This document shows, piece after piece, positions 1 to 63,005 of a stretch of 63,005 nt of DNA. Source of the DNA: an uncultured Actinomycetes bacterium (GTDB taxonomy: Bacteria > Actinomycetota > Thermoleophilia > Solirubrobacterales > Solirubrobacteraceae); the NCBI GenBank assembly GCA_937888775.1, contig CALAQT010000216.1:1-63005 (forward strand), given 5' to 3'. The translations under genes and the position numbers were made by a program. The notes beneath the pieces are model-generated. The model worked only from the letters and a program-made list of their open reading frames with translations, was not told the origin of the DNA and made no database searches. Position 1 is the first letter of the stretch; the number at the start of each line of letters is the position of its first letter.

Positions 1-237
1 ACATCATCCCCGATGCCTCACCAACATGCAACCTATTTACGCCGTGTAGCACTAGCGGGAGTACCTTCGGTTATCGATGCGCCTGGGCGGCCTGAGCTCG
101 CGAGCGAGGGCAGTTCGGCGTATCGCTAGAATAGGCATCTCGACGAGGTCACCCGGGTTCGCGGCGGTTCGCGACAATAGCGCGGGGTACGTAAAGGTCA
201 CCGCCTCATCAATTCCCCCGACATTGGGAAGACGTTA
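1..237. other. Non-coding left edge
   Basis: No convincing reading frame, RNA gene or repeat was found here. It is the upstream region of the first gene. Confidence 0.5.
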
Positions 238-732
238 GTGCCCATCCCTTCGATTGAGACTACGGTTCTGGTGATGGCGGTGGGCCCAACCGCAGGTGAG
301 GGCGTGGAATCCGCACTGGCGACGCACGGCTCACAAGGGGTGATTCCGGTCATCCTAGCGGGGTGGCCGGATGACATTGCGGACGTTATGGCTGCCGGTT
401 TCGCGGACGCCTTTGACCCTACTCCAGCTGCGATTCCCGAATGGGTACCAATTGAGGACCTTCACCTCGACACGCCAAGAGAGTGGCCTGGTTCCGTGCT
501 TCTATTGGAGAGGAGTGGAGACGGCGACGGCTTTGCCACCATAGGTGGCGCGCCGGCGGTGGACGTCAACGGTCAGCGACGGCGGCTCGATGAGCTGGTG
601 TTCCCCCTAACTTCGGAGCAATGGGAAACTCTCACTAGGGGCTTCCCGCGCAATAACATTGCGATCTTTGTGGCGGCGGGGAATCAGCCGCCCTTTGCTT
701 CGGCAGTGATTCGAAATATGAGGACCGCCTAG
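238..732 (+). CDS. Hypothetical protein, 164 aa
   Basis: An open frame starts at GTG 238 and encodes a soluble, acidic protein with no signal peptide or membrane segment. I do not recognise the family. The N-terminus (TTVLVMAVGPTAGEGVESAL) and the regular alternation of hydrophobic and charged stretches look like a genuine folded protein. Base composition is lower in GC than the backbone genes, and the next 600 bp are gene debris and an element border, so this may be accessory DNA. A weak purine-rich stretch (gggaagacgtta) precedes the start. No partner gene indicates a function. Confidence 0.5.
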   Translation: MPIPSIETTVLVMAVGPTAGEGVESALATHGSQGVIPVILAGWPDDIADVMAAGFADAFDPTPAAIPEWVPIEDLHLDTPREWPGSVLLLERSGDGDGFATIGGAPAVDVNGQRRRLDELVFPLTSEQWETLTRGFPRNNIAIFVAAGNQPPFASAVIRNMRTA

Positions 733-829
733 GCCCGCGCCCTTGCAGCGTTCGGTGGACGAAAGCGCATCCGACCACGCTTAACCCCCTCGCGCTGCGC
801 ACCCTATGCCAGAAGGACGCCACAGCGAG

Positions 830-1024
830 CTATGCCTCGCGGGCGTCGTCCAACAAGGGTGTTAGGTATGACTTGCGTAGAATCTCCTCAGAGAGCTCTC
901 GATGATGGCGCGCGATCTCCGCGAGAACCTTATCGGTTGAGGTCTCAAGTGCGACCGTTGTTCCGTCGAAATAGACGTAGCCGGGCGCCAGTCCCTTGTG
1001 GGCGTGACCCGATAAGGCGGACCA
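830..1024 (-). pseudogene. Unidentified gene remnant (C-terminal part)
   Basis: Reading the minus strand from 1024 to the stop at 830-832 gives about 64 codons of protein-like sequence (for example APGYVYFDGTTVALETSTDK, then a charged helix ending LLDDAREA). There is no usable start codon and an in-frame TGA lies just upstream at 1025-1027. It looks like the surviving tail of a frameshifted or truncated gene. Family not recognised. Confidence 0.35.
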
Positions 1025-1362
1025 TCATGATGTGGGGAACCACCCCGCGAAGGAGGTCAGATGGCTCGACGGGAACGTCGAAGGTTCAGGACGAGTGCAA
1101 GGCTGAGGTGGTCGCCTTGGCGCCCTCGTCCGGGCACGAACAGCCATTCAACGACGGGGGGAAGCCCGAGAGCCGGCGTCGGCGCACCCGGTCGGCCGAG
1201 CGCGTTGTGTCCGGGTCAAGGGAGCATGCTGACGGACCTCTCATGGAGCGCCCTCCTGAGCAGTTACCGCCAGCTTTGGCCGCAACGGGCGCCATTAAGG
1301 CGCCGAACGCGGCTCCCCGACCCGTCACCCGGCACCCCGCGGCATCCTCCGATGCGGTCGGA
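1025..1362. other. Non-coding, high-GC spacer
   Basis: Long frames here are GC-driven and show no protein-like composition. I see no RNA gene. The stretch ends at the left copy of the 18-bp direct repeat. Confidence 0.4.
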
Positions 1363-1380
1363 TTCGTATTCAAAACGGCC
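1363..1380. repeat. Left 18-bp direct repeat, candidate attL
   Basis: ttcgtattcaaaacggcc matches ttcgtattcacaacggcc at 5481-5498 in 17 of 18 positions, same orientation. The pair brackets a region with an integrase gene at its right end, as expected for attachment sites. Confidence 0.5.
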
Positions 1381-1523
1381 CGCAGCGGCGTCCGGCGGCG
1401 TCCGGCGTCACGGCCTTGATCGCTCTCGGAAAGCGGCGTCGAAGGGGATCATCACTCAGACGGGCAAAGCGCACTCAGCGTGAGCTCACCTCGCAGCCGA
1501 TGACATTCAACTCCTTCTCTTGG

Positions 1524-3290
1524 TCAAGCGCCGCGTGGGTCTCCCTCTCGGTCGACGTACTGTTGCCACGTTACTTGGTTTGTGGCTAGGAGATCGCCCA
1601 TCTGTTGACGCAGCCTCTCGTACACGGCCTTGTCCTCCGTCAGGCGGCCTGCGGGAATCTTGTCTGGCCTGCGCAGGGTCGTGAACGTGTCATCTTCAAC
1701 CAGCTTCAGACCGAGCGACTCCGCGAACGTCTGGAAGTCGCTGTTCCGGAAGATGGCACCCGGCGTCGGCTTCAGTCCGAACCAGGTCATGTCCTGCACA
1801 GGCAGCGCAGCCATCATCAGCTTCTGCAGTTCGATCGTGATGCGAGCATGTTGAGATCTCGCCTGGGCCTCCTGCTCATCGACCACCGCTTTGCGCGCTT
1901 CACGGATCTTGAGACCGCGGTGCAGGCTCTGATGCACGTACACGGCTCCAAACATGGGTAGCGTAAGCTCACTATCCTCAGACTTAAAACGGGCGGACCC
2001 CGCGTCGCCAAGGCGCACGCCAATCACTGAGGAGTCAAAGAGAATCTCGAGCAGATTCCGAGCCCCGTACTCGGCGACGAGCTCCGGCTGCTTGCGCTCA
2101 AGTAGGCGTTGAAGTTCGTCGATGGCGTCGTATCGGTGCCTCTCCTGTCTAAGACACTCCAGCAACGCGTCGTATTTCGGAAACACCTTCGCGTACTCTT
2201 GCTTGAGGTCCGAAACCTTCCAGCCACTGTAACGCTCTTCGGCAGCTCTGATACTGTCCTTCGTCACTTGGACAGCTTGCGTGCCAGCTTGGCGAATGCA
2301 CTCGCTGACGAATTGCAGTACCTCTCGTGGTCTCAAGAATGTCCGTTTGACGATGTAGTTGAACGGCGAGATCGACCCGCGCATGTCGCCGGGCTCGAAT
2401 AGCTCATCGACAGCGACATCTGGGGGCAAGCGTCTTTGGAGCATCGTTTTTAGTTCTTCAGGCTTCCAGGTAATGTGCTCCTCTGTCGGCCGGTGCTTGT
2501 CTTTGTCGTCAAATCTCAGTGCGTCGTAAATGTCAGTACGAAGAAACACCAAGATACGGAGCCCTCTCGCACCGTCGTGCCATTCGAATCGATCGTTCAA
2601 CTCTTTTGCTGCCTTGAGGAGGCCGATCATCAGAGACTGCGAGTCGTCGGATCCGTCCCAAGAGTCGTCTAAACGGTCCAAGGCGACCAGGACGCCTTTC
2701 GCGGCGAGTGGACGCTCGAGCACGCCAAGCAAGGCCTGAACAACAGTCGGCGTCATGGGTTGACTCTCAAGATCGCGCTGCAAACCCACGCCGAAACCGA
2801 ATGCGGAAAAGTTGAATTGCTTCAACCCTTTGAGCACCGAGGTAGCAGTCTGAAGGAACCCCGGCTGTGTGGTACCGTAATTCTCCTCCACGAACTTGCG
2901 CAACGACTCGATGGCAGGAGAGGTTTCCGAGTCCCACCCGCGCTCAAGGCTGGCCAGCCGTGCAGCAATCTCCAACACGAGCGTCAGTTTCCATGCATTG
3001 GTGTGGGCTTGCTCCGGGAGGATACCCTGCTCCTGGTACCGCTTTAGCGCAGCCCACGCGTACTGGTCGGGGGTGATCGAAATGACGGTTGGGCCGACCT
3101 GCCCCTTCGCAGCCGTAAGCCTGGGCAGTTGGCTGAACAGCGCAGACTTGCCACTACCCTTGCGCCCTAAGAACAAGGTGCGCCGTCCTCGTAGCGCAGT
3201 CGTGACGTACGGGGTCGTGACGAAATACTCGTCCAGCTTGCGGTCTGCCTCCGCATCAATGCCGCCGAGGTCTACATCGGCCAGTGTCAT
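1524..3290 (-). CDS. P-loop ATPase, Sll1717 family
   Basis: A soluble NTPase of about 588 aa. A Walker A motif GRKGSGKS sits near residues 42-49 and a Walker B segment VLVALDRLDD near residues 200-209, followed by a long helical C-terminal half. This matches the Sll1717-type STAND/AAA-like ATPases, often found in accessory and defence-rich regions; their function is unproven. I chose ATG 3290 (MTLADVDL) because homology-like sequence begins there; the frame stays open to 3461, but the extra residues look untranslated. It is the only large cargo gene of the candidate element. Codon use is less GC-biased than in neighbours, a sign of transfer. Confidence 0.75.
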   Translation of the reverse strand: MTLADVDLGGIDAEADRKLDEYFVTTPYVTTALRGRRTLFLGRKGSGKSALFSQLPRLTAAKGQVGPTVISITPDQYAWAALKRYQEQGILPEQAHTNAWKLTLVLEIAARLASLERGWDSETSPAIESLRKFVEENYGTTQPGFLQTATSVLKGLKQFNFSAFGFGVGLQRDLESQPMTPTVVQALLGVLERPLAAKGVLVALDRLDDSWDGSDDSQSLMIGLLKAAKELNDRFEWHDGARGLRILVFLRTDIYDALRFDDKDKHRPTEEHITWKPEELKTMLQRRLPPDVAVDELFEPGDMRGSISPFNYIVKRTFLRPREVLQFVSECIRQAGTQAVQVTKDSIRAAEERYSGWKVSDLKQEYAKVFPKYDALLECLRQERHRYDAIDELQRLLERKQPELVAEYGARNLLEILFDSSVIGVRLGDAGSARFKSEDSELTLPMFGAVYVHQSLHRGLKIREARKAVVDEQEAQARSQHARITIELQKLMMAALPVQDMTWFGLKPTPGAIFRNSDFQTFAESLGLKLVEDDTFTTLRRPDKIPAGRLTEDKAVYERLRQQMGDLLATNQVTWQQYVDREGDPRGA

Positions 3291-3729
3291 CCCGACATCC
3301 TGCAGTCGCACAAGCAACCTCATTCGCGCAACGCGGTCAAGTACCGGGAACGATTGTACCCGCAGGCCTCGGATCTCGTGCCTGCCCTGCCAATCCGAAC
3401 GACGCAAGGAGCGTCCTCTTGGGCCAACCGACTCACACGCGATCGCGGGAGACGTGCCCACGCAAACATCCTTGTATCCAAAAGCGAGTCGCGCCTCCGA
3501 AACGGATGCGGGTCGCGATTGCCACGTGGCATGGATCTACATTCAATCCCGGGCTTCAATCCCGAGGCGTGTTGCCAAGGTAAGTGTCGCGAGCTCTTTA
3601 TCTCTAAGCCGCGTCTTCCAGCCATCGCCGGATGACTGTGTCCCAAGGCTCGGCAGAGCGACGGGTTCTGAGGGGTAGGTGCGATGTGCCACAGGGAGGC
3701 CCCGCGGCACATCGCCGTTGGAGGATGCC
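3291..3729. other. Intergenic region between ATPase and zinc-ribbon genes
   Basis: Overlapping long frames on both strands lack protein-like composition. It should hold the divergent promoters of the ATPase (minus) and the small zinc-ribbon gene (plus); no clear hexamers were identified. Confidence 0.35.
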
Positions 3730-3912
3730 ATGGAACTCCCGTCGATTCCCACCCCCGTGGCTGTGCCCGGCGACTGGCCCGGCCCCGAGACGCCGCAGCA
3801 CTGGTGGTGCGCGCGTTGCGGAGCATGGGCACGGTGCGATGATGGCGACACCTGCCGCCGCTGCGCCCGTAAACCTGACCGCCGGCAGCCCTCCCGACGC
3901 GCGTGCTCGTGA
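3730..3912 (+). CDS. Small zinc-ribbon protein, 60 aa
   Basis: ATG 3730 follows a good ribosome-binding site (ttggaggatgcc). The protein has two CxxC knuckles, WWCARCGAW and CRRCARKP, separated by about 11 residues, the spacing of a zinc ribbon, then a basic tail. Its last codons overlap the GTG start of the downstream HTH gene, suggesting coupled translation. Small zinc-ribbon proteins of this kind are common in phage and integrative elements, which fits the adjacent integrase. No specific role can be assigned. Confidence 0.55.
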   Translation: MELPSIPTPVAVPGDWPGPETPQHWWCARCGAWARCDDGDTCRRCARKPDRRQPSRRACS

Positions 3913-4361
3913 ACGGGCGGGTCGTGCCACTCGACCAGCACCCGGACGCGAGTGCCAAGGGCGACGACGAGGATCGAGGACACCCGTGCCGTTCCGCTCA
4001 CGCAAACGGTGAGCGGCGCGGGATTAGCGTATTTCCGCGGAACCGCCCCGCCGCCGCCACCGTCCTCATCGACACGGACCACCTTCGCGCCGAGATGGAC
4101 GCGCGCGGCGTGACCGGGCGTGACCTAGCCAGGGAGACGGGGATCAGCGAGGGAACGATCTACAACGCCCTCGGCCAGCGCCCGATCCTGGTCCGCAACG
4201 CCAAGCTCATCGCCGGCGCCCTCCAGCGGCTCGAGGTTGATCCAGCCCTCGCAAGACTGGTCCTGGACCGCGTGGCGCCCGCTGTCGCGCTACCCGCGAG
4301 CCGCGGCGGCCAAGCCGGCCGCGTCGAAGTGGACGTAGCGCTCCACCATGCGCATCGATGA
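3903..4361 (+). CDS. Helix-turn-helix regulator-like protein
   Basis: The C-terminal two thirds contain a Cro/C1-type helix-turn-helix: a helix (HLRAEMDARGVTGRDLARET), a turn, then a recognition helix (GISEGTIYNALGQ). The first 50 residues from GTG 3903 are low-complexity, so the true start may be internal. The gene overlaps the tail of the convergent integrase gene by 72 bp. By position it is a candidate control protein (repressor or excision regulator) of the element. This is inference from context. Confidence 0.55.
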   Translation: MLVNGRVVPLDQHPDASAKGDDEDRGHPCRSAHANGERRGISVFPRNRPAAATVLIDTDHLRAEMDARGVTGRDLARETGISEGTIYNALGQRPILVRNAKLIAGALQRLEVDPALARLVLDRVAPAVALPASRGGQAGRVEVDVALHHAHR

Positions 4362-5315
4362 GTGGCCCAGCGCCCGCTTGACCACGGACGGCGGGACGCC
4401 GGCAGAGATCCAGCGCGAGGCCATGGTGTGGCGGCACACGTGCGGGTGGATGGGGATGCCCGTATCGAGGGCCAAGCGCGCGAAGAGTGTCTTGATCGCC
4501 GCCGTCGACAGGGGCCGGTACGCATGGCGGTCGGCGCCGCGCGCGCTCGGTATCAGGAAGAGGGCCTGGGTTCTGGCGGCCGGCGGGCGGACCTGGCGGA
4601 CGTAGGTGGCGATCTCCCGATCGAACCGGGGGCAGGCCCTGGTGTTGAGCGGGACGTGGCGGTCCTTGCGCCCTTTCGCCTGCTGAACCCTGAGGATCCG
4701 CTCGCTGGTGCCGTCGGGGAGGTCGACCTCTTCAATGCTGGCCAGGGTGATGCCCTCCACCTCGGAGACGCGCAGCCCGGTGTTGAGGAGGAACCGGAAG
4801 AGGAACCGGTCACGGTCGCTCCGGGCCGCCTGGTAGACGGTTCGCTCCTCGGCCTTGGTCAGCGTCCTCGGCTCGACGTTCTCCCACCGGACCTGGGACG
4901 GGTGGACATCGCCGGCGTCGGGGTCGGCCTCGTAGCCGTTGCGCCGGCACCAGCGCAGGAAGTTGCGCAGCACCCGCAGACGCCCGCTGACACCGCCCTG
5001 GAGGGAGAGGCCGGCCTCGATCAATTCGCCGCGGAAGGCTTTGAGTTTGTCCGCGGTGATGTCGCCGATCTCCCTGATGGCGTAGTCCGTGCGCCAGGCA
5101 ACGATCCGCGAATCGCTCAGGTAGGACTCGTAGAGCTCGAGGGTCCCCCCGGCCCGTCCCTCCCCCTTCTTGTCGCGAAGGAAGTCGACGACGGCGTCCT
5201 CCCAGGGGACGTTCCGGCGGGCGGGCGTCGCCAGGACGGCGCGCCGGGCGCCCACGCGCTCACCGGTGATCGCCTCCCGGCTGGGGCGACGCCGGCGGGC
5301 TGGGGCCTGGGGCAT
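4290..5315 (-). CDS. Tyrosine recombinase / phage-type integrase
   Basis: A 341-aa site-specific recombinase with an N-terminal SAM-like core-binding domain (about 35-125) and a C-terminal catalytic domain. The full active-site set is visible: R182 (NTGLRVSEV), the beta-hairpin lysine K214 or K217 (QAKGRKDRH), H292 and R295 (PHVCRH), H318 (LGHSS) and nucleophile Y327 (ERYVHF). It is therefore probably active. It lies just inside the right 18-bp repeat and is the only integrase in the window. It may drive the tRNA-Gly-proximal element, and could act in trans on other sites. Confidence 0.92.
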   Translation of the reverse strand: MPQAPARRRRPSREAITGERVGARRAVLATPARRNVPWEDAVVDFLRDKKGEGRAGGTLELYESYLSDSRIVAWRTDYAIREIGDITADKLKAFRGELIEAGLSLQGGVSGRLRVLRNFLRWCRRNGYEADPDAGDVHPSQVRWENVEPRTLTKAEERTVYQAARSDRDRFLFRFLLNTGLRVSEVEGITLASIEEVDLPDGTSERILRVQQAKGRKDRHVPLNTRACPRFDREIATYVRQVRPPAARTQALFLIPSARGADRHAYRPLSTAAIKTLFARLALDTGIPIHPHVCRHTMASRWISAGVPPSVVKRALGHSSMRMVERYVHFDAAGLAAAARG

Positions 5316-5480
5316 CGGCGCCTCCTCGGGCCCGCCAGCGCCGCCCAGGCGCGTTCAGCGGGGTGACGCCATTATTGCACGGCTGGATACTCGGGTCCGC
5401 CGAGACACCAAAACTACACGCTTTTTGAGGGGTCATTGACGGAATGCCGACGCCCCACGGACGGGCTGCGACGGTCTGAT
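5316..5480. other. Integrase upstream region
   Basis: Non-coding. It contains the only AT-richer patch near the element end (ccattattgcacgg and aaaactacacgctttttgag), plausible as integrase promoter and arm-binding sites, but no defined motif can be assigned. Confidence 0.3.
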
Positions 5481-5498
5481 TTCGTATTCACAACGGCC
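5481..5498. repeat. Right 18-bp direct repeat, candidate attR
   Basis: ttcgtattcacaacggcc, 17/18 identical to 1363-1380. It lies between the integrase gene and the 3' end of tRNA-Gly. Confidence 0.5.
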
Positions 5499-5512
5499 AG
5501 ATGAGGGGCCGG

Positions 5513-5588
5513 TGGAGCGGGAGAAGGGACTCGAACCCTCGACATCCAGCTTGGAAGGCTAGCGCTCTACCAACTGAGCTACTCCCGC
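5513..5588 (-). tRNA. tRNA-Gly (TCC)
   Basis: The minus strand folds as a complete cloverleaf. The acceptor stem GCGGGAG pairs with CTCCCGC, the anticodon loop is CTTCCAA with anticodon TCC, the T-arm is AGGGTTCGAGTCCCT, and CCA is encoded at 5513-5515. The gene is intact although it sits at the edge of the candidate element. Confidence 0.95.
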
Positions 5589-5628
5589 TCGCCGGCCAAG
5601 GATACCAACGCCCCGCGGAGTTGCCCGC

Positions 5629-6003
5629 TCAGCCGCCGAGCGCCCCTCCGCTGCCCACCGCCCGCAACGTGAGCAGCAGCAGCACGAACCACGCCACCGC
5701 CAGCGTCGCGGCCGCATGCCGCTCGGGACGCCCGGCGATCGCCCGCCGCGCCACCGGCAGCACGAACAGGGTCAGCGGCCCCACCACGAAGTGGGTCGCG
5801 CCATCCGCGGGCCGGTTGCCCATGACCGCCAGAAGGATCCCGAACAGCGCCTGCAACCCGATCACGGCCGACATGGCGATGGTGAAGGTCATCAGCCGCG
5901 GATGGATGGCACCGCGGCGGAGCCAGTCGTGGACGGCCCAGATGGTTCCCCCGAGGGCGAGGAAAACGGCAACAAACGCGAGTGCACGGTGGAGGGCCAG
6001 CAC
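5629..6003 (-). CDS. Small integral membrane protein, 124 aa
   Basis: GTG start at 6003. The protein has about four hydrophobic segments (ALAFVAVFLALGGTIWAV; AMSAVIGLQALFGILLAVMG; VVGPLTLFVLPVAR; LAVAWFVLLLLTL), so it is an inner-membrane protein. A conserved-looking THFVVGPLTL stretch lies mid-protein. The family is not recognised. It follows erpA on the same strand with a 24-bp gap and may be cotranscribed; nothing ties it to Fe-S assembly. Confidence 0.6.
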   Translation of the reverse strand: MLALHRALAFVAVFLALGGTIWAVHDWLRRGAIHPRLMTFTIAMSAVIGLQALFGILLAVMGNRPADGATHFVVGPLTLFVLPVARRAIAGRPERHAAATLAVAWFVLLLLTLRAVGSGGALGG

Positions 6004-6027
6004 GGCCGTTCCGCAGCGCTCAGTGCG

Positions 6028-6393
6028 TCAGTGCGAGCAGGCCTTGGCCTCGCCGGCGCTGTCCGCCGTCTGGAAGCTGTGGCCGCAGCCGCACGTCTTG
6101 ACAGCGTTGGGGTTGTTGATCGTGAACCCGCCGCCCATCAGCTCGTCGACGAAGTCGATCTCGGCGCCGTCGAGGTACTGGGCCGAGTAGGAGTCGACGT
6201 AGACCCGCAGTCCGCTGACGTCGACCACCTGGTCGTCCGCCTTCGGCGGGTTCTCGTCGAGGCCCATGCCGTAGGAGAAGCCAGAACATCCACCGGACGT
6301 GATGTACACGCGCAGGCCGATCTGCTGGTCGTGGGCCTGCTCGGAGAGAAGACCCTGCAGCTGGCCGAGGGCGGTATCGCTGACGGTGATCAT
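6028..6393 (-). CDS. erpA: Iron-sulfur cluster insertion protein ErpA/IscA family
   Basis: A-type Fe-S carrier that delivers clusters to apo-enzymes in the cytoplasm. All three ligands of the HesB/IscA fold are present: C36 (TSGGCSGFSY) and the C-terminal CGCG pair C101 and C103. Length (121 aa) is normal, with a short extra tail ending in CSH. The start at 6393 gives the expected MITVSDTA N-terminus. The nearby glycolate-oxidase-type Fe-S protein and the [2Fe-2S] ferredoxin-like protein are plausible clients. Confidence 0.93.
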   Translation of the reverse strand: MITVSDTALGQLQGLLSEQAHDQQIGLRVYITSGGCSGFSYGMGLDENPPKADDQVVDVSGLRVYVDSYSAQYLDGAEIDFVDELMGGGFTINNPNAVKTCGCGHSFQTADSAGEAKACSH

Positions 6394-6495
6394 CTGGGGT
6401 TCCCTATGCCTGGTGAGGACAACGCGCCCTAGGGGCGGCTCGCACTGATCATACGATACCCCCTCTTTCGATCGATCACACGTTCGCCCCCGAGG

Positions 6496-8550
6496 TCAAT
6501 CCCCCAGCCGGCTCGGCCGCCAGACCCTGGCACCGAGGTCGACCACCAGCGCCGGGACCAAGATCGAGCGGACGATGAGGGTGTCGATGAGCACCCCGAC
6601 GGCCACCAGCACGCCGATCTCGGTGAGGAAGACCAGCGGGAGCAGGCCCAGCGCCGAGAAGGTGGCCGCGAGCACGACTCCCGCCGACGTGATCACCCCG
6701 CCGGTGGTGGCGACGCCGATGAGCACGCCGCGCCGGGTGCCCACCTTGACCGCCTCCTCGCGGACGCGGCTCATCAGGAAGATGTTGTAGTCCACCCCCA
6801 GCGCCACCAGGAAGACGAAGCCGAGCAGCGGCAGTGTCTGGTCGATGCCGGCGAAGTGGAAGATGTGGTTGAAGATGATCGCGGCTCCGCCGAGGGCGGC
6901 GAAGTACGACACCACCACCGATCCGATCAACAGCAGCGGCGCCACAACGGCGCGCAGCAGCAGCGCCAGCACGGTGAACACCACCACGAGGATCAGCGGC
7001 ATGACGATCTCGCGATCGTGCACCGCCGCGTTCTCGACGTCGAGCTCGATCGCGCTCTCCCCACCCACCTGCGCATTGGCGCCAGCGACGGTGTGGACGT
7101 TGGTGCGGAGCCGGTCGATGGTTGCGAAGGCGGCGGGCGTGCCGTTGGCGTCCGACGGCGTCGCCTCGATGCGCACCAGTCCATTCGCAGTTTCGGCGAC
7201 CCGCGCCGAGCTCACCCCCGGCGTCGCCTGGGCTGCCGCCAGCACCTGATGCGCCGCACCGGCGCTGGCGACGACGTCCGCTGGGTTGCTGACCCCGGCT
7301 GGAAAATGGTCGGCGATGAGGGCGTCGGCGGCCACTGAGTCCGGCGGGGTGCGGAATGCCTGGTCGTTGGTGATGCCGGTCTTCAGCGTCAGGGTGAAGA
7401 GGCCGAGGACCAACAGGATGACGGTGGTGCCCACCCACACCGTGCGCGAGCGCAGCGCGATCCGCTGGCCCAGCCGTCCCCACAGGCTCCGGAGCGGATC
7501 GGGGGTGTGCCCGGCGTGAGGACGGAAGGGCCAGAACAGGCCCCGCCCGAAGATGGTCAGCAGTGCCGGGAGCGCGGTGATCAGCACGGCGAAGGTGCAG
7601 AGCACGGCGACGGCGCCCACCGGCCCCAGGCCGCGATCGCTGTTCAGCGACGACGCCAAGAGGCAGAGTAGTCCGAGCACGACCGTCGATGCCGAGGCCA
7701 GTACCGCGGGCAGGACGCGCCGCAGGGCCGTCGCCATCGCCTCATGGCGGTCGTCGTGGCGGGTCAGCTCCTCGCGGTATCGGGCGACGAGCAGCAGGGC
7801 ATAATCGGTGCCCGCGCCGAAGATCAGCACGGTGAGGATGCCCTGGCTCTCCCCACTGACCAGCAGCCCCGCGTGCTGCGCCAGCAGATAGATGACCGCC
7901 TGCGCCAGCGTGTACGCGATGCCGACGGCGAACAGCGGGGCGATCCACAGCACCGGGCTGCGGTAGGTGATCAGCAGGATCACCACGACGATCACCAGGG
8001 TGGCGATGAGCAGGGTGCCGTCGATGCCACCGAAGGCGTTGACCTCGTCGGCGGTGATGCCCCCGATGCCTCCGACCTTGACCGTGAGGCCGGCCGGCGA
8101 CTGCGCGGCGATGTCCCGCACCGTCTTGATGGCGTCGATCACGGCCGGACCATCGAGCCCGCCATCCAGCGGCACCACGACGAGCAGGGCGCGGCCGTCG
8201 CGCGAGGGTACCGGCGCACCCGCCCGGCCGTGCAGGACGTGAACCCGTGCCGTGATCTGCGCGCTGATCTGCGCCACCGCCGCCCTGTCGGCATCGGTGA
8301 CATCGGAGTCGCGCACCGCCACCAGTACAGCAGGTAGCGTCTTCCCTGACGGAAACGTGGCCACCTCGTTGAGCACCTGAGTGGACTCCGCGTCACTCGG
8401 GAGGTAGCTCGCCTGGTCGTTCTTGACGACGGTCGACAGCTTGCCGCCGATGGGCCCGGTGAAGCCGGCCACGAGCAGCCAGAAGACGAGCACCGCCCAC
8501 TTGCCGCGCCGTCCCCCCGGGAGCACGGCCAACCTGCGCAGGATGGTCAT
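6496..8550 (-). CDS. MMPL/RND-family membrane exporter
   Basis: A 684-aa transporter with the twofold RND/MMPL layout: one N-terminal helix, an extracytoplasmic loop (about 45-190), a five-helix bundle including the GAGTDYALLLVARYREE motif, then a second loop and bundle with GVDYNIFLMSRVREE. The GxDY residues are the proton-relay signature of MMPL proteins. Such proteins export lipids or small hydrophobic compounds; the substrate here is unknown. Its ATG overlaps the stop of thyX (ATGA), so the two are translationally coupled, though no functional link is obvious. Confidence 0.9.
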   Translation of the reverse strand: MTILRRLAVLPGGRRGKWAVLVFWLLVAGFTGPIGGKLSTVVKNDQASYLPSDAESTQVLNEVATFPSGKTLPAVLVAVRDSDVTDADRAAVAQISAQITARVHVLHGRAGAPVPSRDGRALLVVVPLDGGLDGPAVIDAIKTVRDIAAQSPAGLTVKVGGIGGITADEVNAFGGIDGTLLIATLVIVVVILLITYRSPVLWIAPLFAVGIAYTLAQAVIYLLAQHAGLLVSGESQGILTVLIFGAGTDYALLLVARYREELTRHDDRHEAMATALRRVLPAVLASASTVVLGLLCLLASSLNSDRGLGPVGAVAVLCTFAVLITALPALLTIFGRGLFWPFRPHAGHTPDPLRSLWGRLGQRIALRSRTVWVGTTVILLVLGLFTLTLKTGITNDQAFRTPPDSVAADALIADHFPAGVSNPADVVASAGAAHQVLAAAQATPGVSSARVAETANGLVRIEATPSDANGTPAAFATIDRLRTNVHTVAGANAQVGGESAIELDVENAAVHDREIVMPLILVVVFTVLALLLRAVVAPLLLIGSVVVSYFAALGGAAIIFNHIFHFAGIDQTLPLLGFVFLVALGVDYNIFLMSRVREEAVKVGTRRGVLIGVATTGGVITSAGVVLAATFSALGLLPLVFLTEIGVLVAVGVLIDTLIVRSILVPALVVDLGARVWRPSRLGD

Positions 8551-10175
8551 GACGTCCCGGACTCACCGCCTGAGTGCGACGACGCCTCCGCCGCGTACCG
8601 GGGCAGATGGACGTCGTCCGCGCCGACGAAGCGCATCGCATCTGCCACCAGGTGGTGACCTGCCTGGTCGCCGATGAGACGGTGCATCTCCTGGCACACC
8701 CGTCGGTAGCTGGGATGTCCCTGAGGAGAGGTGCGCAGCTCGATCATGTGCATCGCCTCGCGGGCGTTGGTGCGGATGACGTACCGGAGGCGGTGCCCAA
8801 GGGTCACGAGGTACTGCGCCTGCTCGGGAAAGTCCTGCGACACCGTGTCGTGCGCCTGCTCGGCCCGCTCCACCGCCTCGCGCCACCGCGGGGCCAGGCC
8901 CGCCTCCTCCACCGCAACCGGGACCGAATACCCAAGGTCCGGGCGCAGCGACTGCCATTGGATGGTGAGCATGCGATGCCGCTGCAGGTCGCGGAATGCG
9001 CCGTAGTCGGAGACCACCTCGAACGTGTACTCACAGTGCTCGAAGCCGCGGCCGGGGTGGTGGCGGCGGTTGCGGCGCTCCCCCACCGCCGCCGTGAACA
9101 GCTCGGCGCGCCGAGTCGGGGGCAGCTGCGCGACGGTGCGCAACAGGCTGTCGAAGCTCACCTCGGTGTGGGGCAGCAGAGACGCCGCCAGGATGCGGTC
9201 CTCGCCGTCCGCGGTCCAGTCAAGCAGGCGCACACCGTCGACGGCGGGCTCGAGGGGCGGCGCCACCTCTGCGGCCGCGGCGGCGAGAGCGGCTGCCGTC
9301 TCCTCGAGGTAGGTCACCCAGACGCCGCCGCGGTCGGGGCGGTCGAGCCGCGGGACGAACTCGGGCACGACCGCGCGCAGCTCGGCGGCGATCAGCTCGG
9401 CGTACTGGCGCGCCTCGGGAAGCGGGTGCGCGCGCAGGCGCAGGACCATCTGCTCGTACGCCTGCGGAGACGCGAACACGCCCACGTTGCTCACCGTCCC
9501 CGCCGGCAGCAGCCCGCGCAGGATGTCGAGCGCGAGCGCTCGGATCGCCCGCCGCCGCGCAGGCTCATCGTCCTGCGGTGGGAGCGTGCGGTCGAGGTGC
9601 TCGCGCATCGGATCGAGAAGGGCGCAGTAGGTGTCGAACAGCCCGTCCATCGCGCGGACATACACCTCCCCGTGGGGTGATGCAGACAGCGCCGGGTCGA
9701 GGTGGTACCTGTAGCGCCCGTCGCGCCTGTCGCTGTAGGCGATGTACCGGGTGGACTGCTCGAGGTAGGCCGCCAGGCGGCCCCACTCGATGGCCTTGGC
9801 CAGCGGCTGCGACACCTGCTCGCAGGCGATGTGCACCCCGGCAAGCTGCGCCACCGAATCGTCACCGTACTCGGCGAGCACCCGGCCGAACAGGTCGCTT
9901 GCCCTGGCCCGTCCGGCGTCAGCCGTTGCATCGCTGACGGCGGCGCCGTCGCCACTGAGGAACTCGTCGAGCAGCAGCCTCCGCAGGCTCTTGGCGCTGC
10001 GGCTGTAGCGCGCGAACAGCGCTGCCGCGGTCACCTGCGGCAGCCCGACGAGCGCGAAGACCGGGCCGTCGAGGTTGCTGACGTGCCGCGACAGCACCGC
10101 GCGCTCCTCGTCGTTGAACGGCTCCGCGACGTAGACCGCCGGGGGGCCGGACGGGGATGGGGCGACCTCGGTCAT
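8547..10175 (-). CDS. thyX: FAD-dependent thymidylate synthase, double-domain ThyX
   Basis: Flavin-dependent methylation of dUMP to dTMP. At 542 aa it is about twice the length of classical ThyX (220-250 aa) and shows two ThyX-like halves. The C-terminal half has the signature-like RHRMLTIQWQSLRP (family RHRxxSxxxxSxR). The N-terminal half has a degenerate counterpart (EWGRLAAYLEQSTRY) that keeps only the EQSxRY end. ATG 10175 is preceded by gaggtg. Double-length ThyX-like proteins occur in several uncultured Terrabacteria. Whether the halves form one composite active site is inference. Confidence 0.85.
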   Translation of the reverse strand: MTEVAPSPSGPPAVYVAEPFNDEERAVLSRHVSNLDGPVFALVGLPQVTAAALFARYSRSAKSLRRLLLDEFLSGDGAAVSDATADAGRARASDLFGRVLAEYGDDSVAQLAGVHIACEQVSQPLAKAIEWGRLAAYLEQSTRYIAYSDRRDGRYRYHLDPALSASPHGEVYVRAMDGLFDTYCALLDPMREHLDRTLPPQDDEPARRRAIRALALDILRGLLPAGTVSNVGVFASPQAYEQMVLRLRAHPLPEARQYAELIAAELRAVVPEFVPRLDRPDRGGVWVTYLEETAAALAAAAAEVAPPLEPAVDGVRLLDWTADGEDRILAASLLPHTEVSFDSLLRTVAQLPPTRRAELFTAAVGERRNRRHHPGRGFEHCEYTFEVVSDYGAFRDLQRHRMLTIQWQSLRPDLGYSVPVAVEEAGLAPRWREAVERAEQAHDTVSQDFPEQAQYLVTLGHRLRYVIRTNAREAMHMIELRTSPQGHPSYRRVCQEMHRLIGDQAGHHLVADAMRFVGADDVHLPRYAAEASSHSGGESGTS

Positions 10176-10330
10176 TGACACCTCGACTGCAACAACGGGA
10201 GGGGGCTTGGGGCGACCCGAAGCATGGCGGCGTCTCGGAGGCACCGTCAAACGCGATCTGGGCCGCCGCCGGCGCGAGCCTCTTGGACAGCGCCCCGGGC
10301 GCCGTCGGTTGAGCGGCTCACCCCGCCCCC

Positions 10331-10336
10331 TACAAT
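10331..10336 (+). promoter_or_regulatory. -10 hexamer of a leaderless promoter
   Basis: TACAAT lies exactly 7 nt before the GTG start at 10344 and there is no Shine-Dalgarno sequence, the arrangement of a leaderless mRNA. Confidence 0.5.
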
Positions 10337-10343
10337 TCCGCCG

Positions 10344-11651
10344 GTGACCGATCTCGCCGTCCCCCCGCGCTTCCTCGAGGACGTCTACCAGGCGGCCAGC
10401 GAGTGCAACAAGTGCTCGCTCTGCCAGGCGGTCTGCCCCACCTACGTCACCAACCCCGTCGAGTGGGAGACCGCCCGCGGCCGCGTGTCACTGATTCGCG
10501 ATGCCATCGAGGGCAGGATCGAGCTGCGCGACATCGCCGACGGCCCGCTGTCCACCTGCCTCACCTGCGACAACTGCGTGGCCGCATGCGCGCCCCGCGT
10601 GCCCACCTCACTGATCGTCAGCAGGGCGCGGATGGAGCTGCACGAGCAGGAGGGCCATCCCTGGGGGCAGTCGTTCGCCTTCCGCTCCATCCTGCCCCGA
10701 CCCGGGGCGCTGCGCTTCCTGCACGGCCTGTCCCGCGCGGCCCAGGTCACCGGGCTGCACGCGCTGGCGCGCTTCACCGGGCTGAGCCGCTGGTTGGGCA
10801 CCGGCGGCGCGCTCATGGAGCACGTCGGGCCGCTGCCGCGGCAGACGGCCTACCGCCGCGCCCGCGACCTCCCCGCCGTCACCGCCCCCGTCCGCGGGCG
10901 GCTGGGATTCCTGGTGTGCTGCTACCAGAACCTGGCCGTGCCCCAGGCGACCGAGGCGACGATGCGCGTGCTCCTCGCCAACGGCTACGAGGTGATCGTC
11001 CCGCAGCTGGCCTGCAGCGGACTGCCCGCCAAGTCTCTCGGCGACCGCGAGGCGATGACCGACATGGCCGCGGCCAACGTCGACGTCCTCCGCGACGTCG
11101 AGGTCGACATGCTGGTCGGAGATGTCGCCTCGTGCACATCGCATTACCGTCAGTACGACTCCATCCTCGCGGGCGATGCGCAGCACGCCGCCGACGGGGC
11201 CCGGATCGCCCGGCGCACCCTGCTCGCCACCGAGCTACTCGCCGACGCCGGCCAGCGCGCCGAGCTCGGGCCGCTGCGCTGGAGGGTGGCCATCGACGAG
11301 CCGTGCTCACTGCCCATCGACGGCCCGGCGCGGTCCGCCGCACGCCGTCTTCTCGAAGCCGTGCCACGGCTCACTCTCGTGCCGCTCGAGGAGGCGGCGA
11401 TGTGCTGCGGCGGTCCGGGCATGTACTTCCACGAGCAGCCCGAACGCAGCGAGGCCATCCTGCAGCGCAAGTTCGAGCACGTCGTGGCCAGCGGCGCCGC
11501 GGTGCTGGTGACGGAGAACGTCTCGTGCCTGCTCCAGCTGCGCAACGGGGCGGCGCGCTACGCCCCCGGCGTGCGCGTCATGCACGTCTTCGAGGTGCTC
11601 AACGAGTCTCTCCAGACCGCGCAGCGGCGCGCGGCGATCATCCCCGAGTAG
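10344..11651 (+). CDS. Glycolate-oxidase-type iron-sulfur subunit (GlcF-like)
   Basis: A 435-aa electron-transfer subunit with two N-terminal [4Fe-4S] motifs (CNKCSLCQAVCP and CLTCDNCVAACAP) followed by two cysteine-rich CCG-type domains (LVCCYQNLA...ACSGLP; AAMCCGGPGMYF). This is the GlcF/heterodisulfide-reductase-D-like layout. GTG 10344 fits because a TACAAT hexamer sits 7 nt upstream; the open frame reaches back to 10224, but that part is arginine/proline-rich noise. No GlcD/GlcE flavoprotein is adjacent, so the electron donor (glycolate, lactate or another hydroxyacid) is unknown. It converges on the ligase gene. Confidence 0.85.
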   Translation: MTDLAVPPRFLEDVYQAASECNKCSLCQAVCPTYVTNPVEWETARGRVSLIRDAIEGRIELRDIADGPLSTCLTCDNCVAACAPRVPTSLIVSRARMELHEQEGHPWGQSFAFRSILPRPGALRFLHGLSRAAQVTGLHALARFTGLSRWLGTGGALMEHVGPLPRQTAYRRARDLPAVTAPVRGRLGFLVCCYQNLAVPQATEATMRVLLANGYEVIVPQLACSGLPAKSLGDREAMTDMAAANVDVLRDVEVDMLVGDVASCTSHYRQYDSILAGDAQHAADGARIARRTLLATELLADAGQRAELGPLRWRVAIDEPCSLPIDGPARSAARRLLEAVPRLTLVPLEEAAMCCGGPGMYFHEQPERSEAILQRKFEHVVASGAAVLVTENVSCLLQLRNGAARYAPGVRVMHVFEVLNESLQTAQRRAAIIPE

Positions 11652-11660
11652 CCAGCCCGG

Positions 11661-13286
11661 TCAGGTCGCCGTGGCGGGCGCCGGCGGTGCCGCGAACCGT
11701 GCCCTCAGCGCCTTCTTGTCGAACTTGCCGACGCTGGTGCGGGGCACCTGCTCGATGACCTCGATGCGGTCCGGGAACTGCCAGCGCACCCACCCCTGCG
11801 CGGCGAGGTGCGCGTGGACCTGCTCGAGGGTCACCGTCTCGCCCGGATTCGGCACGATGGCGGCCAGCGGGCGCTCCTGCCACCGCGGGTCGGGCATCGC
11901 GATCACGGCAGCCTCGAACACCTGTGGCATGGCCATGATCTGCGCCTCCATGTCCACCGACGAGATCCACTCGCCCCCCGACTTGATCAGGTCCTTGGTG
12001 CGGTCGGCGATGACGAAGTACCCGTTGGTCGCCGAGATGGCGACGTCCCCGGTGCGGAACCAGCCGCCGTCGAACTTGTCGGGCTCGGCGTTCTTGAAAT
12101 AGCTGGCAGCAACCCACGGGCCGCGGACGTGGAGATCGCCCATGGTCTCGCCGTCTGCGGGCACCTCGACACCATTCTCATCGCGAACCGACAGGTCGAC
12201 GCCCGGGATGGGCAGGCCGGCCTGGGTGCGTGCCCTGGTCAGCACCTCCGCCTCGGGAAGGTCGCGGTGCGCGTGGCGAGGCCAGGCCACACTGGCCAGC
12301 GGCGAGGTCTCGGTCATCCCCCACGCCTGCAGGACGGGGACGCCGAACTCGCGCAGGTAGCGCTCGATGAGCGTGCGGGGCGGCTGGGCACCGCCGCAGA
12401 TGAGGTGGCGCAGCGCCACGGGGCGGCTTTCGAGGGCGGCGAGCGCATCGGCCAGGCCGAGCCATACGGTGGGCACCCCGGCGCCGACGGTCACGGCCTC
12501 GTCGGCAATCAGGCGAGCGACGGCGGCGGCATCCAACGGACCGGCGGCGAACACCTGCTTGGCACCCACGGCCAGCGCGGCCTGCGGCATTCCCCACGCC
12601 ATCGCGTGGAACATCGGCACCAGCGGCAGCGTGCAATCGGAGGGTCCGATGCTCATCGCCGCCGCGGACGTCACCGCCAGCGCGTGCAGGAATGTCGACC
12701 GGTGCGTGTAGACGACGCCCTTGGGGCGGCCGGTGGTTCCGGACGTGTAGCAGAGGCCCAGCGGCGTGCTCTCGGGGATGTCCCGCTCCGCGTAGTCGGT
12801 GGGCTGCACTGCGAGCAGCTGCTCGTAGGCGACGACGCCGTCGAGCGAGGTGTCGGGCACGTCGGCGGCGAGCACGACGATGTGTTCGACGCCGGCCAGG
12901 CCGCCGTGATCACGCACCTGCTCGAGCAGAGGCAGCATGTCGGGATCGGCGAGGATGGCACGGTCGCCGGCGTCCTGGATGATGTAGGCGAGTTCAGCGG
13001 GCGACAGGCGCACGTTGAGCGTGTGCAGCAGCCGCCCTGTGCAGGGGATGCCGAAGTAGCACTCGAGGTGGCGATGATGGTTCCACGCCAGCGTGGCGAC
13101 GGGCGCACCCGCCGCGAGTCCCAATCCGTCGAGCGCATTCATCAGCTGCCTGGTGCGCCGGCTGTAGTCCGCGTATGTGTAGCGGTGAACCTCGCCGGAG
13201 ACGAGCCGGCTGACGATCTCCACCTCGCCGTGGTGACGCTCTGCGTGAGCGAACAGCAACCAGCTGTTCAGCTGCGTGTCCATCAT
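11661..13286 (-). CDS. AMP-dependent acyl-CoA ligase (FadD-like)
   Basis: A 541-aa member of the ANL superfamily that activates a carboxylic acid to acyl-CoA via acyl-AMP. The P-loop TSGTTGRPKGV, the QAWGMTETSP A5 motif, GWFRTGD and the C-terminal GKFDKKALR lysine are all present. It is the last gene of the uptake operon, consistent with activating the imported acid. ATG 13286 gives the usual N-terminus (MDTQLNSWLLFAHAE); GTG 13313, overlapping the previous stop, is the alternative. The substrate cannot be read from sequence; medium/long-chain, hydroxy or aryl acids are possible. Confidence 0.9.
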   Translation of the reverse strand: MMDTQLNSWLLFAHAERHHGEVEIVSRLVSGEVHRYTYADYSRRTRQLMNALDGLGLAAGAPVATLAWNHHRHLECYFGIPCTGRLLHTLNVRLSPAELAYIIQDAGDRAILADPDMLPLLEQVRDHGGLAGVEHIVVLAADVPDTSLDGVVAYEQLLAVQPTDYAERDIPESTPLGLCYTSGTTGRPKGVVYTHRSTFLHALAVTSAAAMSIGPSDCTLPLVPMFHAMAWGMPQAALAVGAKQVFAAGPLDAAAVARLIADEAVTVGAGVPTVWLGLADALAALESRPVALRHLICGGAQPPRTLIERYLREFGVPVLQAWGMTETSPLASVAWPRHAHRDLPEAEVLTRARTQAGLPIPGVDLSVRDENGVEVPADGETMGDLHVRGPWVAASYFKNAEPDKFDGGWFRTGDVAISATNGYFVIADRTKDLIKSGGEWISSVDMEAQIMAMPQVFEAAVIAMPDPRWQERPLAAIVPNPGETVTLEQVHAHLAAQGWVRWQFPDRIEVIEQVPRTSVGKFDKKALRARFAAPPAPATAT

Positions 13287-13305
13287 CGCCGGGGGGACGT
13301 CGGCG

Positions 13306-15021
13306 TCACTCACCAAGGAACTCGGCGATGGCCCGCGCGGTGCTCGGGACCACGCCGACCGTGTAATGCTGGGCATCGATCTCGACCGACCGCGAGCCCG
13401 GCACCTCGGCGAGGAAGCGCTGCACATCGGACGCGTTGAGGATATAGCCGAGTCCCGGCACGATGGGCTCGGTGGCGCGCACGATCAGCGACGGCATGGT
13501 CACCGCCTTCCACTGCGCGTAGGCGTCCTGTGTCTTGCGGAAGTTCTCGTCCTCCCACGAGGCGTACGGCGCGGTGCGAGCGCGGACGCCGCCCTCGACG
13601 TCCTCGAGCTCGTAGTCGAACAGCTTCTGCCATGCCTCCCACGGCTGGAAGACGCCGATCGCCTGGGCGAGCCTGTTGAACTCCTCACGCGACGGATACA
13701 CGGTGCCGAGGCGTTCGAGGCCGGCGTAGATCGGTCCCACACTCGAGTCGTCGGGGACGCCGCCGCCGTCGATGAGCACCAGCCGGCGCACCCGTCCCGG
13801 GGCCAGCTCGCACACCTTCATGGCGATCCACGTCCCCATCGACCAACCCACCAGGTCGAAGGTCTGCGCACCGAGCTGGTCGGCCATCTCGATGATGTCG
13901 CGCGCGTGCGCGGACCACCCGTACGTCCCAGCGGGTGTCTTCTCGCTGTGACCGCGGCCGCGGGGGTCGTACGCGAGGCGGCGGTGACGCTGCGAGTCGA
14001 GCGCCTCGAAGATGACGTCGAAGCTGCGCAGGTTGGCGCTCAGACCGGGGATGCCGATGACCAGCGGTGCGGTCGGGTTTCCCGAGATCTCGGCCGCGAT
14101 CTCGCCCGAGCTGAGCCGGAAGCGTGTGCTGGCGGGTACCTGCGCCTGTTCAATGGCCATGGGCTCTGGCTCCTTGATGGTGGTGGGAGATGGCGTTTCA
14201 GGAGATGCCGGTACAGTGGACGTCGATGCGTCGGGTCGGAGTGAGCGGAGCAGCCGCCCGATGCCGAGCTCCTGCACAACTCGGTCGCGGTCGAGGCTGG
14301 CGACGTCGCCGCTGTACACCACGCGACCGCCGCGCAGCAGGTTGGCGGTGTGCACCAGCTTCAGCCCGAAGGTGATGTTCTGCTCGACGAGCAGGATCGA
14401 CAGCCCGGTCCTGTTGAGATCGGAGAGCACGTGGAACAGCTCCTCGACGATCTTCGGCGCCAGCCCCGCGGACGGCTCGTCGATGAGCAGCAGGCGGGGC
14501 TCGGACATCAGCGCACGGCCGACGGCGAGGCTCGCCTGCTCACCCCCGGACATGGTTCCGGCGGCCTGGTTGCGCCGCTGCGCAAGCACGGGGAAGCGCG
14601 CGTAGACGCTGTCGAGCACCGCGGCGTAGCGCTCCCTGTTGCGGCGGCGCAGCTGGTAGGCACCGATGCGGAGGTTCTGCTCCACGGTCAGCTCGGCGAA
14701 TACCTGGCGGCCCTGGGGCACGTTGCCGATGCCCAGCGCCACCCTCCTCTCGGGGCTCTCGCCGATGATGTCGCGACCCTCGAACACAACGCGGCCGCTC
14801 CACGCAGGGACCAGGCCGGAGAGCACCTTGAGGAACACGCTCTTGCCGGCGCCGTTGAGCCCGAAGATCCCCGCGATCTCCCCGGGCGCGACCGAGATGT
14901 CGATGCCGTGGAGCACGGCATGGGAGCCGAACCCGGTGACAATTCCGGAGGCAGCGAGCACGGGCGTGGCCGCGCCGCCGGCGGCGTCCGGGGTCGGCGG
15001 CATCACTGTGAGAGCACTCAT
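13306..15021 (-). CDS. LivF ATPase fused to alpha/beta hydrolase
   Basis: One uninterrupted 571-aa frame with two parts. Residues 1-250 are a LivF-type ABC ATPase: Walker A GLNGAGKS (54-61), signature MSGGEQ, Walker B LLLIDEP. After a Pro/Ser/Thr linker, residues 288-571 form an alpha/beta hydrolase with nucleophile elbow GWSMG, DPRGRGHS and a late AQHYT histidine. An internal ATG at 14160 (Met288) has its own AAGGAG at 14170-14175, so a free hydrolase could also be made. Its start overlaps the LivM-LivG stop (ATGA). The arrangement ties an intracellular esterase-like activity to uptake. Confidence 0.88.
   Translation of the reverse strand: MSALTVMPPTPDAAGGAATPVLAASGIVTGFGSHAVLHGIDISVAPGEIAGIFGLNGAGKSVFLKVLSGLVPAWSGRVVFEGRDIIGESPERRVALGIGNVPQGRQVFAELTVEQNLRIGAYQLRRRNRERYAAVLDSVYARFPVLAQRRNQAAGTMSGGEQASLAVGRALMSEPRLLLIDEPSAGLAPKIVEELFHVLSDLNRTGLSILLVEQNITFGLKLVHTANLLRGGRVVYSGDVASLDRDRVVQELGIGRLLRSLRPDASTSTVPASPETPSPTTIKEPEPMAIEQAQVPASTRFRLSSGEIAAEISGNPTAPLVIGIPGLSANLRSFDVIFEALDSQRHRRLAYDPRGRGHSEKTPAGTYGWSAHARDIIEMADQLGAQTFDLVGWSMGTWIAMKVCELAPGRVRRLVLIDGGGVPDDSSVGPIYAGLERLGTVYPSREEFNRLAQAIGVFQPWEAWQKLFDYELEDVEGGVRARTAPYASWEDENFRKTQDAYAQWKAVTMPSLIVRATEPIVPGLGYILNASDVQRFLAEVPGSRSVEIDAQHYTVGVVPSTARAIAEFLGE
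14170..14175 (-). promoter_or_regulatory. Internal Shine-Dalgarno inside the LivF-hydrolase gene
   Basis: AAGGAG on the minus strand lies 9 nt before an in-frame ATG at 14160, exactly where the hydrolase domain begins. Confidence 0.5.
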
Positions 15022-16961
15022 GCGACAGCCTCGCCCAGGTAGGCGGTGATGACCTCGGGATGGGCGAGGATCTCGTCCGGTGTGCCCTCGGCGAGAATGC
15101 GGCCGAAATTGAGCACGTACACGTAGTCGCACACGTCGAGAACCAGCGGCACGTTGTGCTCGATGAGGAGCACCGTGCGTCCCTGCCGGTCACGCAGGTC
15201 GCGGAGACGGTCGGCGAGGCTCTCGCCGGCGGCCGGCGACATGCCCGCAGACGGCTCGTCGAGCATGAGCAGCTCAGGATCGGTGAGCAGTGCGCAGGCC
15301 ACTTCGACGATGCGCTGCTGGCCGCCCGAAAGAAGCCGGACCGGTGCCTTCTCACGACCGGCGAAGCCGAGCGCGGTGATCGCCGTGAGCGCGCGTTGCC
15401 TCATCTCGTCTTCGGAGCGCGCCACCCGCGCGGTGTAGGCCAGCGCCGAGGTTCTCCCGTACCCGGCGAGCACGTGCTGGGCGAGGAGCATGTTCTCCAG
15501 AACCGTCTGGTCCTTGGCGAGACCGATCTGCTGGAAGGTGCGCGCCAGTCCCAGGCGCGCGCGTTTGTGCGCGGGCAGCGCCGAGATGTCCTGGCCGCCC
15601 ATGCGCACCGTGCCTGAGTCGGGCCGGAGCAGACCGGAGATACAGTTGAACAGAGTCGTCTTGCCGGCCCCGTTGGGCCCGATCAGGCCGACGATCTGCC
15701 CGCGCGTTACGCGCAGCGAGGCGCTGTCGACGGCGAGGAGGCCGCCGAACCGCATGGTGACGCCCTCCACCTCGAGCACGGGGACGGTGGTGTCATGGGT
15801 GAGCGCCTGGGGAAGCCCTGCCGGGCGCGGCATGCTCGGCAACGCGGGCATCGGCGGCTCCTCATCGTCGGCGAGCACCGCTCGCCGGCTGCGTCGCTCA
15901 CGAAGCTCGGCAAAAGCCCCCGCGAAGCCGCCGGGGTGACGCGCCACGGTGTACATCAGCATCACCGAACCCAGGATGGGCGCAATGCCGTACACGAACG
16001 AGGAGGTGCCGAAGAGCGTGCCCATCAGGTACTGGAAGGTCGAGAAGACGAACGCGGCCACAACCGCGCCGGCGCGGCTGCCCAACCCGCCGACGACCAC
16101 GATGATGATCAGCAGCAGCGAGTACTCGAGCCCGGCCGGGGGATTGAACGTCTCCGAGTTGACCGAGTACACGCAGAAGCCGAACAGCGCCCCGGCGAGG
16201 CCGGCCAGCCCCCCGGAGAGAACGAACGCGAGCAGCTTGTAGCGCGCGACATCGACGCCGAATGAGCCGGCCACCGCCTCGCTCTCGCGGATCGCCCGGA
16301 ACGCGCGGCCCAGCTTGGTACGCGTGACGTTGGAGTCGAGCAACCACGCCAGGACGAGCACCACCAGCGCCGCCGCCAGCATGTCGGCTTCGCTGGGGAT
16401 GGTGACCGCCCCAAAGAGGCGACGCACCATGGTCACCCCGCCGGAACCACCGGTGAAGACGCTCCAGAGCAGCACCGAGTTGTACATCGCGTAGCCGAAC
16501 GTGATGGTCACGATCGCCAGGTAGAGGCCGCGAAGTCGCAGCGCGGGGAAGCCGACGACCAGTGCGATGAGGGCGCTGACCACCGCCGCGACCGGCAGCC
16601 CGATCCACATCGGCAGCCCCGCGCCGCTGGTGCACAATCCGGCGGCGAAGGCGCCGACGGCGAGCAGCGCTCCGTGGCCCAGCGAGATCTGGCCGGCGTA
16701 GCCGATCAGCAGATTCAGCGAGATCGCCCCGACCGCTATGGACGCGGCGATGGCCAGCGCCTGCGGCACGCCGGCAGGAAGCAGGGGCATAGCGCGATAG
16801 GTCAGCGTCGGCAGGAGGACGGCGGCGAGCAGCACCAGGATGATGTTGCTGCGGCGCGGGGTCAGCAGCGGCCCTCGTTCGCGCCCAGGTGCCGGCCCGG
16901 GCTCCGCCTCGTCCACCGCCGGGACGCGGAGGTCCGACGGCTCGGCGACCGTTGTGGTCAC
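15018..16961 (-). CDS. LivM permease fused to LivG ATPase
   Basis: A 647-aa inner-membrane protein of a branched-chain-amino-acid-type ABC importer. The N-terminal part (about 45-330) is a LivM permease with eight to ten helices and the GYAGQISLGHG and GGLGSRAGAV motifs. The C-terminal part (about 375-647) is a LivG ATPase with Walker A GPNGAGKT, signature LLSGGQQ and Walker B LLMLDEP. GTG 16961 overlaps the livH stop (GTGA). The frame is open further upstream, but that region is livH read out of frame. LivM-LivG fusions are known. The Liv family imports amino acids, amides, urea and aromatic or aliphatic acids. Confidence 0.9.
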   Translation of the reverse strand: MTTTVAEPSDLRVPAVDEAEPGPAPGRERGPLLTPRRSNIILVLLAAVLLPTLTYRAMPLLPAGVPQALAIAASIAVGAISLNLLIGYAGQISLGHGALLAVGAFAAGLCTSGAGLPMWIGLPVAAVVSALIALVVGFPALRLRGLYLAIVTITFGYAMYNSVLLWSVFTGGSGGVTMVRRLFGAVTIPSEADMLAAALVVLVLAWLLDSNVTRTKLGRAFRAIRESEAVAGSFGVDVARYKLLAFVLSGGLAGLAGALFGFCVYSVNSETFNPPAGLEYSLLLIIIVVVGGLGSRAGAVVAAFVFSTFQYLMGTLFGTSSFVYGIAPILGSVMLMYTVARHPGGFAGAFAELRERRSRRAVLADDEEPPMPALPSMPRPAGLPQALTHDTTVPVLEVEGVTMRFGGLLAVDSASLRVTRGQIVGLIGPNGAGKTTLFNCISGLLRPDSGTVRMGGQDISALPAHKRARLGLARTFQQIGLAKDQTVLENMLLAQHVLAGYGRTSALAYTARVARSEDEMRQRALTAITALGFAGREKAPVRLLSGGQQRIVEVACALLTDPELLMLDEPSAGMSPAAGESLADRLRDLRDRQGRTVLLIEHNVPLVLDVCDYVYVLNFGRILAEGTPDEILAHPEVITAYLGEAVA

Positions 16962-17845
16962 GCGGTTTCCGCCCTGGCCGCCGCTTTGCCGAGCAGGCCC
17001 TGCGGGCGGAGGAGCAGCACCGCCATGACGATGACAAAGAGGACCACCGTGAACGCCCCGTTGAATCCCTGCGGTGCGAGGTACGCCGCCTCGGCGGTGA
17101 GCACGCCCACCACCAGGCCGCCGATGAAGGCGCCGACCAGGCTGGTCATCCCGCCCAGGAGCGCCGCGGCCAGGCCGCAGATGAAGAGGCGGATGCCGAT
17201 GCCGTTGGGCGCGATCAGGGTGATCGTCGGTTCGATGAGCAGCGCCGCCAGGGCACTGAGCACCGCGGCTGCGCCCCACGTGAACATGCTCACCCGGCTC
17301 AGCGGGACACCGACCAGGCGCGCCGCCGTCGAGTCCTCGGAGGCTGCCATCACCCCCAGTCCGAAGTCCGTGTAGCGCAGGAACAGTGTCAACCCCGCGG
17401 CGATGACGGCGATGACGGCGAACGTGAGGAGCTGCGTCCAGCTCACGTAGACCCCTGCGATGTTCGGACCCAGACCACCGATCGGGACCGGAAGGTAGCG
17501 AGGCGTGGGGCCGTTGAGGTACGCCTCGAGGGCCACGAGCAGTCCGAAGAGTCCGATGGTGGCCACGGCCACGGAGAGCCGCGGCGCGTCCGCCATCGGT
17601 CGCACCACGAGGCGCTCGAAGACGAGGCCGATCAGCAGGGCAGCTCCGATTGCGGCGAGCGCGCCCATCCAATACGGCTTGTGCCAGGCGCCGCTGACGA
17701 TCCAGGCGATGAACAGCGACGCGGTGCCGATCTCCGCCTGCGCGAAATTGAGCACGCGCGACCCTCGATAGGCGAGCACCAGCCCGAGTGCGATCAGCCC
17801 GTACGTCCCGCCCTGGACGAGACCGATGACCAGGGATTGGGCCAT
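16958..17845 (-). CDS. livH: Branched-chain amino-acid-type ABC permease LivH
   Basis: A 295-aa membrane protein with about eight helices and the LivH pattern (GLVQGGTYGLIALGLVLAYRGSRVLNFAQAEIG near the N-terminus, ASEDSTAARLVGV cytoplasmic loop). It forms the permease heterodimer with the LivM domain encoded next. ATG 17845 lies only 2 bp after the esterase stop, so it is cotranscribed with the esterase and binding-protein genes. Confidence 0.92.
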   Translation of the reverse strand: MAQSLVIGLVQGGTYGLIALGLVLAYRGSRVLNFAQAEIGTASLFIAWIVSGAWHKPYWMGALAAIGAALLIGLVFERLVVRPMADAPRLSVAVATIGLFGLLVALEAYLNGPTPRYLPVPIGGLGPNIAGVYVSWTQLLTFAVIAVIAAGLTLFLRYTDFGLGVMAASEDSTAARLVGVPLSRVSMFTWGAAAVLSALAALLIEPTITLIAPNGIGIRLFICGLAAALLGGMTSLVGAFIGGLVVGVLTAEAAYLAPQGFNGAFTVVLFVIVMAVLLLRPQGLLGKAAARAETA

Positions 17846-17847
17846 GG

Positions 17848-19041
17848 TCAGGCGCCGGCGGCGCAGACGCCCGCGTGCAGCCGGCAGGGGTGCGCCATGA
17901 AGAACTGGTACGCGATGTCGGTGATGTCGGGACCGCCGGGGTTGCTGTAGATCTCGGTGGTGGTCGGTTGCGGCCCGCCGGGCCACGCGTGCGCCTCCCC
18001 GTGGACGATGACCATCTCGCCGAGTAGGCCGCGCGCCGGCGTCGTGGCGTCGCGGCACGCCGTGCCGTCCGTCGAGTAGTAGAGGACGTCATACGGGTTG
18101 CGGGCCACCGGCGGTGTCTGGGTGGTGTCGATCGCGGGTGTCGGTGTCACCGCGGTGATCGCGCACGGGCCCGGGGGCACGGCGTTGGTGAGCACCCCGT
18201 GGTGCGCGGCGAGGTCGTCGGTGACCTGCAACTGCTGGGTGACCTCGAACGCATTGGCGGCCGGCACCACCGGGTCGGTGTCGCCATTCTCGACCAGGAA
18301 CGGCACCACCCGGGCGTGCGCGCCGGACGCCCGGTAGGCGAGCTGGCCCGACAGCTGCGGCGGTTGGACGGCGGCCGACCCGAGACACGGCAACCCCTTG
18401 TATTCGCAGCCGGCGAGGACGCCGGCGGCCGCGTAGAGATCCGGGTAAGTGGCCGCCATGATGTCCGCGGTGGCCCCGCCGGCGCTGATGCCGATCACGT
18501 CGACGCGCTGGCGGTCGATGTGGCGCGTGCTGATCACGCTCCGGGTGATGCCCGCGATCAGCGCCGGCTCACCGGCGCCGCGATTCTGCCCCTGTGGGAG
18601 GAACCAGTTCCAGCACCTGCTGCCGTTGCCGTCGAACGAAGTCGTGCCTGTCATTTGAAAGTTGGCCTGCTCCGGGTACGCCACCACGAAGTGTTGCTGC
18701 TCCGCCTCCCAGTCGAACCTGCTGACGTAGGCGATGTCCGGCGCCTGCTCGGTGCATCCGTGGAGAACGACGATCAGGGGCATGGCCGTTGGGGTGGACC
18801 CGGTTGGAACGTACACCCAGTAGGTTCGCTGCAGACCGAGAGCCGGGTCGGTGTGCACACACGAGTAGTGCTGACCGGGCGGCTCGTTCGACCAGCCGTG
18901 AGCGGCAAGGTCGGCCGCGGACACCGGCGAACAGCTGTCGGTGGGCATCGCGCCCGCTCCCGCCGCCGCACTCTGGGGAAGGGCGGCGAAGACGGGCGCC
19001 AGCGCCACCGCAGCGATGGCCGCGAAAGTCACTCGCTTCAA
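17848..19041 (-). CDS. Secreted PHB-depolymerase-family esterase
   Basis: A 397-aa exported serine esterase. It has an N-terminal signal peptide (about 1-27, ending near QSAAAGAGA), oxyanion-hole motif LHGCTEQ (about 94-99), nucleophile S186 in GISAGG and a late histidine in HGEAHAWPGG. This is the pattern of short-chain PHB depolymerase, feruloyl-esterase and LpqC-type enzymes. The TTG start at 19041 overlaps the stop of the binding-protein gene (TTGA). In the operon it would release hydroxyalkanoate or aryl acids outside the cell for the ABC importer. Substrate is inferred only. Confidence 0.85.
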   Translation of the reverse strand: MKRVTFAAIAAVALAPVFAALPQSAAAGAGAMPTDSCSPVSAADLAAHGWSNEPPGQHYSCVHTDPALGLQRTYWVYVPTGSTPTAMPLIVVLHGCTEQAPDIAYVSRFDWEAEQQHFVVAYPEQANFQMTGTTSFDGNGSRCWNWFLPQGQNRGAGEPALIAGITRSVISTRHIDRQRVDVIGISAGGATADIMAATYPDLYAAAGVLAGCEYKGLPCLGSAAVQPPQLSGQLAYRASGAHARVVPFLVENGDTDPVVPAANAFEVTQQLQVTDDLAAHHGVLTNAVPPGPCAITAVTPTPAIDTTQTPPVARNPYDVLYYSTDGTACRDATTPARGLLGEMVIVHGEAHAWPGGPQPTTTEIYSNPGGPDITDIAYQFFMAHPCRLHAGVCAAGA

Positions 19042-21692
19042 TGGATCGTCGTCTCGCAGTAGCCGGTGTTGACCCAGCCGGGCCCCCCGTTCTCGGGCTT
19101 GGTCGCGTAGACGTCCTCGCCACCGATGCCACCGTGATGGTGATCACCGCCGCTGAAGTCGACCGGGCAGTTGGCGCCCACCTGCGACTTGTAGCCGTTG
19201 AGCATCAGGCCGGCGATCTTGTTGCGGTCACAGGATGGGCCGCACTGCACGAGCAGGTCGGCCACCTGGCTCCACGCCTCCCAGGTGCCGAAGAGCAGAT
19301 CGCCACCGTCACCGCACATGTTCGCGCCAGAGTCCAATGACGCGTAGGCACTCTCGAATTTCTGGAAATCCTTGAGGTACCTGGCGTAGTCCGCGTCGTT
19401 CCTGGTAATGCCGCTGCCTCCCGACGCGCAGCGCGCCGAGGACGAGGTGTACGCGGGCCAGGGGATCAGCCCCTGCATGCCCTGGACCTCCTGCCCGTTG
19501 TTGCCCGATTGGTTGAGGGTGTACAGGGTGAGGTTGAACGGGAACCCCAGCCACTGCGGGAAATAGTTCTGGTTGGCCGACTGCTGGATGATCGAGTCGG
19601 CGGCCAGCGCGTTCTCCCAGATGAACACCGCCTGCATACCATGGGTCTGCATATCGATGATCTCCTTGGAGTAGTCGCCCTGGTTGTTGCTCACCTGGTC
19701 ATCCGGACCCACGTTGCCCAGCTGGCCGGCTGCCTTGAGCGCTGCTTTGAAGGTGGCGATCCCGGGCGACCAGTTGGAGCTGCCACGCTCGATGATCCCG
19801 ATCTTCTTGCCGCTCATGTGGGTGAGGTAGTACTGGGCGTACTGGGTGCCGATCTCCTCGAGCGTCGGCAGCATGGTGAAGCTGTACTGCAGGCCCGCAG
19901 TGCCCTGCTGGGTGGCGATGTGGTGGATGTAGAGCATGTGGTTCTGCTCGGCCCAGACACGCACATTGGGGATCTGGTCGAAGCCGATGCCGCTGAGCAG
20001 GAAGAAGTCGCCGCCCTGCTGCTGCTGGCATGCCTGTGCCGCCTGCACGGCCTTGCTCGGCTGATACCCGTCGTCCTGGATGGCGATCCCGTCAGCCCCG
20101 CCGGGCTGGACGATCTTGCGATTGTAGATGCCGCCCTGCCCCGGGCTGTGCGGGTACGGATCGGTGGCAGGGTTGTTGACCATCTGCCAGAACACGTTGA
20201 GGTCGGCGGCCCCGATGTTGAAGGCAGGTCCGAAGGTGAGCGCAGCGTGGGCGCACATCTGGATCGATGTGTCGGTGATGCCAACGGTGTTGTCCGCGCC
20301 GGTGTAGAGCCGCGCCGACGGTGCGTTGGGCGCGCCTCCCCCAGAGAACGCCGCGGCGCCAATCGGCTTCCCATTGATGGTGCCGCCACCACCGCCGCCG
20401 GATCCGCCGCCGCCTGTCGAACCGGAGGCGGTCGGGCCGGGCGTGCTGGTCGTGTCCGGGGCGTAGCTGGGAATGCTCGAATTCCCGCCGGTGGAGGCGA
20501 CGGCCGGTCGCGTAGCACCGACGGAGCCGGCGCCGGTGGCGCCCGCGTACGCGCCCCATGCTGAACTCCAGACGAGAAGGGTGCCGGCCACGGCGAACAT
20601 GCGCGGATGGATCTTCAACTCACGCACCAGTCCGAGACGCAGCCCGCCGCTGGTCGACAGCGCCTGGGACACCGGCTGCGCGAGCAGGGCGACCGACGCC
20701 GCGCAGCTCACGCCGAGCACGAGCAGCCAGAGCGGGATTCCGGTGCCACCGGTGCCGCCGCCACCGCCCCCGGCGTTGGTGCTCCCGATGGGTCCCGCGG
20801 CATGCGCCGGCGAGGGCTTCGGAGTGGGTGTCGCCGCCGCGGCAGTGGGCGCGGTCGACTTGAAGCCGCTCCCGCCGCCGCTGCTACCACCGCCGCCCGA
20901 CGATCCCGCCGGTGCCGTCGTGATCGGGGGAGACGTGGCCTGCTGCGAGGAGGTTGTCGTTGCCGTCGCCGTCCCCTGGGTTCGATCGAAGGCAATCGCC
21001 CACGGTTGGGTGGTGGCGCCTGCGTCGGGGACCACGGCGAAACCGGTGTTGGTGCCCTTGGCGGTCCAGTAGGGGAGCATCCGCCCGACGTCGAAGCTGA
21101 ACGACACGATGTTCCCCGCGGCGTCCGTCGCCACCTTGCCGACCACCTTGGGCCCGTTGGTGTCGACGGCAGGCGCGGTGCAGCTCGCCGACGTCGAGCA
21201 ACCCGTGAAGCTGGTGGGAAGCTCAGTGGCCAGCGGGTAGGCATCGATGATGGCCGCGGTGGTGTTGACGTTGTCCTGCGGTAGCGTCGCCGGGTTGATC
21301 ACGGACAGCGTCACCACAAGGGAGGTGACCGTCTCGCCCTGGAGCGCGTTCAGCTCCACGTGCAGCAGCGAGTGGTAGGTCTGCGTGCTGGGGTCCGCCG
21401 CCACGTGGATGGCATTCGGATCGGGAGCCGGGCACTGGCTGGCGCTGCAGCCGCCCCCGCTGAGCGCGTCGACCTGGTACTGGTCCGCGCCCGCATCGGG
21501 AACGTACGCCTGGCGATCCAGCGCCACCGCCTGCTCGGCGGCGTAGCTGACCGTCGGCGGGATCAGAGCGACCGAGGCGGCCAGCCCGATTCCGAGCAGC
21601 CCGACCCCGGCGGCGACGCGCAGTCGCCGAAATCCCCCTCCCCGGGTGCGCGGATGTACCGATCGGTGCCACAGCCCCCGGTGTCCAGCCAT
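19038..21692 (-). CDS. Membrane-anchored substrate-binding protein with extra N-terminal domain
   Basis: An 884-aa protein of unusual design. In order: a basic N-terminus and export helix (about 25-50), a beta-rich extracytoplasmic domain of about 220 residues with paired cysteines, a Gly/Ser-rich linker, two hydrophobic segments (IPLWLLVLGVSCAASVALL; MFAVAGTLLVWSSAWGAYAG), a second Gly-rich linker, and a C-terminal periplasmic-binding-protein domain of about 400 residues (TSIQMCAHAALTFGPAF..., KKIGIIERGSSNWSPGIATF). The last domain resembles Leu/Ile/Val-type receptors. ATG 21692 has a good gggaggg ribosome site. It leads the uptake operon and should deliver substrate to LivH/LivM. Confidence 0.8.
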   Translation of the reverse strand: MAGHRGLWHRSVHPRTRGGGFRRLRVAAGVGLLGIGLAASVALIPPTVSYAAEQAVALDRQAYVPDAGADQYQVDALSGGGCSASQCPAPDPNAIHVAADPSTQTYHSLLHVELNALQGETVTSLVVTLSVINPATLPQDNVNTTAAIIDAYPLATELPTSFTGCSTSASCTAPAVDTNGPKVVGKVATDAAGNIVSFSFDVGRMLPYWTAKGTNTGFAVVPDAGATTQPWAIAFDRTQGTATATTTSSQQATSPPITTAPAGSSGGGGSSGGGSGFKSTAPTAAAATPTPKPSPAHAAGPIGSTNAGGGGGGTGGTGIPLWLLVLGVSCAASVALLAQPVSQALSTSGGLRLGLVRELKIHPRMFAVAGTLLVWSSAWGAYAGATGAGSVGATRPAVASTGGNSSIPSYAPDTTSTPGPTASGSTGGGGSGGGGGGTINGKPIGAAAFSGGGAPNAPSARLYTGADNTVGITDTSIQMCAHAALTFGPAFNIGAADLNVFWQMVNNPATDPYPHSPGQGGIYNRKIVQPGGADGIAIQDDGYQPSKAVQAAQACQQQQGGDFFLLSGIGFDQIPNVRVWAEQNHMLYIHHIATQQGTAGLQYSFTMLPTLEEIGTQYAQYYLTHMSGKKIGIIERGSSNWSPGIATFKAALKAAGQLGNVGPDDQVSNNQGDYSKEIIDMQTHGMQAVFIWENALAADSIIQQSANQNYFPQWLGFPFNLTLYTLNQSGNNGQEVQGMQGLIPWPAYTSSSARCASGGSGITRNDADYARYLKDFQKFESAYASLDSGANMCGDGGDLLFGTWEAWSQVADLLVQCGPSCDRNKIAGLMLNGYKSQVGANCPVDFSGGDHHHGGIGGEDVYATKPENGGPGWVNTGYCETTIH

Positions 21693-21747
21693 CGCGCAAA
21701 CCCTCCCTGGTTCGTCCGCCGAGAATGCTTCGTCCATTCTCCACTGA

Positions 21748-21767
21748 CCTAACGAACGTGCGTTAGG
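21748..21767. promoter_or_regulatory. 20-bp near-perfect palindrome, likely TetR operator
   Basis: CCTAACGAACGTGCGTTAGG is symmetric at 18 of 20 positions. It lies between the divergent tetR-type gene (start 21819) and the uptake operon (start 21692), the usual place for a TetR-family autoregulatory operator. Confidence 0.75.
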
Positions 21768-21818
21768 GTATCCTGACCATCTGCCCCCGAGTTGTCAAGA
21801 ACCAGCGGAGACCGTCCA

Positions 21819-22505
21819 ATGAGCGCCATGCGGGTCGAGGAACGCCAACCGGCGAGTGGCCGGCCCGACCTTGGCGCCCCTGCTCCGTTCAACGATGTCG
21901 ACCCGGAAACCTTGCTGCCGGCGCGGGCCACCGCCGACGGGACGCTGCGCCGGATGCTCCTCTCCGCCCTGGTGCTGTTCGCCGAGCGGGGCTACCACGC
22001 CGTCCCGGTCCGCGAGATCGCCCGCGGCGCGGGCATCCGAGCCAGCTCCATGTATGAGCACCGTGCGTCGAAGGAGAAGCTGCTCCTCGACCTCATGCTG
22101 ATCGGCCACGAGGAGCATCGCGCCTGGCTCACCGAGGCGCTGCATGGCGCCGGCGTCGATCCTCGCCACCAGATCGACGCCCTGATCCGCGCCCACGTGC
22201 GCGTCCACGCCACCTACCCGATGCTCACCCGCGTGTGCAACCGGGAGTTGGGCTCGCTCAGCGACGACAGCCTCGCCCAGGTGCTCGAGGTGCGCCGCGC
22301 CGGCGAGCGGCTGTTCATCGCCACCATCGAGCGCGGCGTGGAGACTGGCGCCTTCAGCGTCCCCGACTCGTACCTCGCCACCGCGGCCATCGGCGCCATG
22401 GGCATCCGCGTCGCCGACTGGTACCGCCCCAATTCAGAGTTGACCATCGACGCCGTCGCCGACGCCTACGCTCTCTTCACGCTGCGGCTGCTCGGCACCG
22501 CCTGA
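21819..22505 (+). CDS. TetR/AcrR-family transcriptional regulator
   Basis: A 228-aa repressor-type protein with a typical TetR N-terminal DNA-binding domain (ALVLFAERGYHAVPVREIARGAG, recognition helix ASSMYEHRASKEKLL) and an all-helical C-terminal ligand domain. ATG 21819 follows a gcggag ribosome site; an upstream TTG at 21792 is less likely. It is divergent from the uptake operon with a 20-bp palindrome between them, so it most likely represses that operon and itself until an acid or acyl-CoA ligand binds. Ligand identity is inference. Confidence 0.9.
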   Translation: MSAMRVEERQPASGRPDLGAPAPFNDVDPETLLPARATADGTLRRMLLSALVLFAERGYHAVPVREIARGAGIRASSMYEHRASKEKLLLDLMLIGHEEHRAWLTEALHGAGVDPRHQIDALIRAHVRVHATYPMLTRVCNRELGSLSDDSLAQVLEVRRAGERLFIATIERGVETGAFSVPDSYLATAAIGAMGIRVADWYRPNSELTIDAVADAYALFTLRLLGTA

Positions 22506-22514
22506 GCTGTCCGC

Positions 22515-23264
22515 TCAGCCGATCGCGGCCAGCGCCTCTTCGGGCGTGGTCAGCATGCACGTGAACGAGGGCACGTCGCGGACGGTGTGCGTCGATGCCT
22601 CGCTCTCGCGCATCTCCTGGACAAGGTCGAGGAAGTCGGCCACAGAGTCGCTTTCGAAGGCGACCACGAACTCCTGGTCGTCGAGCCCGAACGAGTAGGT
22701 GGTGTTGATCTTCACGCCCGGGTAGCGGTGGCCCATGGCGATGTGCTCGCTCATCTGGCGCATCCGCTCCTCGCGCGACAGCCGGTACCACGCCCGTGTC
22801 TTCACGAACGGGTACACAAAGAGGTAGCGGCGGTTGGTCGGCGCGATCACCAGCCGGTTGCTCCTCCCCTCCTGGTTGGGATGCTCGTGCTTGTCCACGT
22901 ACATGCTCTGCTTGGTCATCGCGAAGTAGCTGTACGGTGATTCGAGGAACGCGCCCAGTGCGGTGTGGTTGAGGCGCGAGGAGAACTCGTGCAGGTCCTC
23001 AATGCGATCGCTGATCAGCCACACCATGAAGTCGGCGTCGCCGCGGGTGCCGACCAGGCTGTAGGTGCGCAGCAGCACGTTGTCGCGGCGATCGAGGTCG
23101 GTGATCAGCGCCGCCACCTCGGCGCGGTCGGCACTGCGCTGCTCGTCGCTGCGCAGGCGCCACTCGGGGCGCACCGCGAAGAAGGCGAACCGGATGTGCT
23201 GGCGCGCCGTGGGCGGCCGCGCCGTGGCGTCACGGACGGTCAGGGGGCTGGCGAGCTCGGTCAT
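22515..23264 (-). CDS. hemQ: Coproheme decarboxylase HemQ / chlorite-dismutase family
   Basis: A 249-aa enzyme of the coproporphyrin-dependent heme pathway that oxidatively decarboxylates coproheme to heme b. Features: the YPFVKTRAWY segment, the HIAMGHRYPGV proximal-histidine region and the INTTYSFGLDDQEFVVAFE strand. The distal position that is arginine in true chlorite dismutases does not look like the chlorite type, so HemQ is the better call. Use of this route is typical of monoderm lineages. No other heme gene is adjacent. Confidence 0.9.
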   Translation of the reverse strand: MTELASPLTVRDATARPPTARQHIRFAFFAVRPEWRLRSDEQRSADRAEVAALITDLDRRDNVLLRTYSLVGTRGDADFMVWLISDRIEDLHEFSSRLNHTALGAFLESPYSYFAMTKQSMYVDKHEHPNQEGRSNRLVIAPTNRRYLFVYPFVKTRAWYRLSREERMRQMSEHIAMGHRYPGVKINTTYSFGLDDQEFVVAFESDSVADFLDLVQEMRESEASTHTVRDVPSFTCMLTTPEEALAAIG

Positions 23265-23347
23265 GGCTGCTGACTGTAGCGCGCGGGCGGTTTCCCGCTA
23301 CACCGTGCGATCGGCGCGCTCCTCGCGAAGCCGGGCCCAGGGATCGC

Positions 23348-24544
23348 TCACCGCAGCACCTCGAGCGCCGCACGGACCAGCGTGCCGACGCCGACGGGCA
23401 GGCAGCGCTCGTCGATGTCGAAGTCGGCGCTGTGGTGCGGCGCCACCGCGTGCCGGGCAACGTCGCCGGCACCGACGAGGAAATAGCATCCGCTGCCGGC
23501 GCCGTTGATGAGGCAGGCCACGTCGTCCCCGACGGTGATCGCCTGCGGGGTGACGACGTTCTCCTCCCCCACCGTGGCGGCCGCGGCGCGGCGCACGATG
23601 GAGACGGAGTCCGCGTCGCTGATCACCGGCGGGCATCCCGCAGCGCGTTCGAAGAGGGCGGTCGCGCCGAAGGCGGAGGCGATGGCGGCGGTGACCTCCT
23701 CAACCCGGTGCAGCAGCCGCTCGCGAATGTCGGGGTCGACGGCGCGCACGGTCCCCCGCAGGCGCACCTCGTCGGCGATGACGTTGAAGGCGCTGCCTCC
23801 CTCGATGCGGCCGACGGTGACCACGGCGGGCTCGAACGGCGACGTCTCGCGGCTGACCAGGCTCTGCAGCCCGACCACGACATGGGCCGCGGCGACGACG
23901 GGGTCGATGCTGGTGTGAGGCATGCCTCCGTGCCCGCCCCGGCCGCGCACGGTGATGCCGAACTCGTCAGCGCTGCCAAAGATCGGCCCCTCCTTGACCC
24001 CGACCGTGCCGACCTGGAGCGGCGCCCAGAGATGGATGCCCAGCACGCGGTCCACGCCGGCCAGGGCGCCGTCATCGATCATCGGCACCGCCCCGGCGGC
24101 GATCTCCTCGGCCGGCTGGAAGCAGAGCCGCAGCGTGCCACGCCACGAATCGCGCAGCGACGCGAGGACGGCCGCAGCGCCCAGCGTTATGGCGACGTGG
24201 CCGTCGTGTCCGCACGCGTGCATGACGCCGTCGACCTCCGAGGTCACCACCCGGTCCGTACCGCGCTCGCGCACCGGCAGGGCGTCCATGTCGGCGCGGA
24301 GCATCAGGGTTGGGCCGTCACCATCGCCATCCGCTTCGCCGGTGAGGTCGGCGATGACACCGGTGCCGCCGACGCCCGCGCGCACCGTGTAGCCGAGCTG
24401 CTCGCTGCGCGCGGCCGCGATCTCCGCGGTGCGCCGCTCCTGCAGCGACAGCTCGGGATTGCGGTGCAGGTCGCGCCGCGTCTCGACGACCTCCTCGCGA
24501 ACGCGGTCCAGCTCCGCGGCGACCCGGGTGTCGAGGTCAGCCAC
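23348..24544 (-). CDS. M20-family amidohydrolase
   Basis: A 398-aa metallohydrolase of the peptidase M20D (hippurate / IAA-amino-acid hydrolase) type. The metal-binding motifs HACGHDGH and FQPAEE are present, along with RADMDALPV and the dimerisation-domain GGHGGMPH. It hydrolyses N-acyl amino acids in the cytoplasm. Its start overlaps the end of the upstream receiver-like gene by 8 bp, so both are probably expressed from the TATGAT promoter at 24,883-24,888. Confidence 0.92.
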   Translation of the reverse strand: MADLDTRVAAELDRVREEVVETRRDLHRNPELSLQERRTAEIAAARSEQLGYTVRAGVGGTGVIADLTGEADGDGDGPTLMLRADMDALPVRERGTDRVVTSEVDGVMHACGHDGHVAITLGAAAVLASLRDSWRGTLRLCFQPAEEIAAGAVPMIDDGALAGVDRVLGIHLWAPLQVGTVGVKEGPIFGSADEFGITVRGRGGHGGMPHTSIDPVVAAAHVVVGLQSLVSRETSPFEPAVVTVGRIEGGSAFNVIADEVRLRGTVRAVDPDIRERLLHRVEEVTAAIASAFGATALFERAAGCPPVISDADSVSIVRRAAAATVGEENVVTPQAITVGDDVACLINGAGSGCYFLVGAGDVARHAVAPHHSADFDIDERCLPVGVGTLVRAALEVLR

Positions 24545-24875
24545 AGCTGGGGGCGCCGATCAGTCGCAGCGCCGCCTCCTGGAGCGCGCCGTTGGTGACC
24601 ACCTGGTCCGCTCCCCTCTCCATGGCGCGGATGCGCACGTCGCGGGCGTCGTGCGGGCAGAAGCCGATGATCCGGACGTTGCCACGAGCGCGCAGCGCGG
24701 CGATCAGCTCGATGCGCGCGTCGACGTCGGCGTTGAGGTCGACGAACACGTTCTCCGCCTGCGGAACATCGCCGCCGGTCGCAAGCCGGACCACCGCGGT
24801 GTCGCGGAGGGCAGCGCGGAGGCGGCTGGCGAGGAGCAGGTCACCGCTGACCAGGACGACCGTGAGGCCAGGCAT
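24537..24875 (-). CDS. Receiver-like small protein, 112 aa
   Basis: The protein has a Rossmann-like or receiver-like fold pattern: strand (LTVVLVSGDL), helix (LASRLRAALRD), strand, then ENVFVDLNAD, VRIIGFCPHD and a final helix. The phosphoacceptor aspartate region is DLNAD, so it might be a degenerate response-regulator receiver. ATG 24875 is preferred over two upstream ATGs because TATGAT lies exactly 7 nt before it. It overlaps the M20 gene and is likely co-expressed. Role unknown. Confidence 0.6.
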   Translation of the reverse strand: MPGLTVVLVSGDLLLASRLRAALRDTAVVRLATGGDVPQAENVFVDLNADVDARIELIAALRARGNVRIIGFCPHDARDVRIRAMERGADQVVTNGALQEAALRLIGAPSCG

Positions 24876-24882
24876 CGCCGCC

Positions 24883-24888
24883 ATCATA
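24883..24888 (-). promoter_or_regulatory. -10 hexamer of a leaderless promoter
   Basis: TATGAT on the minus strand, 7 nt before the ATG at 24875, with no Shine-Dalgarno sequence. Confidence 0.5.
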
Positions 24889-24963
24889 GGAGCGCGGCCG
24901 TGCCGGGCTGCGCGGCGGCTGGCACACTTGGCGCCTCGCGCAACGCGCACCCTGGAGGAAGAC

Positions 24964-25830
24964 ATGGAGATCAGGACGGTCGGCGTCGTCGGTGCCGGGC
25001 TGATGGGCTCGGGCATTGCCGAGGTCTGTGCCCGCAGCGGGCTGCGCACCCGAGTGGCGGAGTCCAACGAGGAGGCGCTCGCCGCGGGGCGGCGGCGGGT
25101 GGAGCGCTCGCTGGACCGCGGGCGCCAGGGCGGCAAGCTCAGCGCTGAGGACGTCGAGCAGATCACCGACCGGCTCTCCTTCAGCGCCACGCTGGATGAG
25201 TTCAGCGACTGCGACATCGTCATCGAGGCCATCGTCGAGCGCCTCGCCGACAAGGTCGACGTCTTCAGCCGGCTCGACCGCATTGTGCCCGAGCACGCCA
25301 TCCTCTCCACCAACACGTCCTCGCTGCCGATCATGGAGATCGCGCGGGCCACCGGCCGGCCGGACCGCGTGATCGGCACCCACTTCTTCAACCCCGCGCC
25401 GGTGATGAAACTGCTCGAGGTGGTGCGCACCATCGCCACCAGCGACGACACCCTCAACGAGACGCGCGCCCTCGGCGAGAAGCTGGGCAAGCGGGTCATC
25501 GTCGCCCAGGACCGCGGCGGGTTCATCGTCAACCTGCTGCTCATCCCCTTTCTCAACAACGCGGTCCGCCTCTACGAGTCCGGCTTCGCCACCAAGGACG
25601 ACATCGACGAGGGCATGTGCCTGGGCTGCGGACATCCCATGGGGCCGCTGCAGCTGCTCGACTACATCGGCCTCGACACCGCGCTCTTCGTCTGCGACGC
25701 GCTCTACGAGGAGTACGCGATCCGCGACTACGCGGCCCCACCGCTGCTCAAGCGGATGGTGGCGGCGGGCTACCTCGGCCGCAAGAGCGGGCGCGGGTTC
25801 TACGAGTACGAGGGCGCGCAGAAGCGCTGA
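24964..25830 (+). CDS. 3-hydroxyacyl-CoA (3-hydroxybutyryl-CoA) dehydrogenase
   Basis: A 288-aa NAD(P)-dependent dehydrogenase that oxidises 3-hydroxyacyl-CoA to 3-ketoacyl-CoA. The N-terminal Rossmann motif is GAGLMGSGIAEV. Catalytic-domain signatures include NTSSLPI, GTHFFNPAPVMKLLE, DRGGFIVN and GCGHPMGPLQLLDYIGLD. It has the normal length of the stand-alone FadB2/PaaH type. ATG 24964 follows ggaggaag. With the PHB-depolymerase-like esterase and acyl-CoA ligase nearby, it could complete a 3-hydroxybutyrate route to acetoacetyl-CoA, though it is not in that operon. Confidence 0.93.
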   Translation: MEIRTVGVVGAGLMGSGIAEVCARSGLRTRVAESNEEALAAGRRRVERSLDRGRQGGKLSAEDVEQITDRLSFSATLDEFSDCDIVIEAIVERLADKVDVFSRLDRIVPEHAILSTNTSSLPIMEIARATGRPDRVIGTHFFNPAPVMKLLEVVRTIATSDDTLNETRALGEKLGKRVIVAQDRGGFIVNLLLIPFLNNAVRLYESGFATKDDIDEGMCLGCGHPMGPLQLLDYIGLDTALFVCDALYEEYAIRDYAAPPLLKRMVAAGYLGRKSGRGFYEYEGAQKR

Positions 25831-25834
25831 GGCA

Positions 25835-26272
25835 TCACGCGGGCGGAGGGCTGCCCGGTCCTGTCGGTGGGCGCTGCTGCTCGAGCACGTGGAGCCGGAC
25901 GGTGTGGAGCAGGACGCCCTCGTGCCAGAACTCGGCCGCGTACTCGCCCGGCTCCCCGAGGGTGGGCTGGAGCAGGGTGACCGTCGAGACGCTCACCTCT
26001 CCGGCGCCGGCCGGCGGTGGTCCCGCCGACTCGAAGCGCATCGTGGTCGGCGGCAGCACCAGCTTGCTGAGGTTGTCGACGAAGCGAAGCTCGACGATGT
26101 GGACGGTCCCGGCGTCGGCGTTGGTGAAGCGGAAGCCCGCCACCACCGTGAAGCTGGCCATCCCGGGCAGCTGCGCCAGGGCCAGGGCGCTGAAGCCGCC
26201 GCCCAGCACGTAGAACTTGCCGTCGGCGGGGACGGTGGCGGCGTCGGCGAAGAAGGCGAAGCTCATCTCCAT
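25835..26272 (-). CDS. Conserved hypothetical protein, DUF6941-like
   Basis: A 145-aa cytoplasmic protein starting MEMSFAFFADAATVPADGKF and continuing YVLGGGFSALALAQLPG. This opening resembles the DUF6941 family; the assignment is from memory of the pattern and is moderate. The remainder is beta-rich with a Pro-rich tail. It is convergent with the dehydrogenase gene, with stops 4 bp apart. Function unknown. Confidence 0.6.
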   Translation of the reverse strand: MEMSFAFFADAATVPADGKFYVLGGGFSALALAQLPGMASFTVVAGFRFTNADAGTVHIVELRFVDNLSKLVLPPTTMRFESAGPPPAGAGEVSVSTVTLLQPTLGEPGEYAAEFWHEGVLLHTVRLHVLEQQRPPTGPGSPPPA

Positions 26273-26350
26273 GGCCAGCCGACTCTGACGGACGGCCCCG
26301 CCGACGCGCAGCAGGCGAAGCCGGGACCCGCTCCGTCACCATCGAGGGCG

Positions 26351-26689
26351 ATGGACGTCGCGCCCGACCTGCGCCCCCTGCACGTCTTCGTCTGCACCAC
26401 GGTCGGGCGCCACCACTGCGGGGGCATGGGCAGCGAGAGGATCCTGCTCCGGCTGCGCGACGAGCTCGAGAGGCGGGGCCTCACCCACGTCCGCACCACG
26501 CGGATGGGCTGCAACCAGCAGCACCACCAGGGACCGATCCTCATCGTCTATCCCGACGGCGTCTGGTACGGCAATCTCGCGGCCGAGAACGTCGACGAGA
26601 TCATCGACGAGCACCTCGTCGGTGGCCGCCCCGTGGAGCGCCTGCGCATCACCCCGGACGGCGAGTGGGCCTCGACTGTCCTCACGTAG
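26351..26689 (+). CDS. Thioredoxin-like [2Fe-2S] protein with altered ligand set
   Basis: A 112-aa protein of the shethna/NuoE-like ferredoxin family: FVCTTVGRHHC near the N-terminus, then RMGCNQQHHQGP, VYPDGVWYG and a final EHLVGGRPVERL helix. Family members have four cysteines (C-x(n)-C and a GCxGxC-type pair). Here C15, C23 and C54 are present but the fourth position is His58. A 3Cys-1His cluster, or loss of the cluster, is therefore expected. It probably serves electron transfer or Fe-S signalling; no redox partner is adjacent. Confidence 0.75.
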   Translation: MDVAPDLRPLHVFVCTTVGRHHCGGMGSERILLRLRDELERRGLTHVRTTRMGCNQQHHQGPILIVYPDGVWYGNLAAENVDEIIDEHLVGGRPVERLRITPDGEWASTVLT

Positions 26690-26729
26690 TAGGGTGTTTG
26701 CAGTCAACCGCAATCGCTAGGAGGCAGAG

Positions 26730-27020
26730 ATGGGCTACATCCGCGGCTTCGTTCATGGCGGCATCGCCGGCATCGTGGTCGGCCTGTGCGTCGCCCCGCA
26801 GCAGGGCGCCAAGACCCGCCAGCAGCTGGCCGCGTTCGGCTCCGCCGCCCGCGATGGCTACCAGGTGGCCGAGCGAACCGTGCGCCGGGTGGTCCCGTTG
26901 GCCAGCGCCGCCGCCGGTGCTGCCCGCCACCAGGTGGAGAAGGCGCGGCACGACGACGACGAGGGTATCCAGGTCGAGGGCTCGGTGCGCATCCACAACG
27001 AGACCAACGGGCGGCACTGA
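26730..27020 (+). CDS. YtxH-like small protein
   Basis: A 96-aa protein starting from ATG 26730 with a strong aggaggcagag ribosome site. A glycine-rich hydrophobic N-terminal segment (GGIAGIVVGLCVAPQQGAKTRQQL) is followed by an amphipathic helix, the pattern of YtxH/gas-vesicle-like envelope proteins, and an acidic tail. The APxxGxxxR element after the hydrophobic stretch is the family hallmark. Likely membrane-associated; role unknown. Confidence 0.7.
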   Translation: MGYIRGFVHGGIAGIVVGLCVAPQQGAKTRQQLAAFGSAARDGYQVAERTVRRVVPLASAAAGAARHQVEKARHDDDEGIQVEGSVRIHNETNGRH

Positions 27021-27030
27021 TCCCGGCGGC

Positions 27031-27462
27031 TCAGCCCCGCAGCACCGAGCCCGGTGCCGGTTCGGGATCCTCGACGGTGCCGAGCGCTGCCAGGATGCCG
27101 AGCACGCCCACCGCCAAGTCGAGGATGTTGAGGGCGGTGGTGAAGTGCAGCCCGGCGTAGCTGCGGGTGGCGGCGGCGTCGTCGCCGAGCAGGAAGCCCG
27201 CGATCGCCAGCGCCAGGAGGGCGACCCCGATCGCGCCCGCCAGGATGCGACCCAGGTGGCGCGAGGCGGCAAAGGCGGCGAACGCGAAGACCGCGAGCAG
27301 CACGATGTCGAGCGCGTCACGTGCCCAGGTGAGATGCAGCGTGAGGCTGCCGATGTTGCCGCCGCCGTTGGCGGCGGGCGGTCCGGCGTTGCCCGCGGCG
27401 AGGCCACCGATGCCGACGACCAGGAAGACGAGCGTGCAGAGCTGCGCGTAGAGACGTGCCAT
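27031..27462 (-). CDS. DUF4383-like membrane protein
   Basis: A 143-aa protein with four predicted transmembrane helices (QLCTLVFLVVGIGGLAAG; DALDIVLLAVFAFAAFAAS; ILAGAIGVALLALAIAGFLLG; LNILDLAVGVLGILAALG). The N-terminal MARLYAQLCTLVFLVVGIGGL and the LHFTTALNILDLAVGVLGI segment match the DUF4383 pattern. Function unknown. It is convergent with the YtxH-like gene. Confidence 0.7.
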   Translation of the reverse strand: MARLYAQLCTLVFLVVGIGGLAAGNAGPPAANGGGNIGSLTLHLTWARDALDIVLLAVFAFAAFAASRHLGRILAGAIGVALLALAIAGFLLGDDAAATRSYAGLHFTTALNILDLAVGVLGILAALGTVEDPEPAPGSVLRG

Positions 27463-27506
27463 GGCGGCGAGTCTGCCCGATCGCGGTGCGGCTGCGCGCG
27501 GCGCGC

Positions 27507-28265
27507 TCAGCCGGCGACGCGCAGCGCCAGAAGGGTGACGTTGTCGGTGGCGCCGGCGTCGAGCGCTGCCGCTGCGGCGCGTTCGACGACCGCGGTCAGT
27601 GGCCCGGGGGCGTCGAGCAGCGCGGCGATGTGGTCGTCCTCCAGCGGCTCCCAGAAACCGTCGCTGCAGAGCACCAGCACGTCGCCCCTCTGCAGTCCGG
27701 TCGATGCCAGCTCGGGCTCGATCGGGTCCCCCATCACCGCGGTGGTGATGATGTTGCGACGCGGGTGGCGTCGCTCCGAGCCGGCCGGCAGCTCCCCGGA
27801 CCGCACCCGCTCCCCCACCCAGGAGTGGTCGCTGGTGAGGACCGTCGCCACGCCGTTCCGCACCAGGTAGGCGCGGCTGTCCCCGGCGTGGCCGATGTCG
27901 GCGCGCCCCCCGCGGACGGCAGCGAGGGTCAGGGTCGTGCCCGGATTGCCACCGATGGCCTCGCGCAGGCGGGACAGCGCCCGGTTGGCCGCGAGCACCG
28001 CGCCGAGCATGTCAGGGCCACCCGGGGCGCCAAGGACATCGATTGCCGCGGCAGACGCGGCCTGAGCCGCCTCCCCGCCGCCGGGCATCCCGCCCATGCC
28101 ATCGGCGACGAGCACGCCCACGCCACCGCCCGGCAGGGCGATGGCCGCGAAGGCGTCTTGGTTCTCGGTGCGAACCGGCCCGATGTGGGTCGCCGCGGCG
28201 ACCTCGATCAACCCGCCCGCGTGCGCCGAGAGGTCGGTGACCGAGATTGCGACCGGCTCGGTCAT
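27507..28265 (-). CDS. PP2C-family protein serine/threonine phosphatase
   Basis: A 252-aa stand-alone PPM phosphatase acting in the cytoplasm. The metal-binding signature motifs are present: THIGPVRTENQDAF, LVADGMGGMPGG, GHAGDSRAYL, CSDGFWE and ATDNVTLL. It opposes Ser/Thr kinases, but none is encoded in this window. Its ATG overlaps the stop of the HAD gene (ATGA), so the two are coupled. Confidence 0.93.
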   Translation of the reverse strand: MTEPVAISVTDLSAHAGGLIEVAAATHIGPVRTENQDAFAAIALPGGGVGVLVADGMGGMPGGGEAAQAASAAAIDVLGAPGGPDMLGAVLAANRALSRLREAIGGNPGTTLTLAAVRGGRADIGHAGDSRAYLVRNGVATVLTSDHSWVGERVRSGELPAGSERRHPRRNIITTAVMGDPIEPELASTGLQRGDVLVLCSDGFWEPLEDDHIAALLDAPGPLTAVVERAAAAALDAGATDNVTLLALRVAG

Positions 28266-28966
28266 CCCGCGGTGCCGGTGCTCGCCGGCGGCTCGGCCGC
28301 GGCCGGCCTGCCCAGCAGCAACTCCACGACCTCATCGGCGATGGCCACGGGGTCGGAGCATTGGATGGTGGTCATGCCCAGCTCGGTCGCGGCGTCGACA
28401 TTGCAGCGCAGGTCGTCGACGAACAGGCACTCCTGCGGACTCAGCCCGAGCCGTTCGCAGGTGAGCAGGTAGATCGCCGGGTCGGGCTTGCGCAGGCCGA
28501 CCTGCGAGGAGTCGACGACCACGTCGAACAGTTCCTCGACGGGCAGGAGCGAGCGCCACATCGGCTCGCCGGCGCGCGAGATGTTGGTGAGCAGCGCGGT
28601 GCGGTAGCCGGCGCCCTTGACCTGGCGCACGGCGTCGATCATCGCCCCGCACGCGACCAACCCCTTGCCGAAGACGATGCGTTGCGCCGTCCGGGCGTCG
28701 ACCGGCGACCCGCCCGCGGCGACGTGACGAGCGACCATCCGGTCGAAGAACTCGTCGTCGGAGATCTTCCCGGTCTCGAGGAGGTGAAGATCGTGCGCCC
28801 CGGTCGGCAGGTGGTACACGTCCCTGAACTCGTTGAGAAAGAAGTGCAGCACCTCGACATGGAGGGGATCATCGATCTGCTTGCGGTGCCTGCCGAGCGG
28901 CTCGGTCATGACCCCGCCGAGATCGAAGACCGCGCCGCGCAGCGGCCGGGTCGGTGCGGCGGTCAC
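28262..28966 (-). CDS. HAD-family hydrolase (subfamily IA)
   Basis: A 234-aa phosphatase-like enzyme. Motif I is VFDLGGVMTEP, where the first Asp is the nucleophile and the usual second Asp is replaced by Gly; motif II is TALLTNIS, the motif III lysine lies in GLRKPDPAIY and motif IV is FVDDLRCNVDAA. Replacement of the general-acid Asp is common in epoxide-hydrolase-like and some phosphatase HADs, so the substrate is uncertain. GTG start at 28966. First gene of a two-gene unit with PP2C. Confidence 0.85.
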   Translation of the reverse strand: MTAAPTRPLRGAVFDLGGVMTEPLGRHRKQIDDPLHVEVLHFFLNEFRDVYHLPTGAHDLHLLETGKISDDEFFDRMVARHVAAGGSPVDARTAQRIVFGKGLVACGAMIDAVRQVKGAGYRTALLTNISRAGEPMWRSLLPVEELFDVVVDSSQVGLRKPDPAIYLLTCERLGLSPQECLFVDDLRCNVDAATELGMTTIQCSDPVAIADEVVELLLGRPAAAEPPASTGTAG

Positions 28967-29004
28967 GGGGTCATTGTGCCCGATGGACCGGCGCCGCCCG
29001 CCGG

Positions 29005-29010
29005 TACCAT
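29005..29010 (+). promoter_or_regulatory. -10 hexamer of a leaderless promoter
   Basis: TACCAT lies 6 nt before the GTG at 29017, which begins the first hydrophobic helix of the methyltransferase-like protein. Confidence 0.5.
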
Positions 29011-29016
29011 CGGGCC

Positions 29017-29577
29017 GTGCGCGTGCTGTTCTGGGTCTCGATGGCGGCGTGGGCGGCGCTCGAGATCGGCCTGATGCTGCGCGACGGCCTGGCCGGGGCG
29101 ATCGACCGCGGCCAGGACCGCGGCAGCGGCCCGTTCCTCATCCTCCTCATCGCCGCGGCGATCGCCGCCGACCTGGCCCTCTCGCGCGGCCCGGACTGGC
29201 CCCGCCTGCGCGACGGCGCGCTGTTCGCACTTGGCATGGCCCTGGTGTGGGCCGGCCTCCTGCTGCGGCTCTGGGCGGTGATGACCCTCGGCCGCTTCTT
29301 CCGCCTCGTCGTGATCGTGCAGAGCGGCCACCGCGTGATCCGCAACGGGCCCTATCGTGTGCTCCGCCATCCCGCCTACAGCGGCACCATGCTGACCATG
29401 ATCGGCCTCGGGCTGGCACTCGACAGCTGGCTCGGGCTCGCCGCCTGCGTCGTCCTTCCCCTGATCGGCTACGCGCGCCGCGTCACCGTCGAGGAGACCG
29501 CGCTGCGTCAGCGCCTCGGGCCGGAGTACGTCGAGTACTCGTGCACCACGCGGCGGCTGATCCCGTTCGTCTGGTGA
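29017..29577 (+). CDS. Isoprenylcysteine-carboxyl-methyltransferase-family protein
   Basis: A 186-aa integral membrane protein of the ICMT/PEMT superfamily. It has five hydrophobic segments followed by the SAM-binding region GPYRVLRHPAYSGTML and the C-terminal EETALRQRLGPEYVEYS signature. Bacterial members methylate lipids or small molecules at the membrane; the substrate is unknown. GTG 29017 is chosen from the TACCAT promoter 6 nt upstream. The gene overlaps the tail of the convergent PAP2 gene by 70 bp. Confidence 0.85.
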   Translation: MRVLFWVSMAAWAALEIGLMLRDGLAGAIDRGQDRGSGPFLILLIAAAIAADLALSRGPDWPRLRDGALFALGMALVWAGLLLRLWAVMTLGRFFRLVVIVQSGHRVIRNGPYRVLRHPAYSGTMLTMIGLGLALDSWLGLAACVVLPLIGYARRVTVEETALRQRLGPEYVEYSCTTRRLIPFVW

Positions 29578-30467
29578 TCACGCTCGCTCCCGCTGAGCAC
29601 GCGGGCGGGAAGTGAGCGCACCACCATCAGGGCGACCAGCCCCACCGCGGCGCCGCCGAGGGTGTCGAGCAGGTAGTGCTCGGCCATCAGCAGCACACCG
29701 AACGCCACGGTGGCCGGGTACAGCACCCACAACCAGCGCCAGCGTGATCGCAGGGCGCCGATCACCTCTGCGGCCACCACGACCGGGATGGTCACGTGCA
29801 GCGACGGCATCGCCCCGAAGGGTTCGGGATCTGCGCTTGCGTACAGCGCACCCGCGTGGAACGACTGCAGCACCTCGATGATGCTGCGATGCAGTGGGGG
29901 CAGCAACCCCTGCTGCGACGCATACCACGGCGGCGTCTGCGGGAAGGCGAGGTAGACCGCGAACCCGAACACCATGGCGAGCATGTAGGTCGCCACGAAG
30001 CGGTCGAAGCGCTCGCGATGACGGCGCCACAGCCACAACGCGGTGAGCAGCGGCATCGCGTAGTGGAGCATGTACTCGGCGGTGAGCGCGCCGGCCGGCA
30101 GCCCGAGCAGAGCCCGTGCGTGCTCCTGCAGCCAGAGCGGCACCACCACGCCGCTGACGGCACGGTCGAACTGGATCGGCAGGGTCGAGCCGGCGCGCGT
30201 GCCCTGGTAGTGGGCGAGACCGCCGAGGGAGAGGAACACGACGGCGATCAGGAGCATCGGCGCCCAGCGGCTGAGCCACGCCGGGACGGGCACCGCGAGA
30301 GCGCCGACCGCGATCACCCCGAGCACGATCAGCCACCAGTCGAAGGTGCCGCCGGTGGCCACGCTGAAGAGGGACACGGCCACGGCGTCCACGACGATGA
30401 GCGCGTAGACGAAGGGGGCGCGACGAATCGGCGCTGTCCGGCCGCCCTCCGGTGTCGCCGCCTCCAT
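29508..30467 (-). CDS. PAP2-superfamily membrane phosphatase (inositol-phosphorylceramide-synthase-like)
   Basis: A 319-aa membrane protein with about seven helices. Active-site motifs of the Aur1/PAP2_3 type are visible: FGAMPSLHV (SxxxH) and MAEHYLLDTLGG (HxxxD), with FPQTPPWYA upstream. It likely transfers or cleaves a phosphate ester of a lipid. TACGCT lies 8 nt before the ATG as a possible -10. The 3' end overlaps the ICMT-like gene. Confidence 0.85.
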   Translation of the reverse strand: MEAATPEGGRTAPIRRAPFVYALIVVDAVAVSLFSVATGGTFDWWLIVLGVIAVGALAVPVPAWLSRWAPMLLIAVVFLSLGGLAHYQGTRAGSTLPIQFDRAVSGVVVPLWLQEHARALLGLPAGALTAEYMLHYAMPLLTALWLWRRHRERFDRFVATYMLAMVFGFAVYLAFPQTPPWYASQQGLLPPLHRSIIEVLQSFHAGALYASADPEPFGAMPSLHVTIPVVVAAEVIGALRSRWRWLWVLYPATVAFGVLLMAEHYLLDTLGGAAVGLVALMVVRSLPARVLSGSERDHQTNGISRRVVHEYSTYSGPRR

Positions 30468-30518
30468 CCGCCTGCAGCGTACTCAACAGCCACCACCTGC
30501 GGCCATGACCCGGTGAGG

Positions 30519-31172
30519 TCAGGTCGCCGATCGGATCCGCTGCAAACGGCGCAGGGTGTCGGCAAGGGCGCGCACGATGTCCTCGCGCCCGGCGTCCTCG
30601 GCGAGCATGGGGCCGCCGTCCGCCGGGGGGACGTTGGGGATGGGGTGCGCCGTCGCCTGAGCCGGTGTGCCGGAGAGGAAGACCTCGTCGGCGGGTCGAA
30701 GGCGCGCCCTCCGGAACCGCGCGCTCGTCTCCGGAGGAGCGCGGCGCAGTCGCTTCTCGAGGCGGGCCTCGGCGTCCTCACGGAAGGTGTGCGTCGCAGC
30801 CAGCAGCTCGACAGCGGAGCGCGCCAGGTCGAGCAGGCTCTCACCGGCGGCAACGGTGACATTGCGCAGTCCGCGGTAATGCTCGGCGTCCCTGGCGGCG
30901 GCGACACCGACGATGAAGCGGCCGTCGAGTCCGGGCAGCCACGGCGCGATGCCGTCCTCGTGGAGGACCAGGTAGATGGGCTCGCTGTTGCGGGGGATGG
31001 CGTGCGCCCACCAGCGGTCCAGCTTCGCCTGCCGCTCGCCATCGGCGAAGAACGACAACCCGCGCACCGGCGGAACCGCGATCACGGCCAGTGGAGCGTC
31101 AGCGCGGCGTACCTCGTCAAGCGCAGCAGCGAGCCGCTGAGCCTCCTCGACGTCCGCGACCAGCACGGTCAT
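30519..31172 (-). CDS. Hypothetical protein, about 217 aa
   Basis: A soluble protein without signal peptide. From ATG 31172 it reads MTVLVADVEEAQRLAAALDE, then alternating strands and helices (APLAVIAVPPVRG, IYLVLHEDGIAPWLPGLDGRFIVG) and a basic C-terminal part. The frame is open up to 31514 but upstream residues look non-coding. Not recognised; the rhythm resembles stress-linked release-factor-like proteins but no motif supports that. Start uncertain. Confidence 0.5.
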   Translation of the reverse strand: MTVLVADVEEAQRLAAALDEVRRADAPLAVIAVPPVRGLSFFADGERQAKLDRWWAHAIPRNSEPIYLVLHEDGIAPWLPGLDGRFIVGVAAARDAEHYRGLRNVTVAAGESLLDLARSAVELLAATHTFREDAEARLEKRLRRAPPETSARFRRARLRPADEVFLSGTPAQATAHPIPNVPPADGGPMLAEDAGREDIVRALADTLRRLQRIRSAT

Positions 31173-31374
31173 CGCGTACTGCGGGGGCTGAGTCTGCGAT
31201 GGGTGGGAGATGCTGCCCTTCCTCGGATGAAACGGGTGTTGGACGCGGGTCTGGACGCCGACGGACGCCACCAGCGTCTCGCCGAGATGATAGCAACGGG
31301 AGCGCATCAGGTCGGGGGAGCGGCGCCCGCAGATAGAGTCCGACCGTGATGGTTGACGCGTCCGGGGGCATGGC

Positions 31375-32841
31375 ATGACCGGGCCCGGGGCGCGCGGCAC
31401 GGGATCGTACCGGTGGTGGGTGCTGGGGGTCACGAGCCTCGGCGCGCTGCTGGCGTCTCTCAACATGAGCACGCTGGTCATCGCTCTTCCGCAGCTACTC
31501 CGGAGCCTGCACACGGGGCTGATCGAGGTGGTCTGGGTGCTGCTCTCCTACCTCCTCGCGCAGACCGCGCTGGTTCTCAGCGCGGGCAGGCTCGGCGACC
31601 TGTACGGCCGCAAACGCCTGTACGCGGCTGGCTTTGCGCTCTTCACCGTGATGGCGCTGGCATCGGGCTTCGCCGGGATGCCGCTGCTGCTCATCGGCCT
31701 GCGCGTGCTCGCCGGGTGCGGTGGTGCGCTGATGCTCGCCAGCAGCGGGGCCATCGTCACCGACGCATTCCCGCGCCGCGAGCTCGGGCTCGCGCTGGGC
31801 ATCAACGCGATGGTCATTGCCGTCGGCGCCGCGGTGGGCCCGGTGCTGGGCGGCTGGCTCACGTCGTTCGGCTGGCAGTGGGTGTTCTGGTTCAACGTGC
31901 CGCTCGGCGTGCTCGGCACCATTGCGTCCGTCATTGTGCTGCGTGACTCAACGGCACCGCGCCGAGCCGCGCGCGTCGACTGGCTCGGCAACCTGGTGTT
32001 CCTGGTCGCGATGACCGGTCTGCTCGTCGCGCTGTCGATGGGTGGCATCGAGGGCTGGACGCACCCCGCCGTCGTCGCGGGCGCCGTCGCGTTCGTCGCC
32101 GCCACGCCACTGTTCTTCCGCCTGCAGCTCACCGTGCGCGACCCGCTGCTCGACCTCACGCTGTTCCGCAACCGGCTCTTCGCCATCGCCAACCTCACCC
32201 AGTTCCTCAACGGGCTCGCCCGAATGGGCCTCCTCTTCCTGCTGGTGTTCTTCTTCCAGGGCCCCGAGGGGAAGGACCCGATCACTGCCGGCGTGCTCGT
32301 CCTGCCGCTGCCGATCGGCATGTTCGTCTTCTCCCCCATCTCCGGCTGGATGAGCGACCACATCGGCTCGCGGCTGCCGAGCACCGCCGGGCTCGTGCTC
32401 ACCGGCGTGGGCCTGCTCGGGATGGCGGCGACGCTGAGCGTCGGCGTCATCTATCCGCTGCTCGCCGTGTGGCTGGGGATCACCGGCGCCGGCGCCGGCC
32501 TGTTCAACTCGCCCAACGCCAGCTCGATCATGGCGTCGGTCAGCGCGGCCCAGCGCGGCATCGCGTCGGGCGTGCGCATGCTTCTCGCCCTCGCAGGCAG
32601 CATGATCTCGATCGCGTTTGTGCTCGCGATCGTGACCTCGAGCCTCCCCAAGGCAGCGATGCTGCAGATCTTCTCCGGGCTGGCTAGTGGGCTACCTGCC
32701 GCGGAGGTCGCGCCGTTCATCACGGGCGTGCGCGTCGCGCTGCTGGTGCTCGGGCTGATCAGCGTGCTGTCGGCGCCGCTGTCGCTGCTCCGCGGCGCCG
32801 AACAATCACGGCGCCTTCCGGCGGTTCCCTCGGCGGCGTAG
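31375..32841 (+). CDS. MFS drug-exporter-like transporter (DHA2 type)
   Basis: A 488-aa major-facilitator protein with about 14 helices, the DHA2/EmrB-QacA layout. Motif A (GRLGDLYGRKRLY) follows helix 2, and motif C-like GPVLGGWL lies in helix 5. It probably exports drugs or metabolites by proton antiport. It is the last backbone gene before the tRNA-Pro integration site. No regulator is adjacent. Confidence 0.92.
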   Translation: MTGPGARGTGSYRWWVLGVTSLGALLASLNMSTLVIALPQLLRSLHTGLIEVVWVLLSYLLAQTALVLSAGRLGDLYGRKRLYAAGFALFTVMALASGFAGMPLLLIGLRVLAGCGGALMLASSGAIVTDAFPRRELGLALGINAMVIAVGAAVGPVLGGWLTSFGWQWVFWFNVPLGVLGTIASVIVLRDSTAPRRAARVDWLGNLVFLVAMTGLLVALSMGGIEGWTHPAVVAGAVAFVAATPLFFRLQLTVRDPLLDLTLFRNRLFAIANLTQFLNGLARMGLLFLLVFFFQGPEGKDPITAGVLVLPLPIGMFVFSPISGWMSDHIGSRLPSTAGLVLTGVGLLGMAATLSVGVIYPLLAVWLGITGAGAGLFNSPNASSIMASVSAAQRGIASGVRMLLALAGSMISIAFVLAIVTSSLPKAAMLQIFSGLASGLPAAEVAPFITGVRVALLVLGLISVLSAPLSLLRGAEQSRRLPAVPSAA

Positions 32842-32963
32842 ACACAGCGCCTCGACTGGCGTGGCCCGCCGTTCGTGTCGACCTCCGCACAGCTACGACG
32901 CCGCTCGGGCAGCGACGCCGCATGAATTTCTGTCGCAATCAGAGTGTCGCGCTGAGCTTGGTG

Positions 32964-33009
32964 TGGTCGGGGCGACTGGATTCGAACCAGCGACCCCCTG
33001 CTCCCAAAG
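32964..33009 (-). pseudogene. 3' half of the disrupted native tRNA-Pro(TGG); left border of the island
   Basis: The minus strand gives the anticodon loop TTTGGGA, the 3' side of the anticodon stem (GCAGG), the T-arm CTGGTTCGAATCCAG, the acceptor strand CGCCCCG, discriminator A and CCA. Beyond the loop the 5' half is missing and foreign sequence starts. The matching 5' half is at 57,546-57,585. The halves share the 9-bp core ctcccaaag (here 33,001-33,009) and join into a perfect tRNA. Confidence 0.93.
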
Positions 33010-33592
33010 TATGGGGGTCTAAAACGTATTCGCGAGGGCTCTTAGGCATCCTGCCGTCGGTTCTTGCCGAAGGGGTGAAGTGGGCTGATCCGGTGAGAGG
33101 ATGCTGGCTTCGGCAGCGAGCCCGTCGTCGGCGGCAACCGTCCCTGTCAGGCAGGCTGCGCACGCCGATCACGCCGAAGCCCCGCTGTGCGCGGACTAGG
33201 TTCCGGCGGGCGTCGGCAGTCCTGACGAGGCGCCGTCCTTTGGCGCTCGATCGGCCGGCTCTTTCGGTTAGGCCGCTTCTCGCGGCTCTATCTAACACCG
33301 CTTTCGGTGACGACTAGCCTTCCAAGCCGAATGTCGCTGGTTCGAGTCTCGCCTCCCCCGCACTGGACGCCGAGAGGCCAACTCATCGTGACCTGACCTT
33401 GGCGTGGAGTGCTGAGAGTCGAATGTGTGGCCCGTCGACGATCCCGAAAAGGTTTGCATTGTGTGAGGGGAGGCCAGCCATTCTTGCGCGCGCCTGAATC
33501 TGAATACGTGGATCACGCTGCAGTTGTGATGCGTGGTGCTTGCCACCCTGCCACTGCGCTCCGAGAGTTGATAAGTGGTCGGGCTTGTCTGG
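33010..33592. other. Left-end non-coding region of unit A
   Basis: Holds the unit left-end motif (33,010-33,040) and a tRNA-Gly 3' half (33,314-33,361). The rest has no coding pattern. Confidence 0.5.
33314..33361 (+). pseudogene. 3' half of a foreign tRNA-Gly(TCC)
   Basis: Plus-strand CTAGCCTTCCAAGC is identical to the anticodon arm of the resident tRNA-Gly(TCC). It is followed by a T-arm (GCTGGTTCGAGTCTCGC) and acceptor strand CCCCCGC. The 5' half is absent and CCA is not encoded. It is a typical scar of integration into a tRNA-Gly gene, carried into this place. Confidence 0.75.
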
Positions 33593-36016
33593 TCAGGCGG
33601 CGGCGACGCGGTTGCCGTGTAGCAGCAGTTCCAGGTCAGCAGCGGGCACCGGCCGCGAGTACAGGTAGCCCTGCGCGAGGCGACATCCCATCGCGTGCAG
33701 TGCCTCGTGCTGCTCCTCCGATTCCACCCCCTCGGCGACAGTTGCCAAACCCAGTGCCGCGCCGAGGTCGAGCAGAACTTTGACCAGCGGTTGAGATGAG
33801 GTGACGGTCACCTGATCCACAAAGGACTTGTCGATCTTGAGCAGATCGACATCGAATTGCTGGAGGTAGGTGAGCGACGAGTATCCGGTTCCAAAGTCGT
33901 CGAGAGCTAGCCGCACCCCGTCCGACCGCACGCTCCGCAGTTGGGTCTGCGCTGCCCCGGCACCTTCGATGAGTCCACTCTCGGTGAGCTCGATAACGAG
34001 CGCATCAGCGGGAAGGCCGCTGTTTGCGAGAGCCGCGCGTACTGCCGTTTCGAATTCGAGCCGCTGCAACTGAACACTGCTCGCGTTGACGGTTAGGTAC
34101 AGCGGCACGCCCAGCTGAGTGCGCCATTGCTGCACCGTGCGACACGCGTCCTTCAGTACCCAGGCCCCCACGTCGACGATCAGTCCAGTACGTTCCAGAT
34201 CCGCGATGAACCGTCCCGGGGCCAGAAGTCCGAGGCGGCCATGCTGCCAGCGCACCAGCGCCTCCACACCGACGATCCGTTGCGTCGCCACCTCGACGAT
34301 CGGCTGATAGTGGACAACGAACTGATCGGCCGACAGAGCCGCTTCTAACTCCGCGCGCCACCGTACCTGCTCGTCGAGGGCAGCCTCGAGGCCTGACGTG
34401 TAGACCACGAGCGCGTTGTCTTCAGTTGCGTCGCCCATTGACACGGCGATTTCGGCTCTGCGCAGCATCTCGTGCGCCTCGTGAGCGCCGTGACCACCAC
34501 TGACCAGGCCGATCCTTCCCCGTACACGGACCGGTCGGGCATCGACTTCTATCGGCTCCTCCAATGATTTGAGCAAACGGCGGCCGATGCTGACTGCGTC
34601 GTCGAGCGACGTCCCATCGTCGAGAAGAACGCCGAACTGTTCACCAGCGAGATGCGCGGCCAGGTCGCCCCCACGAAGGCCCATCTGCAAACGGCGACCC
34701 GTGATGACCAGGATGCGGTCCCCAGCCGTGCGACCCAAGCGGTCGATGATCTCATTGAACTCCGCGAGTTCGATGAGCAAGAGCGTGCAGTCGCCCTGTG
34801 CGGTATTGAGTGCGTCGTTGATTCGCCGTCGCAGCAAGTCACGGTTTGGCAGCCCGGTGAGGCCGTCATGGCTGAGGGTGTGCAGGAGGCCGGCACCTTC
34901 GAACAAAGCGAGGCTCTGCCTGACCACGACCAGCGCGATCAGGGTGATGATGCTGACGAGGAGGAACGTGTCAATGCCGTGCTGGGCGGTGATGCGCCAG
35001 ATCGCGACGGCAGCCGCGATTGCTACGGGAAGGTAGGGCGCCGCGACGCGCAGCCGCGATGGCAGGGGCGCCCGTGCCGCCGATGAACCGGCACTGGTCC
35101 CAGCCTGCATGCCTGCAAGCGCGATGAGCAGAAAGGCTGCGACCCATGCGCTGTCAAGTGGGGTGCCGCTGGCGAAACTGCCTGTCGCCGTGAAGTACGC
35201 GAAGCTGCTGTCAGCCAGGGCGCTGGCAGTGACCCCAGCCGCGAGGAGGAGGAGGGGAGTTCTGGTGCTGGCGCGAGCGCGGGTGGCGAGGAGGAGTGCC
35301 ATGGTGACAATGGCGATGTCGCTGATCGGATAGGCGAGACTCAAGACCATGCCAAGCGGGCTGTCGGAGCCTCCGGAATAGATGGCGCTGAGCAGCGTCG
35401 ACCAGCTGATCACGAGCAGTGCCGTTGCGATGATCAGGCCGTCGACGCCCGTTTGCATGCGCGCCGCCGCCCCGCGAATGAGCTGCGGAAATCCGAGCAA
35501 CCCCGCGATCATCAATGGGACTGCGCCGAGGAAACCCACATCGGCGAGGGACGGGAAGGGAACGGGCGTGTTTTGGATCAGCTCGTACCAGCACCAGGCC
35601 AGTTCACCCGCCGCCCAGGTGGCGCAGGACGCGGCTATCAGCGCCCAGGAGCGCCTGTCCCGGCCAGAGAGGCGACGGGTGGCGACCGCACAGGCGATGG
35701 CGCCGGCAACCGCCGCTCCGAGCTCGCCCAGGTCATCCACCCACATGGTGACCGTCACACCGCCGATGTGGATGAACAACCACAACGCAAACATGCTCAC
35801 CGCAACGAGCACCACGAGGTATCTCGCGGACGGACGTCGTAGCCGGCTTCCTGTTGGGGGGTAGACGCCTGCGACGTTGGGTAGCCGCTTCGTGTGGTTG
35901 ATCTCAAACACTCGATTGGCGGGGCGCAGCGTCGCGGAAACGCTTTGGAGCTCCCTGGCACGAACCCAGAGGAGGGTGGAGTGACGCGCAAGCGCCGCAC
36001 CGCACTCCGGAAGCAT
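33593..36016 (-). CDS. Membrane GGDEF/EAL protein, likely c-di-GMP phosphodiesterase
   Basis: An 807-aa protein with an N-terminal membrane region of about nine helices (roughly 65-370), a GGDEF domain and an EAL domain. The cyclase signature is degenerate (GGDLAAHLAGEQF instead of GGDEF/GGEEF), so diguanylate cyclase activity is unlikely. The EAL domain keeps VEALVRW, DDFGTGYSS, KIDKSF and AEGVE, so it should hydrolyse c-di-GMP. The start is uncertain; residues before about 60 look poorly structured. It stands alone near the left end of unit A. Confidence 0.88.
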   Translation of the reverse strand: MLPECGAALARHSTLLWVRARELQSVSATLRPANRVFEINHTKRLPNVAGVYPPTGSRLRRPSARYLVVLVAVSMFALWLFIHIGGVTVTMWVDDLGELGAAVAGAIACAVATRRLSGRDRRSWALIAASCATWAAGELAWCWYELIQNTPVPFPSLADVGFLGAVPLMIAGLLGFPQLIRGAAARMQTGVDGLIIATALLVISWSTLLSAIYSGGSDSPLGMVLSLAYPISDIAIVTMALLLATRARASTRTPLLLLAAGVTASALADSSFAYFTATGSFASGTPLDSAWVAAFLLIALAGMQAGTSAGSSAARAPLPSRLRVAAPYLPVAIAAAVAIWRITAQHGIDTFLLVSIITLIALVVVRQSLALFEGAGLLHTLSHDGLTGLPNRDLLRRRINDALNTAQGDCTLLLIELAEFNEIIDRLGRTAGDRILVITGRRLQMGLRGGDLAAHLAGEQFGVLLDDGTSLDDAVSIGRRLLKSLEEPIEVDARPVRVRGRIGLVSGGHGAHEAHEMLRRAEIAVSMGDATEDNALVVYTSGLEAALDEQVRWRAELEAALSADQFVVHYQPIVEVATQRIVGVEALVRWQHGRLGLLAPGRFIADLERTGLIVDVGAWVLKDACRTVQQWRTQLGVPLYLTVNASSVQLQRLEFETAVRAALANSGLPADALVIELTESGLIEGAGAAQTQLRSVRSDGVRLALDDFGTGYSSLTYLQQFDVDLLKIDKSFVDQVTVTSSQPLVKVLLDLGAALGLATVAEGVESEEQHEALHAMGCRLAQGYLYSRPVPAADLELLLHGNRVAAA

Positions 36017-36207
36017 GCTTCGAGGCGATGACTGTGCCGAACGCCCCCATCAAACACGATCGCTTTGTCAGGGTTAATCGCATCAAGATCACTCTACGGC
36101 TCCCTAGGGTTCTTTCAAGACGCCTCGGTGACAGATATGTCCGTATCTCTCGTACCGTGCCCCAGGCGGAGCCAATCTCCCATGGGGGACGGCCACACAC
36201 GAAATCT

Positions 36208-36213
36208 TAAGCT
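36208..36213 (+). promoter_or_regulatory. -10 hexamer of a leaderless promoter
   Basis: TAAGCT lies 6 nt before the ATG at 36220 with no Shine-Dalgarno sequence. Confidence 0.5.
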
Positions 36214-36219
36214 CAGGCA

Positions 36220-36807
36220 ATGGCTGAGCCCCCTTCTTGGAACAGCGCCTATCAGGGAGCACCACCCTGGGACATTGGCGGCCCGCAGCCCGAGTTCGTG
36301 AAGCTGGCCGACGCGGGGAAGCTTCGCGGGCGGGTCCTGGACGCCGGGTGCGGGACTGGTGAGCAGGTGCTGTTGGCCGCGAGGCATGGCGCGGAGGCCA
36401 TGGGGGTCGACATCGCGGACCTCGCGATCGAGCGTGCGCGAGCCAAAGCAGAGGAGCGTGGGATCAGCGCGACGTTTCAGGTGGCGGATGTGCTCCACCT
36501 CGAGCAGTTGGGGCGGCAGTTCGATGTCGTCACCGACAGTGGCGTGTTCCACGTCTTTGACGACGAGCAGCGCCCGATATACGTCAGCAGCCTGAGGTCG
36601 GTCCTTCGCCCCGGCGGCATGTATTACATGATGTGCTTTAGCGATCGCCAGCCCGGGGACTGGGGACCGCGCCGCGTGTCGCAACAGGAGTTGAGCGCCG
36701 CATTCGCAGACGGCTGGTCGATCGGGTCGATCGAAGCAGTGAAGTTCGCGGTCACCATCGACCTCGAGGGGGCTCACGCGTGGCTCGCGACGATCGAACG
36801 CTTATGA
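36220..36807 (+). CDS. Class I SAM-dependent methyltransferase
   Basis: A 195-aa cytoplasmic methyltransferase. Motif I is VLDAGCGTGEQVL, the acidic motif II GVDIADLAI, and later motifs FQVADVLHL and LRSVLRPGGMYY. The N-terminal PSWNSAYQGAPPWDIGGPQPE opening resembles thiopurine/tellurite-type methyltransferases of the TehB/TPMT group. The substrate is not predictable. It is a single-gene unit with its own promoter. Confidence 0.88.
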   Translation: MAEPPSWNSAYQGAPPWDIGGPQPEFVKLADAGKLRGRVLDAGCGTGEQVLLAARHGAEAMGVDIADLAIERARAKAEERGISATFQVADVLHLEQLGRQFDVVTDSGVFHVFDDEQRPIYVSSLRSVLRPGGMYYMMCFSDRQPGDWGPRRVSQQELSAAFADGWSIGSIEAVKFAVTIDLEGAHAWLATIERL

Positions 36808-37159
36808 CCGTCGTCTCCATAGGGTCGTGGTCAGATCTGTCTACTCTGGAGTCTCGGCAACGGATCCGCGGCGGGGCCCCAATTCGCAGACTGACCGGGC
36901 CGTCGCCTCGGTGCCGGCCTGCCCTGGGTGTTGTCCCCTTTACCTACCTGGCGGACTGAGCCTGTGCGAACACTCGGACCGTCCGGGGTTGGCGCCACAC
37001 AGCCGGGGACTCGTACTCGGCGAGGGGTCACCGACTCAGCGTGGGCGGAGCTGTGGCGCGGACGGCGGGCGCGGGCTGAAGAACGGCAGGGCCACCCGCG
37101 CGATTGACTGCCACGGCGGCGGAGATGCCACCGACGACGACGACGGCGTCGGGGAGCCG
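36808..37159. other. Non-coding spacer
   Basis: No protein-like frame or RNA gene seen between the methyltransferase and hicB. Confidence 0.4.
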
Positions 37160-37384
37160 TCAGGCAGCCACCGTGACGGTTAGGGTCTGGGGCGTCCCGA
37201 TCTGATCGGGAACCGGCTCGCCATCCGCCTCGAGGCCGGCTATGTGCACGGCAATCGCCTCTGCGGCTCTCTCCCGGCACTCGTCGACCGTCCTGCCCTG
37301 GGTGAAGCAGCCCGGCAGAGCAGGGACCAGCACCATGAATCCGCCGGTTTCCTCAGGTTCGAGCACGACGGTGTACGTCCTCAT
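37160..37384 (-). CDS. hicB: HicB-family antitoxin
   Basis: A 74-aa antitoxin with the partial RNase-H-like HicB fold (TYTVVLEPEETGGFMVLVPALPGCFTQG..., then an ECRERAAEAIAVHI helix). It lacks a long C-terminal DNA-binding domain, as in the short HicB class. It follows hicA by 12 bp on the same strand, forming a type II toxin-antitoxin pair inside the island. Confidence 0.88.
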   Translation of the reverse strand: MRTYTVVLEPEETGGFMVLVPALPGCFTQGRTVDECRERAAEAIAVHIAGLEADGEPVPDQIGTPQTLTVTVAA

Positions 37385-37396
37385 GCGGTCATCCTC

Positions 37397-37624
37397 TCAC
37401 AGAGCAGCGCGGAACTCGTCTGGGCTGATGCCGGCTTGCGAAAGTATTGAGCGGAGCAGGCCAGGCCCGATTGTCTCTCCCGCGTGAAGAGGCACGGTGA
37501 CGCGCCCACCGCGCTCCGGGTGCTTGAGTTGCGCGTGCGAGCCCTTCTGGACGACGAGCACCCAACCAAGATGGTTGACTGCCCGGACGATCTCGCGGCC
37601 GGTGATGCGCGGGAGCGGCGGCAT
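37397..37624 (-). CDS. hicA: HicA-family mRNA-interferase toxin
   Basis: A 75-aa double-stranded-RNA-binding-like toxin that cleaves mRNA. It shows the HicA pattern: PRITGREIVRAV, the catalytic histidine in KGSHAQLKHP, VTVPLHAGETIGPGLLRSIL and ISPDEF. ATG 37624 is the correct start; a longer frame reaching 37753 reads through a tRNA fragment and is an artefact. The gene lies just downstream of a tRNA-Pro scar. Toxin-antitoxin pairs stabilise islands such as this one. Confidence 0.9.
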   Translation of the reverse strand: MPPLPRITGREIVRAVNHLGWVLVVQKGSHAQLKHPERGGRVTVPLHAGETIGPGLLRSILSQAGISPDEFRAAL

Positions 37625-37714
37625 CCCTGTACCGTACTTCGGCCGCGCCAGCGGAGGGCAAACAATCCAGCGTACTGTGCCTGCCGGTACGGCGGTGGAC
37701 TGAAGGCGAAACGC

Positions 37715-37749
37715 GTGGTCGGGGCGGCGGGACTCGAACCCACGACCTC
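37715..37749 (-). pseudogene. 3' fragment of the island-type tRNA-Pro
   Basis: 35 bp identical to the 3' end (T-arm, acceptor, CCA) of the complete island tRNA-Pro at 57,441-57,475. The anticodon arm and 5' half are gone. It is a truncated fourth copy of the unit right-end cassette, marking an older junction inside unit A. Confidence 0.85.
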
Positions 37750-37815
37750 CCATCTCGGTGTCCCCCTGTCGCTACGGGAGCCTCCGGCCCTCTCGCGTGG
37801 GGCAGCCGACAGAGC

Positions 37816-37821
37816 TAGGCT
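37816..37821 (+). promoter_or_regulatory. -10 hexamer of a leaderless promoter
   Basis: TAGGCT lies 6 nt before the ATG at 37828; no Shine-Dalgarno sequence. Confidence 0.45.
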
Positions 37822-37827
37822 CGAGGC

Positions 37828-39060
37828 ATGACGGGAAACCACATCCATTCAGGACGGCGTCTCCTCGGCTATGCAGCCTCCGTGGTGGCGCCGATCGCGG
37901 TCACGTTGGCTCTGCTATCCCTCAGTGGCGGCGTCTCGCGCGACTACATCTTCATCTACCTCGCCGTTGTCGCCATCTTGGCCGTCCTCAGCGGCCTCGT
38001 CCCAGCGCTGCTTGCCGCCGCCGCGAGCTTCCTTCTCGTCGATTGGTTCTTCGTTCTCCCGCTCCACACCCTGACGATTGCGGATCAGACCGACGTTATC
38101 AACCTCCTGGTGTTTTTCGGCACCGCGGGGCTGGTCGGCGGCCTCGGCTCACGACGTCGAGCCGCCCAGCTGCGCGCCGAGGCACTCGGTTCCGACCTGA
38201 GAGCCGCTAACCAAGACCTGGAACGCTTGAACCTCGAGCAATCTCGTGCGGCTGCCACAGCGCTTCAGCTCGCTCAGACACGACAACAGGTGCTTCTGCT
38301 CACCGAGAGCGACAGGCTGCGACGGGAGTTGCTCGCCAGTGTGTCCCACGAGCTCAGAACACCCCTGGCAAGCCTTCTCACTGGCACGACCGCGCTCATG
38401 GCCCTCGATGACCTTGACCCACGGGTGCGCCGCCGACTCACCGCCCTGGAGGGTGAGGAGCGGCGGCTGTCCCGGTTGGTGTCCGACCTACTCGATATGG
38501 CTCGCATCGAGGGGCATACACTGGATCTCCGGCTGCGCGATCTTGACCTAACCGAAGCGGTCGCCGCCGCGGTTGAACGCAGCCGCTACACGCATCCCGA
38601 CCGCGAGATCAGGACGGCGCGGAGCGGACCCCCACTCGAGGTCGTGGCCGACTGGGATCGCCTGGGACAAATCCTAGACAACCTCATTGCCAACGCCCAC
38701 CGGCACGGCGACGCTGGCATGCCCATTGAGATCTCTGTTGTGCGCGGGCTGCGGGGGATGGCCGTCACGCGCGTGCTGGACGAAGGCCCGGGCGTCCCGC
38801 CCGAACTGCGCGACACCATCTTCGAGCGCTTTGTTCGGGGGCCCTCCTCGTCAAACGAGCCCGCGGGTATTGGGCTGGGTTTGGCGATCGTCCGCGGCTT
38901 GGTGGAAGCCCAAGCCGGTCGAGTGTGGCTCGAAGACGGAGACTCTGGACGCTTTGCGTTCAGTCTCCCTCTCGCCGAGAGAGTCGCGTCACCCGACGGC
39001 GGCGAGGATGCGCACGTCGACGTCAACACGCGACCGGATGGTCCTGCGCAGCATCGCTGA
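37828..39060 (+). CDS. KdpD-type sensor histidine kinase lacking the KdpD/Usp N-terminus
   Basis: A 410-aa membrane kinase equal to the C-terminal half of KdpD. Four closely packed helices (about 13-105, DUF4118) are followed by a coiled linker, a HisKA domain with phospho-acceptor H174 in SVSHELRTPL, and HATPase motifs N (NLIANAHRHG), G1 (DEGPGVP) and G2 (GIGLGLAIV). The regulatory KdpD-Usp part is encoded separately at 45,280-47,556. It is convergent with kdpC and probably phosphorylates KdpE and possibly the second OmpR-type regulator. Confidence 0.9.
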   Translation: MTGNHIHSGRRLLGYAASVVAPIAVTLALLSLSGGVSRDYIFIYLAVVAILAVLSGLVPALLAAAASFLLVDWFFVLPLHTLTIADQTDVINLLVFFGTAGLVGGLGSRRRAAQLRAEALGSDLRAANQDLERLNLEQSRAAATALQLAQTRQQVLLLTESDRLRRELLASVSHELRTPLASLLTGTTALMALDDLDPRVRRRLTALEGEERRLSRLVSDLLDMARIEGHTLDLRLRDLDLTEAVAAAVERSRYTHPDREIRTARSGPPLEVVADWDRLGQILDNLIANAHRHGDAGMPIEISVVRGLRGMAVTRVLDEGPGVPPELRDTIFERFVRGPSSSNEPAGIGLGLAIVRGLVEAQAGRVWLEDGDSGRFAFSLPLAERVASPDGGEDAHVDVNTRPDGPAQHR

Positions 39061-39163
39061 TCTGTGATGCTCACCGCGGGGCATCTCGACCTCAGGGATG
39101 CGGTGGTCGCCGGTCTGACCAGTCCGGGCGATGGTGGCTACCGAGCTCTGGACGGCGTCTACC

Positions 39164-39898
39164 TCAGCCAGCTGCACCGTTATCAAGGGCCAGGTTGAGC
39201 TGCAGCACGTTGATGTAAGGGGATCCGAAGATCCCCAGGGACCGTCCACTCAGGTGGTCCTCCACGACCTGGCGCAGGCGTGTGGCGTCGAGGTGGCGGG
39301 CAGTGGCGACCATGCTGACCTGCGCCAGCGCCGCGGCCTCACTGATGTCGGGATCGAACCCCGTGAAGTCTCCGGTGACCAGGTCGACTGGCATCGGAGC
39401 GTCGGTCCCATCTGGGTTCTTGGCGACGCCCAGACTGTGGAGATAGGTTGTGTATTCCGTCACATGCGTGATGAGGATGGAGTTGCTCGGGCCCAGGTTG
39501 CTTCCGATTGAAGAAGCGGCGTTGCACGCTGGCTGGACCAGGCTGCTCGTGGTGGACCCATTGGGGTTCGTCGTCGAGGCGAAGAGCCAGAGAGGGCGGC
39601 TCTGGAAGTACTTGGGATCCACGGCAAAGTACATGTCGTTGCCGGACTTGTCCTTCATCGTCTGGTAGGTGACGTTCCCGCTCGAATCCTTGATCGTCTT
39701 GTAGTAGCACTGGCCGATCAGCGTGGATCCCACGACGTTGCCCTGGGCGTCGGTGACCAGGCTCCCGTTGGCCTGGTTATGAAACGCCACCTGGCTGATC
39801 CCGGTCATCACCAGCGGGTAGGCGATGCCGCAGACGATGGTGATGGCCAGGGTGATACGCGTTCCCACCCAGAGGTCGTGGAGGAGCTTGCGATACAT
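39164..39898 (-). CDS. kdpC: Potassium-transporting ATPase subunit KdpC
   Basis: A 244-aa single-helix subunit that stabilises the KdpFABC complex and raises its K+ affinity. An N-terminal helix (TRITLAITIVCGIAYPLVMTG) is followed by a periplasmic domain with FQSRP, GPSNSIL-like and LGIFGSPYINVLQLN motifs. It is longer than the usual ~190 aa because of an insert around residues 60-95. It is the last gene of the kdp operon, 12 bp after kdpB. Confidence 0.92.
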   Translation of the reverse strand: MYRKLLHDLWVGTRITLAITIVCGIAYPLVMTGISQVAFHNQANGSLVTDAQGNVVGSTLIGQCYYKTIKDSSGNVTYQTMKDKSGNDMYFAVDPKYFQSRPLWLFASTTNPNGSTTSSLVQPACNAASSIGSNLGPSNSILITHVTEYTTYLHSLGVAKNPDGTDAPMPVDLVTGDFTGFDPDISEAAALAQVSMVATARHLDATRLRQVVEDHLSGRSLGIFGSPYINVLQLNLALDNGAAG

Positions 39899-39910
39899 GT
39901 GAATGACCTC

Positions 39911-41995
39911 CTAGGCCAGGTGGATCGCGGTGATGATGATGTCGATCAGCTTGATGCCGATGAAGGGCGCGATGATCCCGCCGACGCCCCAGATGAGCAG
40001 GTTGCGCCGCAGCAGCGCGGCGGCCCCGACGGCGCGGTAGGCAACTCCCCGCAATGCGATGGGGATCAGCGCAACGATGATGAGGGCGTTGAAGATGACA
40101 GCAGAGAGGATCGCACTGTTCGGGCTGTGCAGCCGCATGATGTTGAGCGCGCCCAGATCGGCAAGCGCGGGCGTGGCGATGAACAGCGCCGGGATGATTG
40201 CAAAGTACTTGCCGACATCGTTGGCGATCGAGAAGGTCGTCAGCGCGCCGCGCGTCATGAGCAGTTGCTTGCCTGTCTCCACGATCTCGATGAGCTTGGT
40301 GGGGTTGGAGTCCAGATCGACGAGATTGCCCGCCTCCTTGGCCGCCTGGGTCCCACTCTGCATGGCGACGCCAACGTCCGCCTGCGCCAACGCCGGTGCG
40401 TCGTTGGTCCCGTCCCCGGTCATGGCGACCAGCTTGCCCTCATCCTGCTCCTTGCGAATCAGCAGGAGCTTGTCTTCGGGCGTCGCCTCGGCGAGGAAGT
40501 CGTCGACCCCCGCCTCCTCGGCGATGGCCGCGGCGGTCAACGGGTTGTCGCCGGTGATCATCACGGTGCGCAGGCCCATCCGGCGCATCTCCTCGAATCG
40601 ATCCTTGATGCCAGGCTTGACGATGTCCTTGAGGTGAATCGTTCCGAGGACGATCTTGTTCTCGGCGACAACGAGCGGCGTGCCGCCGCTACGGGCGATC
40701 TTCTCGACGTCCGCACTGACGGTCGCCGGCAGCGCTCTGGATCCCCCGTCCGAGCACCAACTCGCCACCGAGTCCGCCGCTCCCTTGCGGATCGACGTTC
40801 CGGACCTGTCCACGCCGCTCATGCGCGTGGTCGCCGAGAACGGCACGAACTCCCATCCCTCAGCGGAGCTCGCCGAGGCGCCGAGCCTCCTCGCCAGCGC
40901 GACGATGCTGCGGCCCTCGGGGGTCCCGTCAGGGATGGATGCGAGATTGACCGCCTGGACCAATCGCTGCATGTCGACACCGTCTGCCGGGAGAAACTCG
41001 GCGGCCTGCCGGTTCCCCAGGGTGATGGTTCCGGTCTTGTCGAGCAGGAGCGTGTCGACGTCGCCCGCCGCCTCCACCGCCCGTCCGGACATGGCCAGCA
41101 CATTCTTCTGCATGAGACGGTCGATGCCCGCGATTCCGATCGCTGACAGCAGCGCTCCGATGGTCGTCGGAATCAGACAGACCAGGAGTGCGATGAGCAC
41201 CGTGACCGTGATCGAGGTTCCGGCGAAGACCGCAAAGGGCTGCAAGGAGACCACCGCGAAGATGAAGATGATCGTCAGGCTGGCCAGGAGAATGTTCAGC
41301 GCAATCTCATTGGGGGTCTTCTGCCGGGAGGCCGATTCCACCAGGCCGATGATCTTGTCGAGGAACGTCTCGCCGGGATTCTGGGTGATCTCCACGACGA
41401 TGCGATCAGAGAGCACTCGCGTACCGCCGGTCACCGCGCTACGGTCGCCGCCCGCCTCGCGGATGACGGGGGCAGACTCGCCGGTGATGGCCGACTCGTC
41501 GACCGATGCGATGCCCTCGATGATCGTCCCGTCGCTGGGGATGACGTCGCCCGTCTCGCAGACCACGATGTCACCCTTGCGAAGCTCTGGCGCGGGTACG
41601 GCAACCTCGCGACCGTCCACCAACTTGCGCGCGATCGTGTCACTGCGGGTCTTGCGCAGCGTGGCGGCCTGGGCCTTGCCGCGTCCCTCCGCCACCGCCT
41701 CGGCGAAGTTGGCGAAGAGAACGGTGAACCACAGCCAGAGCGCGATCTGGAAGACGAAGCCATTGTTGGGGCCGTTGGTGAACAGCCCCGAGATGAAGGC
41801 GTAGGTGGTCATCACGGCGCCGATGCCGACGACGAACATCACCGGGTTACGGGCCTGCCAACGAGGGTTCAGCTTGCGGAAGGAATCGCCGAGAGCCGGG
41901 ATCAGAATGGCGCGGTCCAGCAGACTCTGGGCACGACGCCGCGGGGTGCGGACCGGAGCGGGCGATGGGCTCGAACTGGAGGCTACGACAGTCAT
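39911..41995 (-). CDS. kdpB: Potassium-transporting P-type ATPase subunit KdpB
   Basis: A 694-aa P-type ATPase subunit that energises K+ import. The phosphorylation motif [12 protein letters not shown], the TGES-type motif (ITGESAPV), TGDNPLTA, and [21 protein letters not shown] are intact. Length and helix layout are normal. It lies 8 bp downstream of kdpA. Confidence 0.97.
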
Positions 41996-42003
41996 TCCTG
42001 CTC

Positions 42004-43740
42004 TCAGTGAAGGTGGCCGGCGGCGATTTGGAAATGCTCGAGAAGCGGTCCAAGGGCGAGCGCCGGGAAGAAGGTCAGCGCCCCGACGATGAGCACCACC
42101 CCGACGACCAGGCCCGTGAAGAGCGGTGTGTCAGTGGGAAAGGTTCCCGCGCTCGCGGGGATGATCTTCTTCTTCACCATCGATCCGGCCAGTGCCAGGA
42201 TCGGGATCAGGAAGAGGTACCGTCCCATCCACATGGCCAGCTCGAGGGTCGTGTTGTAGTAGACGGTGTTCCCCGTGAGACCGGCGAAGGCGCTGCCGTT
42301 GTTTCCGGTGGTCGAGCTGAAGGCGTAGAGAATCTCGCTGAACCCGTGCGGCCCGGAGTTGAGCGGGCCGAGCTGACCTGGGGCCACGAGCACCGAGATC
42401 GCTGTGAGGCCGAGGATCGACAGGGGGAGGATGAGGATGGCGAGCGCCGCCAGCTTCACGTCGCGGGCCTCGATCTTCTTGCCGAGGTACTCCGGAGTAC
42501 GGCCGACCATGAGCCCCGCAATGAACACCCCGAGGATGACGAACATCAGCATTCCGTACAGCCCGGCGCCGATGCCGCCCGGGCTGATCTCCCCCAGCTC
42601 CATCGAGAGGATCGGCACCAGGCCGCCGATCGCGGTGAGGCTGTCGTGCGACGCGTCGACCGCACCCGTGCTCGTGCCCGTCGTCACCGCGACGAACTGG
42701 CCCGACTGGGGTATGCCGAACCGGACCTCCTTCCCCTCCATGTTGCCGCCCGACTGCGTCGAACTGGCCACCTGGGTGACCCCGGTCCGGGTCAACGCGG
42801 GGTTGCCGGTCTGCTCGGCGGCGATGGCGATGCCGGTCATCCCGAGGAGGATCACTCCCATGGCCCCGAGCACGGCCATCCCCTGCTTGAGGTTGCCGAC
42901 CATCCTGCCGAACGTGAAGGTCAGTGACACGGCTATGAGCAGGATGGTGAACATCATGAACGCGTTGGTGAACCCGTTCGGGTTCTCGAACGGGTGCGCG
43001 GCGTTGGCGTTGAAGAACCCACCGCCGTTGTTGCCGAGGTTCTTGATGATTTCCTGCGAGGCGACCGGACCCTGCGCGATCGTCTGGGTCACGCCGCTCA
43101 GCGTGTGCACCACGGTCGATGCGGAGAAGTTCTGGATGGCGCCCTGCGAGACATAGACCAGGGTGCCGATCACGGAGATCGGCAGCAGGACGTAGAGGAG
43201 GCCGCGGGTGACGTCGACGTAGAAGCTCCCCAGCGTCCGTCCGGAACGTCGTGCCAGCCCGCGGATGAGCGCGATCGCCACCGCCAGGCCGGTGGCGGCG
43301 GAGAGGAAGTTGTGCATGACCAGCCCGACCATCTGCGAGAAGTAGCTCAGCGTGGTTTCGCCGCCGTAGTTCTGCCAGTTGGTGTTGGTGGCGAAGCTGA
43401 TCGCCGTGTTCATCGCCAGGTCGGGGGCCACACCGGGGAAGCCGTTGGGGTTGATGACGCTCTGCAGGGGCAGACGATCCTGGAAGCGGAGCAGGAGGAA
43501 GGTGACCAGGATGCCCACGACCGTGACGACGAGCACGGCGGCCAGGTACTTCACCCACGTCTGCTCGTCGTCCTCGTGGACGCCGATCACCCGGTACATA
43601 CCGCGCTCGATGGGGCGCAGCGGCCGGCTGAGGAACACGCGCTCGCCGCTGAACACCTTGGCCATGTACGTGCCGAGCGGGCGCGCGCACAGCAGCACCG
43701 CGACGAAGACCAGGAGGACGCCGATGATCTCGAGCGCCAT
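42004..43740 (-). CDS. kdpA: Potassium-transporting ATPase subunit KdpA
   Basis: A 578-aa K+-selective channel-like subunit with ten or more helices and the four degenerate selectivity-filter repeats (for example [42 protein letters not shown] and [11 protein letters not shown]). Its start overlaps the kdpF stop (ATGA). A complete kdpFABC operon in an integrative island is notable. Confidence 0.97.
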
Positions 43741-43838
43741 CAGAACTTCTCCGGGAACAGCATCGCTGCCACCAGGTAGCAGAGAACGAGCAGGGCGATC
43801 ACGACACTGACGGCGTAGCCGAGGACATCGCCACTCAT
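43740..43838 (-). CDS. kdpF: KdpF small subunit
   Basis: A 32-aa single-helix peptide (SVVIALLVLCYLVAAMLFPEKF) ending in the KdpF signature LFPEKF. It stabilises the KdpFABC complex in the membrane. ATG 43838 overlaps the stop of a preceding 28-aa peptide, and its own stop overlaps kdpA. Confidence 0.92.
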   Translation of the reverse strand: MSGDVLGYAVSVVIALLVLCYLVAAMLFPEKF

Positions 43839-43921
43839 AGCTTCGTCAACGCGGCGATGTACGCCGCAGACGCGGCCATCAAAACGATGAGAACCAGCAG
43901 CATCAGCAGATCGATGTTCAC
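43835..43921 (-). CDS. 28-aa membrane peptide preceding KdpF
   Basis: GTG 43921 follows a gagagg ribosome site and encodes MNIDLLMLLVLIVLMAASAA plus YIAALTKL, a single transmembrane helix. Its stop overlaps the kdpF start (ctATGA). Size, position and coupling suggest an additional small subunit or a KdpF paralogue of the Kdp pump. It is too short for normal gene finders. It is the first gene after the GTTGAG box. Confidence 0.65.
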   Translation of the reverse strand: MNIDLLMLLVLIVLMAASAAYIAALTKL

Positions 43922-43962
43922 GGTGCACCCTCTCGCATGCCGCACATCCTCGGCTCGCACCC

Positions 43963-43979
43963 CTCAACGATCACTCAAC
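43963..43979 (-). promoter_or_regulatory. GTTGAG direct-repeat box upstream of the kdp operon
   Basis: On the minus strand: GTTGAG-TGATC-GTTGAG, read towards the kdp genes, with GAGGAT 11 nt further downstream as a -10 candidate. One of four identical boxes in the island. Confidence 0.75.
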
Positions 43980-44005
43980 GACGTCGGCCGCCCACCGAGG
44001 GGTGT

Positions 44006-44719
44006 TCAGTGGTCTGGGTTGAGGGGTCCAAAACGGTACCCCTGACCTCCGACTGTCTGAATGACGGTGGGGCTGGCGGGATCCGCCTCGAGTTTGCGGC
44101 GCAGCCGCTGAATGAACGTCCACAGGTAGTTGCGATCCCCGACGTACTCCGGCCCCCACACCCTCCCGAGAAGAGTTCGGTGTGCCAGCGCCCGGCCGGC
44201 ATGGCTCGCCAACTCCGCGAGCAACACCCATTCGGTGGGCGAGAGTTTGATCTCGATCCCACCGCGCATCACCGTCCGACGCCCAAGGTCGACGGTCACG
44301 TCACCCGCACTGACCGTCTCGTCGGGTCCGTCGGCGCTGTGGATGCGGCGGAGCACGGCGCGTACACGGGCGAGAAGCTCCTCGGATCCAAACGGCTTGG
44401 TGAGGTAATCGTCGGCGCCCATGTCCAGCGCGCGGACCTTGTCGCGCTCCGCTCCCCGGGCGCTGATCACGATCACCGACGGCTGGCGCTGCCCATCCAG
44501 CTTCTCCAGAATGGCCCAGCCATCCACAAACGGCAGACCGATGTCGAGCAGCACCACGTCCGGGGAGCTGGCTCTCAGCGCCTGCACCGCCTGGATGCCG
44601 TCGGAGACGGCGTCGACCGCGTAGCCGGCCTCGGCGACGGCCTCGGTGATGACCTCTCTGAGCACCCGGTCATCCTCGACAACCAGGATGTGCCCCCGGC
44701 GACCGTCAGGAGCAGCCAT
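44006..44719 (-). CDS. kdpE: OmpR-family response regulator KdpE-like
   Basis: A 237-aa two-domain regulator. The receiver domain contains ILVVEDDRV, the phospho-acceptor in VVLLDIGLP, the T/S switch VIVISARG and the lysine in DYLTKPF. The winged-helix domain contains LSPTEWVLLAELASHAG, RTLLGRVWGPEYVGDRNYLWTFIQRLRRKLE and GQGYRFG. It lies immediately upstream of the kdp genes on the same strand. I placed the start at ATG 44719, as earlier ATGs add only a few residues. It is the expected activator of kdp transcription. Confidence 0.92.
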   Translation of the reverse strand: MAAPDGRRGHILVVEDDRVLREVITEAVAEAGYAVDAVSDGIQAVQALRASSPDVVLLDIGLPFVDGWAILEKLDGQRQPSVIVISARGAERDKVRALDMGADDYLTKPFGSEELLARVRAVLRRIHSADGPDETVSAGDVTVDLGRRTVMRGGIEIKLSPTEWVLLAELASHAGRALAHRTLLGRVWGPEYVGDRNYLWTFIQRLRRKLEADPASPTVIQTVGGQGYRFGPLNPDH

Positions 44720-44804
44720 TGCCAGCATGGGTGCGCGCAGGGACCACACGGGGCAGGATACGTGGCTTGGGCCGGCGGGGACTCAGGCCGCACGCCGTCG
44801 ATCT

Positions 44805-44821
44805 GTTGAGGGAGTGTTGAG
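44805..44821 (+). promoter_or_regulatory. GTTGAG direct-repeat box upstream of the PRC-barrel-like gene
   Basis: GTTGAG-GGAGT-GTTGAG on the plus strand, with CACCAT 11 nt downstream and GTG 44844 five nt later. Confidence 0.75.
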
Positions 44822-44843
44822 GGCCGGCCGACCACCATGAGTT

Positions 44844-45251
44844 GTGCCCATGCAAACCCCACTGGCCGAATCGGTCATCGGGCTCCCGGTGACGGATTCG
44901 GAGGCACGCCGACTCGGGCGCGTCGTCGCCATCATTCACAAGCGCGACGGCGTCGAGGTCCTCGTCGAGGGCCGTCGCTGGCTGCGTCGGCGCACCTACG
45001 GCTTCAGTGCGGACGACCTGACAGCCACCGAAGCTGGGGTCCTCGTCCACCTCCCTCGCAGCGCTTCCCCGAATCGGACGGATGCCACGTCATGGTGGCC
45101 CCAGGGCGTGGAGGAGGACGACCGCAGCCGGGTTGCGAGGGTGTGGTTCGACGCGGTCCGCGTAGAAGGCCGGCTCAGAGTCGATGGCGCATCGCCGTGG
45201 GGCGTGTCAGAATCGAGTCGGCCCACACCGTATTCGCCGCCGGGCACCTGA
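44844..45251 (+). CDS. PRC-barrel-like hypothetical protein, 135 aa
   Basis: The N-terminal 65 residues read like a PRC-barrel (SVIGLPVTDSEARRLGRVVA, then an EVLVEGRRW strand and a LTATEAGVLVHLP ending). The remainder is polar and low-complexity. The start is GTG 44844, or ATG 44850. A GTTGAG box and -10 hexamer precede it, placing it in the same regulon as kdp. It is divergent from kdpE and upstream of the KdpD-Usp gene. Function unknown. Confidence 0.6.
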   Translation: MPMQTPLAESVIGLPVTDSEARRLGRVVAIIHKRDGVEVLVEGRRWLRRRTYGFSADDLTATEAGVLVHLPRSASPNRTDATSWWPQGVEEDDRSRVARVWFDAVRVEGRLRVDGASPWGVSESSRPTPYSPPGT

Positions 45252-45279
45252 TACCTCGCATCCTGGCAAGGTGAGCCAG

Positions 45280-47556
45280 ATGGTCCGAGCCCACCTTGAC
45301 GGCCGACCGCCGGGCTCTGCTGGGTTGCACCGCGTCGCAGGGGGACGTAGCGTGGAGCTTGATGATGTCGCCGCTGCTGAGACTGGCTCGCCGGCAGTAG
45401 CGGTTGCAGTGGGCGAGGCATCCCCGCCGCGAGGCCGGCTCAAGGTGTATCTGGGAGCCACGCCCGGATCTGGGAAGACCTTTGCCATGCTCCGCGAGGG
45501 CCGCGACCGGCGCGACGATGGCGACGACGTGGTGGTCGGTTTCGTCGAGACCCACGGTCGCCGCCGAACCGCCGACGCCGTCGGCACGCTCGAGGTGATC
45601 CCTCGGATCAGCGTGGACTACAAGGGGACCACACTCTCGGACATGGACGTCGACCGGGTGATCGAGCGACACCCACACGTGGCCCTGGTCGACGAGTTGG
45701 CGCACACCAACGCATCCGGCCTGCGCCACGACAAACGGTGGCAGGACATCGAGCAGATCCGCGCGGCGGGCATCGACGTGATCAGCACCATGAATGTGCA
45801 GCACCTGGAATCGGTGAAGGACCTGGTCGAGAAGATCACCGGGATCACCATCCACGAGACCGTGCCCGACAGCATCCTCGATAGCGCCGATGAGGTGCAG
45901 TTCATCGACATCACGCCCGAAGCCCTGCGCAAGCGGATGCGCCACGGCAACATCTACGCGCCCGATCGCGTGGACGCAGCGCTGGAGAACTTTTTCCGCG
46001 CCGGCAACCTGGCGGCCCTGCGCGAGATCGGGCTGCGGCTCGTCGCCGAACGGGTGGGAACCGAGCGCGGTGGCGTCCAGGCTCCGCCGGAGGACGTCAT
46101 CGTCGCCGTGTCCGGCAGAAGCACCGCGGAGCAACTGATCAGGCGGGCGGTCCGGCTGGCGCGCCGCCGTCATGGCCTGTGCACGATCGTGCACGTCCAC
46201 GAGCACGCCACCATGCCCGACGCGGACGACACCGTGTATCGGCGCCTGGCCGCCGAGCTCCAATGCGCCGTGGTCGAACGCGATGGGGAAGATATCGCCG
46301 GGACAGTCATAGGCGCGGCACGGGAACGCATGGCGCGGCATGTCGTCATCGGCGAGCCGAAGGCGGCGGGACCACTGGTCAGCCTTAGGGGCAACATCGT
46401 TGACCGCGTCGTCGAGGCGCTCCCCGACGTCGACGTTCATGTGATCGCCCGCCATGGCATCGCCGCGAGCCATGATCCCGACCGTCCCGACCCCGACGAC
46501 CTCCTGAGTCGGCTGCAGGCAGACGCCCACATCCGCGGCAACCTTCGCCTCTACCTGGGCTACGCCCGCGGATCCGGCACGACGACGGCCATGCTCGACG
46601 AGGCGCGTCGGAGAGCCTCTCGCGGCACTGACGTGGTGGTGGCCGCCTTATCCGACGGCGCCAGCGGCGGCCTCGAGGGACTCACGCTCCTGGGTGGACG
46701 GCGCTCGCCCACCGCGCGGGGAGTTCTCGATCTTCCCGCCCTGTTGGCGCGCAACCCTGAGGTCGCCGCGGTGGACGATCTTGCCGGCCGCACCACCGCG
46801 GGCGAGATCGTCGCCGACGTGATCCCAACGATCCGGGCCGCCGGCATCACCGTCATCGGCACCGTGGCCATGGGCGACCTCCAGAGCACCGTCTCAGCGA
46901 TGGGCGACCTGCTGCAACGAGAACCGGACACCCCGGTCGTCGACGATGCCGCGCTCGACGCCGCCGATGAGGTCGAACTGGTCGACATCCTCCCGGCCGA
47001 GCTCGAGCAGAGGTTGCGCGACGGCCTGATCATGACCCCGCAGGCGGCGCAACGCGCGCTGCAGGGAGCCTTCCGACCAGCGGTGCTGGCGACACTGCGC
47101 GAGCTCACCTTCCGCCGCGTTGCCCAGCACACGGATCGGAGGCTGCTCAGCTACATGGCGTCCAAGAACATCGCCGCCCCCTGGGAGGCGCGCCCACGCA
47201 CGTTGGTGTGCGTGCCGCCGCTGCCCGGCCAGGAGGATCTGGTGAGCTCGGCGGCACGTTTTGCTGCCAGCCGCGATGAGGCTCTGACCGCTGTCTCCGT
47301 GCGCCGGAAGAGCCGGACAGACGCTGAGAGGCAACTGCTCGGGGGGTACGCGACGCTTCTACACCAGCTGGGCGGCGATTTCGCCGTCATCGACGGCAAG
47401 GACCTGGCAGCGACGATCGCACAGTACGCACGCGATCACGGCATCACCGAGATCATTCTCAGGCGAACTCTCGGACGGCGCCAGTCGACCAGCATACGCC
47501 GCCTCATCCGCATGCTCGTGGACGTCGACGTTCACATCCTGGCGGGCACTCGCTGA
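45280..47556 (+). CDS. Duplicated KdpD N-terminal/Usp regulatory protein without kinase domain
   Basis: A 758-aa soluble protein with two consecutive KdpD-plus-universal-stress modules. Module 1 (about 50-395) has an intact Walker A GATPGSGKT (59-67) and the VDELAHTN Walker-B-like region, then a Usp domain. Module 2 (about 420-758) has a degenerate P-loop GYARGSGTTT (427-436, lysine replaced by threonine) and VDDLAGRT. No HisKA or HATPase domain follows; the kinase half is at 37,828-39,060. ATG 45280 follows aaggtgag. It probably senses ATP or c-di-AMP and controls the separate kinase. Confidence 0.88.
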   Translation: MVRAHLDGRPPGSAGLHRVAGGRSVELDDVAAAETGSPAVAVAVGEASPPRGRLKVYLGATPGSGKTFAMLREGRDRRDDGDDVVVGFVETHGRRRTADAVGTLEVIPRISVDYKGTTLSDMDVDRVIERHPHVALVDELAHTNASGLRHDKRWQDIEQIRAAGIDVISTMNVQHLESVKDLVEKITGITIHETVPDSILDSADEVQFIDITPEALRKRMRHGNIYAPDRVDAALENFFRAGNLAALREIGLRLVAERVGTERGGVQAPPEDVIVAVSGRSTAEQLIRRAVRLARRRHGLCTIVHVHEHATMPDADDTVYRRLAAELQCAVVERDGEDIAGTVIGAARERMARHVVIGEPKAAGPLVSLRGNIVDRVVEALPDVDVHVIARHGIAASHDPDRPDPDDLLSRLQADAHIRGNLRLYLGYARGSGTTTAMLDEARRRASRGTDVVVAALSDGASGGLEGLTLLGGRRSPTARGVLDLPALLARNPEVAAVDDLAGRTTAGEIVADVIPTIRAAGITVIGTVAMGDLQSTVSAMGDLLQREPDTPVVDDAALDAADEVELVDILPAELEQRLRDGLIMTPQAAQRALQGAFRPAVLATLRELTFRRVAQHTDRRLLSYMASKNIAAPWEARPRTLVCVPPLPGQEDLVSSAARFAASRDEALTAVSVRRKSRTDAERQLLGGYATLLHQLGGDFAVIDGKDLAATIAQYARDHGITEIILRRTLGRRQSTSIRRLIRMLVDVDVHILAGTR

Positions 47557-47620
47557 CGAACCGCGTACACATCGGCGGTATTGCCGGAGGTAAATGCGAG
47601 GCACAAGGTCTGCCACGGCG

Positions 47621-47938
47621 TCAGGTACGGCTGCTCAGCGTGTGCGACGGCGGCACCTCACAGAGATGAATGGCCGCATCACTACCGATGTACGCAGAGT
47701 CGAGGGCAATCACCGCGCCACGTCGCGGTAGACGCCGACGTTGCAGCAAGTCCACAAGAAGGAGCTGCCAGCGCGGGTGACCCCGACGGGTGATCGCGAG
47801 TCGCCGGCCGTCGGCCGCTCGCCCGGTCACGAAGATGTACCCAAGACACTTGCCGTCCGGACCCACAACGTTGAGTCCGCACAGGGTCCGTGCCGTGAGT
47901 TCGGCAACACGTCGGTCGAGCGGCACCAGCTCTGCCAC
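47621..47938 (-). CDS. PRC-barrel-like hypothetical protein, 105 aa
   Basis: A small beta-rich protein (RTLCGLNVVGPDGKCLGYIF, DGRRLAITRRG, and GAVIALDSAYIGSDAAIHL near the end), similar in layout to the PRC-like protein at 44,844-45,251. GTG 47938 is preceded by a GTTGAG box and candidate -10 sequences (CACGAT at 11 nt after the box, or GATAAT three nt later). Probably another member of the same regulon. Function unknown. Confidence 0.55.
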   Translation of the reverse strand: MAELVPLDRRVAELTARTLCGLNVVGPDGKCLGYIFVTGRAADGRRLAITRRGHPRWQLLLVDLLQRRRLPRRGAVIALDSAYIGSDAAIHLCEVPPSHTLSSRT

Positions 47939-47961
47939 GAGATTATCGTGTCGCTGCGCTG

Positions 47962-47978
47962 CTCAACGAATCCTCAAC
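47962..47978 (-). promoter_or_regulatory. GTTGAG direct-repeat box upstream of the 105-aa gene
   Basis: Minus strand GTTGAG-GATTC-GTTGAG; CACGAT lies 11 nt downstream and GTG 47938 six nt after that. Confidence 0.75.
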
Positions 47979-48123
47979 AGGCTGGCTGGGCGCCGACAGG
48001 GTCGCAGGAGTGATCAGCACAGGCTCTGGAGGCATGAGGCGCGATCGAGTGGTACAAACGAAAGCGTCGGTCCACCCGCGCGCGTCGGCCACCACCGCGG
48101 CCATGCCAGCCCCTGACCTCCGG

Positions 48124-48909
48124 TCAGCTACGGAGCGTCGGTCCGAAGCGATACCCATGCCTGTCCACCGTGACGATGAGGGCGGGATTCGCCGGGTCAT
48201 CCTCAAGTTTGCCACGGGGTCTCTTGATGAACACCCGCAGGTAGCCGCGATCACCGACGTGGGTGGGCGCCGACAGTCGAGACAACAATGCCGTCGCCTC
48301 GATGGCGTGCCCCGCGTTGGCGGCGAGCTCTGTTAGGAGAACGTACTCGGTTGGCGACAGGAGCACCTCCACGCCGTCTCGGAACACCATGCGAGTGTTC
48401 ATGTCGAGCACAACGTGGAGGCACGAGACAGTTTGACGGCGGGGTCCGTGGAACCGGACCCGAAGCAGCACCGCGCCAACCGTCGTGATCAACTTGTCGG
48501 AGGTAAAGGGCTTGGTGAGGTAATCATCGGCGCCGAGGTCAAGTGCCCAAACCTTGGCCTGGTCGTCTCCACTCGCTGAAATGACGATCACTGACCTTCT
48601 GGTCGGCTGCGGAAGCGACTCGAGGATTTCCCAACCGCTGATCAACGGCAATCCGAGGTCAAGGAGGACGATCTCATGGCGTTCCGACCTGAGCTCCTCC
48701 ATGCCGGAGACACCGTCACCTACGGCGGTGATTCGGTGGCCGGCACGCTCGAGCGCAGCCGCGATGCCAGTTCTCAGGGCGGGGTCGTCCTCTATCAGCA
48801 GAATCTGGGCCCCAAGCGCGTCGCTTACGGTCGTGTGGGGCGCGCCCGGGTTCGCACTTCCCTCTCGCCTGTGCGGGTCGTGCGCGTCGGTGAAGTCCGG
48901 GGCGTCCAC
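48124..48909 (-). CDS. Second OmpR-family response regulator
   Basis: A 261-aa KdpE paralogue. The receiver domain (ILLIEDDPAL, LLDLGLP, VIVISASG, DYLTKPF) is complete. The winged helix contains LSPTEYVLLTELAANAG, GDRGYLRVFIKRPRGKLE and HGYRFG. About 30 extra N-terminal residues look disordered. It is downstream of an 89-aa gene on the same strand that has a GTTGAG box, so it is likely autoregulated. No cognate kinase is adjacent; cross-talk with the island kinase is possible. Confidence 0.9.
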   Translation of the reverse strand: MDAPDFTDAHDPHRREGSANPGAPHTTVSDALGAQILLIEDDPALRTGIAAALERAGHRITAVGDGVSGMEELRSERHEIVLLDLGLPLISGWEILESLPQPTRRSVIVISASGDDQAKVWALDLGADDYLTKPFTSDKLITTVGAVLLRVRFHGPRRQTVSCLHVVLDMNTRMVFRDGVEVLLSPTEYVLLTELAANAGHAIEATALLSRLSAPTHVGDRGYLRVFIKRPRGKLEDDPANPALIVTVDRHGYRFGPTLRS

Positions 48910-48981
48910 GAAGAACTCCAGGTGGGGTGGCTGTTGCTGCGGCCTGATATGACGGGCCGGGCGCGGGACGCGGTCCGCGGT

Positions 48982-49251
48982 TCAGTCGTCCGATGGGGGC
49001 CGACGAGTGGTGGGTGGTATCCATCCGGCCGCGAGTCGTTGTGCCCGCGTACCGAACCGAACGCGGACGAGGAGGTCATCCGACAGCTGCGCGCCTGCCT
49101 CGACGACAGCTGCGAGCGCGGCCGCCTCCGCGGCGGCGACGCTGTCGGCTTCCACCGTGACGTTCAGTGGATCCACACGCGCTCTCCAGATCGTTCTACC
49201 CGCGGGATTGAGCTCCACCACGATCTCGCCCACGCTCCGGACAGTGCCCAT
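48982..49251 (-). CDS. Hypothetical protein, 89 aa
   Basis: A small acidic alanine-rich protein (NVTVEADSVAAAEAAALAAV). ATG 49251 sits 7 nt after TAGCCT, which itself is 11 nt after a GTTGAG box, giving a complete activator-type leaderless promoter. The second regulator gene lies 72 bp downstream on the same strand. The strong promoter geometry is the main support for this gene. Function unknown. Confidence 0.55.
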   Translation of the reverse strand: MGTVRSVGEIVVELNPAGRTIWRARVDPLNVTVEADSVAAAEAAALAAVVEAGAQLSDDLLVRVRFGTRAQRLAAGWIPPTTRRPPSDD

Positions 49252-49258
49252 ACAAGCG

Positions 49259-49264
49259 AGGCTA
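49259..49264 (-). promoter_or_regulatory. -10 hexamer of box-controlled leaderless promoter
   Basis: TAGCCT, 11 nt after the GTTGAG box and 7 nt before ATG 49251. Confidence 0.6.
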
Positions 49265-49275
49265 CACAGTCAACC

Positions 49276-49292
49276 CTCAACGCAAGCTCAAC
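49276..49292 (-). promoter_or_regulatory. GTTGAG direct-repeat box upstream of the second regulator operon
   Basis: Minus strand GTTGAG-CTTGC-GTTGAG, followed by TAGCCT after 11 nt. Confidence 0.78.
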
Positions 49293-49360
49293 GATCTCCC
49301 CGAGGGCGCCCTATTGGGAACACAGACCAGGTCACAGCGCGGACGGCGTGCTCAGCGACG

Positions 49361-50758
49361 TCAAACCATCGCTCGCCAGGAGTCGCCGACCGACGAGCCA
49401 AGAACGACGTTCGACATGACCAGGTCGAAGGCGGCGCGGATGTCAACCCGGTCCGCCTCTTCGCGCACGGTCTCATCCCCGGCGCGCAGGACCAGTCGAG
49501 CGTGGTGTTCGATGACCTCCCCAAGATCATTCGAGGACACAGCCCGACGGAGCTTGCCGAGATTCTCGAGCTGGCGAATGAGGACCGCTGGCATCCCCGA
49601 ACCCGCCTGCCGAATCTTGTCGGTGGCTCCCTTGACGAGCCGCTCCATGGTGATCACCGGCTCGATGATACGAGCGTGCCCGTGAGCGTCGCGGTGAATC
49701 CCGTCGGGCAGTCGTACTGCCGCGGCATGGCATAGGCAGTCGCCGAGCCAGTCGATGCAGTTGAGGGCCGTGAATGTGTCGTTGACTGCTGACGATAGTG
49801 CCCGAATGGCGACCTCGACGAGTTGGTCCACACCGAAACCAAGATCCTGCGTCAGTGTGCGATTCGGGCCCACGATGTGGGCGCGGCCCAACGCCTCCGC
49901 GACCTCCCCTGCAGCCTCGACCGGGAGGACAAATGCGACGGTCTGCCCTTCGACGACGAAGTGCCCCGGCCTCCTCACGAACCTGATGACGCTTGAGGAC
50001 GACACCGCCAGCCCGATGAGCTGGCGATGGCCCGCCGCCTGAATGAAGCCGCTCACCCGAGCCGCGACCGGGACACCAGTGGCGAGAATACGCTCGCTCA
50101 GTTCTGAGGGCTCCAGCCGGTCAGTTGCCGCCCGAGGCGAGGCCGTGCGGTCGGCAATCAAGTTCTCAAGTGTGTGACGGAAGTCACCGGCGATCCCCGA
50201 GACCACAGACGTCAGCTGAATCGACGCCGCGACGTGGTGGATGAAGTAGATGACGATGCCGAGATCGACCAGTGTTAGAACCAAGGATACGGTCACCGAA
50301 GCATGAGGAACGAAGTTGCGCGCTGGAGCGCTCTCCACCGACCCGAGCGCGAGTACCGAGTACACGAACGTGGCAACGAAGGCGCCCAAACTGAACTGAG
50401 TACCGAGGTCGCGGATGAAGTTGCGCAGCATGCGTGGCCCGAATTGTTGCGAGGCCAGCTGGAGCACGAGAATGGTGATGGAGAACAGCACGCCGGCGAC
50501 GGTGATGATTGCCGCAGCGATGGCGATGAGGATCTGTCGTGCGGCATCGGGGCTGCCACTGGTCACGAAGCCCGGGAGCGTGATCGCGCCGCCGTCGGCA
50601 GCTCGGTCGACGACATAGGTAAGGCCGAAGAGGAGCGCGGCTCCGACGACCATGGCAGCTGGCACGATCCAGAGGGTCGTCCGCATCGCCTCGCGGCGAG
50701 CACGTGAAACGGAAAAGCGGCCGCTCCGGCCTGTGGCTCGACTGAGTCGGTCTTTCAT
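49361..50758 (-). CDS. DUF2254 membrane protein
   Basis: A 465-aa inner-membrane protein with four helices in the first 170 residues (LWIVPAAMVVGAALLFGLTY; ILIAIAAAIITVAGVLFSITILV; FSLGAFVATFVYSVLAL; SLVLTLVDLGIVIYFIHHVA), then a large soluble part with DLGFGVDQLVEVAIRALSSA and AVNDTFTALNCIDWLG. These motifs define DUF2254, a widespread predicted membrane protein of unknown function. It is the last clear gene of unit A. Confidence 0.85.
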   Translation of the reverse strand: MKDRLSRATGRSGRFSVSRARREAMRTTLWIVPAAMVVGAALLFGLTYVVDRAADGGAITLPGFVTSGSPDAARQILIAIAAAIITVAGVLFSITILVLQLASQQFGPRMLRNFIRDLGTQFSLGAFVATFVYSVLALGSVESAPARNFVPHASVTVSLVLTLVDLGIVIYFIHHVAASIQLTSVVSGIAGDFRHTLENLIADRTASPRAATDRLEPSELSERILATGVPVAARVSGFIQAAGHRQLIGLAVSSSSVIRFVRRPGHFVVEGQTVAFVLPVEAAGEVAEALGRAHIVGPNRTLTQDLGFGVDQLVEVAIRALSSAVNDTFTALNCIDWLGDCLCHAAAVRLPDGIHRDAHGHARIIEPVITMERLVKGATDKIRQAGSGMPAVLIRQLENLGKLRRAVSSNDLGEVIEHHARLVLRAGDETVREEADRVDIRAAFDLVMSNVVLGSSVGDSWRAMV

Positions 50759-50862
50759 CCTGGCCCGGCACCGGTGGGCGTGATGCTCACGCTGCCGACC
50801 AGACTTCCCGGCTCACCCGTCGTCAGTATACCGGCATCGAGCCAGGCGCGTTGACCGTGCGT

Positions 50863-51027
50863 TCACGCAAGCCGACGTGCGGTCAGGTCTTCGCCTGCGA
50901 AAAGGTCGTCGCGAATGTCGCGGTCGAGTGCGATGTATTCGCGCAGGGGTTGGCAGTCGGCACGGTTGTATTCTTTGGCCCGTTTCGCTCCCGGGGTAAT
51001 GATGCGGAGCGCGCGGTGACCCTTGAT
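50863..51027 (-). pseudogene. Unidentified gene remnant
   Basis: About 54 in-frame codons on the minus strand end at the stop 50,863-50,865 and read like protein (RIITPGAKRAKEYNRADCQP, LREYIALDRDIRDDLFAGED). There is no start codon and a TAG lies just upstream. A decayed tail next to the tRNA-Pro cassette; family not recognised. Confidence 0.4.
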
Positions 51028-51192
51028 CTACCTGATCGCGACGGAGTCGTCCGCGCCCATCTCGCTGAGCGGCCGCACTGCGTGGTTGAGATCTATTGAG
51101 CCCGCCCAAGGTCACGACGTGTCTCGCGACCCGCCGCCGTCGCCGAGGATCCGCTGAAGCGAACACGGCGAAAACTGCCCTGCGTCTGACAG

Positions 51193-51265
51193 TCGGGGCG
51201 GCGGGACTCGAACCCACGACCTCCTGGTCCCAAACCAGGCGCGCTACCGTCTGCGCTACGCCCCG
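51193..51265 (-). tRNA. Island tRNA-Pro (TGG), copy 1
   Basis: Complete cloverleaf: acceptor CGGGGCG/CGCCCCG, D-arm, anticodon stem CCTGG/CCAGG with loop TTTGGGA (anticodon TGG), and T-arm GTGGGTTCGAGTCCCGC. CCA is not encoded. It differs from the native split tRNA-Pro in all loops and stems except the acceptor, so it is foreign. It is the right-end cassette of unit A. Confidence 0.93.
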
Positions 51266-51294
51266 AGGCATCCGGGGCCCACGCAGACCAGCGC

Positions 51295-51303
51295 CTCCCA
51301 AAC
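51295..51303. repeat. Core site at unit A/B junction
   Basis: ctcccaaac, one mismatch to the 9-bp core. The left flank gcg is the right-end type and the right flank tatgggggtctaat the left-end type, so this is a hybrid attachment site. Confidence 0.8.
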
Positions 51304-51448
51304 TATGGGGGTCTAATTCGAGTTCAGCGGATGCGTTGGACCACCTGCCTGCCATTGTCGACAGCAGACTGGAGTGCCCTTGAACCGCAGCCCTGGCCGC
51401 GCCATCCCAAACAGAGCCGTCTCCAGAGAGCCAGGGCGATTCATGGAC

Positions 51449-51598
51449 TCAGGCTGCCGTCGTTGGTTGATGGAGAGCCTCGAACTCCGTCGGCGCGAGG
51501 TCCCCGCAGGCGCTGTGCAGACGGCGCTGGTTGTGCCAATCGACCCACTCGAGCGTCGCCGGCTCGACGTCTTCGACGGTGCGCCACGGACCTCGGCG
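51449..51598 (-). pseudogene. IS3-family transposase C-terminal remnant
   Basis: Minus-strand reading gives RRGPWRTVEDVEPATLEWVD, then WHNQRRLHSACGDLAPTEFE and a stop at 51,449-51,451. This is the conserved C-terminus of IS3-family OrfB integrase-type transposases. The rest of the IS is missing, so it is inactive. Confidence 0.85.
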
Positions 51599-51765
51599 CG
51601 CACATGATTCGTCGCATGTCAAATGACCTCTCAGTGCGGGTCATTAGACCCCTGTCTTTACCGATCAACGTGATATGCGCAGTCGATGCGCACTACAACG
51701 CAACCTCTCTGTGACAAGCGCCGGCCATCATGGGTTGGTAGTTCCACCATTACAGAGGGAGCCTG

Positions 51766-54120
51766 GTGACCGCACCTGACCCGGTGCCCAAGATCGGACG
51801 GAGACTGCTTACGTCGGAGCGGTTCCGTGTGGGGATCCTGGGGCTCTGCATGATCGTGCCCGTCGTCGCGAGCATAGTGGCCGTCCACGACCTCGACGAG
51901 AACGCCCGCCACAGGATGGACGCGTCGCTCGTGGTCGCGAGCGTGGTCAGCACGGCTGATGAGCTGCTCTTTGTGGAGTGGCAGGGCATCACTGGATCCA
52001 TTCCCGATGCTTCAGTGCACCCGCACGTCGTCGCCCTCCTCGGCGAGATCGACGCGAACCTGAAGAGCCTGCAACTGGACGGCGTGGCTCCGGCGGCGGT
52101 CACCGATCTGGGCAATGCAGCCCGCGCCTACACCACGGCGATCACGGGCGGCAGCAACGGCGTGCAGGTCCCGGGCGGCCAGCTCGACCTCTTCGCTGGA
52201 GGTCCGCTCAAGGTTCTCAACACATACGAGGCCGTCCATACCGCATCGGATCGCGCCCAGAGTGCCCTCAAAGTGGACAACGATAGCGCGGCACTGCTGC
52301 AGGACATCGGCACGATCGTGGTCATCCTTGCTGTCTGCGCCGCGGTCACGGCGCTGCTGTGGCGATCGCAGCGCCGCCGCCGCGTCATGGCCGTTGCAGC
52401 GGCGGAGACGGACGTACTGCGCAAGAGTGAGGAGAGGTTCCGCCTTCTATTCGAGCGCAACCCGCAACCAATGTGGGTGTTAGGGCCAGACAGTCTTCGC
52501 ATCACCATGGTCAACGATGCCGCAGTAGCCGCCTACGGCTACAGTCATGACACATTCCTGACGATGGAGGTCACCGAGCTCTTTGTCGACGCGAAGAGCT
52601 CCGAACCCGTGCGCCAGATGGTTGCGGGAGCTGATTCATGCCACGCAACCGCCTCGCACCGGCTCGCGGATGGTCGGGTCATCGAGGTCGAGATGACGTC
52701 AGACCGTTCTGTTCTCCAAGGGCAGCACGGCATCCTGCTCCTCGCCCAAGACGTGACCGACCGAAACCGTCTGGAGGAGCAGTTGCGCCACCAGGCGTTC
52801 CACGATCCACTGACGAGCTTGCCCAACCGGGCTCTTTTTCGAGAGCGAGTGCACCATGCAGTTCTGCGCGGCCGGCGCACCGGCCTCGGTTGTGCCGTGG
52901 TCATCCTCGACCTCGACGATTTCAAGACGGTCAACGACAGCCTTGGCCATTCTGCCGGCGACGACCTGCTCGTCCAAGTCGCCGACCGGATCCCCAAGGT
53001 GATGAGGCCCGGCGACACCGTCGCGCGGCTCGGAGGCGACGAGTTTGCCATTCTGGTCGAGGACGTGGCCGACCCGAGCCACGTCACGAACCTTGTCGAG
53101 CGGATTGCGGAGGTCCTTTCGCAGACCTTCCGGGTCTTCGACATCGACATGCATGTCAGCGCCAGCATTGGCATCGCCTTTGATGACTCCGGCGACTCGG
53201 TCGTCCCGGAGGGCTTGATCCGCAACGCGGACGTCGCCATGTATGCGGCGAAGGCGCGCGGTGAAGGTGGCTGGGCACTCTTCGGCGAAGACATGCACGA
53301 GATCGTGCAGAAGCGGCTGGAGTTGCGGGCGGCTCTCAGCCGCGCCGTCGAGAACAGAGAGCTTGTGGTCCACTACCAGCCGATTGTCGACCTCCACGGC
53401 CGCCAGCTCATCGGTCTCGAAGCCTTGGTTCGCTGGGAACATCCAACCAAAGGGCTGCTGCCTCCAATGGAATTCATCACGCTGGCTGAGGAGACGGGGC
53501 AGATCGGCGCGATCGGCGCGTATGTACTCGCGGAGGCAGCAAGTCACGTGCGCGGTTGGACAGAGCGCTACCCTGATCAGCCTCCGCTGGAGCTGAGTGT
53601 GAACGTCTCCTTCCGCGAGTTGATGTCCATCGACTTCGTCGATCAGACCTTGCGGATTCTCGACGAGACCGGCCTCGATCCCCACCAGCTCGTTCTGGAG
53701 GTCACGGAGACCGTGTTGATGCAGGATCCCGAGCGAACCATCGGCAGCCTCGAGCGCCTCCGCCGCCACGGCATCCGGATCGCCATGGACGACTTCGGCA
53801 CCGGGTACTCATCGCTCGCTCATCTGCGGCAGCTGCCGCTGGATGTCGTCAAGATCGACCGGTCCTTCGTGATGTCGATCGGCAGTGGTACGGAGGACGT
53901 TTCCATGATGCTGGCAATCGTCCGGTTGCTCAGCACGCTCAAGGTGGTCACGCTGGCCGAGGGCATCGAGACGCCTGCGCAACTCGACTCCGTCGGCGCC
54001 ATGGGATGCGACCTCGGGCAGGGATTCCTGTTCGCCCATCCCCTGCCCGCGAACGAGGTGGAGCCGCTGCTCGAGACCCGCGTCACGCCCATGCATGTGA
54101 GGCAAGACAACGTTGCCTAG
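51766..54120 (+). CDS. PAS-GGDEF-EAL c-di-GMP turnover protein
   Basis: A 784-aa membrane protein with two helices enclosing a periplasmic sensor domain (about 20-190), a PAS domain (about 225-340), GGDEF and EAL. The cyclase site RLGGDEF is intact and the phosphodiesterase motifs EALVRW, DDFGTGYSS, KIDRSF and AEGIE are intact, so it may be bifunctional. GTG 51766 follows agggagcct. It is coupled to the following lipoprotein gene (TTG start overlapping its stop region), which may act with its periplasmic sensor. Confidence 0.92.
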   Translation: MTAPDPVPKIGRRLLTSERFRVGILGLCMIVPVVASIVAVHDLDENARHRMDASLVVASVVSTADELLFVEWQGITGSIPDASVHPHVVALLGEIDANLKSLQLDGVAPAAVTDLGNAARAYTTAITGGSNGVQVPGGQLDLFAGGPLKVLNTYEAVHTASDRAQSALKVDNDSAALLQDIGTIVVILAVCAAVTALLWRSQRRRRVMAVAAAETDVLRKSEERFRLLFERNPQPMWVLGPDSLRITMVNDAAVAAYGYSHDTFLTMEVTELFVDAKSSEPVRQMVAGADSCHATASHRLADGRVIEVEMTSDRSVLQGQHGILLLAQDVTDRNRLEEQLRHQAFHDPLTSLPNRALFRERVHHAVLRGRRTGLGCAVVILDLDDFKTVNDSLGHSAGDDLLVQVADRIPKVMRPGDTVARLGGDEFAILVEDVADPSHVTNLVERIAEVLSQTFRVFDIDMHVSASIGIAFDDSGDSVVPEGLIRNADVAMYAAKARGEGGWALFGEDMHEIVQKRLELRAALSRAVENRELVVHYQPIVDLHGRQLIGLEALVRWEHPTKGLLPPMEFITLAEETGQIGAIGAYVLAEAASHVRGWTERYPDQPPLELSVNVSFRELMSIDFVDQTLRILDETGLDPHQLVLEVTETVLMQDPERTIGSLERLRRHGIRIAMDDFGTGYSSLAHLRQLPLDVVKIDRSFVMSIGSGTEDVSMMLAIVRLLSTLKVVTLAEGIETPAQLDSVGAMGCDLGQGFLFAHPLPANEVEPLLETRVTPMHVRQDNVA

Positions 54121-54589
54121 CCCACGCGGGACGGTGGCATCCATAGCCGGCGCGCTGGCCGGCACAGTGCTGCTCCTCGCCGGCTGCGGTTCCTCAGGCC
54201 CGGCGTCTCAAACGCCATCACCGTTGCCCACCGCGACCGCATCGCCGATCAGCAGAGACGCAACAGCGGGACGGAAGCCCGTCCTAGTCCTGGATCCAAC
54301 CCATGGGGCGCTGGGCGTCACCGTTCGCGTCACCGGCAGCGGATACGGACCCAACGTGATGCTCACCGGGACCATCTGCGCGGTGGACGCTCAGGGCAAC
54401 GTTCAGAACCCACTGGCGCAGTGCGACGTCACCAACATCGTCAGCGTGACGACCGATGGACACGGTGGTTTCGCGACTACCTACACGGTAAAGAGGCTTC
54501 CTGCTGCGAGGAGCGGGTACACGATCGGGTTTGGCATGTCCGGCGATTCCGGAGAGTCCGCGGGCAGCGCCTTCGCGATCGACGCTTGA
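54113..54589 (+). CDS. Secreted lipoprotein, 158 aa
   Basis: A TTG start at 54113 overlaps the end of the GGDEF/EAL gene. A signal peptide ends in lipobox LLAGC, followed by a Ser/Pro/Thr-rich tether and a beta-sandwich-like domain (LVLDPTHGALGVTVRVTGSG, YGPNVMLTGTICAVD) resembling IPT/TIG-type folds. Likely membrane-anchored on the outer face of the cytoplasmic membrane and functionally tied to the sensor domain of its neighbour. Confidence 0.75.
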   Translation: MPSPRGTVASIAGALAGTVLLLAGCGSSGPASQTPSPLPTATASPISRDATAGRKPVLVLDPTHGALGVTVRVTGSGYGPNVMLTGTICAVDAQGNVQNPLAQCDVTNIVSVTTDGHGGFATTYTVKRLPAARSGYTIGFGMSGDSGESAGSAFAIDA

Positions 54590-54904
54590 AAGCGAGAGCG
54601 ATCGGCGTTTGTCGATTCTGCGACTCGAACCGGCTGTTAGCGAGCTTAGTGTCCACGGACGTGGTGTATGAGGAGCCCCGGGGCGTCCTGACAAAGAAGG
54701 ACCATCGCGTCATCCTTGTCGAAGCTCTACCAACCTCAAGGAGACGACAGTGGCCACGACCAGCACGGACCCCTGGGCCTGGTTTCGCAAGCAGCTCGAG
54801 ACCGCCGACGCCAATGGCTTGGCCAGGTGAAGAAGCTCGGCCGGGTGCCACCCACACGTGCTGGCGACCATCGGCCGAGAAGGACCCGGGAGGATTCCCA
54901 ACAG
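54590..54904. other. Non-coding with transposase debris
   Basis: No intact gene. Contains the IS256 remnant at 54,750-54,830. Confidence 0.5.
54750..54830 (+). pseudogene. IS256-family transposase N-terminal remnant
   Basis: GTG 54750 with a caaggagacgaca ribosome site starts MATTSTDPWAWFRKQLETAD and stops after 26 codons. The opening matches IS256-type transposases of high-GC bacteria; the catalytic part is absent. Confidence 0.6.
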
Positions 54905-54977
54905 TCGGGGCGGCGGGGCTCGAACCCACGACCTCCTGGTCCCAAACCAGGCGCGCTACCGTCTGCGCTACGCCCCG
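54905..54977 (-). tRNA. Island tRNA-Pro (TGG), copy 2
   Basis: Same cloverleaf as copy 1 with one T-stem change (GAGCCCCGC instead of GAGTCCCGC), which still pairs. CCA is not encoded. Right-end cassette of unit B. Confidence 0.92.
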
Positions 54978-55006
54978 AGGCATTCGGGCCCCACGCAGAC
55001 CAGCGC

Positions 55007-55015
55007 CTCCCAAAG
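55007..55015. repeat. Core site at unit B/C junction
   Basis: ctcccaaag, identical to the borders. The left flank is the right-end type; the right flank is tatgggggtctaaatcgtat, the left-end type. Confidence 0.82.
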
Positions 55016-55569
55016 TATGGGGGTCTAAATCGTATTCGGAAGGGCTGTTAGACCTCCAGCCATCGTTTCGCCTCGATCCGTTGAACTGGCGTGACCGGCC
55101 GAGGCCCCCTAGCCTGAGCGACGCGGTCGATCATTGACGCGTTCAGCGGAAATACGACTCGGTGAGTGTCACGCGATGCACTCGACGGCGGTGTCTACCA
55201 GCCCAGGTTGTCGTCCCGCTCAGTGGAGGTCCTTGAACAGCAGTGCCAACGGGCCCTGCTCTGCGAGTCCCTCGAAGTAGCGACGCCACGGGCCTCGCTT
55301 CTGAGGATCCAGGATCCGCCGCAGCAGATGTACTGCTGCAGGACGTTCGACGCGGTCTCCGGCTGATCAAGCCCCCCAGCAGGTCGATGAGCCCGCTGCC
55401 GGCCACCACCCGTTGGCCTCGATGACAGCGCTCCTCGCTGGTCAGCCCGCGAGCGGCCCACCAAGAGTCGACCGGGCGGGTCGTCACCGTGCGGCCACAT
55501 CTCTTTGCCGCACCCACAGTACTCCGTGCACCCGGGGGCTGCCCTCGCTCGGCCCCGCCCACAGGGAAC
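55016..55569. other. Left-end region of unit C
   Basis: Holds the left-end motif and a short gene remnant (55,220-55,365). No intact gene is evident. Confidence 0.4.
55220..55365 (-). pseudogene. Unidentified gene remnant
   Basis: About 48 minus-strand codons end at the stop 55,220-55,222 and read VHLLRRILDPQKRGPWRRYF then EGLAEQGPLALLFKDLH, clearly protein-like. There is an upstream stop and no start codon. Family not recognised. Confidence 0.4.
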
Positions 55570-56370
55570 TCACCGGGCGGCAGAGATCCCGGAGGCGCGC
55601 CGCTCACGGGACGCCGGGTCCTGGCGGAAGAAGTCGCGGAGAACAGCGTACAACTCCGGCTTCTGCTCTTCGAGGTCGACCGGACGATCGAAGAAGACCT
55701 CGGTGACCACGGCGAAGAACTCGCCTGTGCTCACCGCACCGTACGGGTCGAGGAGGTCGCCGCCGGCGCCGTTGCGGAGCGTCGTGTACTCCGCGTTGCA
55801 CACCCTGACCCATCTGTCGAACTGGGCGCGTGACTCGAGCGGCGGGGTCCCGTCGACCGACCCGCCGAGCATGTCGAGCTTGTGCGCGAACTCGTGGTAG
55901 ACGACGTTGTGGCCGTGGTCGGGATGGCGGGCCTGGTACCGGGCCGAGTCCCACGCGATGAGAACGGGGCCGTCGTACCGAGCCTCTCCGATGATCGGCT
56001 CGGGCTCGTCGCTGTACACACCGTCGCCAACGTAGTGCTCGCCGTCGAGGATGACGGCCGTCGGCGAGACGATGATCGAGGTGACGCGGTGGTAGTAGTC
56101 GTAGTCGAGCCCGAGGATGAGCAGGCAGGCGATGGCGCTGATCACGACCCGGATGTCGTCGGTGAGCTCGAACCCGTACGACGCCTCCCAGTGTTTGTCG
56201 ACGAGCAGCACCCTGATCAGTGTCTCGAGCCGCACTCGCTCGTCGCCGTCGAGGAGCCGCCAGTGGGCCACGTTGGCCGCGAGCAGGTCACGCCACCCCG
56301 AGGGGAACGGCTGGGCGAGAGCCTTGCGGCGCCGTCCTCGGCGCGTCAGTGCCAACTCAGTCGACCGCAC
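55570..56370 (-). CDS. MtfA-like zinc-dependent peptidase (M90 family)
   Basis: A 266-aa cytoplasmic protein with the HExxH zinc motif in VVYHEFAHKLDML and conserved flanks (PVLIAWDSARYQARHPDHGHN; GEFFAVVTEVFFDRP, which supplies the further ligands). MtfA in E. coli binds the Mlc repressor and has aminopeptidase activity. GTG start at 56370. Divergent from aroH with a 76-bp gap. Confidence 0.88.
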   Translation of the reverse strand: MRSTELALTRRGRRRKALAQPFPSGWRDLLAANVAHWRLLDGDERVRLETLIRVLLVDKHWEASYGFELTDDIRVVISAIACLLILGLDYDYYHRVTSIIVSPTAVILDGEHYVGDGVYSDEPEPIIGEARYDGPVLIAWDSARYQARHPDHGHNVVYHEFAHKLDMLGGSVDGTPPLESRAQFDRWVRVCNAEYTTLRNGAGGDLLDPYGAVSTGEFFAVVTEVFFDRPVDLEEQKPELYAVLRDFFRQDPASRERRASGISAAR

Positions 56371-56446
56371 TCATCGCTCCACCTGACCATAACCAGTCGG
56401 CGGTCGGCCCGGCGCAGACGTGCCCGAACCCGACACCATAGAGCGC

Positions 56447-56809
56447 ATGACTGTCCGGGCCATCCGCGGAGGCACCCAGGTGGATGCCAACGAGCGCGCA
56501 CTCATCCTCGACGCCATCGCCGAGCTCGTCCACGCTGTGCTCGACCGCAACGGGCTCACCACCGACGACCTGGTGAGCATCATCTTCACCGCCACCGCCG
56601 ACCTCGACGCGGAGTTCCCCGCCTACGCGGCACGTCGCGCCGGCATCACCGACGTCCCCATGCTGTCGGCAACCGAGATCGACGTGCCCGATGCCATGCC
56701 GCGCGTGCTCCGCCTCCTCGCCCACGTGGAGACGGATCGGAGCCGCCGCGAGTTGCACCATGTGTACCTGCGCGGGGCGGCGGCGCTGCGCACCGACCTG
56801 CCCCAGTAG
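56447..56809 (+). CDS. aroH: Monofunctional chorismate mutase, AroH class
   Basis: A 120-aa enzyme converting chorismate to prephenate. It matches the trimeric Bacillus AroH fold: MTVRAIRGGTQVDANERALI (catalytic Arg7), IIFTATADLDAEFPAYAAR, and MPRVLRLLAHVETDR. ATG 56447 fits the family start; a GTG at 56420 would add nine residues. A housekeeping-type aromatic biosynthesis gene is unexpected cargo for a unit of this size and could be a second copy. Confidence 0.92.
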   Translation: MTVRAIRGGTQVDANERALILDAIAELVHAVLDRNGLTTDDLVSIIFTATADLDAEFPAYAARRAGITDVPMLSATEIDVPDAMPRVLRLLAHVETDRSRRELHHVYLRGAAALRTDLPQ

Positions 56810-57440
56810 CACCGTGCCGACCGCCCCGGGCTGGTACTGGCGGAGCGCGGCGAGAGTGAGTTGGCGCCAGGAGATCCGGCTGGGGCGGGAGACGAGGGTT
56901 TCCCGCGGGAGTACCACCGGCGCCGGCGGGGTTACTTCCGCTACCGGATCGCGTCGGCTGTCTGAACTGGAGTGACAGGCGAAGAGAGCCCGACCACGCT
57001 GTGGTAGCGCTGCGGCGCGTCTGTTCTTCCTCGACCTCAACGTCGATGACGAGGGCTTCGACCTGATCCGGATCACCGCTCTGGACGCCCAGGCCGCCTG
57101 AAAGGGGAGTCTGCCGGCCGGTGCGCGCATACATCGCGTCGAACTCCGGCGCCAGTTCGGCCAGCACCGCCTCCACCACCGGCTTGATCCGGCGGATCGG
57201 GTGGTCCATCGGGATCAGGCTGTCCGTGGTCAGGGTGGACAGCATCGTCGCCTGGTGGGTGGTGGTGCCACGCATAGTGAATCTAAGAGCCGACAGCACC
57301 GGTGAACGCCGCGCGCGCTGCGTCGGCGCGTGCTCATGGCCTTCATGTCGACCATTTGAGTGAGCAGGGTTGGCGCCGCGTTTCGGGGAGATAGGTGCTG
57401 ACCCGTCCACTTCATTGTCACGGCCACCACGCATACCTAT
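56810..57440. other. Gene debris between aroH and tRNA-Pro copy 3
   Basis: A plus-strand fragment ending at 57,101 reads LFFLDLNVDDEGFDLIRITA before its stop, an unidentified gene tail. It is followed by the IS5 remnant. Nothing intact. Confidence 0.4.
57110..57275 (-). pseudogene. IS5-family transposase N-terminal remnant
   Basis: From ATG 57275 the minus strand reads MRGTTTHQATMLSTLTTDSL, then IPMDHPIRRIKPVVEAVLAE and LAPEFDAMYARTGR, the classic IS5/IS1182-type opening. After that the frame degenerates and no DDE region follows. Confidence 0.8.
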
Positions 57441-57516
57441 TGGTCGGGGCGGCGGGACTCGAACCCACGACCTCCTGGTCCCAAACCAGGCGCGCTACCG
57501 TCTGCGCTACGCCCCG
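57441..57516 (-). tRNA. Island tRNA-Pro (TGG), copy 3
   Basis: Same sequence as copy 1, with CCA encoded at 57,441-57,443. It lies 29 bp downstream of the native tRNA 5' half on the same strand, so the native tRNA promoter would transcribe through the half-gene into this copy. It is the most likely functional replacement. Confidence 0.94.
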
Positions 57517-57545
57517 AGGCATCCGGGCCCCACGCAGACCAGCGC

Positions 57546-57585
57546 CTCCCAAAGCAGGTGCGCTACCGGGCTGCGCCACGCCCCG
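57546..57585 (-). pseudogene. 5' half of the disrupted native tRNA-Pro(TGG); right border of the island
   Basis: The minus strand reads CGGGGCG, D-arm GCGCAGCCCGGTAGCGC, CCTGC and loop TTTGGGA, then leaves the tRNA. The following GCGCTGG cannot pair with CCTGC, so the integration does not restore the tRNA. It complements the 3' half at 32,964-33,009. Confidence 0.93.
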
Positions 57586-57631
57586 ACGCCCTCGCAGCAT
57601 ACGGGCTGAGGCGCCGACGGGAGCGATCACA

Positions 57632-58846
57632 ATGGGCGCGGCGGCACCGGCAGCGGCCAAACTGTCCGCCGTGGATCTGCTCGACGGCATCGTCATCCTC
57701 CTCATCGTGGCCGCTCTGGTCTCCGGCTTCCGCCGCGGGATCAGCTGGGTGGGCCCGTCATTGGTGGGGCTGGTCGTCGGCATCCTCATCGGTGCTGCCG
57801 TGGCGCCGCCACTGGCGGCGGTGTTCAGCAAACGCAGCGACGTCCAACCACTGGTCACCTCCGGCCTCTTCCTCGGCATGGTGCTGATCGTCCAGGGCAT
57901 CGGCACCACGATCGGGTTCCGCGCCCGGACGCGAACTCTGCGCACCCGGTTCGCTCAATGGGACAGCGTGCTCGGCGCCGTGGTCGCCGTGTTCGGTGTC
58001 CTCGCCGGCTCGTGGTACCTCGGGCTGACGTTCTCGCAGAGCCCGTGGACCGGGCTCGACACCCAGATCCGCGGCTCGGCAATCGAGCAGGCACTCGACA
58101 CCATCGCCCCGCGCCCGCCGGGCTTCCTGGCACAGCTCGAGAACTCACTGCGCAACAACCAATTCCCCAACCCCTTCTCCGGGCTCTCCCCGGGGGCGCC
58201 GGCGCCGGCATCGATCCCGCCGCTGGTGGACACTCCGGGCATCCGCACCGCCACCGCGGTCACCTCCAAGGTGATCGCCTTCGGCTGCGGTGGAGCCGAG
58301 GCCGGCTCGTCATGGCCGATCGGGAATGCCGACGTGGTCACCAACGCCCACGTGGTTGCGGGCTCGCAGCGCGTCGAGGTGGACACCACCGACGGCGCCA
58401 CCCACCCGGCGGTCGTGGTGTTCATCGACCCCACTGTCGACGTCGCCATCCTTCAGGTGCCCGGCCTCGGCCAGTCGGCGCTGCCACGGGCGTCGGGCGA
58501 TCCGGCGCGCGGCGTGACCGGCGCGGTGATCGGCTACCCGGGCGGCCAGACCGAGAAGGTGGTGCCGGCCGCGGTGCGCGGCACCGAGACGGCGCGCGGC
58601 TACAACATCTACAACTCGAGCCTGGTCGACCGTGACATCGAGGTGCTCGCCTCGCAGATCATCCCCGGAAACTCGGGCGGACCGGTCGTCGACAACGCCG
58701 GCGTCGTGCAGGGATTGGTCTTCGCCGCCAGTACCACCGACCCCAACGAGGGCTACGCGCTCACCATGACGCAGATCGCACCGGACCTCCAGGCCGGACG
58801 CGGACGCACTCAGCCGGTGTCCACGCAACAGTGCACCAACGGCTGA
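57632..58846 (+). CDS. CvpA-domain membrane serine protease (MarP-like)
   Basis: A 404-aa protein. Four N-terminal helices form a CvpA/colicin-V-production domain (about 12-145), followed by an extracytoplasmic trypsin-like domain with the triad H (VVTNAHVVAG), D (PTVDVAILQV) and S (IIPGNSGGPVV). This is the layout of mycobacterial MarP, an acid- and oxidative-stress protease. ATG 57632 is chosen; a longer frame reaching 57395 only reads through tRNA-Pro copy 3 and the native tRNA half. First backbone gene right of the island. Confidence 0.9.
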   Translation: MGAAAPAAAKLSAVDLLDGIVILLIVAALVSGFRRGISWVGPSLVGLVVGILIGAAVAPPLAAVFSKRSDVQPLVTSGLFLGMVLIVQGIGTTIGFRARTRTLRTRFAQWDSVLGAVVAVFGVLAGSWYLGLTFSQSPWTGLDTQIRGSAIEQALDTIAPRPPGFLAQLENSLRNNQFPNPFSGLSPGAPAPASIPPLVDTPGIRTATAVTSKVIAFGCGGAEAGSSWPIGNADVVTNAHVVAGSQRVEVDTTDGATHPAVVVFIDPTVDVAILQVPGLGQSALPRASGDPARGVTGAVIGYPGGQTEKVVPAAVRGTETARGYNIYNSSLVDRDIEVLASQIIPGNSGGPVVDNAGVVQGLVFAASTTDPNEGYALTMTQIAPDLQAGRGRTQPVSTQQCTNG

Positions 58847-58857
58847 CCTCTGACTAT

Positions 58858-59166
58858 CTAGTGGATGAGCCGGATCAGCCCGGTGGTCGCCACGGCGAGA
58901 GCCACCACCACCAGGAATGGGGCGCGCACCAGCACGGCGAGGAGCGCGACAGCGACCCCGGCGACCCTGGCGTCGACGGCGAGGCGTGTCCCGGTGGAGA
59001 CCGTCTGGAGCACCACGAGCGAGGCCAGCAGCGCCACCGGCACCAGGTCGGCCACCCTGCGTACCCGCCGGTTGGCGAGAACCCCTCTCGGGAGTGAGAG
59101 CCCGGCCAACTTGAGCAGATAGCACCCCGCCGACGCGCCGAGCACCGCGAACCACACGTCAGTCAC
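58858..59166 (-). CDS. azlD: AzlD-family branched-chain amino acid export subunit
   Basis: A 102-aa membrane protein with four short helices, the small partner of AzlC. The GTG at 59166 overlaps the azlC stop, giving translational coupling. The pair exports branched-chain amino acids or analogues. Confidence 0.88.
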   Translation of the reverse strand: MTDVWFAVLGASAGCYLLKLAGLSLPRGVLANRRVRRVADLVPVALLASLVVLQTVSTGTRLAVDARVAGVAVALLAVLVRAPFLVVVALAVATTGLIRLIH

Positions 59167-59914
59167 CGCCCTGAATGCTGTCGACTGTGCTCGATCCCTC
59201 GTGGCGCCAGGCGGCGCCGGCGACGATCGCAACCAGGGCCGCCACGAGCACCGGGCCCCCGGCCGGCAGCACAGGCACCGACGCGATGGCGATGGTGGCG
59301 GCCACGAGTCCCACGGCCAGGGCGCCCCGGCTGCGCACCCGCGGGGCGAGCAGCGCGAGGAAGGCCGCCGGTGCCGCGGCGTCGAGACCCACCGCGTGGG
59401 GGTTGGGGAGCGCCTGCCCAGCGAGGGCTCCGACCAGGGTCCCGAGGTTCCAGAGGACGTAGACGCTGGTGCCGGCCGCCCAGAATCCGAGCCGGTTGGC
59501 GCGGTCGGACGTGCTGCCGAGGCTCATCGCGGTGCTCTCGTCGATGACCAGTTCGGCGGCGAACAGCCGTCGGGGTCCGCGCACCCCAAGCAGCGCCGAC
59601 AGCCGCAGCCCATAGAGAGCGTTGCGGGTGCCCAGCAGCACCGCCGTTGCGGCGGCCGCCACCTGTCCTCCGCCGCCGCTCAGCACGCTGACGAGGGCGA
59701 ACTGGGACGCTCCGGTGAACATCAGCAGCGAGAGCAGGCAGGCCTGAAGCACGGACAGTCCACCCGCCGTGGCGATGGCACCGAACGACACGCCATACGC
59801 GCCGGTCGCGATGCCGATGCCCGCGGCGTTGCGCAGCACGGCGGCCCGCACCCGTGGCCATTCCTCGGTGGCGGGATCCTCACCGGCAGGCGTGTGGTGC
59901 GGACCGGTGCTCAT
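59159..59914 (-). CDS. azlC: AzlC-family branched-chain amino acid exporter
   Basis: A 251-aa inner-membrane protein with about seven helices and the AzlC hallmarks: GAYGVSFGAIA, MFTGASQFALVSVL, LLGTRNALYGLRLS and ELVIDESTAM. ATG 59914 fits. Together with AzlD it forms the exporter. Confidence 0.92.
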   Translation of the reverse strand: MSTGPHHTPAGEDPATEEWPRVRAAVLRNAAGIGIATGAYGVSFGAIATAGGLSVLQACLLSLLMFTGASQFALVSVLSGGGGQVAAAATAVLLGTRNALYGLRLSALLGVRGPRRLFAAELVIDESTAMSLGSTSDRANRLGFWAAGTSVYVLWNLGTLVGALAGQALPNPHAVGLDAAAPAAFLALLAPRVRSRGALAVGLVAATIAIASVPVLPAGGPVLVAALVAIVAGAAWRHEGSSTVDSIQGGD

Positions 59915-59966
59915 CGCCGCCAACGCTACCGATCCGAGGGCTGCGCGCGCCTCGCCGCAGGTGGTG

Positions 59967-61094
59967 TCAGCCGCGCTGGATGGAACCGGTCTGTACCGCA
60001 TCGAAGGCACTGCCGGGCACTGACTTCAGCTGGTCGAGGTCGGTGTCGTTCCACCGCGAGTCCGTCGAGCCGCTCACGAACCAGCTGCTGCCGTTGTCGG
60101 CCACGATCATGCCGTAGCGCTTCAGCGCGGTGAGGATCACCAGCGCCTCACCGTGAAAGGGCGTGAGGTCGAACGACGCCCTCAGTCGGAAACGCGCTCC
60201 CATCGGGGGGTCACTGGCGTTGGCCACACCCGCCTGGTGGGTGGCCGGATGGATGAAGCCGTTCTGCGTCTCGTCGACGGTGAAGCGGAGCGCATGGTGG
60301 ATGACCCCCGACGCCACCTCGTCGTACCGCACCAGCCCGGGGAGGATGGGCAAGCCCGCGGCGTCGGCCGACGTCCAGGTGTCAGGGCGAAGCGCGTTGC
60401 TGCGAAGGTCGAACACCGCACCGGAGGCGGCGTCCCATCCGCTGCCGTTGCGCTGCGCCTGGTACAGCTCGTAGAGGTGGCAGTCACCGGAGTCCACCAC
60501 CAGGACGTGGCCATCGTTGCCCTGCTCGACCGGCGCATTCAGCGGCACGGGGTAGGGGCCCGGGTCGCTCTGGTCGCCGTACGCGGTGAACGTGATCGGA
60601 ACCCGCGGCTGGCTTCCCGCGACAACGACATAGGGAATGCCGTAGGAGGGGTCGGAGCCGAAATCGGGGTGCACGAACGACCGGAAGGAATCGATGCGCG
60701 CGACGTAGGCGGCTGAGCTGGGATCCACCGGCGCGCTGGATATGTCGCGGTTCCACGCGTTGTCGGCGGGGAAGGTCGGGCATCCACCGATCGAAGCCCC
60801 GACGACGGATCCCGGCCATGGCGGCGATGTCGGGCGAAAGCCGGAACCCGGATGGGACGAGGGCGACGGCAGCGGGGTCGACGCAGGCGACGGTGGCGCG
60901 GTCGACGCCTCAGCACCAGGTGATCCGGCCGCGGCCGTGGTGGCGCGCGCGCTCGGGCTCACCGCCGCCGGCGTCGCGAGCGCGGCTGCGGGACCACTCC
61001 CGCACGCACTCAGGCCGAGCACGCAGGCCACCAGCGTGGCGTGCCGTCCTCGGCGCGCGCGACGGAGACGGATGCTGCTCACGCATCCGATCAT
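59967..61094 (-). CDS. Secreted lipoprotein of unknown function, 375 aa
   Basis: A signal peptide with lipobox GLSAC (about 28-32) is followed by an Ala/Pro/Ser-rich tether (to about 95) and a globular domain with FPADNAWNRDIS, HVLVVDSGDCHLYELYQA, GLPILPGLVRYDEVASGVIH, HALRFTVDETQ and KRYGMIVADNGSSWFVSG. This conserved extracellular domain is found in several soil phyla and is uncharacterised to my knowledge. Single gene, convergent with nothing recognisable. Confidence 0.75.
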   Translation of the reverse strand: MIGCVSSIRLRRARRGRHATLVACVLGLSACGSGPAAALATPAAVSPSARATTAAAGSPGAEASTAPPSPASTPLPSPSSHPGSGFRPTSPPWPGSVVGASIGGCPTFPADNAWNRDISSAPVDPSSAAYVARIDSFRSFVHPDFGSDPSYGIPYVVVAGSQPRVPITFTAYGDQSDPGPYPVPLNAPVEQGNDGHVLVVDSGDCHLYELYQAQRNGSGWDAASGAVFDLRSNALRPDTWTSADAAGLPILPGLVRYDEVASGVIHHALRFTVDETQNGFIHPATHQAGVANASDPPMGARFRLRASFDLTPFHGEALVILTALKRYGMIVADNGSSWFVSGSTDSRWNDTDLDQLKSVPGSAFDAVQTGSIQRG

Positions 61095-61784
61095 CAGCGC
61101 CAGGATCGGAATGGTTGTGACGCCGAGGTGACAGGGGCCCCGACGCTGCGACGACGTTCAGCACGGAGCGCGCCGTCGCCGGCGGTCACCGTGGTGCCGG
61201 GAAAGGGAGTCGAAACCTTCCCAGCGCGTCGGAGCCAAGCGCGAACGCGCTCGGCGGAGTACGAAGCAGCCGCCATAGCGGGCCATGAGCAGCCGGGTGG
61301 CGCCCCCTGAATTGGACGCGAAGTGGACGCGGCGAGTCACGTCCCTGGGGCGCCGCAGCTTGGTCGATGGTCGCGGCAGATCCGAGCCGCGTCAGCCGAC
61401 GGCACGCCGACCCGAGCAAGGGCTGGCGGCGACCATCACTTCCTTCACCCCGCTCAGTGTCGGATTGCAACGTGGATGAGGGCTCGGTCGCCCATATCGT
61501 CAGCAATCCGTACGTTGGCGCCACGACCCCCAAAGATGCGCTACTGGTTGCGGGTCGCCCCGCTTGCTCGAGGGTCCACCGATGAGGTCGAACCATCGCT
61601 GGCTCCCACCTTGGACGACGTGGCCTTCGCACCCTCGATTCCAAGAGAGGCCACGGATGCTTCTAGCCCGTTTGAAGCGCTCTCGTGCCCCTGCGCGCAC
61701 TGCCGGCCGGCGCACGGCCCATCGTCGGATGGGGTGTTTCGGCGCTGCCGGAGGTTGATATCCCGATAACGGGAGTATCAGGGA
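61095..61784. other. Degenerate non-coding region
   Basis: Contains a tRNA-like 3' end (61,192-61,224) and, before the DoxX remnant, an inverted repeat at 61,756-61,780 (TGATA...CCCG, loop ATAA, CGGG...TATCA) that could be an operator. No intact gene. Confidence 0.4.
61192..61224 (-). other. tRNA-like 3' end fragment
   Basis: The minus strand reads GGGAAGGTTTCGACTCCC then TTTCCCGGCACCA, resembling a T-arm, acceptor strand, discriminator A and CCA. No 5' half is found nearby. Possibly another integration scar; weak. Confidence 0.3.
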
Positions 61785-62320
61785 ATGGTGAACGCGATGA
61801 CACTCAGCGCCGCGCTACCGATCATCCGCTTGGTCGTCGGTGGCATCTTCGTCGGCCACGCGCTCCAGAAGGTCAGTCATGTCGGTGGCGGCCATGGCCT
61901 CAAGGGCACGGCCGCCGGATGCGAGCAGATGGGGTGCGGCCGGCGCGTTTGTGGCTGCCGTCGCCGCCGGCCGGCGAGGCTCTGGGAGGGGCTCTCTTCG
62001 CCGCGGGGCTGATCACGCCGATCGCCGCCCTGGCACTCGTCGCGGTGACGGCGGTGGCGGTTCGGACAGTACACTGGAGCCGCGGGCCTCTGGGTGAACC
62101 AGGGTGGCTTCGAGTACAACCTCGTGCTCGCCACCGTGGCGGTCGCCGTGGGACTGAGCGGCCCGGGAAGCTACTCGCTGGACGCAGCCGTGGGCTGGTC
62201 GGCACCGGCACCGTGGACATTCCTCATCGGCCTCACGTCGCCGTGGTGGTTCTGCTCGTGACCCAGCGGGTCCGCCTCCCGCGGCTGCCCGCCGACAGCC
62301 GGGGTCCGCAGACCGCCTGA
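61785..62320 (+). pseudogene. DoxX-family membrane protein, multiply frameshifted
   Basis: The DoxX sequence is recoverable only by switching frames. 61,785-61,940 reads MTLSAALPIIRLVVGGIFVG; about 61,970-62,088 continues GEALGGALFAAGLITPIAAL in another frame; 62,091-62,225 returns to the first frame (WVNQGGFEYNLVLATVAVAV); the tail HVAVVVLLVTQRVRLPRLPA is in the second frame, with its stop at 62,320. At least three frameshifts make it non-functional, unless they are assembly errors. Confidence 0.75.
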
Positions 62321-62426
62321 CCCAGGGCGCACTGACGTTTGCGCCGTGCTCCCGTACGCTTGCTGTTCTCAAGCAGGCTAGATCGGGAGCAGCGCTCGGT
62401 TGGTCGCGCAAGTCACGAGCCCGGTA

Positions 62427-62670
62427 ATGGTGGGGCGCGACGCCGAGCTTTCCCGCCTCGAGCATCGCCTCCGGGACATAGAGTCCGGCGACGGCCGGCT
62501 CGTGGTTCTGAGCGGCGAGGCCGGGGTCGACAAGTCGAGGCTGGTCGCCGAGGTGCGGCGCCGGGCGCGTGACATCGGGTACGCGGTTCTGCTCGGCGAA
62601 TGCTCGGAGTCGGATCTCGCGGTTCCGTACCTCCCCTTCGTGGAGGCGATCGTATTCACTGTGTGCGGGG
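62427..62670 (+). pseudogene. Truncated LuxR-type AAA ATPase N-terminus
   Basis: ATG 62427 begins MVGRDAELSRLEHRLRDIES, followed by VVLSGEAGVDKSRLVAEVRR. This is the start of the AAA_16 domain of large LuxR-type regulators, with the Walker A glycine changed to Asp (GEAGVDKS). Homology stops near VPYLPFVEAIVF (about 62,655); what follows is unrelated. The break coincides with a tcgtattcac sequence. Confidence 0.6.
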
Positions 62671-62857
62671 CGCGCTACGTCCGCCTACGCAACTTACGTA
62701 AGCCTGGATCCACCGACCAAGTCTGCAGGGGCAGCCGGCCGCGGCGAGGTGGTTGCGCGGGGAACTGGCGGGGCAGCAGTGCCGACTTGAACCAGCGGCC
62801 AAGTTGGATGCGGTTCGCACCTTCGGTTTGGGGGACCGGCCCGCATGCCGAGTGCTC

Positions 62858-63005
62858 TTACAGGTGCCGGATAACCGTCGCTGGGACACCCGCCACGAGT
62901 GTTGCCGGAGGGACGTCATGCGTCACAACTGCACCGGCTGCGACGACGGAGTCGGCTCCGATGTTCACACCGGGCAAGATCGTGGCGGCAGCTCCGATCC
63001 ACACA
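62858..63005 (-). CDS. Hexapeptide-repeat acyltransferase, C-terminal part (runs off the window)
   Basis: The minus strand from the window edge reads [20 protein letters not shown], then [20 protein letters not shown] and a stop at 62,858-62,860. This is the left-handed beta-helix end of maltose/galactoside O-acetyltransferase-type enzymes. The N-terminal part lies beyond 63,005. Confidence 0.85.

What the first reader, a model, noticed from the sequence alone, without database searches (positions are those of the whole stretch)
32964..57585. A native tRNA-Pro gene split 24.5 kb apart by a tandem integrated island
Seen: the tRNA-Pro(TGG) 3' half at 32,964-33,009 and 5' half at 57,546-57,585, same strand, share the 9-bp core ctcccaaag in the anticodon loop. 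Joined, they form a canonical tRNA: acceptor CGGGGCG/CGCCCCG, anticodon stem CCTGC/GCAGG, and CCA. The DNA between has two further hybrid core sites (51,295 and 55,007), so it is three units of 18.3, 3.7 and 2.5 kb stacked head to tail. Known: tyrosine recombinases often use tRNA anticodon loops. Inferred: serial integration at the same site.
Basis: partly seen in the sequence, partly recalled or inferred. Interest (0 to 1): 0.95.

Follow-up and report, generated by a model that had tools for sequence, protein, structure and literature searches.

The report
Stacked islands carrying replacement tRNA genes
In a bacterium that likely belongs to the candidate phylum Dormibacterota, three DNA islands sit head to tail inside a broken tRNA-proline gene; each carries a complete tRNA-proline gene of its own but no recognisable site-specific integrase, so the islands likely need an integrase from elsewhere and likely make the cell depend on the tRNA they brought.

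Summary
A tRNA-Pro(TGG) gene is split into 32,964-33,009 and 57,546-57,585; joined in a script, ARAGORN calls one canonical 77-nt tRNA, and neither half alone is called. Between them lie three head-to-tail units of 18,294, 3,712 and 2,539 bp. The units share an almost identical end (107-109 of 110 bp) and a 22-bp opposite end (21-22 of 22) but differ in cargo (Kdp potassium uptake, HicAB, GGDEF-EAL; another GGDEF-EAL; MtfA-like peptidase plus chorismate mutase). No site-specific recombinase, relaxase or replication gene was matched in them, only a DDE-transposase remnant.

So integration destroys the host tRNA without rebuilding it; the incoming tRNA would replace it. That is the logic of 'tRNA-dependent lysogeny' (phages, 2024), here in integrase-free, apparently non-phage units stacked in tandem, at tRNA-Pro, in a likely Dormibacterota host. 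Serial site-specific accretion by an integrase acting in trans is the preferred reading; recombinase source, empty site, dependence and expression remain untested. New variant of a known kind.

The parts
57546..57585 (-). native tRNA-Pro(TGG), 5' half, with the core at 57,546-57,553
   Evidence: with the 3' half forms a canonical tRNA; alone it gives no ARAGORN gene
32964..33009 (-). native tRNA-Pro(TGG), 3' half with encoded CCA, core at 33,001-33,008
33001..51294 (.). unit A, 18,294 bp: GGDEF-EAL, methyltransferase, HicAB, DUF4118 histidine kinase, KdpFABC, two response regulators, KdpD, DUF2254; probably two fused units
   Evidence: relic tRNA at 37,719-37,750
51295..55006 (.). unit B, 3,712 bp: PAS-GGDEF-EAL protein, DDE-transposase remnant
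55007..57545 (.). unit C, 2,539 bp: M90 peptidase (MtfA-like) and AroH-type chorismate mutase
51192..51265 (-). complete tRNA-Pro(TGG) of unit A (no encoded CCA; ends ACTG)
54904..54977 (-). complete tRNA-Pro(TGG) of unit B (no encoded CCA; ends ACTG)
57441..57516 (-). complete tRNA-Pro(TGG) of unit C with encoded CCA; lies just downstream of the native 5' half, hence the copy most likely to be expressed (inference)
51295..51302 (.). hybrid core A/B, CTCCCAAA (followed by C)
55007..55014 (.). hybrid core B/C, CTCCCAAA (followed by G)
57517..57545 (.). 29-bp spacer between core and tRNA, nearly identical in all three units (other copies 51,266-51,294 and 54,978-55,006)
33010..33022 (.). conserved opposite unit end TATGGGGGTCTAA (other copies 51,304-51,316 and 55,016-55,028)
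37719..37750 (-). relic 3' fragment of a unit-type tRNA-Pro, 32 of 32 identical; likely former unit boundary
37427..37600 (-). HicA toxin domain
   Evidence: residues 58-115 of the frame 37,400-37,771
37160..37384 (-). HicB-like antitoxin
39164..43811 (-). kdpC, kdpB, kdpA and a KdpF match
51452..51640 (-). remnant of a DDE transposase (rve_3, rve_2), likely IS3-type
   Evidence: the IS3 label is recalled
57596..57601 (-). TATGCT, -10-like box upstream of the native 5' half (read by eye; the strict promoter scan found none)
   Evidence: sequence; negative
57632..58846 (+). MarP-family serine protease, right chromosomal flank
31375..32841 (+). MFS transporter, left chromosomal flank

Best explanation
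Three DNA units, each with its own complete tRNA-Pro gene and with no recognisable site-specific integrase, sit head to tail in the anticodon loop of a broken tRNA-Pro gene; they were likely inserted one after another by a tyrosine integrase encoded elsewhere, and the unit-borne tRNA beside the old promoter likely replaces the broken one. Shown: the split gene, the 8-bp core, the hybrid attP-like junctions, the three complete tRNAs, the lack of a match to a site-specific recombinase. Inferred: each unit circularises as (conserved end)-core-(29-bp spacer + tRNA); the integrase recombines that attP with the TTTGGGA anticodon loop or with an att site already in the array; because attP shares only 8-9 bp with attB, no tRNA is rebuilt, so only a unit that brings a working tRNA-Pro would give a living cell. 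The tRNA of the outermost unit (57,441-57,516) would be read from the native promoter through the dead 5' half and released by RNase P; it alone of the three encodes CCA. The units are predicted to be hard to lose except by clean excision, which would restore the native gene.
For: Joined halves give one canonical tRNA, halves alone none. Complete tRNA-Pro in 3 of 3 units. Same ends, different cargo: tRNA-side block 107-109 of 110 identical, opposite end 21-22 of 22. Each internal junction equals unit end + core + next unit's spacer, and attB can be read from the outer two junctions. No site-specific recombinase matched in the annotated genes (Pfam, PHROGs or NCBIfam, not every library for every gene) or by Pfam in 84 of 126 further frames. 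Unit GC 0.64-0.67 against 0.70 in the flanks; third-position GC 0.82 against 0.91 in 12 genes that I picked from each (Mann-Whitney p 0.0017). Phage integrases that use the tRNA-Pro(TGG) anticodon loop exist: in 2 viral contigs an integrase frame lies right beside a tRNA-Pro half ending at this core. Published precedent that short-core integration needs an element-borne tRNA (PMC10865867; abstract, introduction and sections 10-11 seen).
Against: No relative of the units found: 1 genome-collection scan with a unit-end motif gave 4 loci in unrelated taxa with no tRNA-Pro in the fetched stretches, and 4 viral-collection scans with unit-end motifs gave 0. No empty site seen. No candidate helper integrase; the only integrase I found in the window (4,290-5,315) lies beside a tRNA-Gly. 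The strict promoter scan found no promoter near the tRNA of unit C. The predicted precursor RNA folds partly across the dead 5' half and the spacer, so processing is not assured. Host copy number of tRNA-Pro(TGG) is unknown, so dependence on the island is inferred.
Confidence: 0.6

Rival explanations
1. Decayed elements: each unit was once autonomous, integrated with its own integrase, and lost the integrase and transfer genes afterwards, leaving cis-mobilizable remnants (CIMEs) stacked by accretion.
For: This is the usual reading of tandem islands without recombinase (PMC5704250 passages; 15 module-less ssrA islands in Dehalococcoides, PMC3146451 passages). Unit A holds a relic tRNA and unit B a transposase remnant, so decay has happened.
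Against: No site-specific integrase fragment in 84 of 126 frames outside the genes, although the tRNA-side ends are still 97-99% identical; the smallest units hold open cargo genes and little else.
Confidence: 0.27
2. Single entry: the three units arrived together as one composite circle or plasmid-borne array and integrated once.
For: Each internal junction is an attP-like site, so a pre-formed array would look the same.
Against: Nothing direct; the opposite ends have diverged to 54-73 of 102, so the units have separate histories at least before joining.
Confidence: 0.2
3. Ordinary tRNA-restoring islands: the crossovers lie in the anticodon loops of the complete tRNAs, one half of which is rebuilt on integration, and the split gene is only a displaced fragment.
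For: The complete tRNAs contain the same TTTGGGA loop, and islands in tRNA genes are described as restoring the target (PMC4383910 passages).
Against: The two outer fragments pair with each other, stem CCTGC/GCAGG, while the complete tRNAs have CCTGG/CCAGG and differ from the joined native tRNA at 12-15 of 77 columns; similarity between units continues past the tRNA 5' end through spacer and core, and stops at the tRNA 3' end.
Confidence: 0.06
4. Assembly misjoin or homologous duplication around tRNA-Pro copies, without site-specific recombination.
For: Repeats of about 110 bp can mislead short-read assemblies; a GGDEF-EAL protein 98% identical to that of unit B (residues 1-340 compared) sits on a 3,688-bp contig elsewhere, about the length of unit B, as if that assembly broke at the repeats.
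Against: The outer fragments fit base for base as one gene and every junction lies at the same core; chance or homologous joins would not place all four at the anticodon-loop core.
Confidence: 0.05

Closest known systems
tRNA-dependent lysogeny (Guerrero-Bustamante and Hatfull 2024, PMC10865867)
   Same: Integration in a host tRNA gene through a short core (8-17 bp there, 8-9 bp here); the tRNA is not rebuilt; the element brings a complete tRNA of the same isotype.
   Different: There: temperate phages with their own tyrosine integrase; the positive rows of Table 2 target tRNA-Lys, -Ile2 and -Leu; hosts are Actinobacteria, with a Lactobacillus prophage (Lj965) mentioned as a possible case. Here: apparently non-phage cargo units without integrase, tRNA-Pro(TGG), three in tandem, likely Dormibacterota, tRNA placed directly beside attP.
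CIMEs and accretion islands (e.g. Dehalococcoides ssrA islands, PMC3146451; review PMC5704250; passages seen)
   Same: Tandem islands at one RNA gene, bounded by att sites, some without integration module, varied cargo.
   Different: The Dehalococcoides islands are bounded by ssrA or a 20-bp repeat of its 3' end, so the target stays whole; here the target is destroyed and each unit carries a whole replacement tRNA. The Dehalococcoides integrase is a serine recombinase.
Islander-type tRNA islands with anticodon-loop sites (PMC4383910, passages seen)
   Same: Crossover in the anticodon loop.
   Different: Islander looks for a restored target plus a fragment and an integrase gene, and counts a tandem only if each member has its own integrase; this array would likely be rejected.
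Tycheposons (PMC10872708 passages; original paper not seen)
   Same: Cargo elements bordered by a tRNA gene.
   Different: The description seen includes a tyrosine recombinase (xerD) within the element; none was matched here.

Membership tests
tRNA-dependent lysogeny | attB in a host tRNA, short common core, tRNA not reconstructed | tested here: met
   8-9 bp core; halves separated and not rebuilt
tRNA-dependent lysogeny | element carries a cognate tRNA of the same isotype | tested here: met
   3 of 3 units carry tRNA-Pro(TGG)
tRNA-dependent lysogeny | element is a temperate phage encoding a tyrosine integrase | tested here: not met
   no Phage_integrase match in the units; PHROGs, run on 10 frames only, gave no structural family
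tRNA-dependent lysogeny | element tRNA is required for survival of integrants | not testable with these tools
   needs genetics; host tRNA copy number unknown
CIME (cis-mobilizable element) | no integration or transfer genes | tested here: met
   none matched; 42 of 126 small or flank-overlapping frames not scanned
CIME (cis-mobilizable element) | retains attL and attR sites | tested here: met
   four junctions with the core and conserved arms; whether they still recombine is untested
CIME (cis-mobilizable element) | excision or transfer with a helper element at the same site | not testable with these tools
   no helper found; no reads or relatives available
Islander-type tRNA island | restored target tRNA plus displaced fragment | tested here: not met
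   two displaced halves, each lacking a rebuilt partner
Tycheposon | tyrosine recombinase within the element | tested here: not met

The most novel reading that the evidence does not exclude
A recombinase-free cassette system: ordinary chromosomal genes of Dormibacterota travel as small units, each tagged with a common attP and a replacement tRNA-Pro, and pile up at one tRNA anticodon loop under an integrase acting in trans, so that an essential tRNA works as the array's entry ticket and as its lock.
Probability: 0.3. Interest if true: 0.8.

Novelty: new variant of a known kind. Interest (0 to 1): 0.62.

Why it matters
It would extend tRNA-dependent integration, known from phages that carry their own integrase, to integrase-free gene cargo in a candidate phylum. 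If the host truly lives on the island's tRNA, an essential translation gene has been taken hostage by mobile DNA: partial loss of the island would be lethal and clean excision harmless, a simple way to stabilise accessory genes. It also shows that island finders which demand an integrase and a restored tRNA would likely miss such arrays, and gives a concrete signature to search for: half tRNA, core, short spacer, complete tRNA of the same isotype.

Tried and rejected
(1) Relatives of the units: one scan of the genome collection with a motif of 19 specified bases gave 4 loci (two Tissierellia, Burkholderiaceae, Mycoplasma); 0 of 4 has a tRNA-Pro in the fetched stretch; read as chance. Unit-end motifs gave 0 in four viral-collection scans. 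The unit end with its tRNA matched 120 plasmid and 292 phage records, none over 80% of the query; the rows listed (20 plasmids; 20 and 40 phage rows) cover at most 48%, the tRNA part. (2) Prophages in the same tRNA: a scan for core followed by a tRNA-Pro start gave 3 viral loci; only L007 has the order half tRNA, core, complete tRNA, but its half runs into a self-complementary stretch (by eye) and its record has no Phage_integrase match. A scan for 5' halves gave 20 loci: by eye 17 read on as an intact tRNA and 3 (L015, L016, L026) are cut after the core. In L015 and L016 a 371- and a 404-aa integrase frame lies right beside the half, with repeated arm-like motifs on both sides by eye: attP sites that would supply a 5' half. 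No whole tRNA in any of the 3 records and no integrase in the third. They show that phages target the tRNA-Pro anticodon loop, not this design. (3) MarP in viral contigs: 9 stretches matched a pattern, 0 confirmed. (4) The 29-bp spacer as a decayed tRNA 3' half: not significant (p 0.27-0.45); as an inverted tRNA 5' half: best of 8 tests p 0.024, rejected. (5) Strict sigma-70 promoter in 54,800-57,760: 0 found. (6) Plasmid homologues of the MtfA-like and GGDEF-EAL proteins: only below 60% identity. (7) Papers: 8 searches (one search gave 0); no listed title or abstract describes integrase-free tandem units with replacement tRNAs. Only listings, abstracts and passages were seen, apart from the sections named for PMC10865867.
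Full report
OBSERVATION. The two pieces of a tRNA-Pro(TGG) gene lie on the minus strand at 57,546-57,585 (5' part) and 32,964-33,009 (3' part). Joined in a script at the core, they give one tRNA-Pro(TGG) of 77 nt with paired acceptor (CGGGGCG/CGCCCCG), anticodon (CCTGC/GCAGG) and T stems and an encoded CCA; neither flank alone is called. CTCCCAAAG occurs three times in the window against 0.20 expected. The fourth site, at 51,295, has CTCCCAAAC, so the core common to all junctions is 8 bp. The units measure 18,294, 3,712 and 2,539 bp.

ARAGORN and Rfam find a complete tRNA-Pro(TGG) in each of the three units: 51,192-51,265, 54,904-54,977 and 57,441-57,516 (the anticodon is from ARAGORN). In each, reading the minus strand, the order is core, 29-bp spacer, complete tRNA, cargo, conserved end, next core. 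The unit tRNAs differ from the native one (62-65 of 77 aligned columns identical, anticodon stem CCTGG/CCAGG) and are nearly identical to each other. Only the outermost, 57,441-57,516, encodes CCA; the other two end in ACTG. A 32-nt exact copy of the unit tRNA's 3' part at 37,719-37,750 suggests that unit A is a fusion of two units of about 4.7 and 13.5 kb (inference).

UNIT ENDS. The tRNA-side block (tRNA, spacer, core; 110 bp) is identical at 107-109 of 110 positions between units. The opposite end is identical at 21-22 of the first 22 positions (CTCCCAAA, G or C, TATGGGGGTCTAA), then 19-31 of 40, then 11-20 of 40, the last near the random mean of 27% for one pair and above it for the others. 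On the other side similarity stops at the 3' end of the tRNA. Shared ends with unlike cargo point to related elements, not duplications of one. GACCCCC lies on opposite sides of the core in attB and attP, which could be an integrase core-site pair; that is my reading by eye, untested.

CARGO. Unit A: GGDEF-EAL, methyltransferase, HicB and HicA, DUF4118 histidine kinase, KdpC/B/A with a KdpF match, two response regulators, KdpD sensor protein, DUF2254. Unit B: PAS-GGDEF-EAL and a remnant matching rve_3 and rve_2, i.e. a DDE transposase (the IS3 assignment is recalled). Unit C: M90 peptidase (MtfA-like) and AroH-type chorismate mutase. No Phage_integrase, resolvase, relaxase or replication protein was matched among these genes, nor by Pfam in 84 of the 126 stop-to-stop frames of 40 aa or more that lie mostly outside them. 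The 42 frames left out are of at most 54 aa or run into the flanks (listed). Frames with more than 60% of their length inside a listed gene, on either strand, were not scanned. KdpC and AroH were scanned with NCBIfam only. GC is 0.64-0.67 in the units and 0.70 in the flanks; third-position GC 0.82 against 0.91 in 12 genes picked from each.

HOST. Of the 120 listed relatives of the right-flank MarP protein, 14 bear an organism name: 13 are Candidatus Dormibacteraeota/Dormibacteria/Dormibacter (60-79% identical), one is Streptosporangiaceae (61%). For the unit C peptidase the four named relatives at 73-80% are Dormibacteria or Dormiibacterota and the five named ones at 56-68% are Binatia, Actinobacteria or Acidimicrobiales, so this cargo likely comes from the host's own phylum. 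The unit B sensor region has one 98% copy, one relative at 60% and otherwise only partial matches below 50%. No genome is held for the window, so tRNA gene number and empty sites could not be checked.

MECHANISM. attP, read from the array, is conserved end + core + spacer; attB, read from the outer junctions, is the anticodon stem-loop. They share only 8-9 bp, so recombination cuts the tRNA and rebuilds nothing. The published phage case shows that such an event yields viable cells efficiently only if the element supplies the tRNA (PMC10865867; abstract, introduction, sections 10 and 11 seen). By inference the same holds here. The native promoter side (a TATGCT box at 57,596-57,601, by eye; strict scan negative) now reads the dead 5' half, the core, the spacer and the tRNA of unit C. 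The predicted precursor folds somewhat more stably than shuffles (z -1.97; 8 of 200 shuffles as stable), with pairs between the dead half and the spacer, an argument against easy processing.

WHERE DOES THE INTEGRASE COME FROM. No unit encodes a recognisable one. The only site-specific integrase gene found, 4,290-5,315, lies beside a tRNA-Gly at 5,513 in what looks like another island; I scanned only some genes of the flanks. Phage integrases for the tRNA-Pro anticodon loop do exist: in viral contigs L015 and L016 an integrase frame of 371 and 404 aa lies directly beside a tRNA-Pro(TGG) half that ends at the same core; those attP sites carry the 5' half, so they would rebuild the gene. A helper in trans is my preferred reading; decay of once autonomous elements (CIMEs) is the main rival, favoured by precedent in Dehalococcoides, where 15 ssrA islands lack the integration module (PMC3146451 passages).

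KNOWN KINDS. Islander lists 3,919 islands, 2,083 with anticodon-centred sites and only 4 tandems of three or more, and asks for an integrase in each member of a tandem (PMC4383910 passages). The positive rows for tRNA-dependent lysogeny list Lys, Ile2 and Leu targets, all phages, with a Lactobacillus prophage named as a possible further case. A Sinorhizobium paper mentions substitution of a host tRNA by a phage-borne tRNA (PMC11476347 passages). My searches listed no description of integrase-free tandem units with replacement tRNAs; I saw listings and passages only.

VERDICT. Real, not chance, and more interesting than first described; a new combination of two known principles rather than a new kind. 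Expression, dependence, serial order and the source of the integrase are untested.

Noticed in passing
window 1-5,600: Lower-GC region (0.60-0.62 in 1-4,000) with a Phage_integrase gene (4,290-5,315) beside tRNA-Gly(TCC) 5,513-5,588: probably a separate integrated element cut by the window edge.
   Followed up: partly
window 33,329-33,360: A tRNA 3'-half-like stretch on the + strand (8 mismatches in 32 to the unit tRNA), opposite in direction to the other tRNA pieces, about 330 bp inside unit A.
   Followed up: no
window 37,160-37,750: HicA and HicB genes sit directly beside the relic tRNA fragment, at the likely old boundary inside unit A.
   Followed up: partly
window 36,220-36,807: The methyltransferase of unit A matches part of a PADLOC model (mad2, residues 36-164 to model positions 292-415 of 492); probably only the shared methyltransferase fold.
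   Followed up: no
L015 1-500, L016 1,700-2,200: Viral contigs with a tRNA-Pro(TGG) 5' half ending at the anticodon-loop core, repeated GGGACTATTCCGG motifs on both sides (by eye) and an integrase frame directly beside it: attP sites that would supply the 5' half of tRNA-Pro.
   Followed up: partly
L007 2,029-2,120 (- strand): A viral contig with half tRNA-Pro, core, about 30 nt, complete tRNA-Pro; the half continues into a self-complementary stretch.
   Followed up: partly
window 57,517-57,545 and copies: The 29-bp spacer, read on the + strand, weakly resembles the D-arm side of the unit tRNA (p 0.024 as best of 8 tests): not significant, but the spacer's strong conservation is unexplained.
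   Followed up: partly
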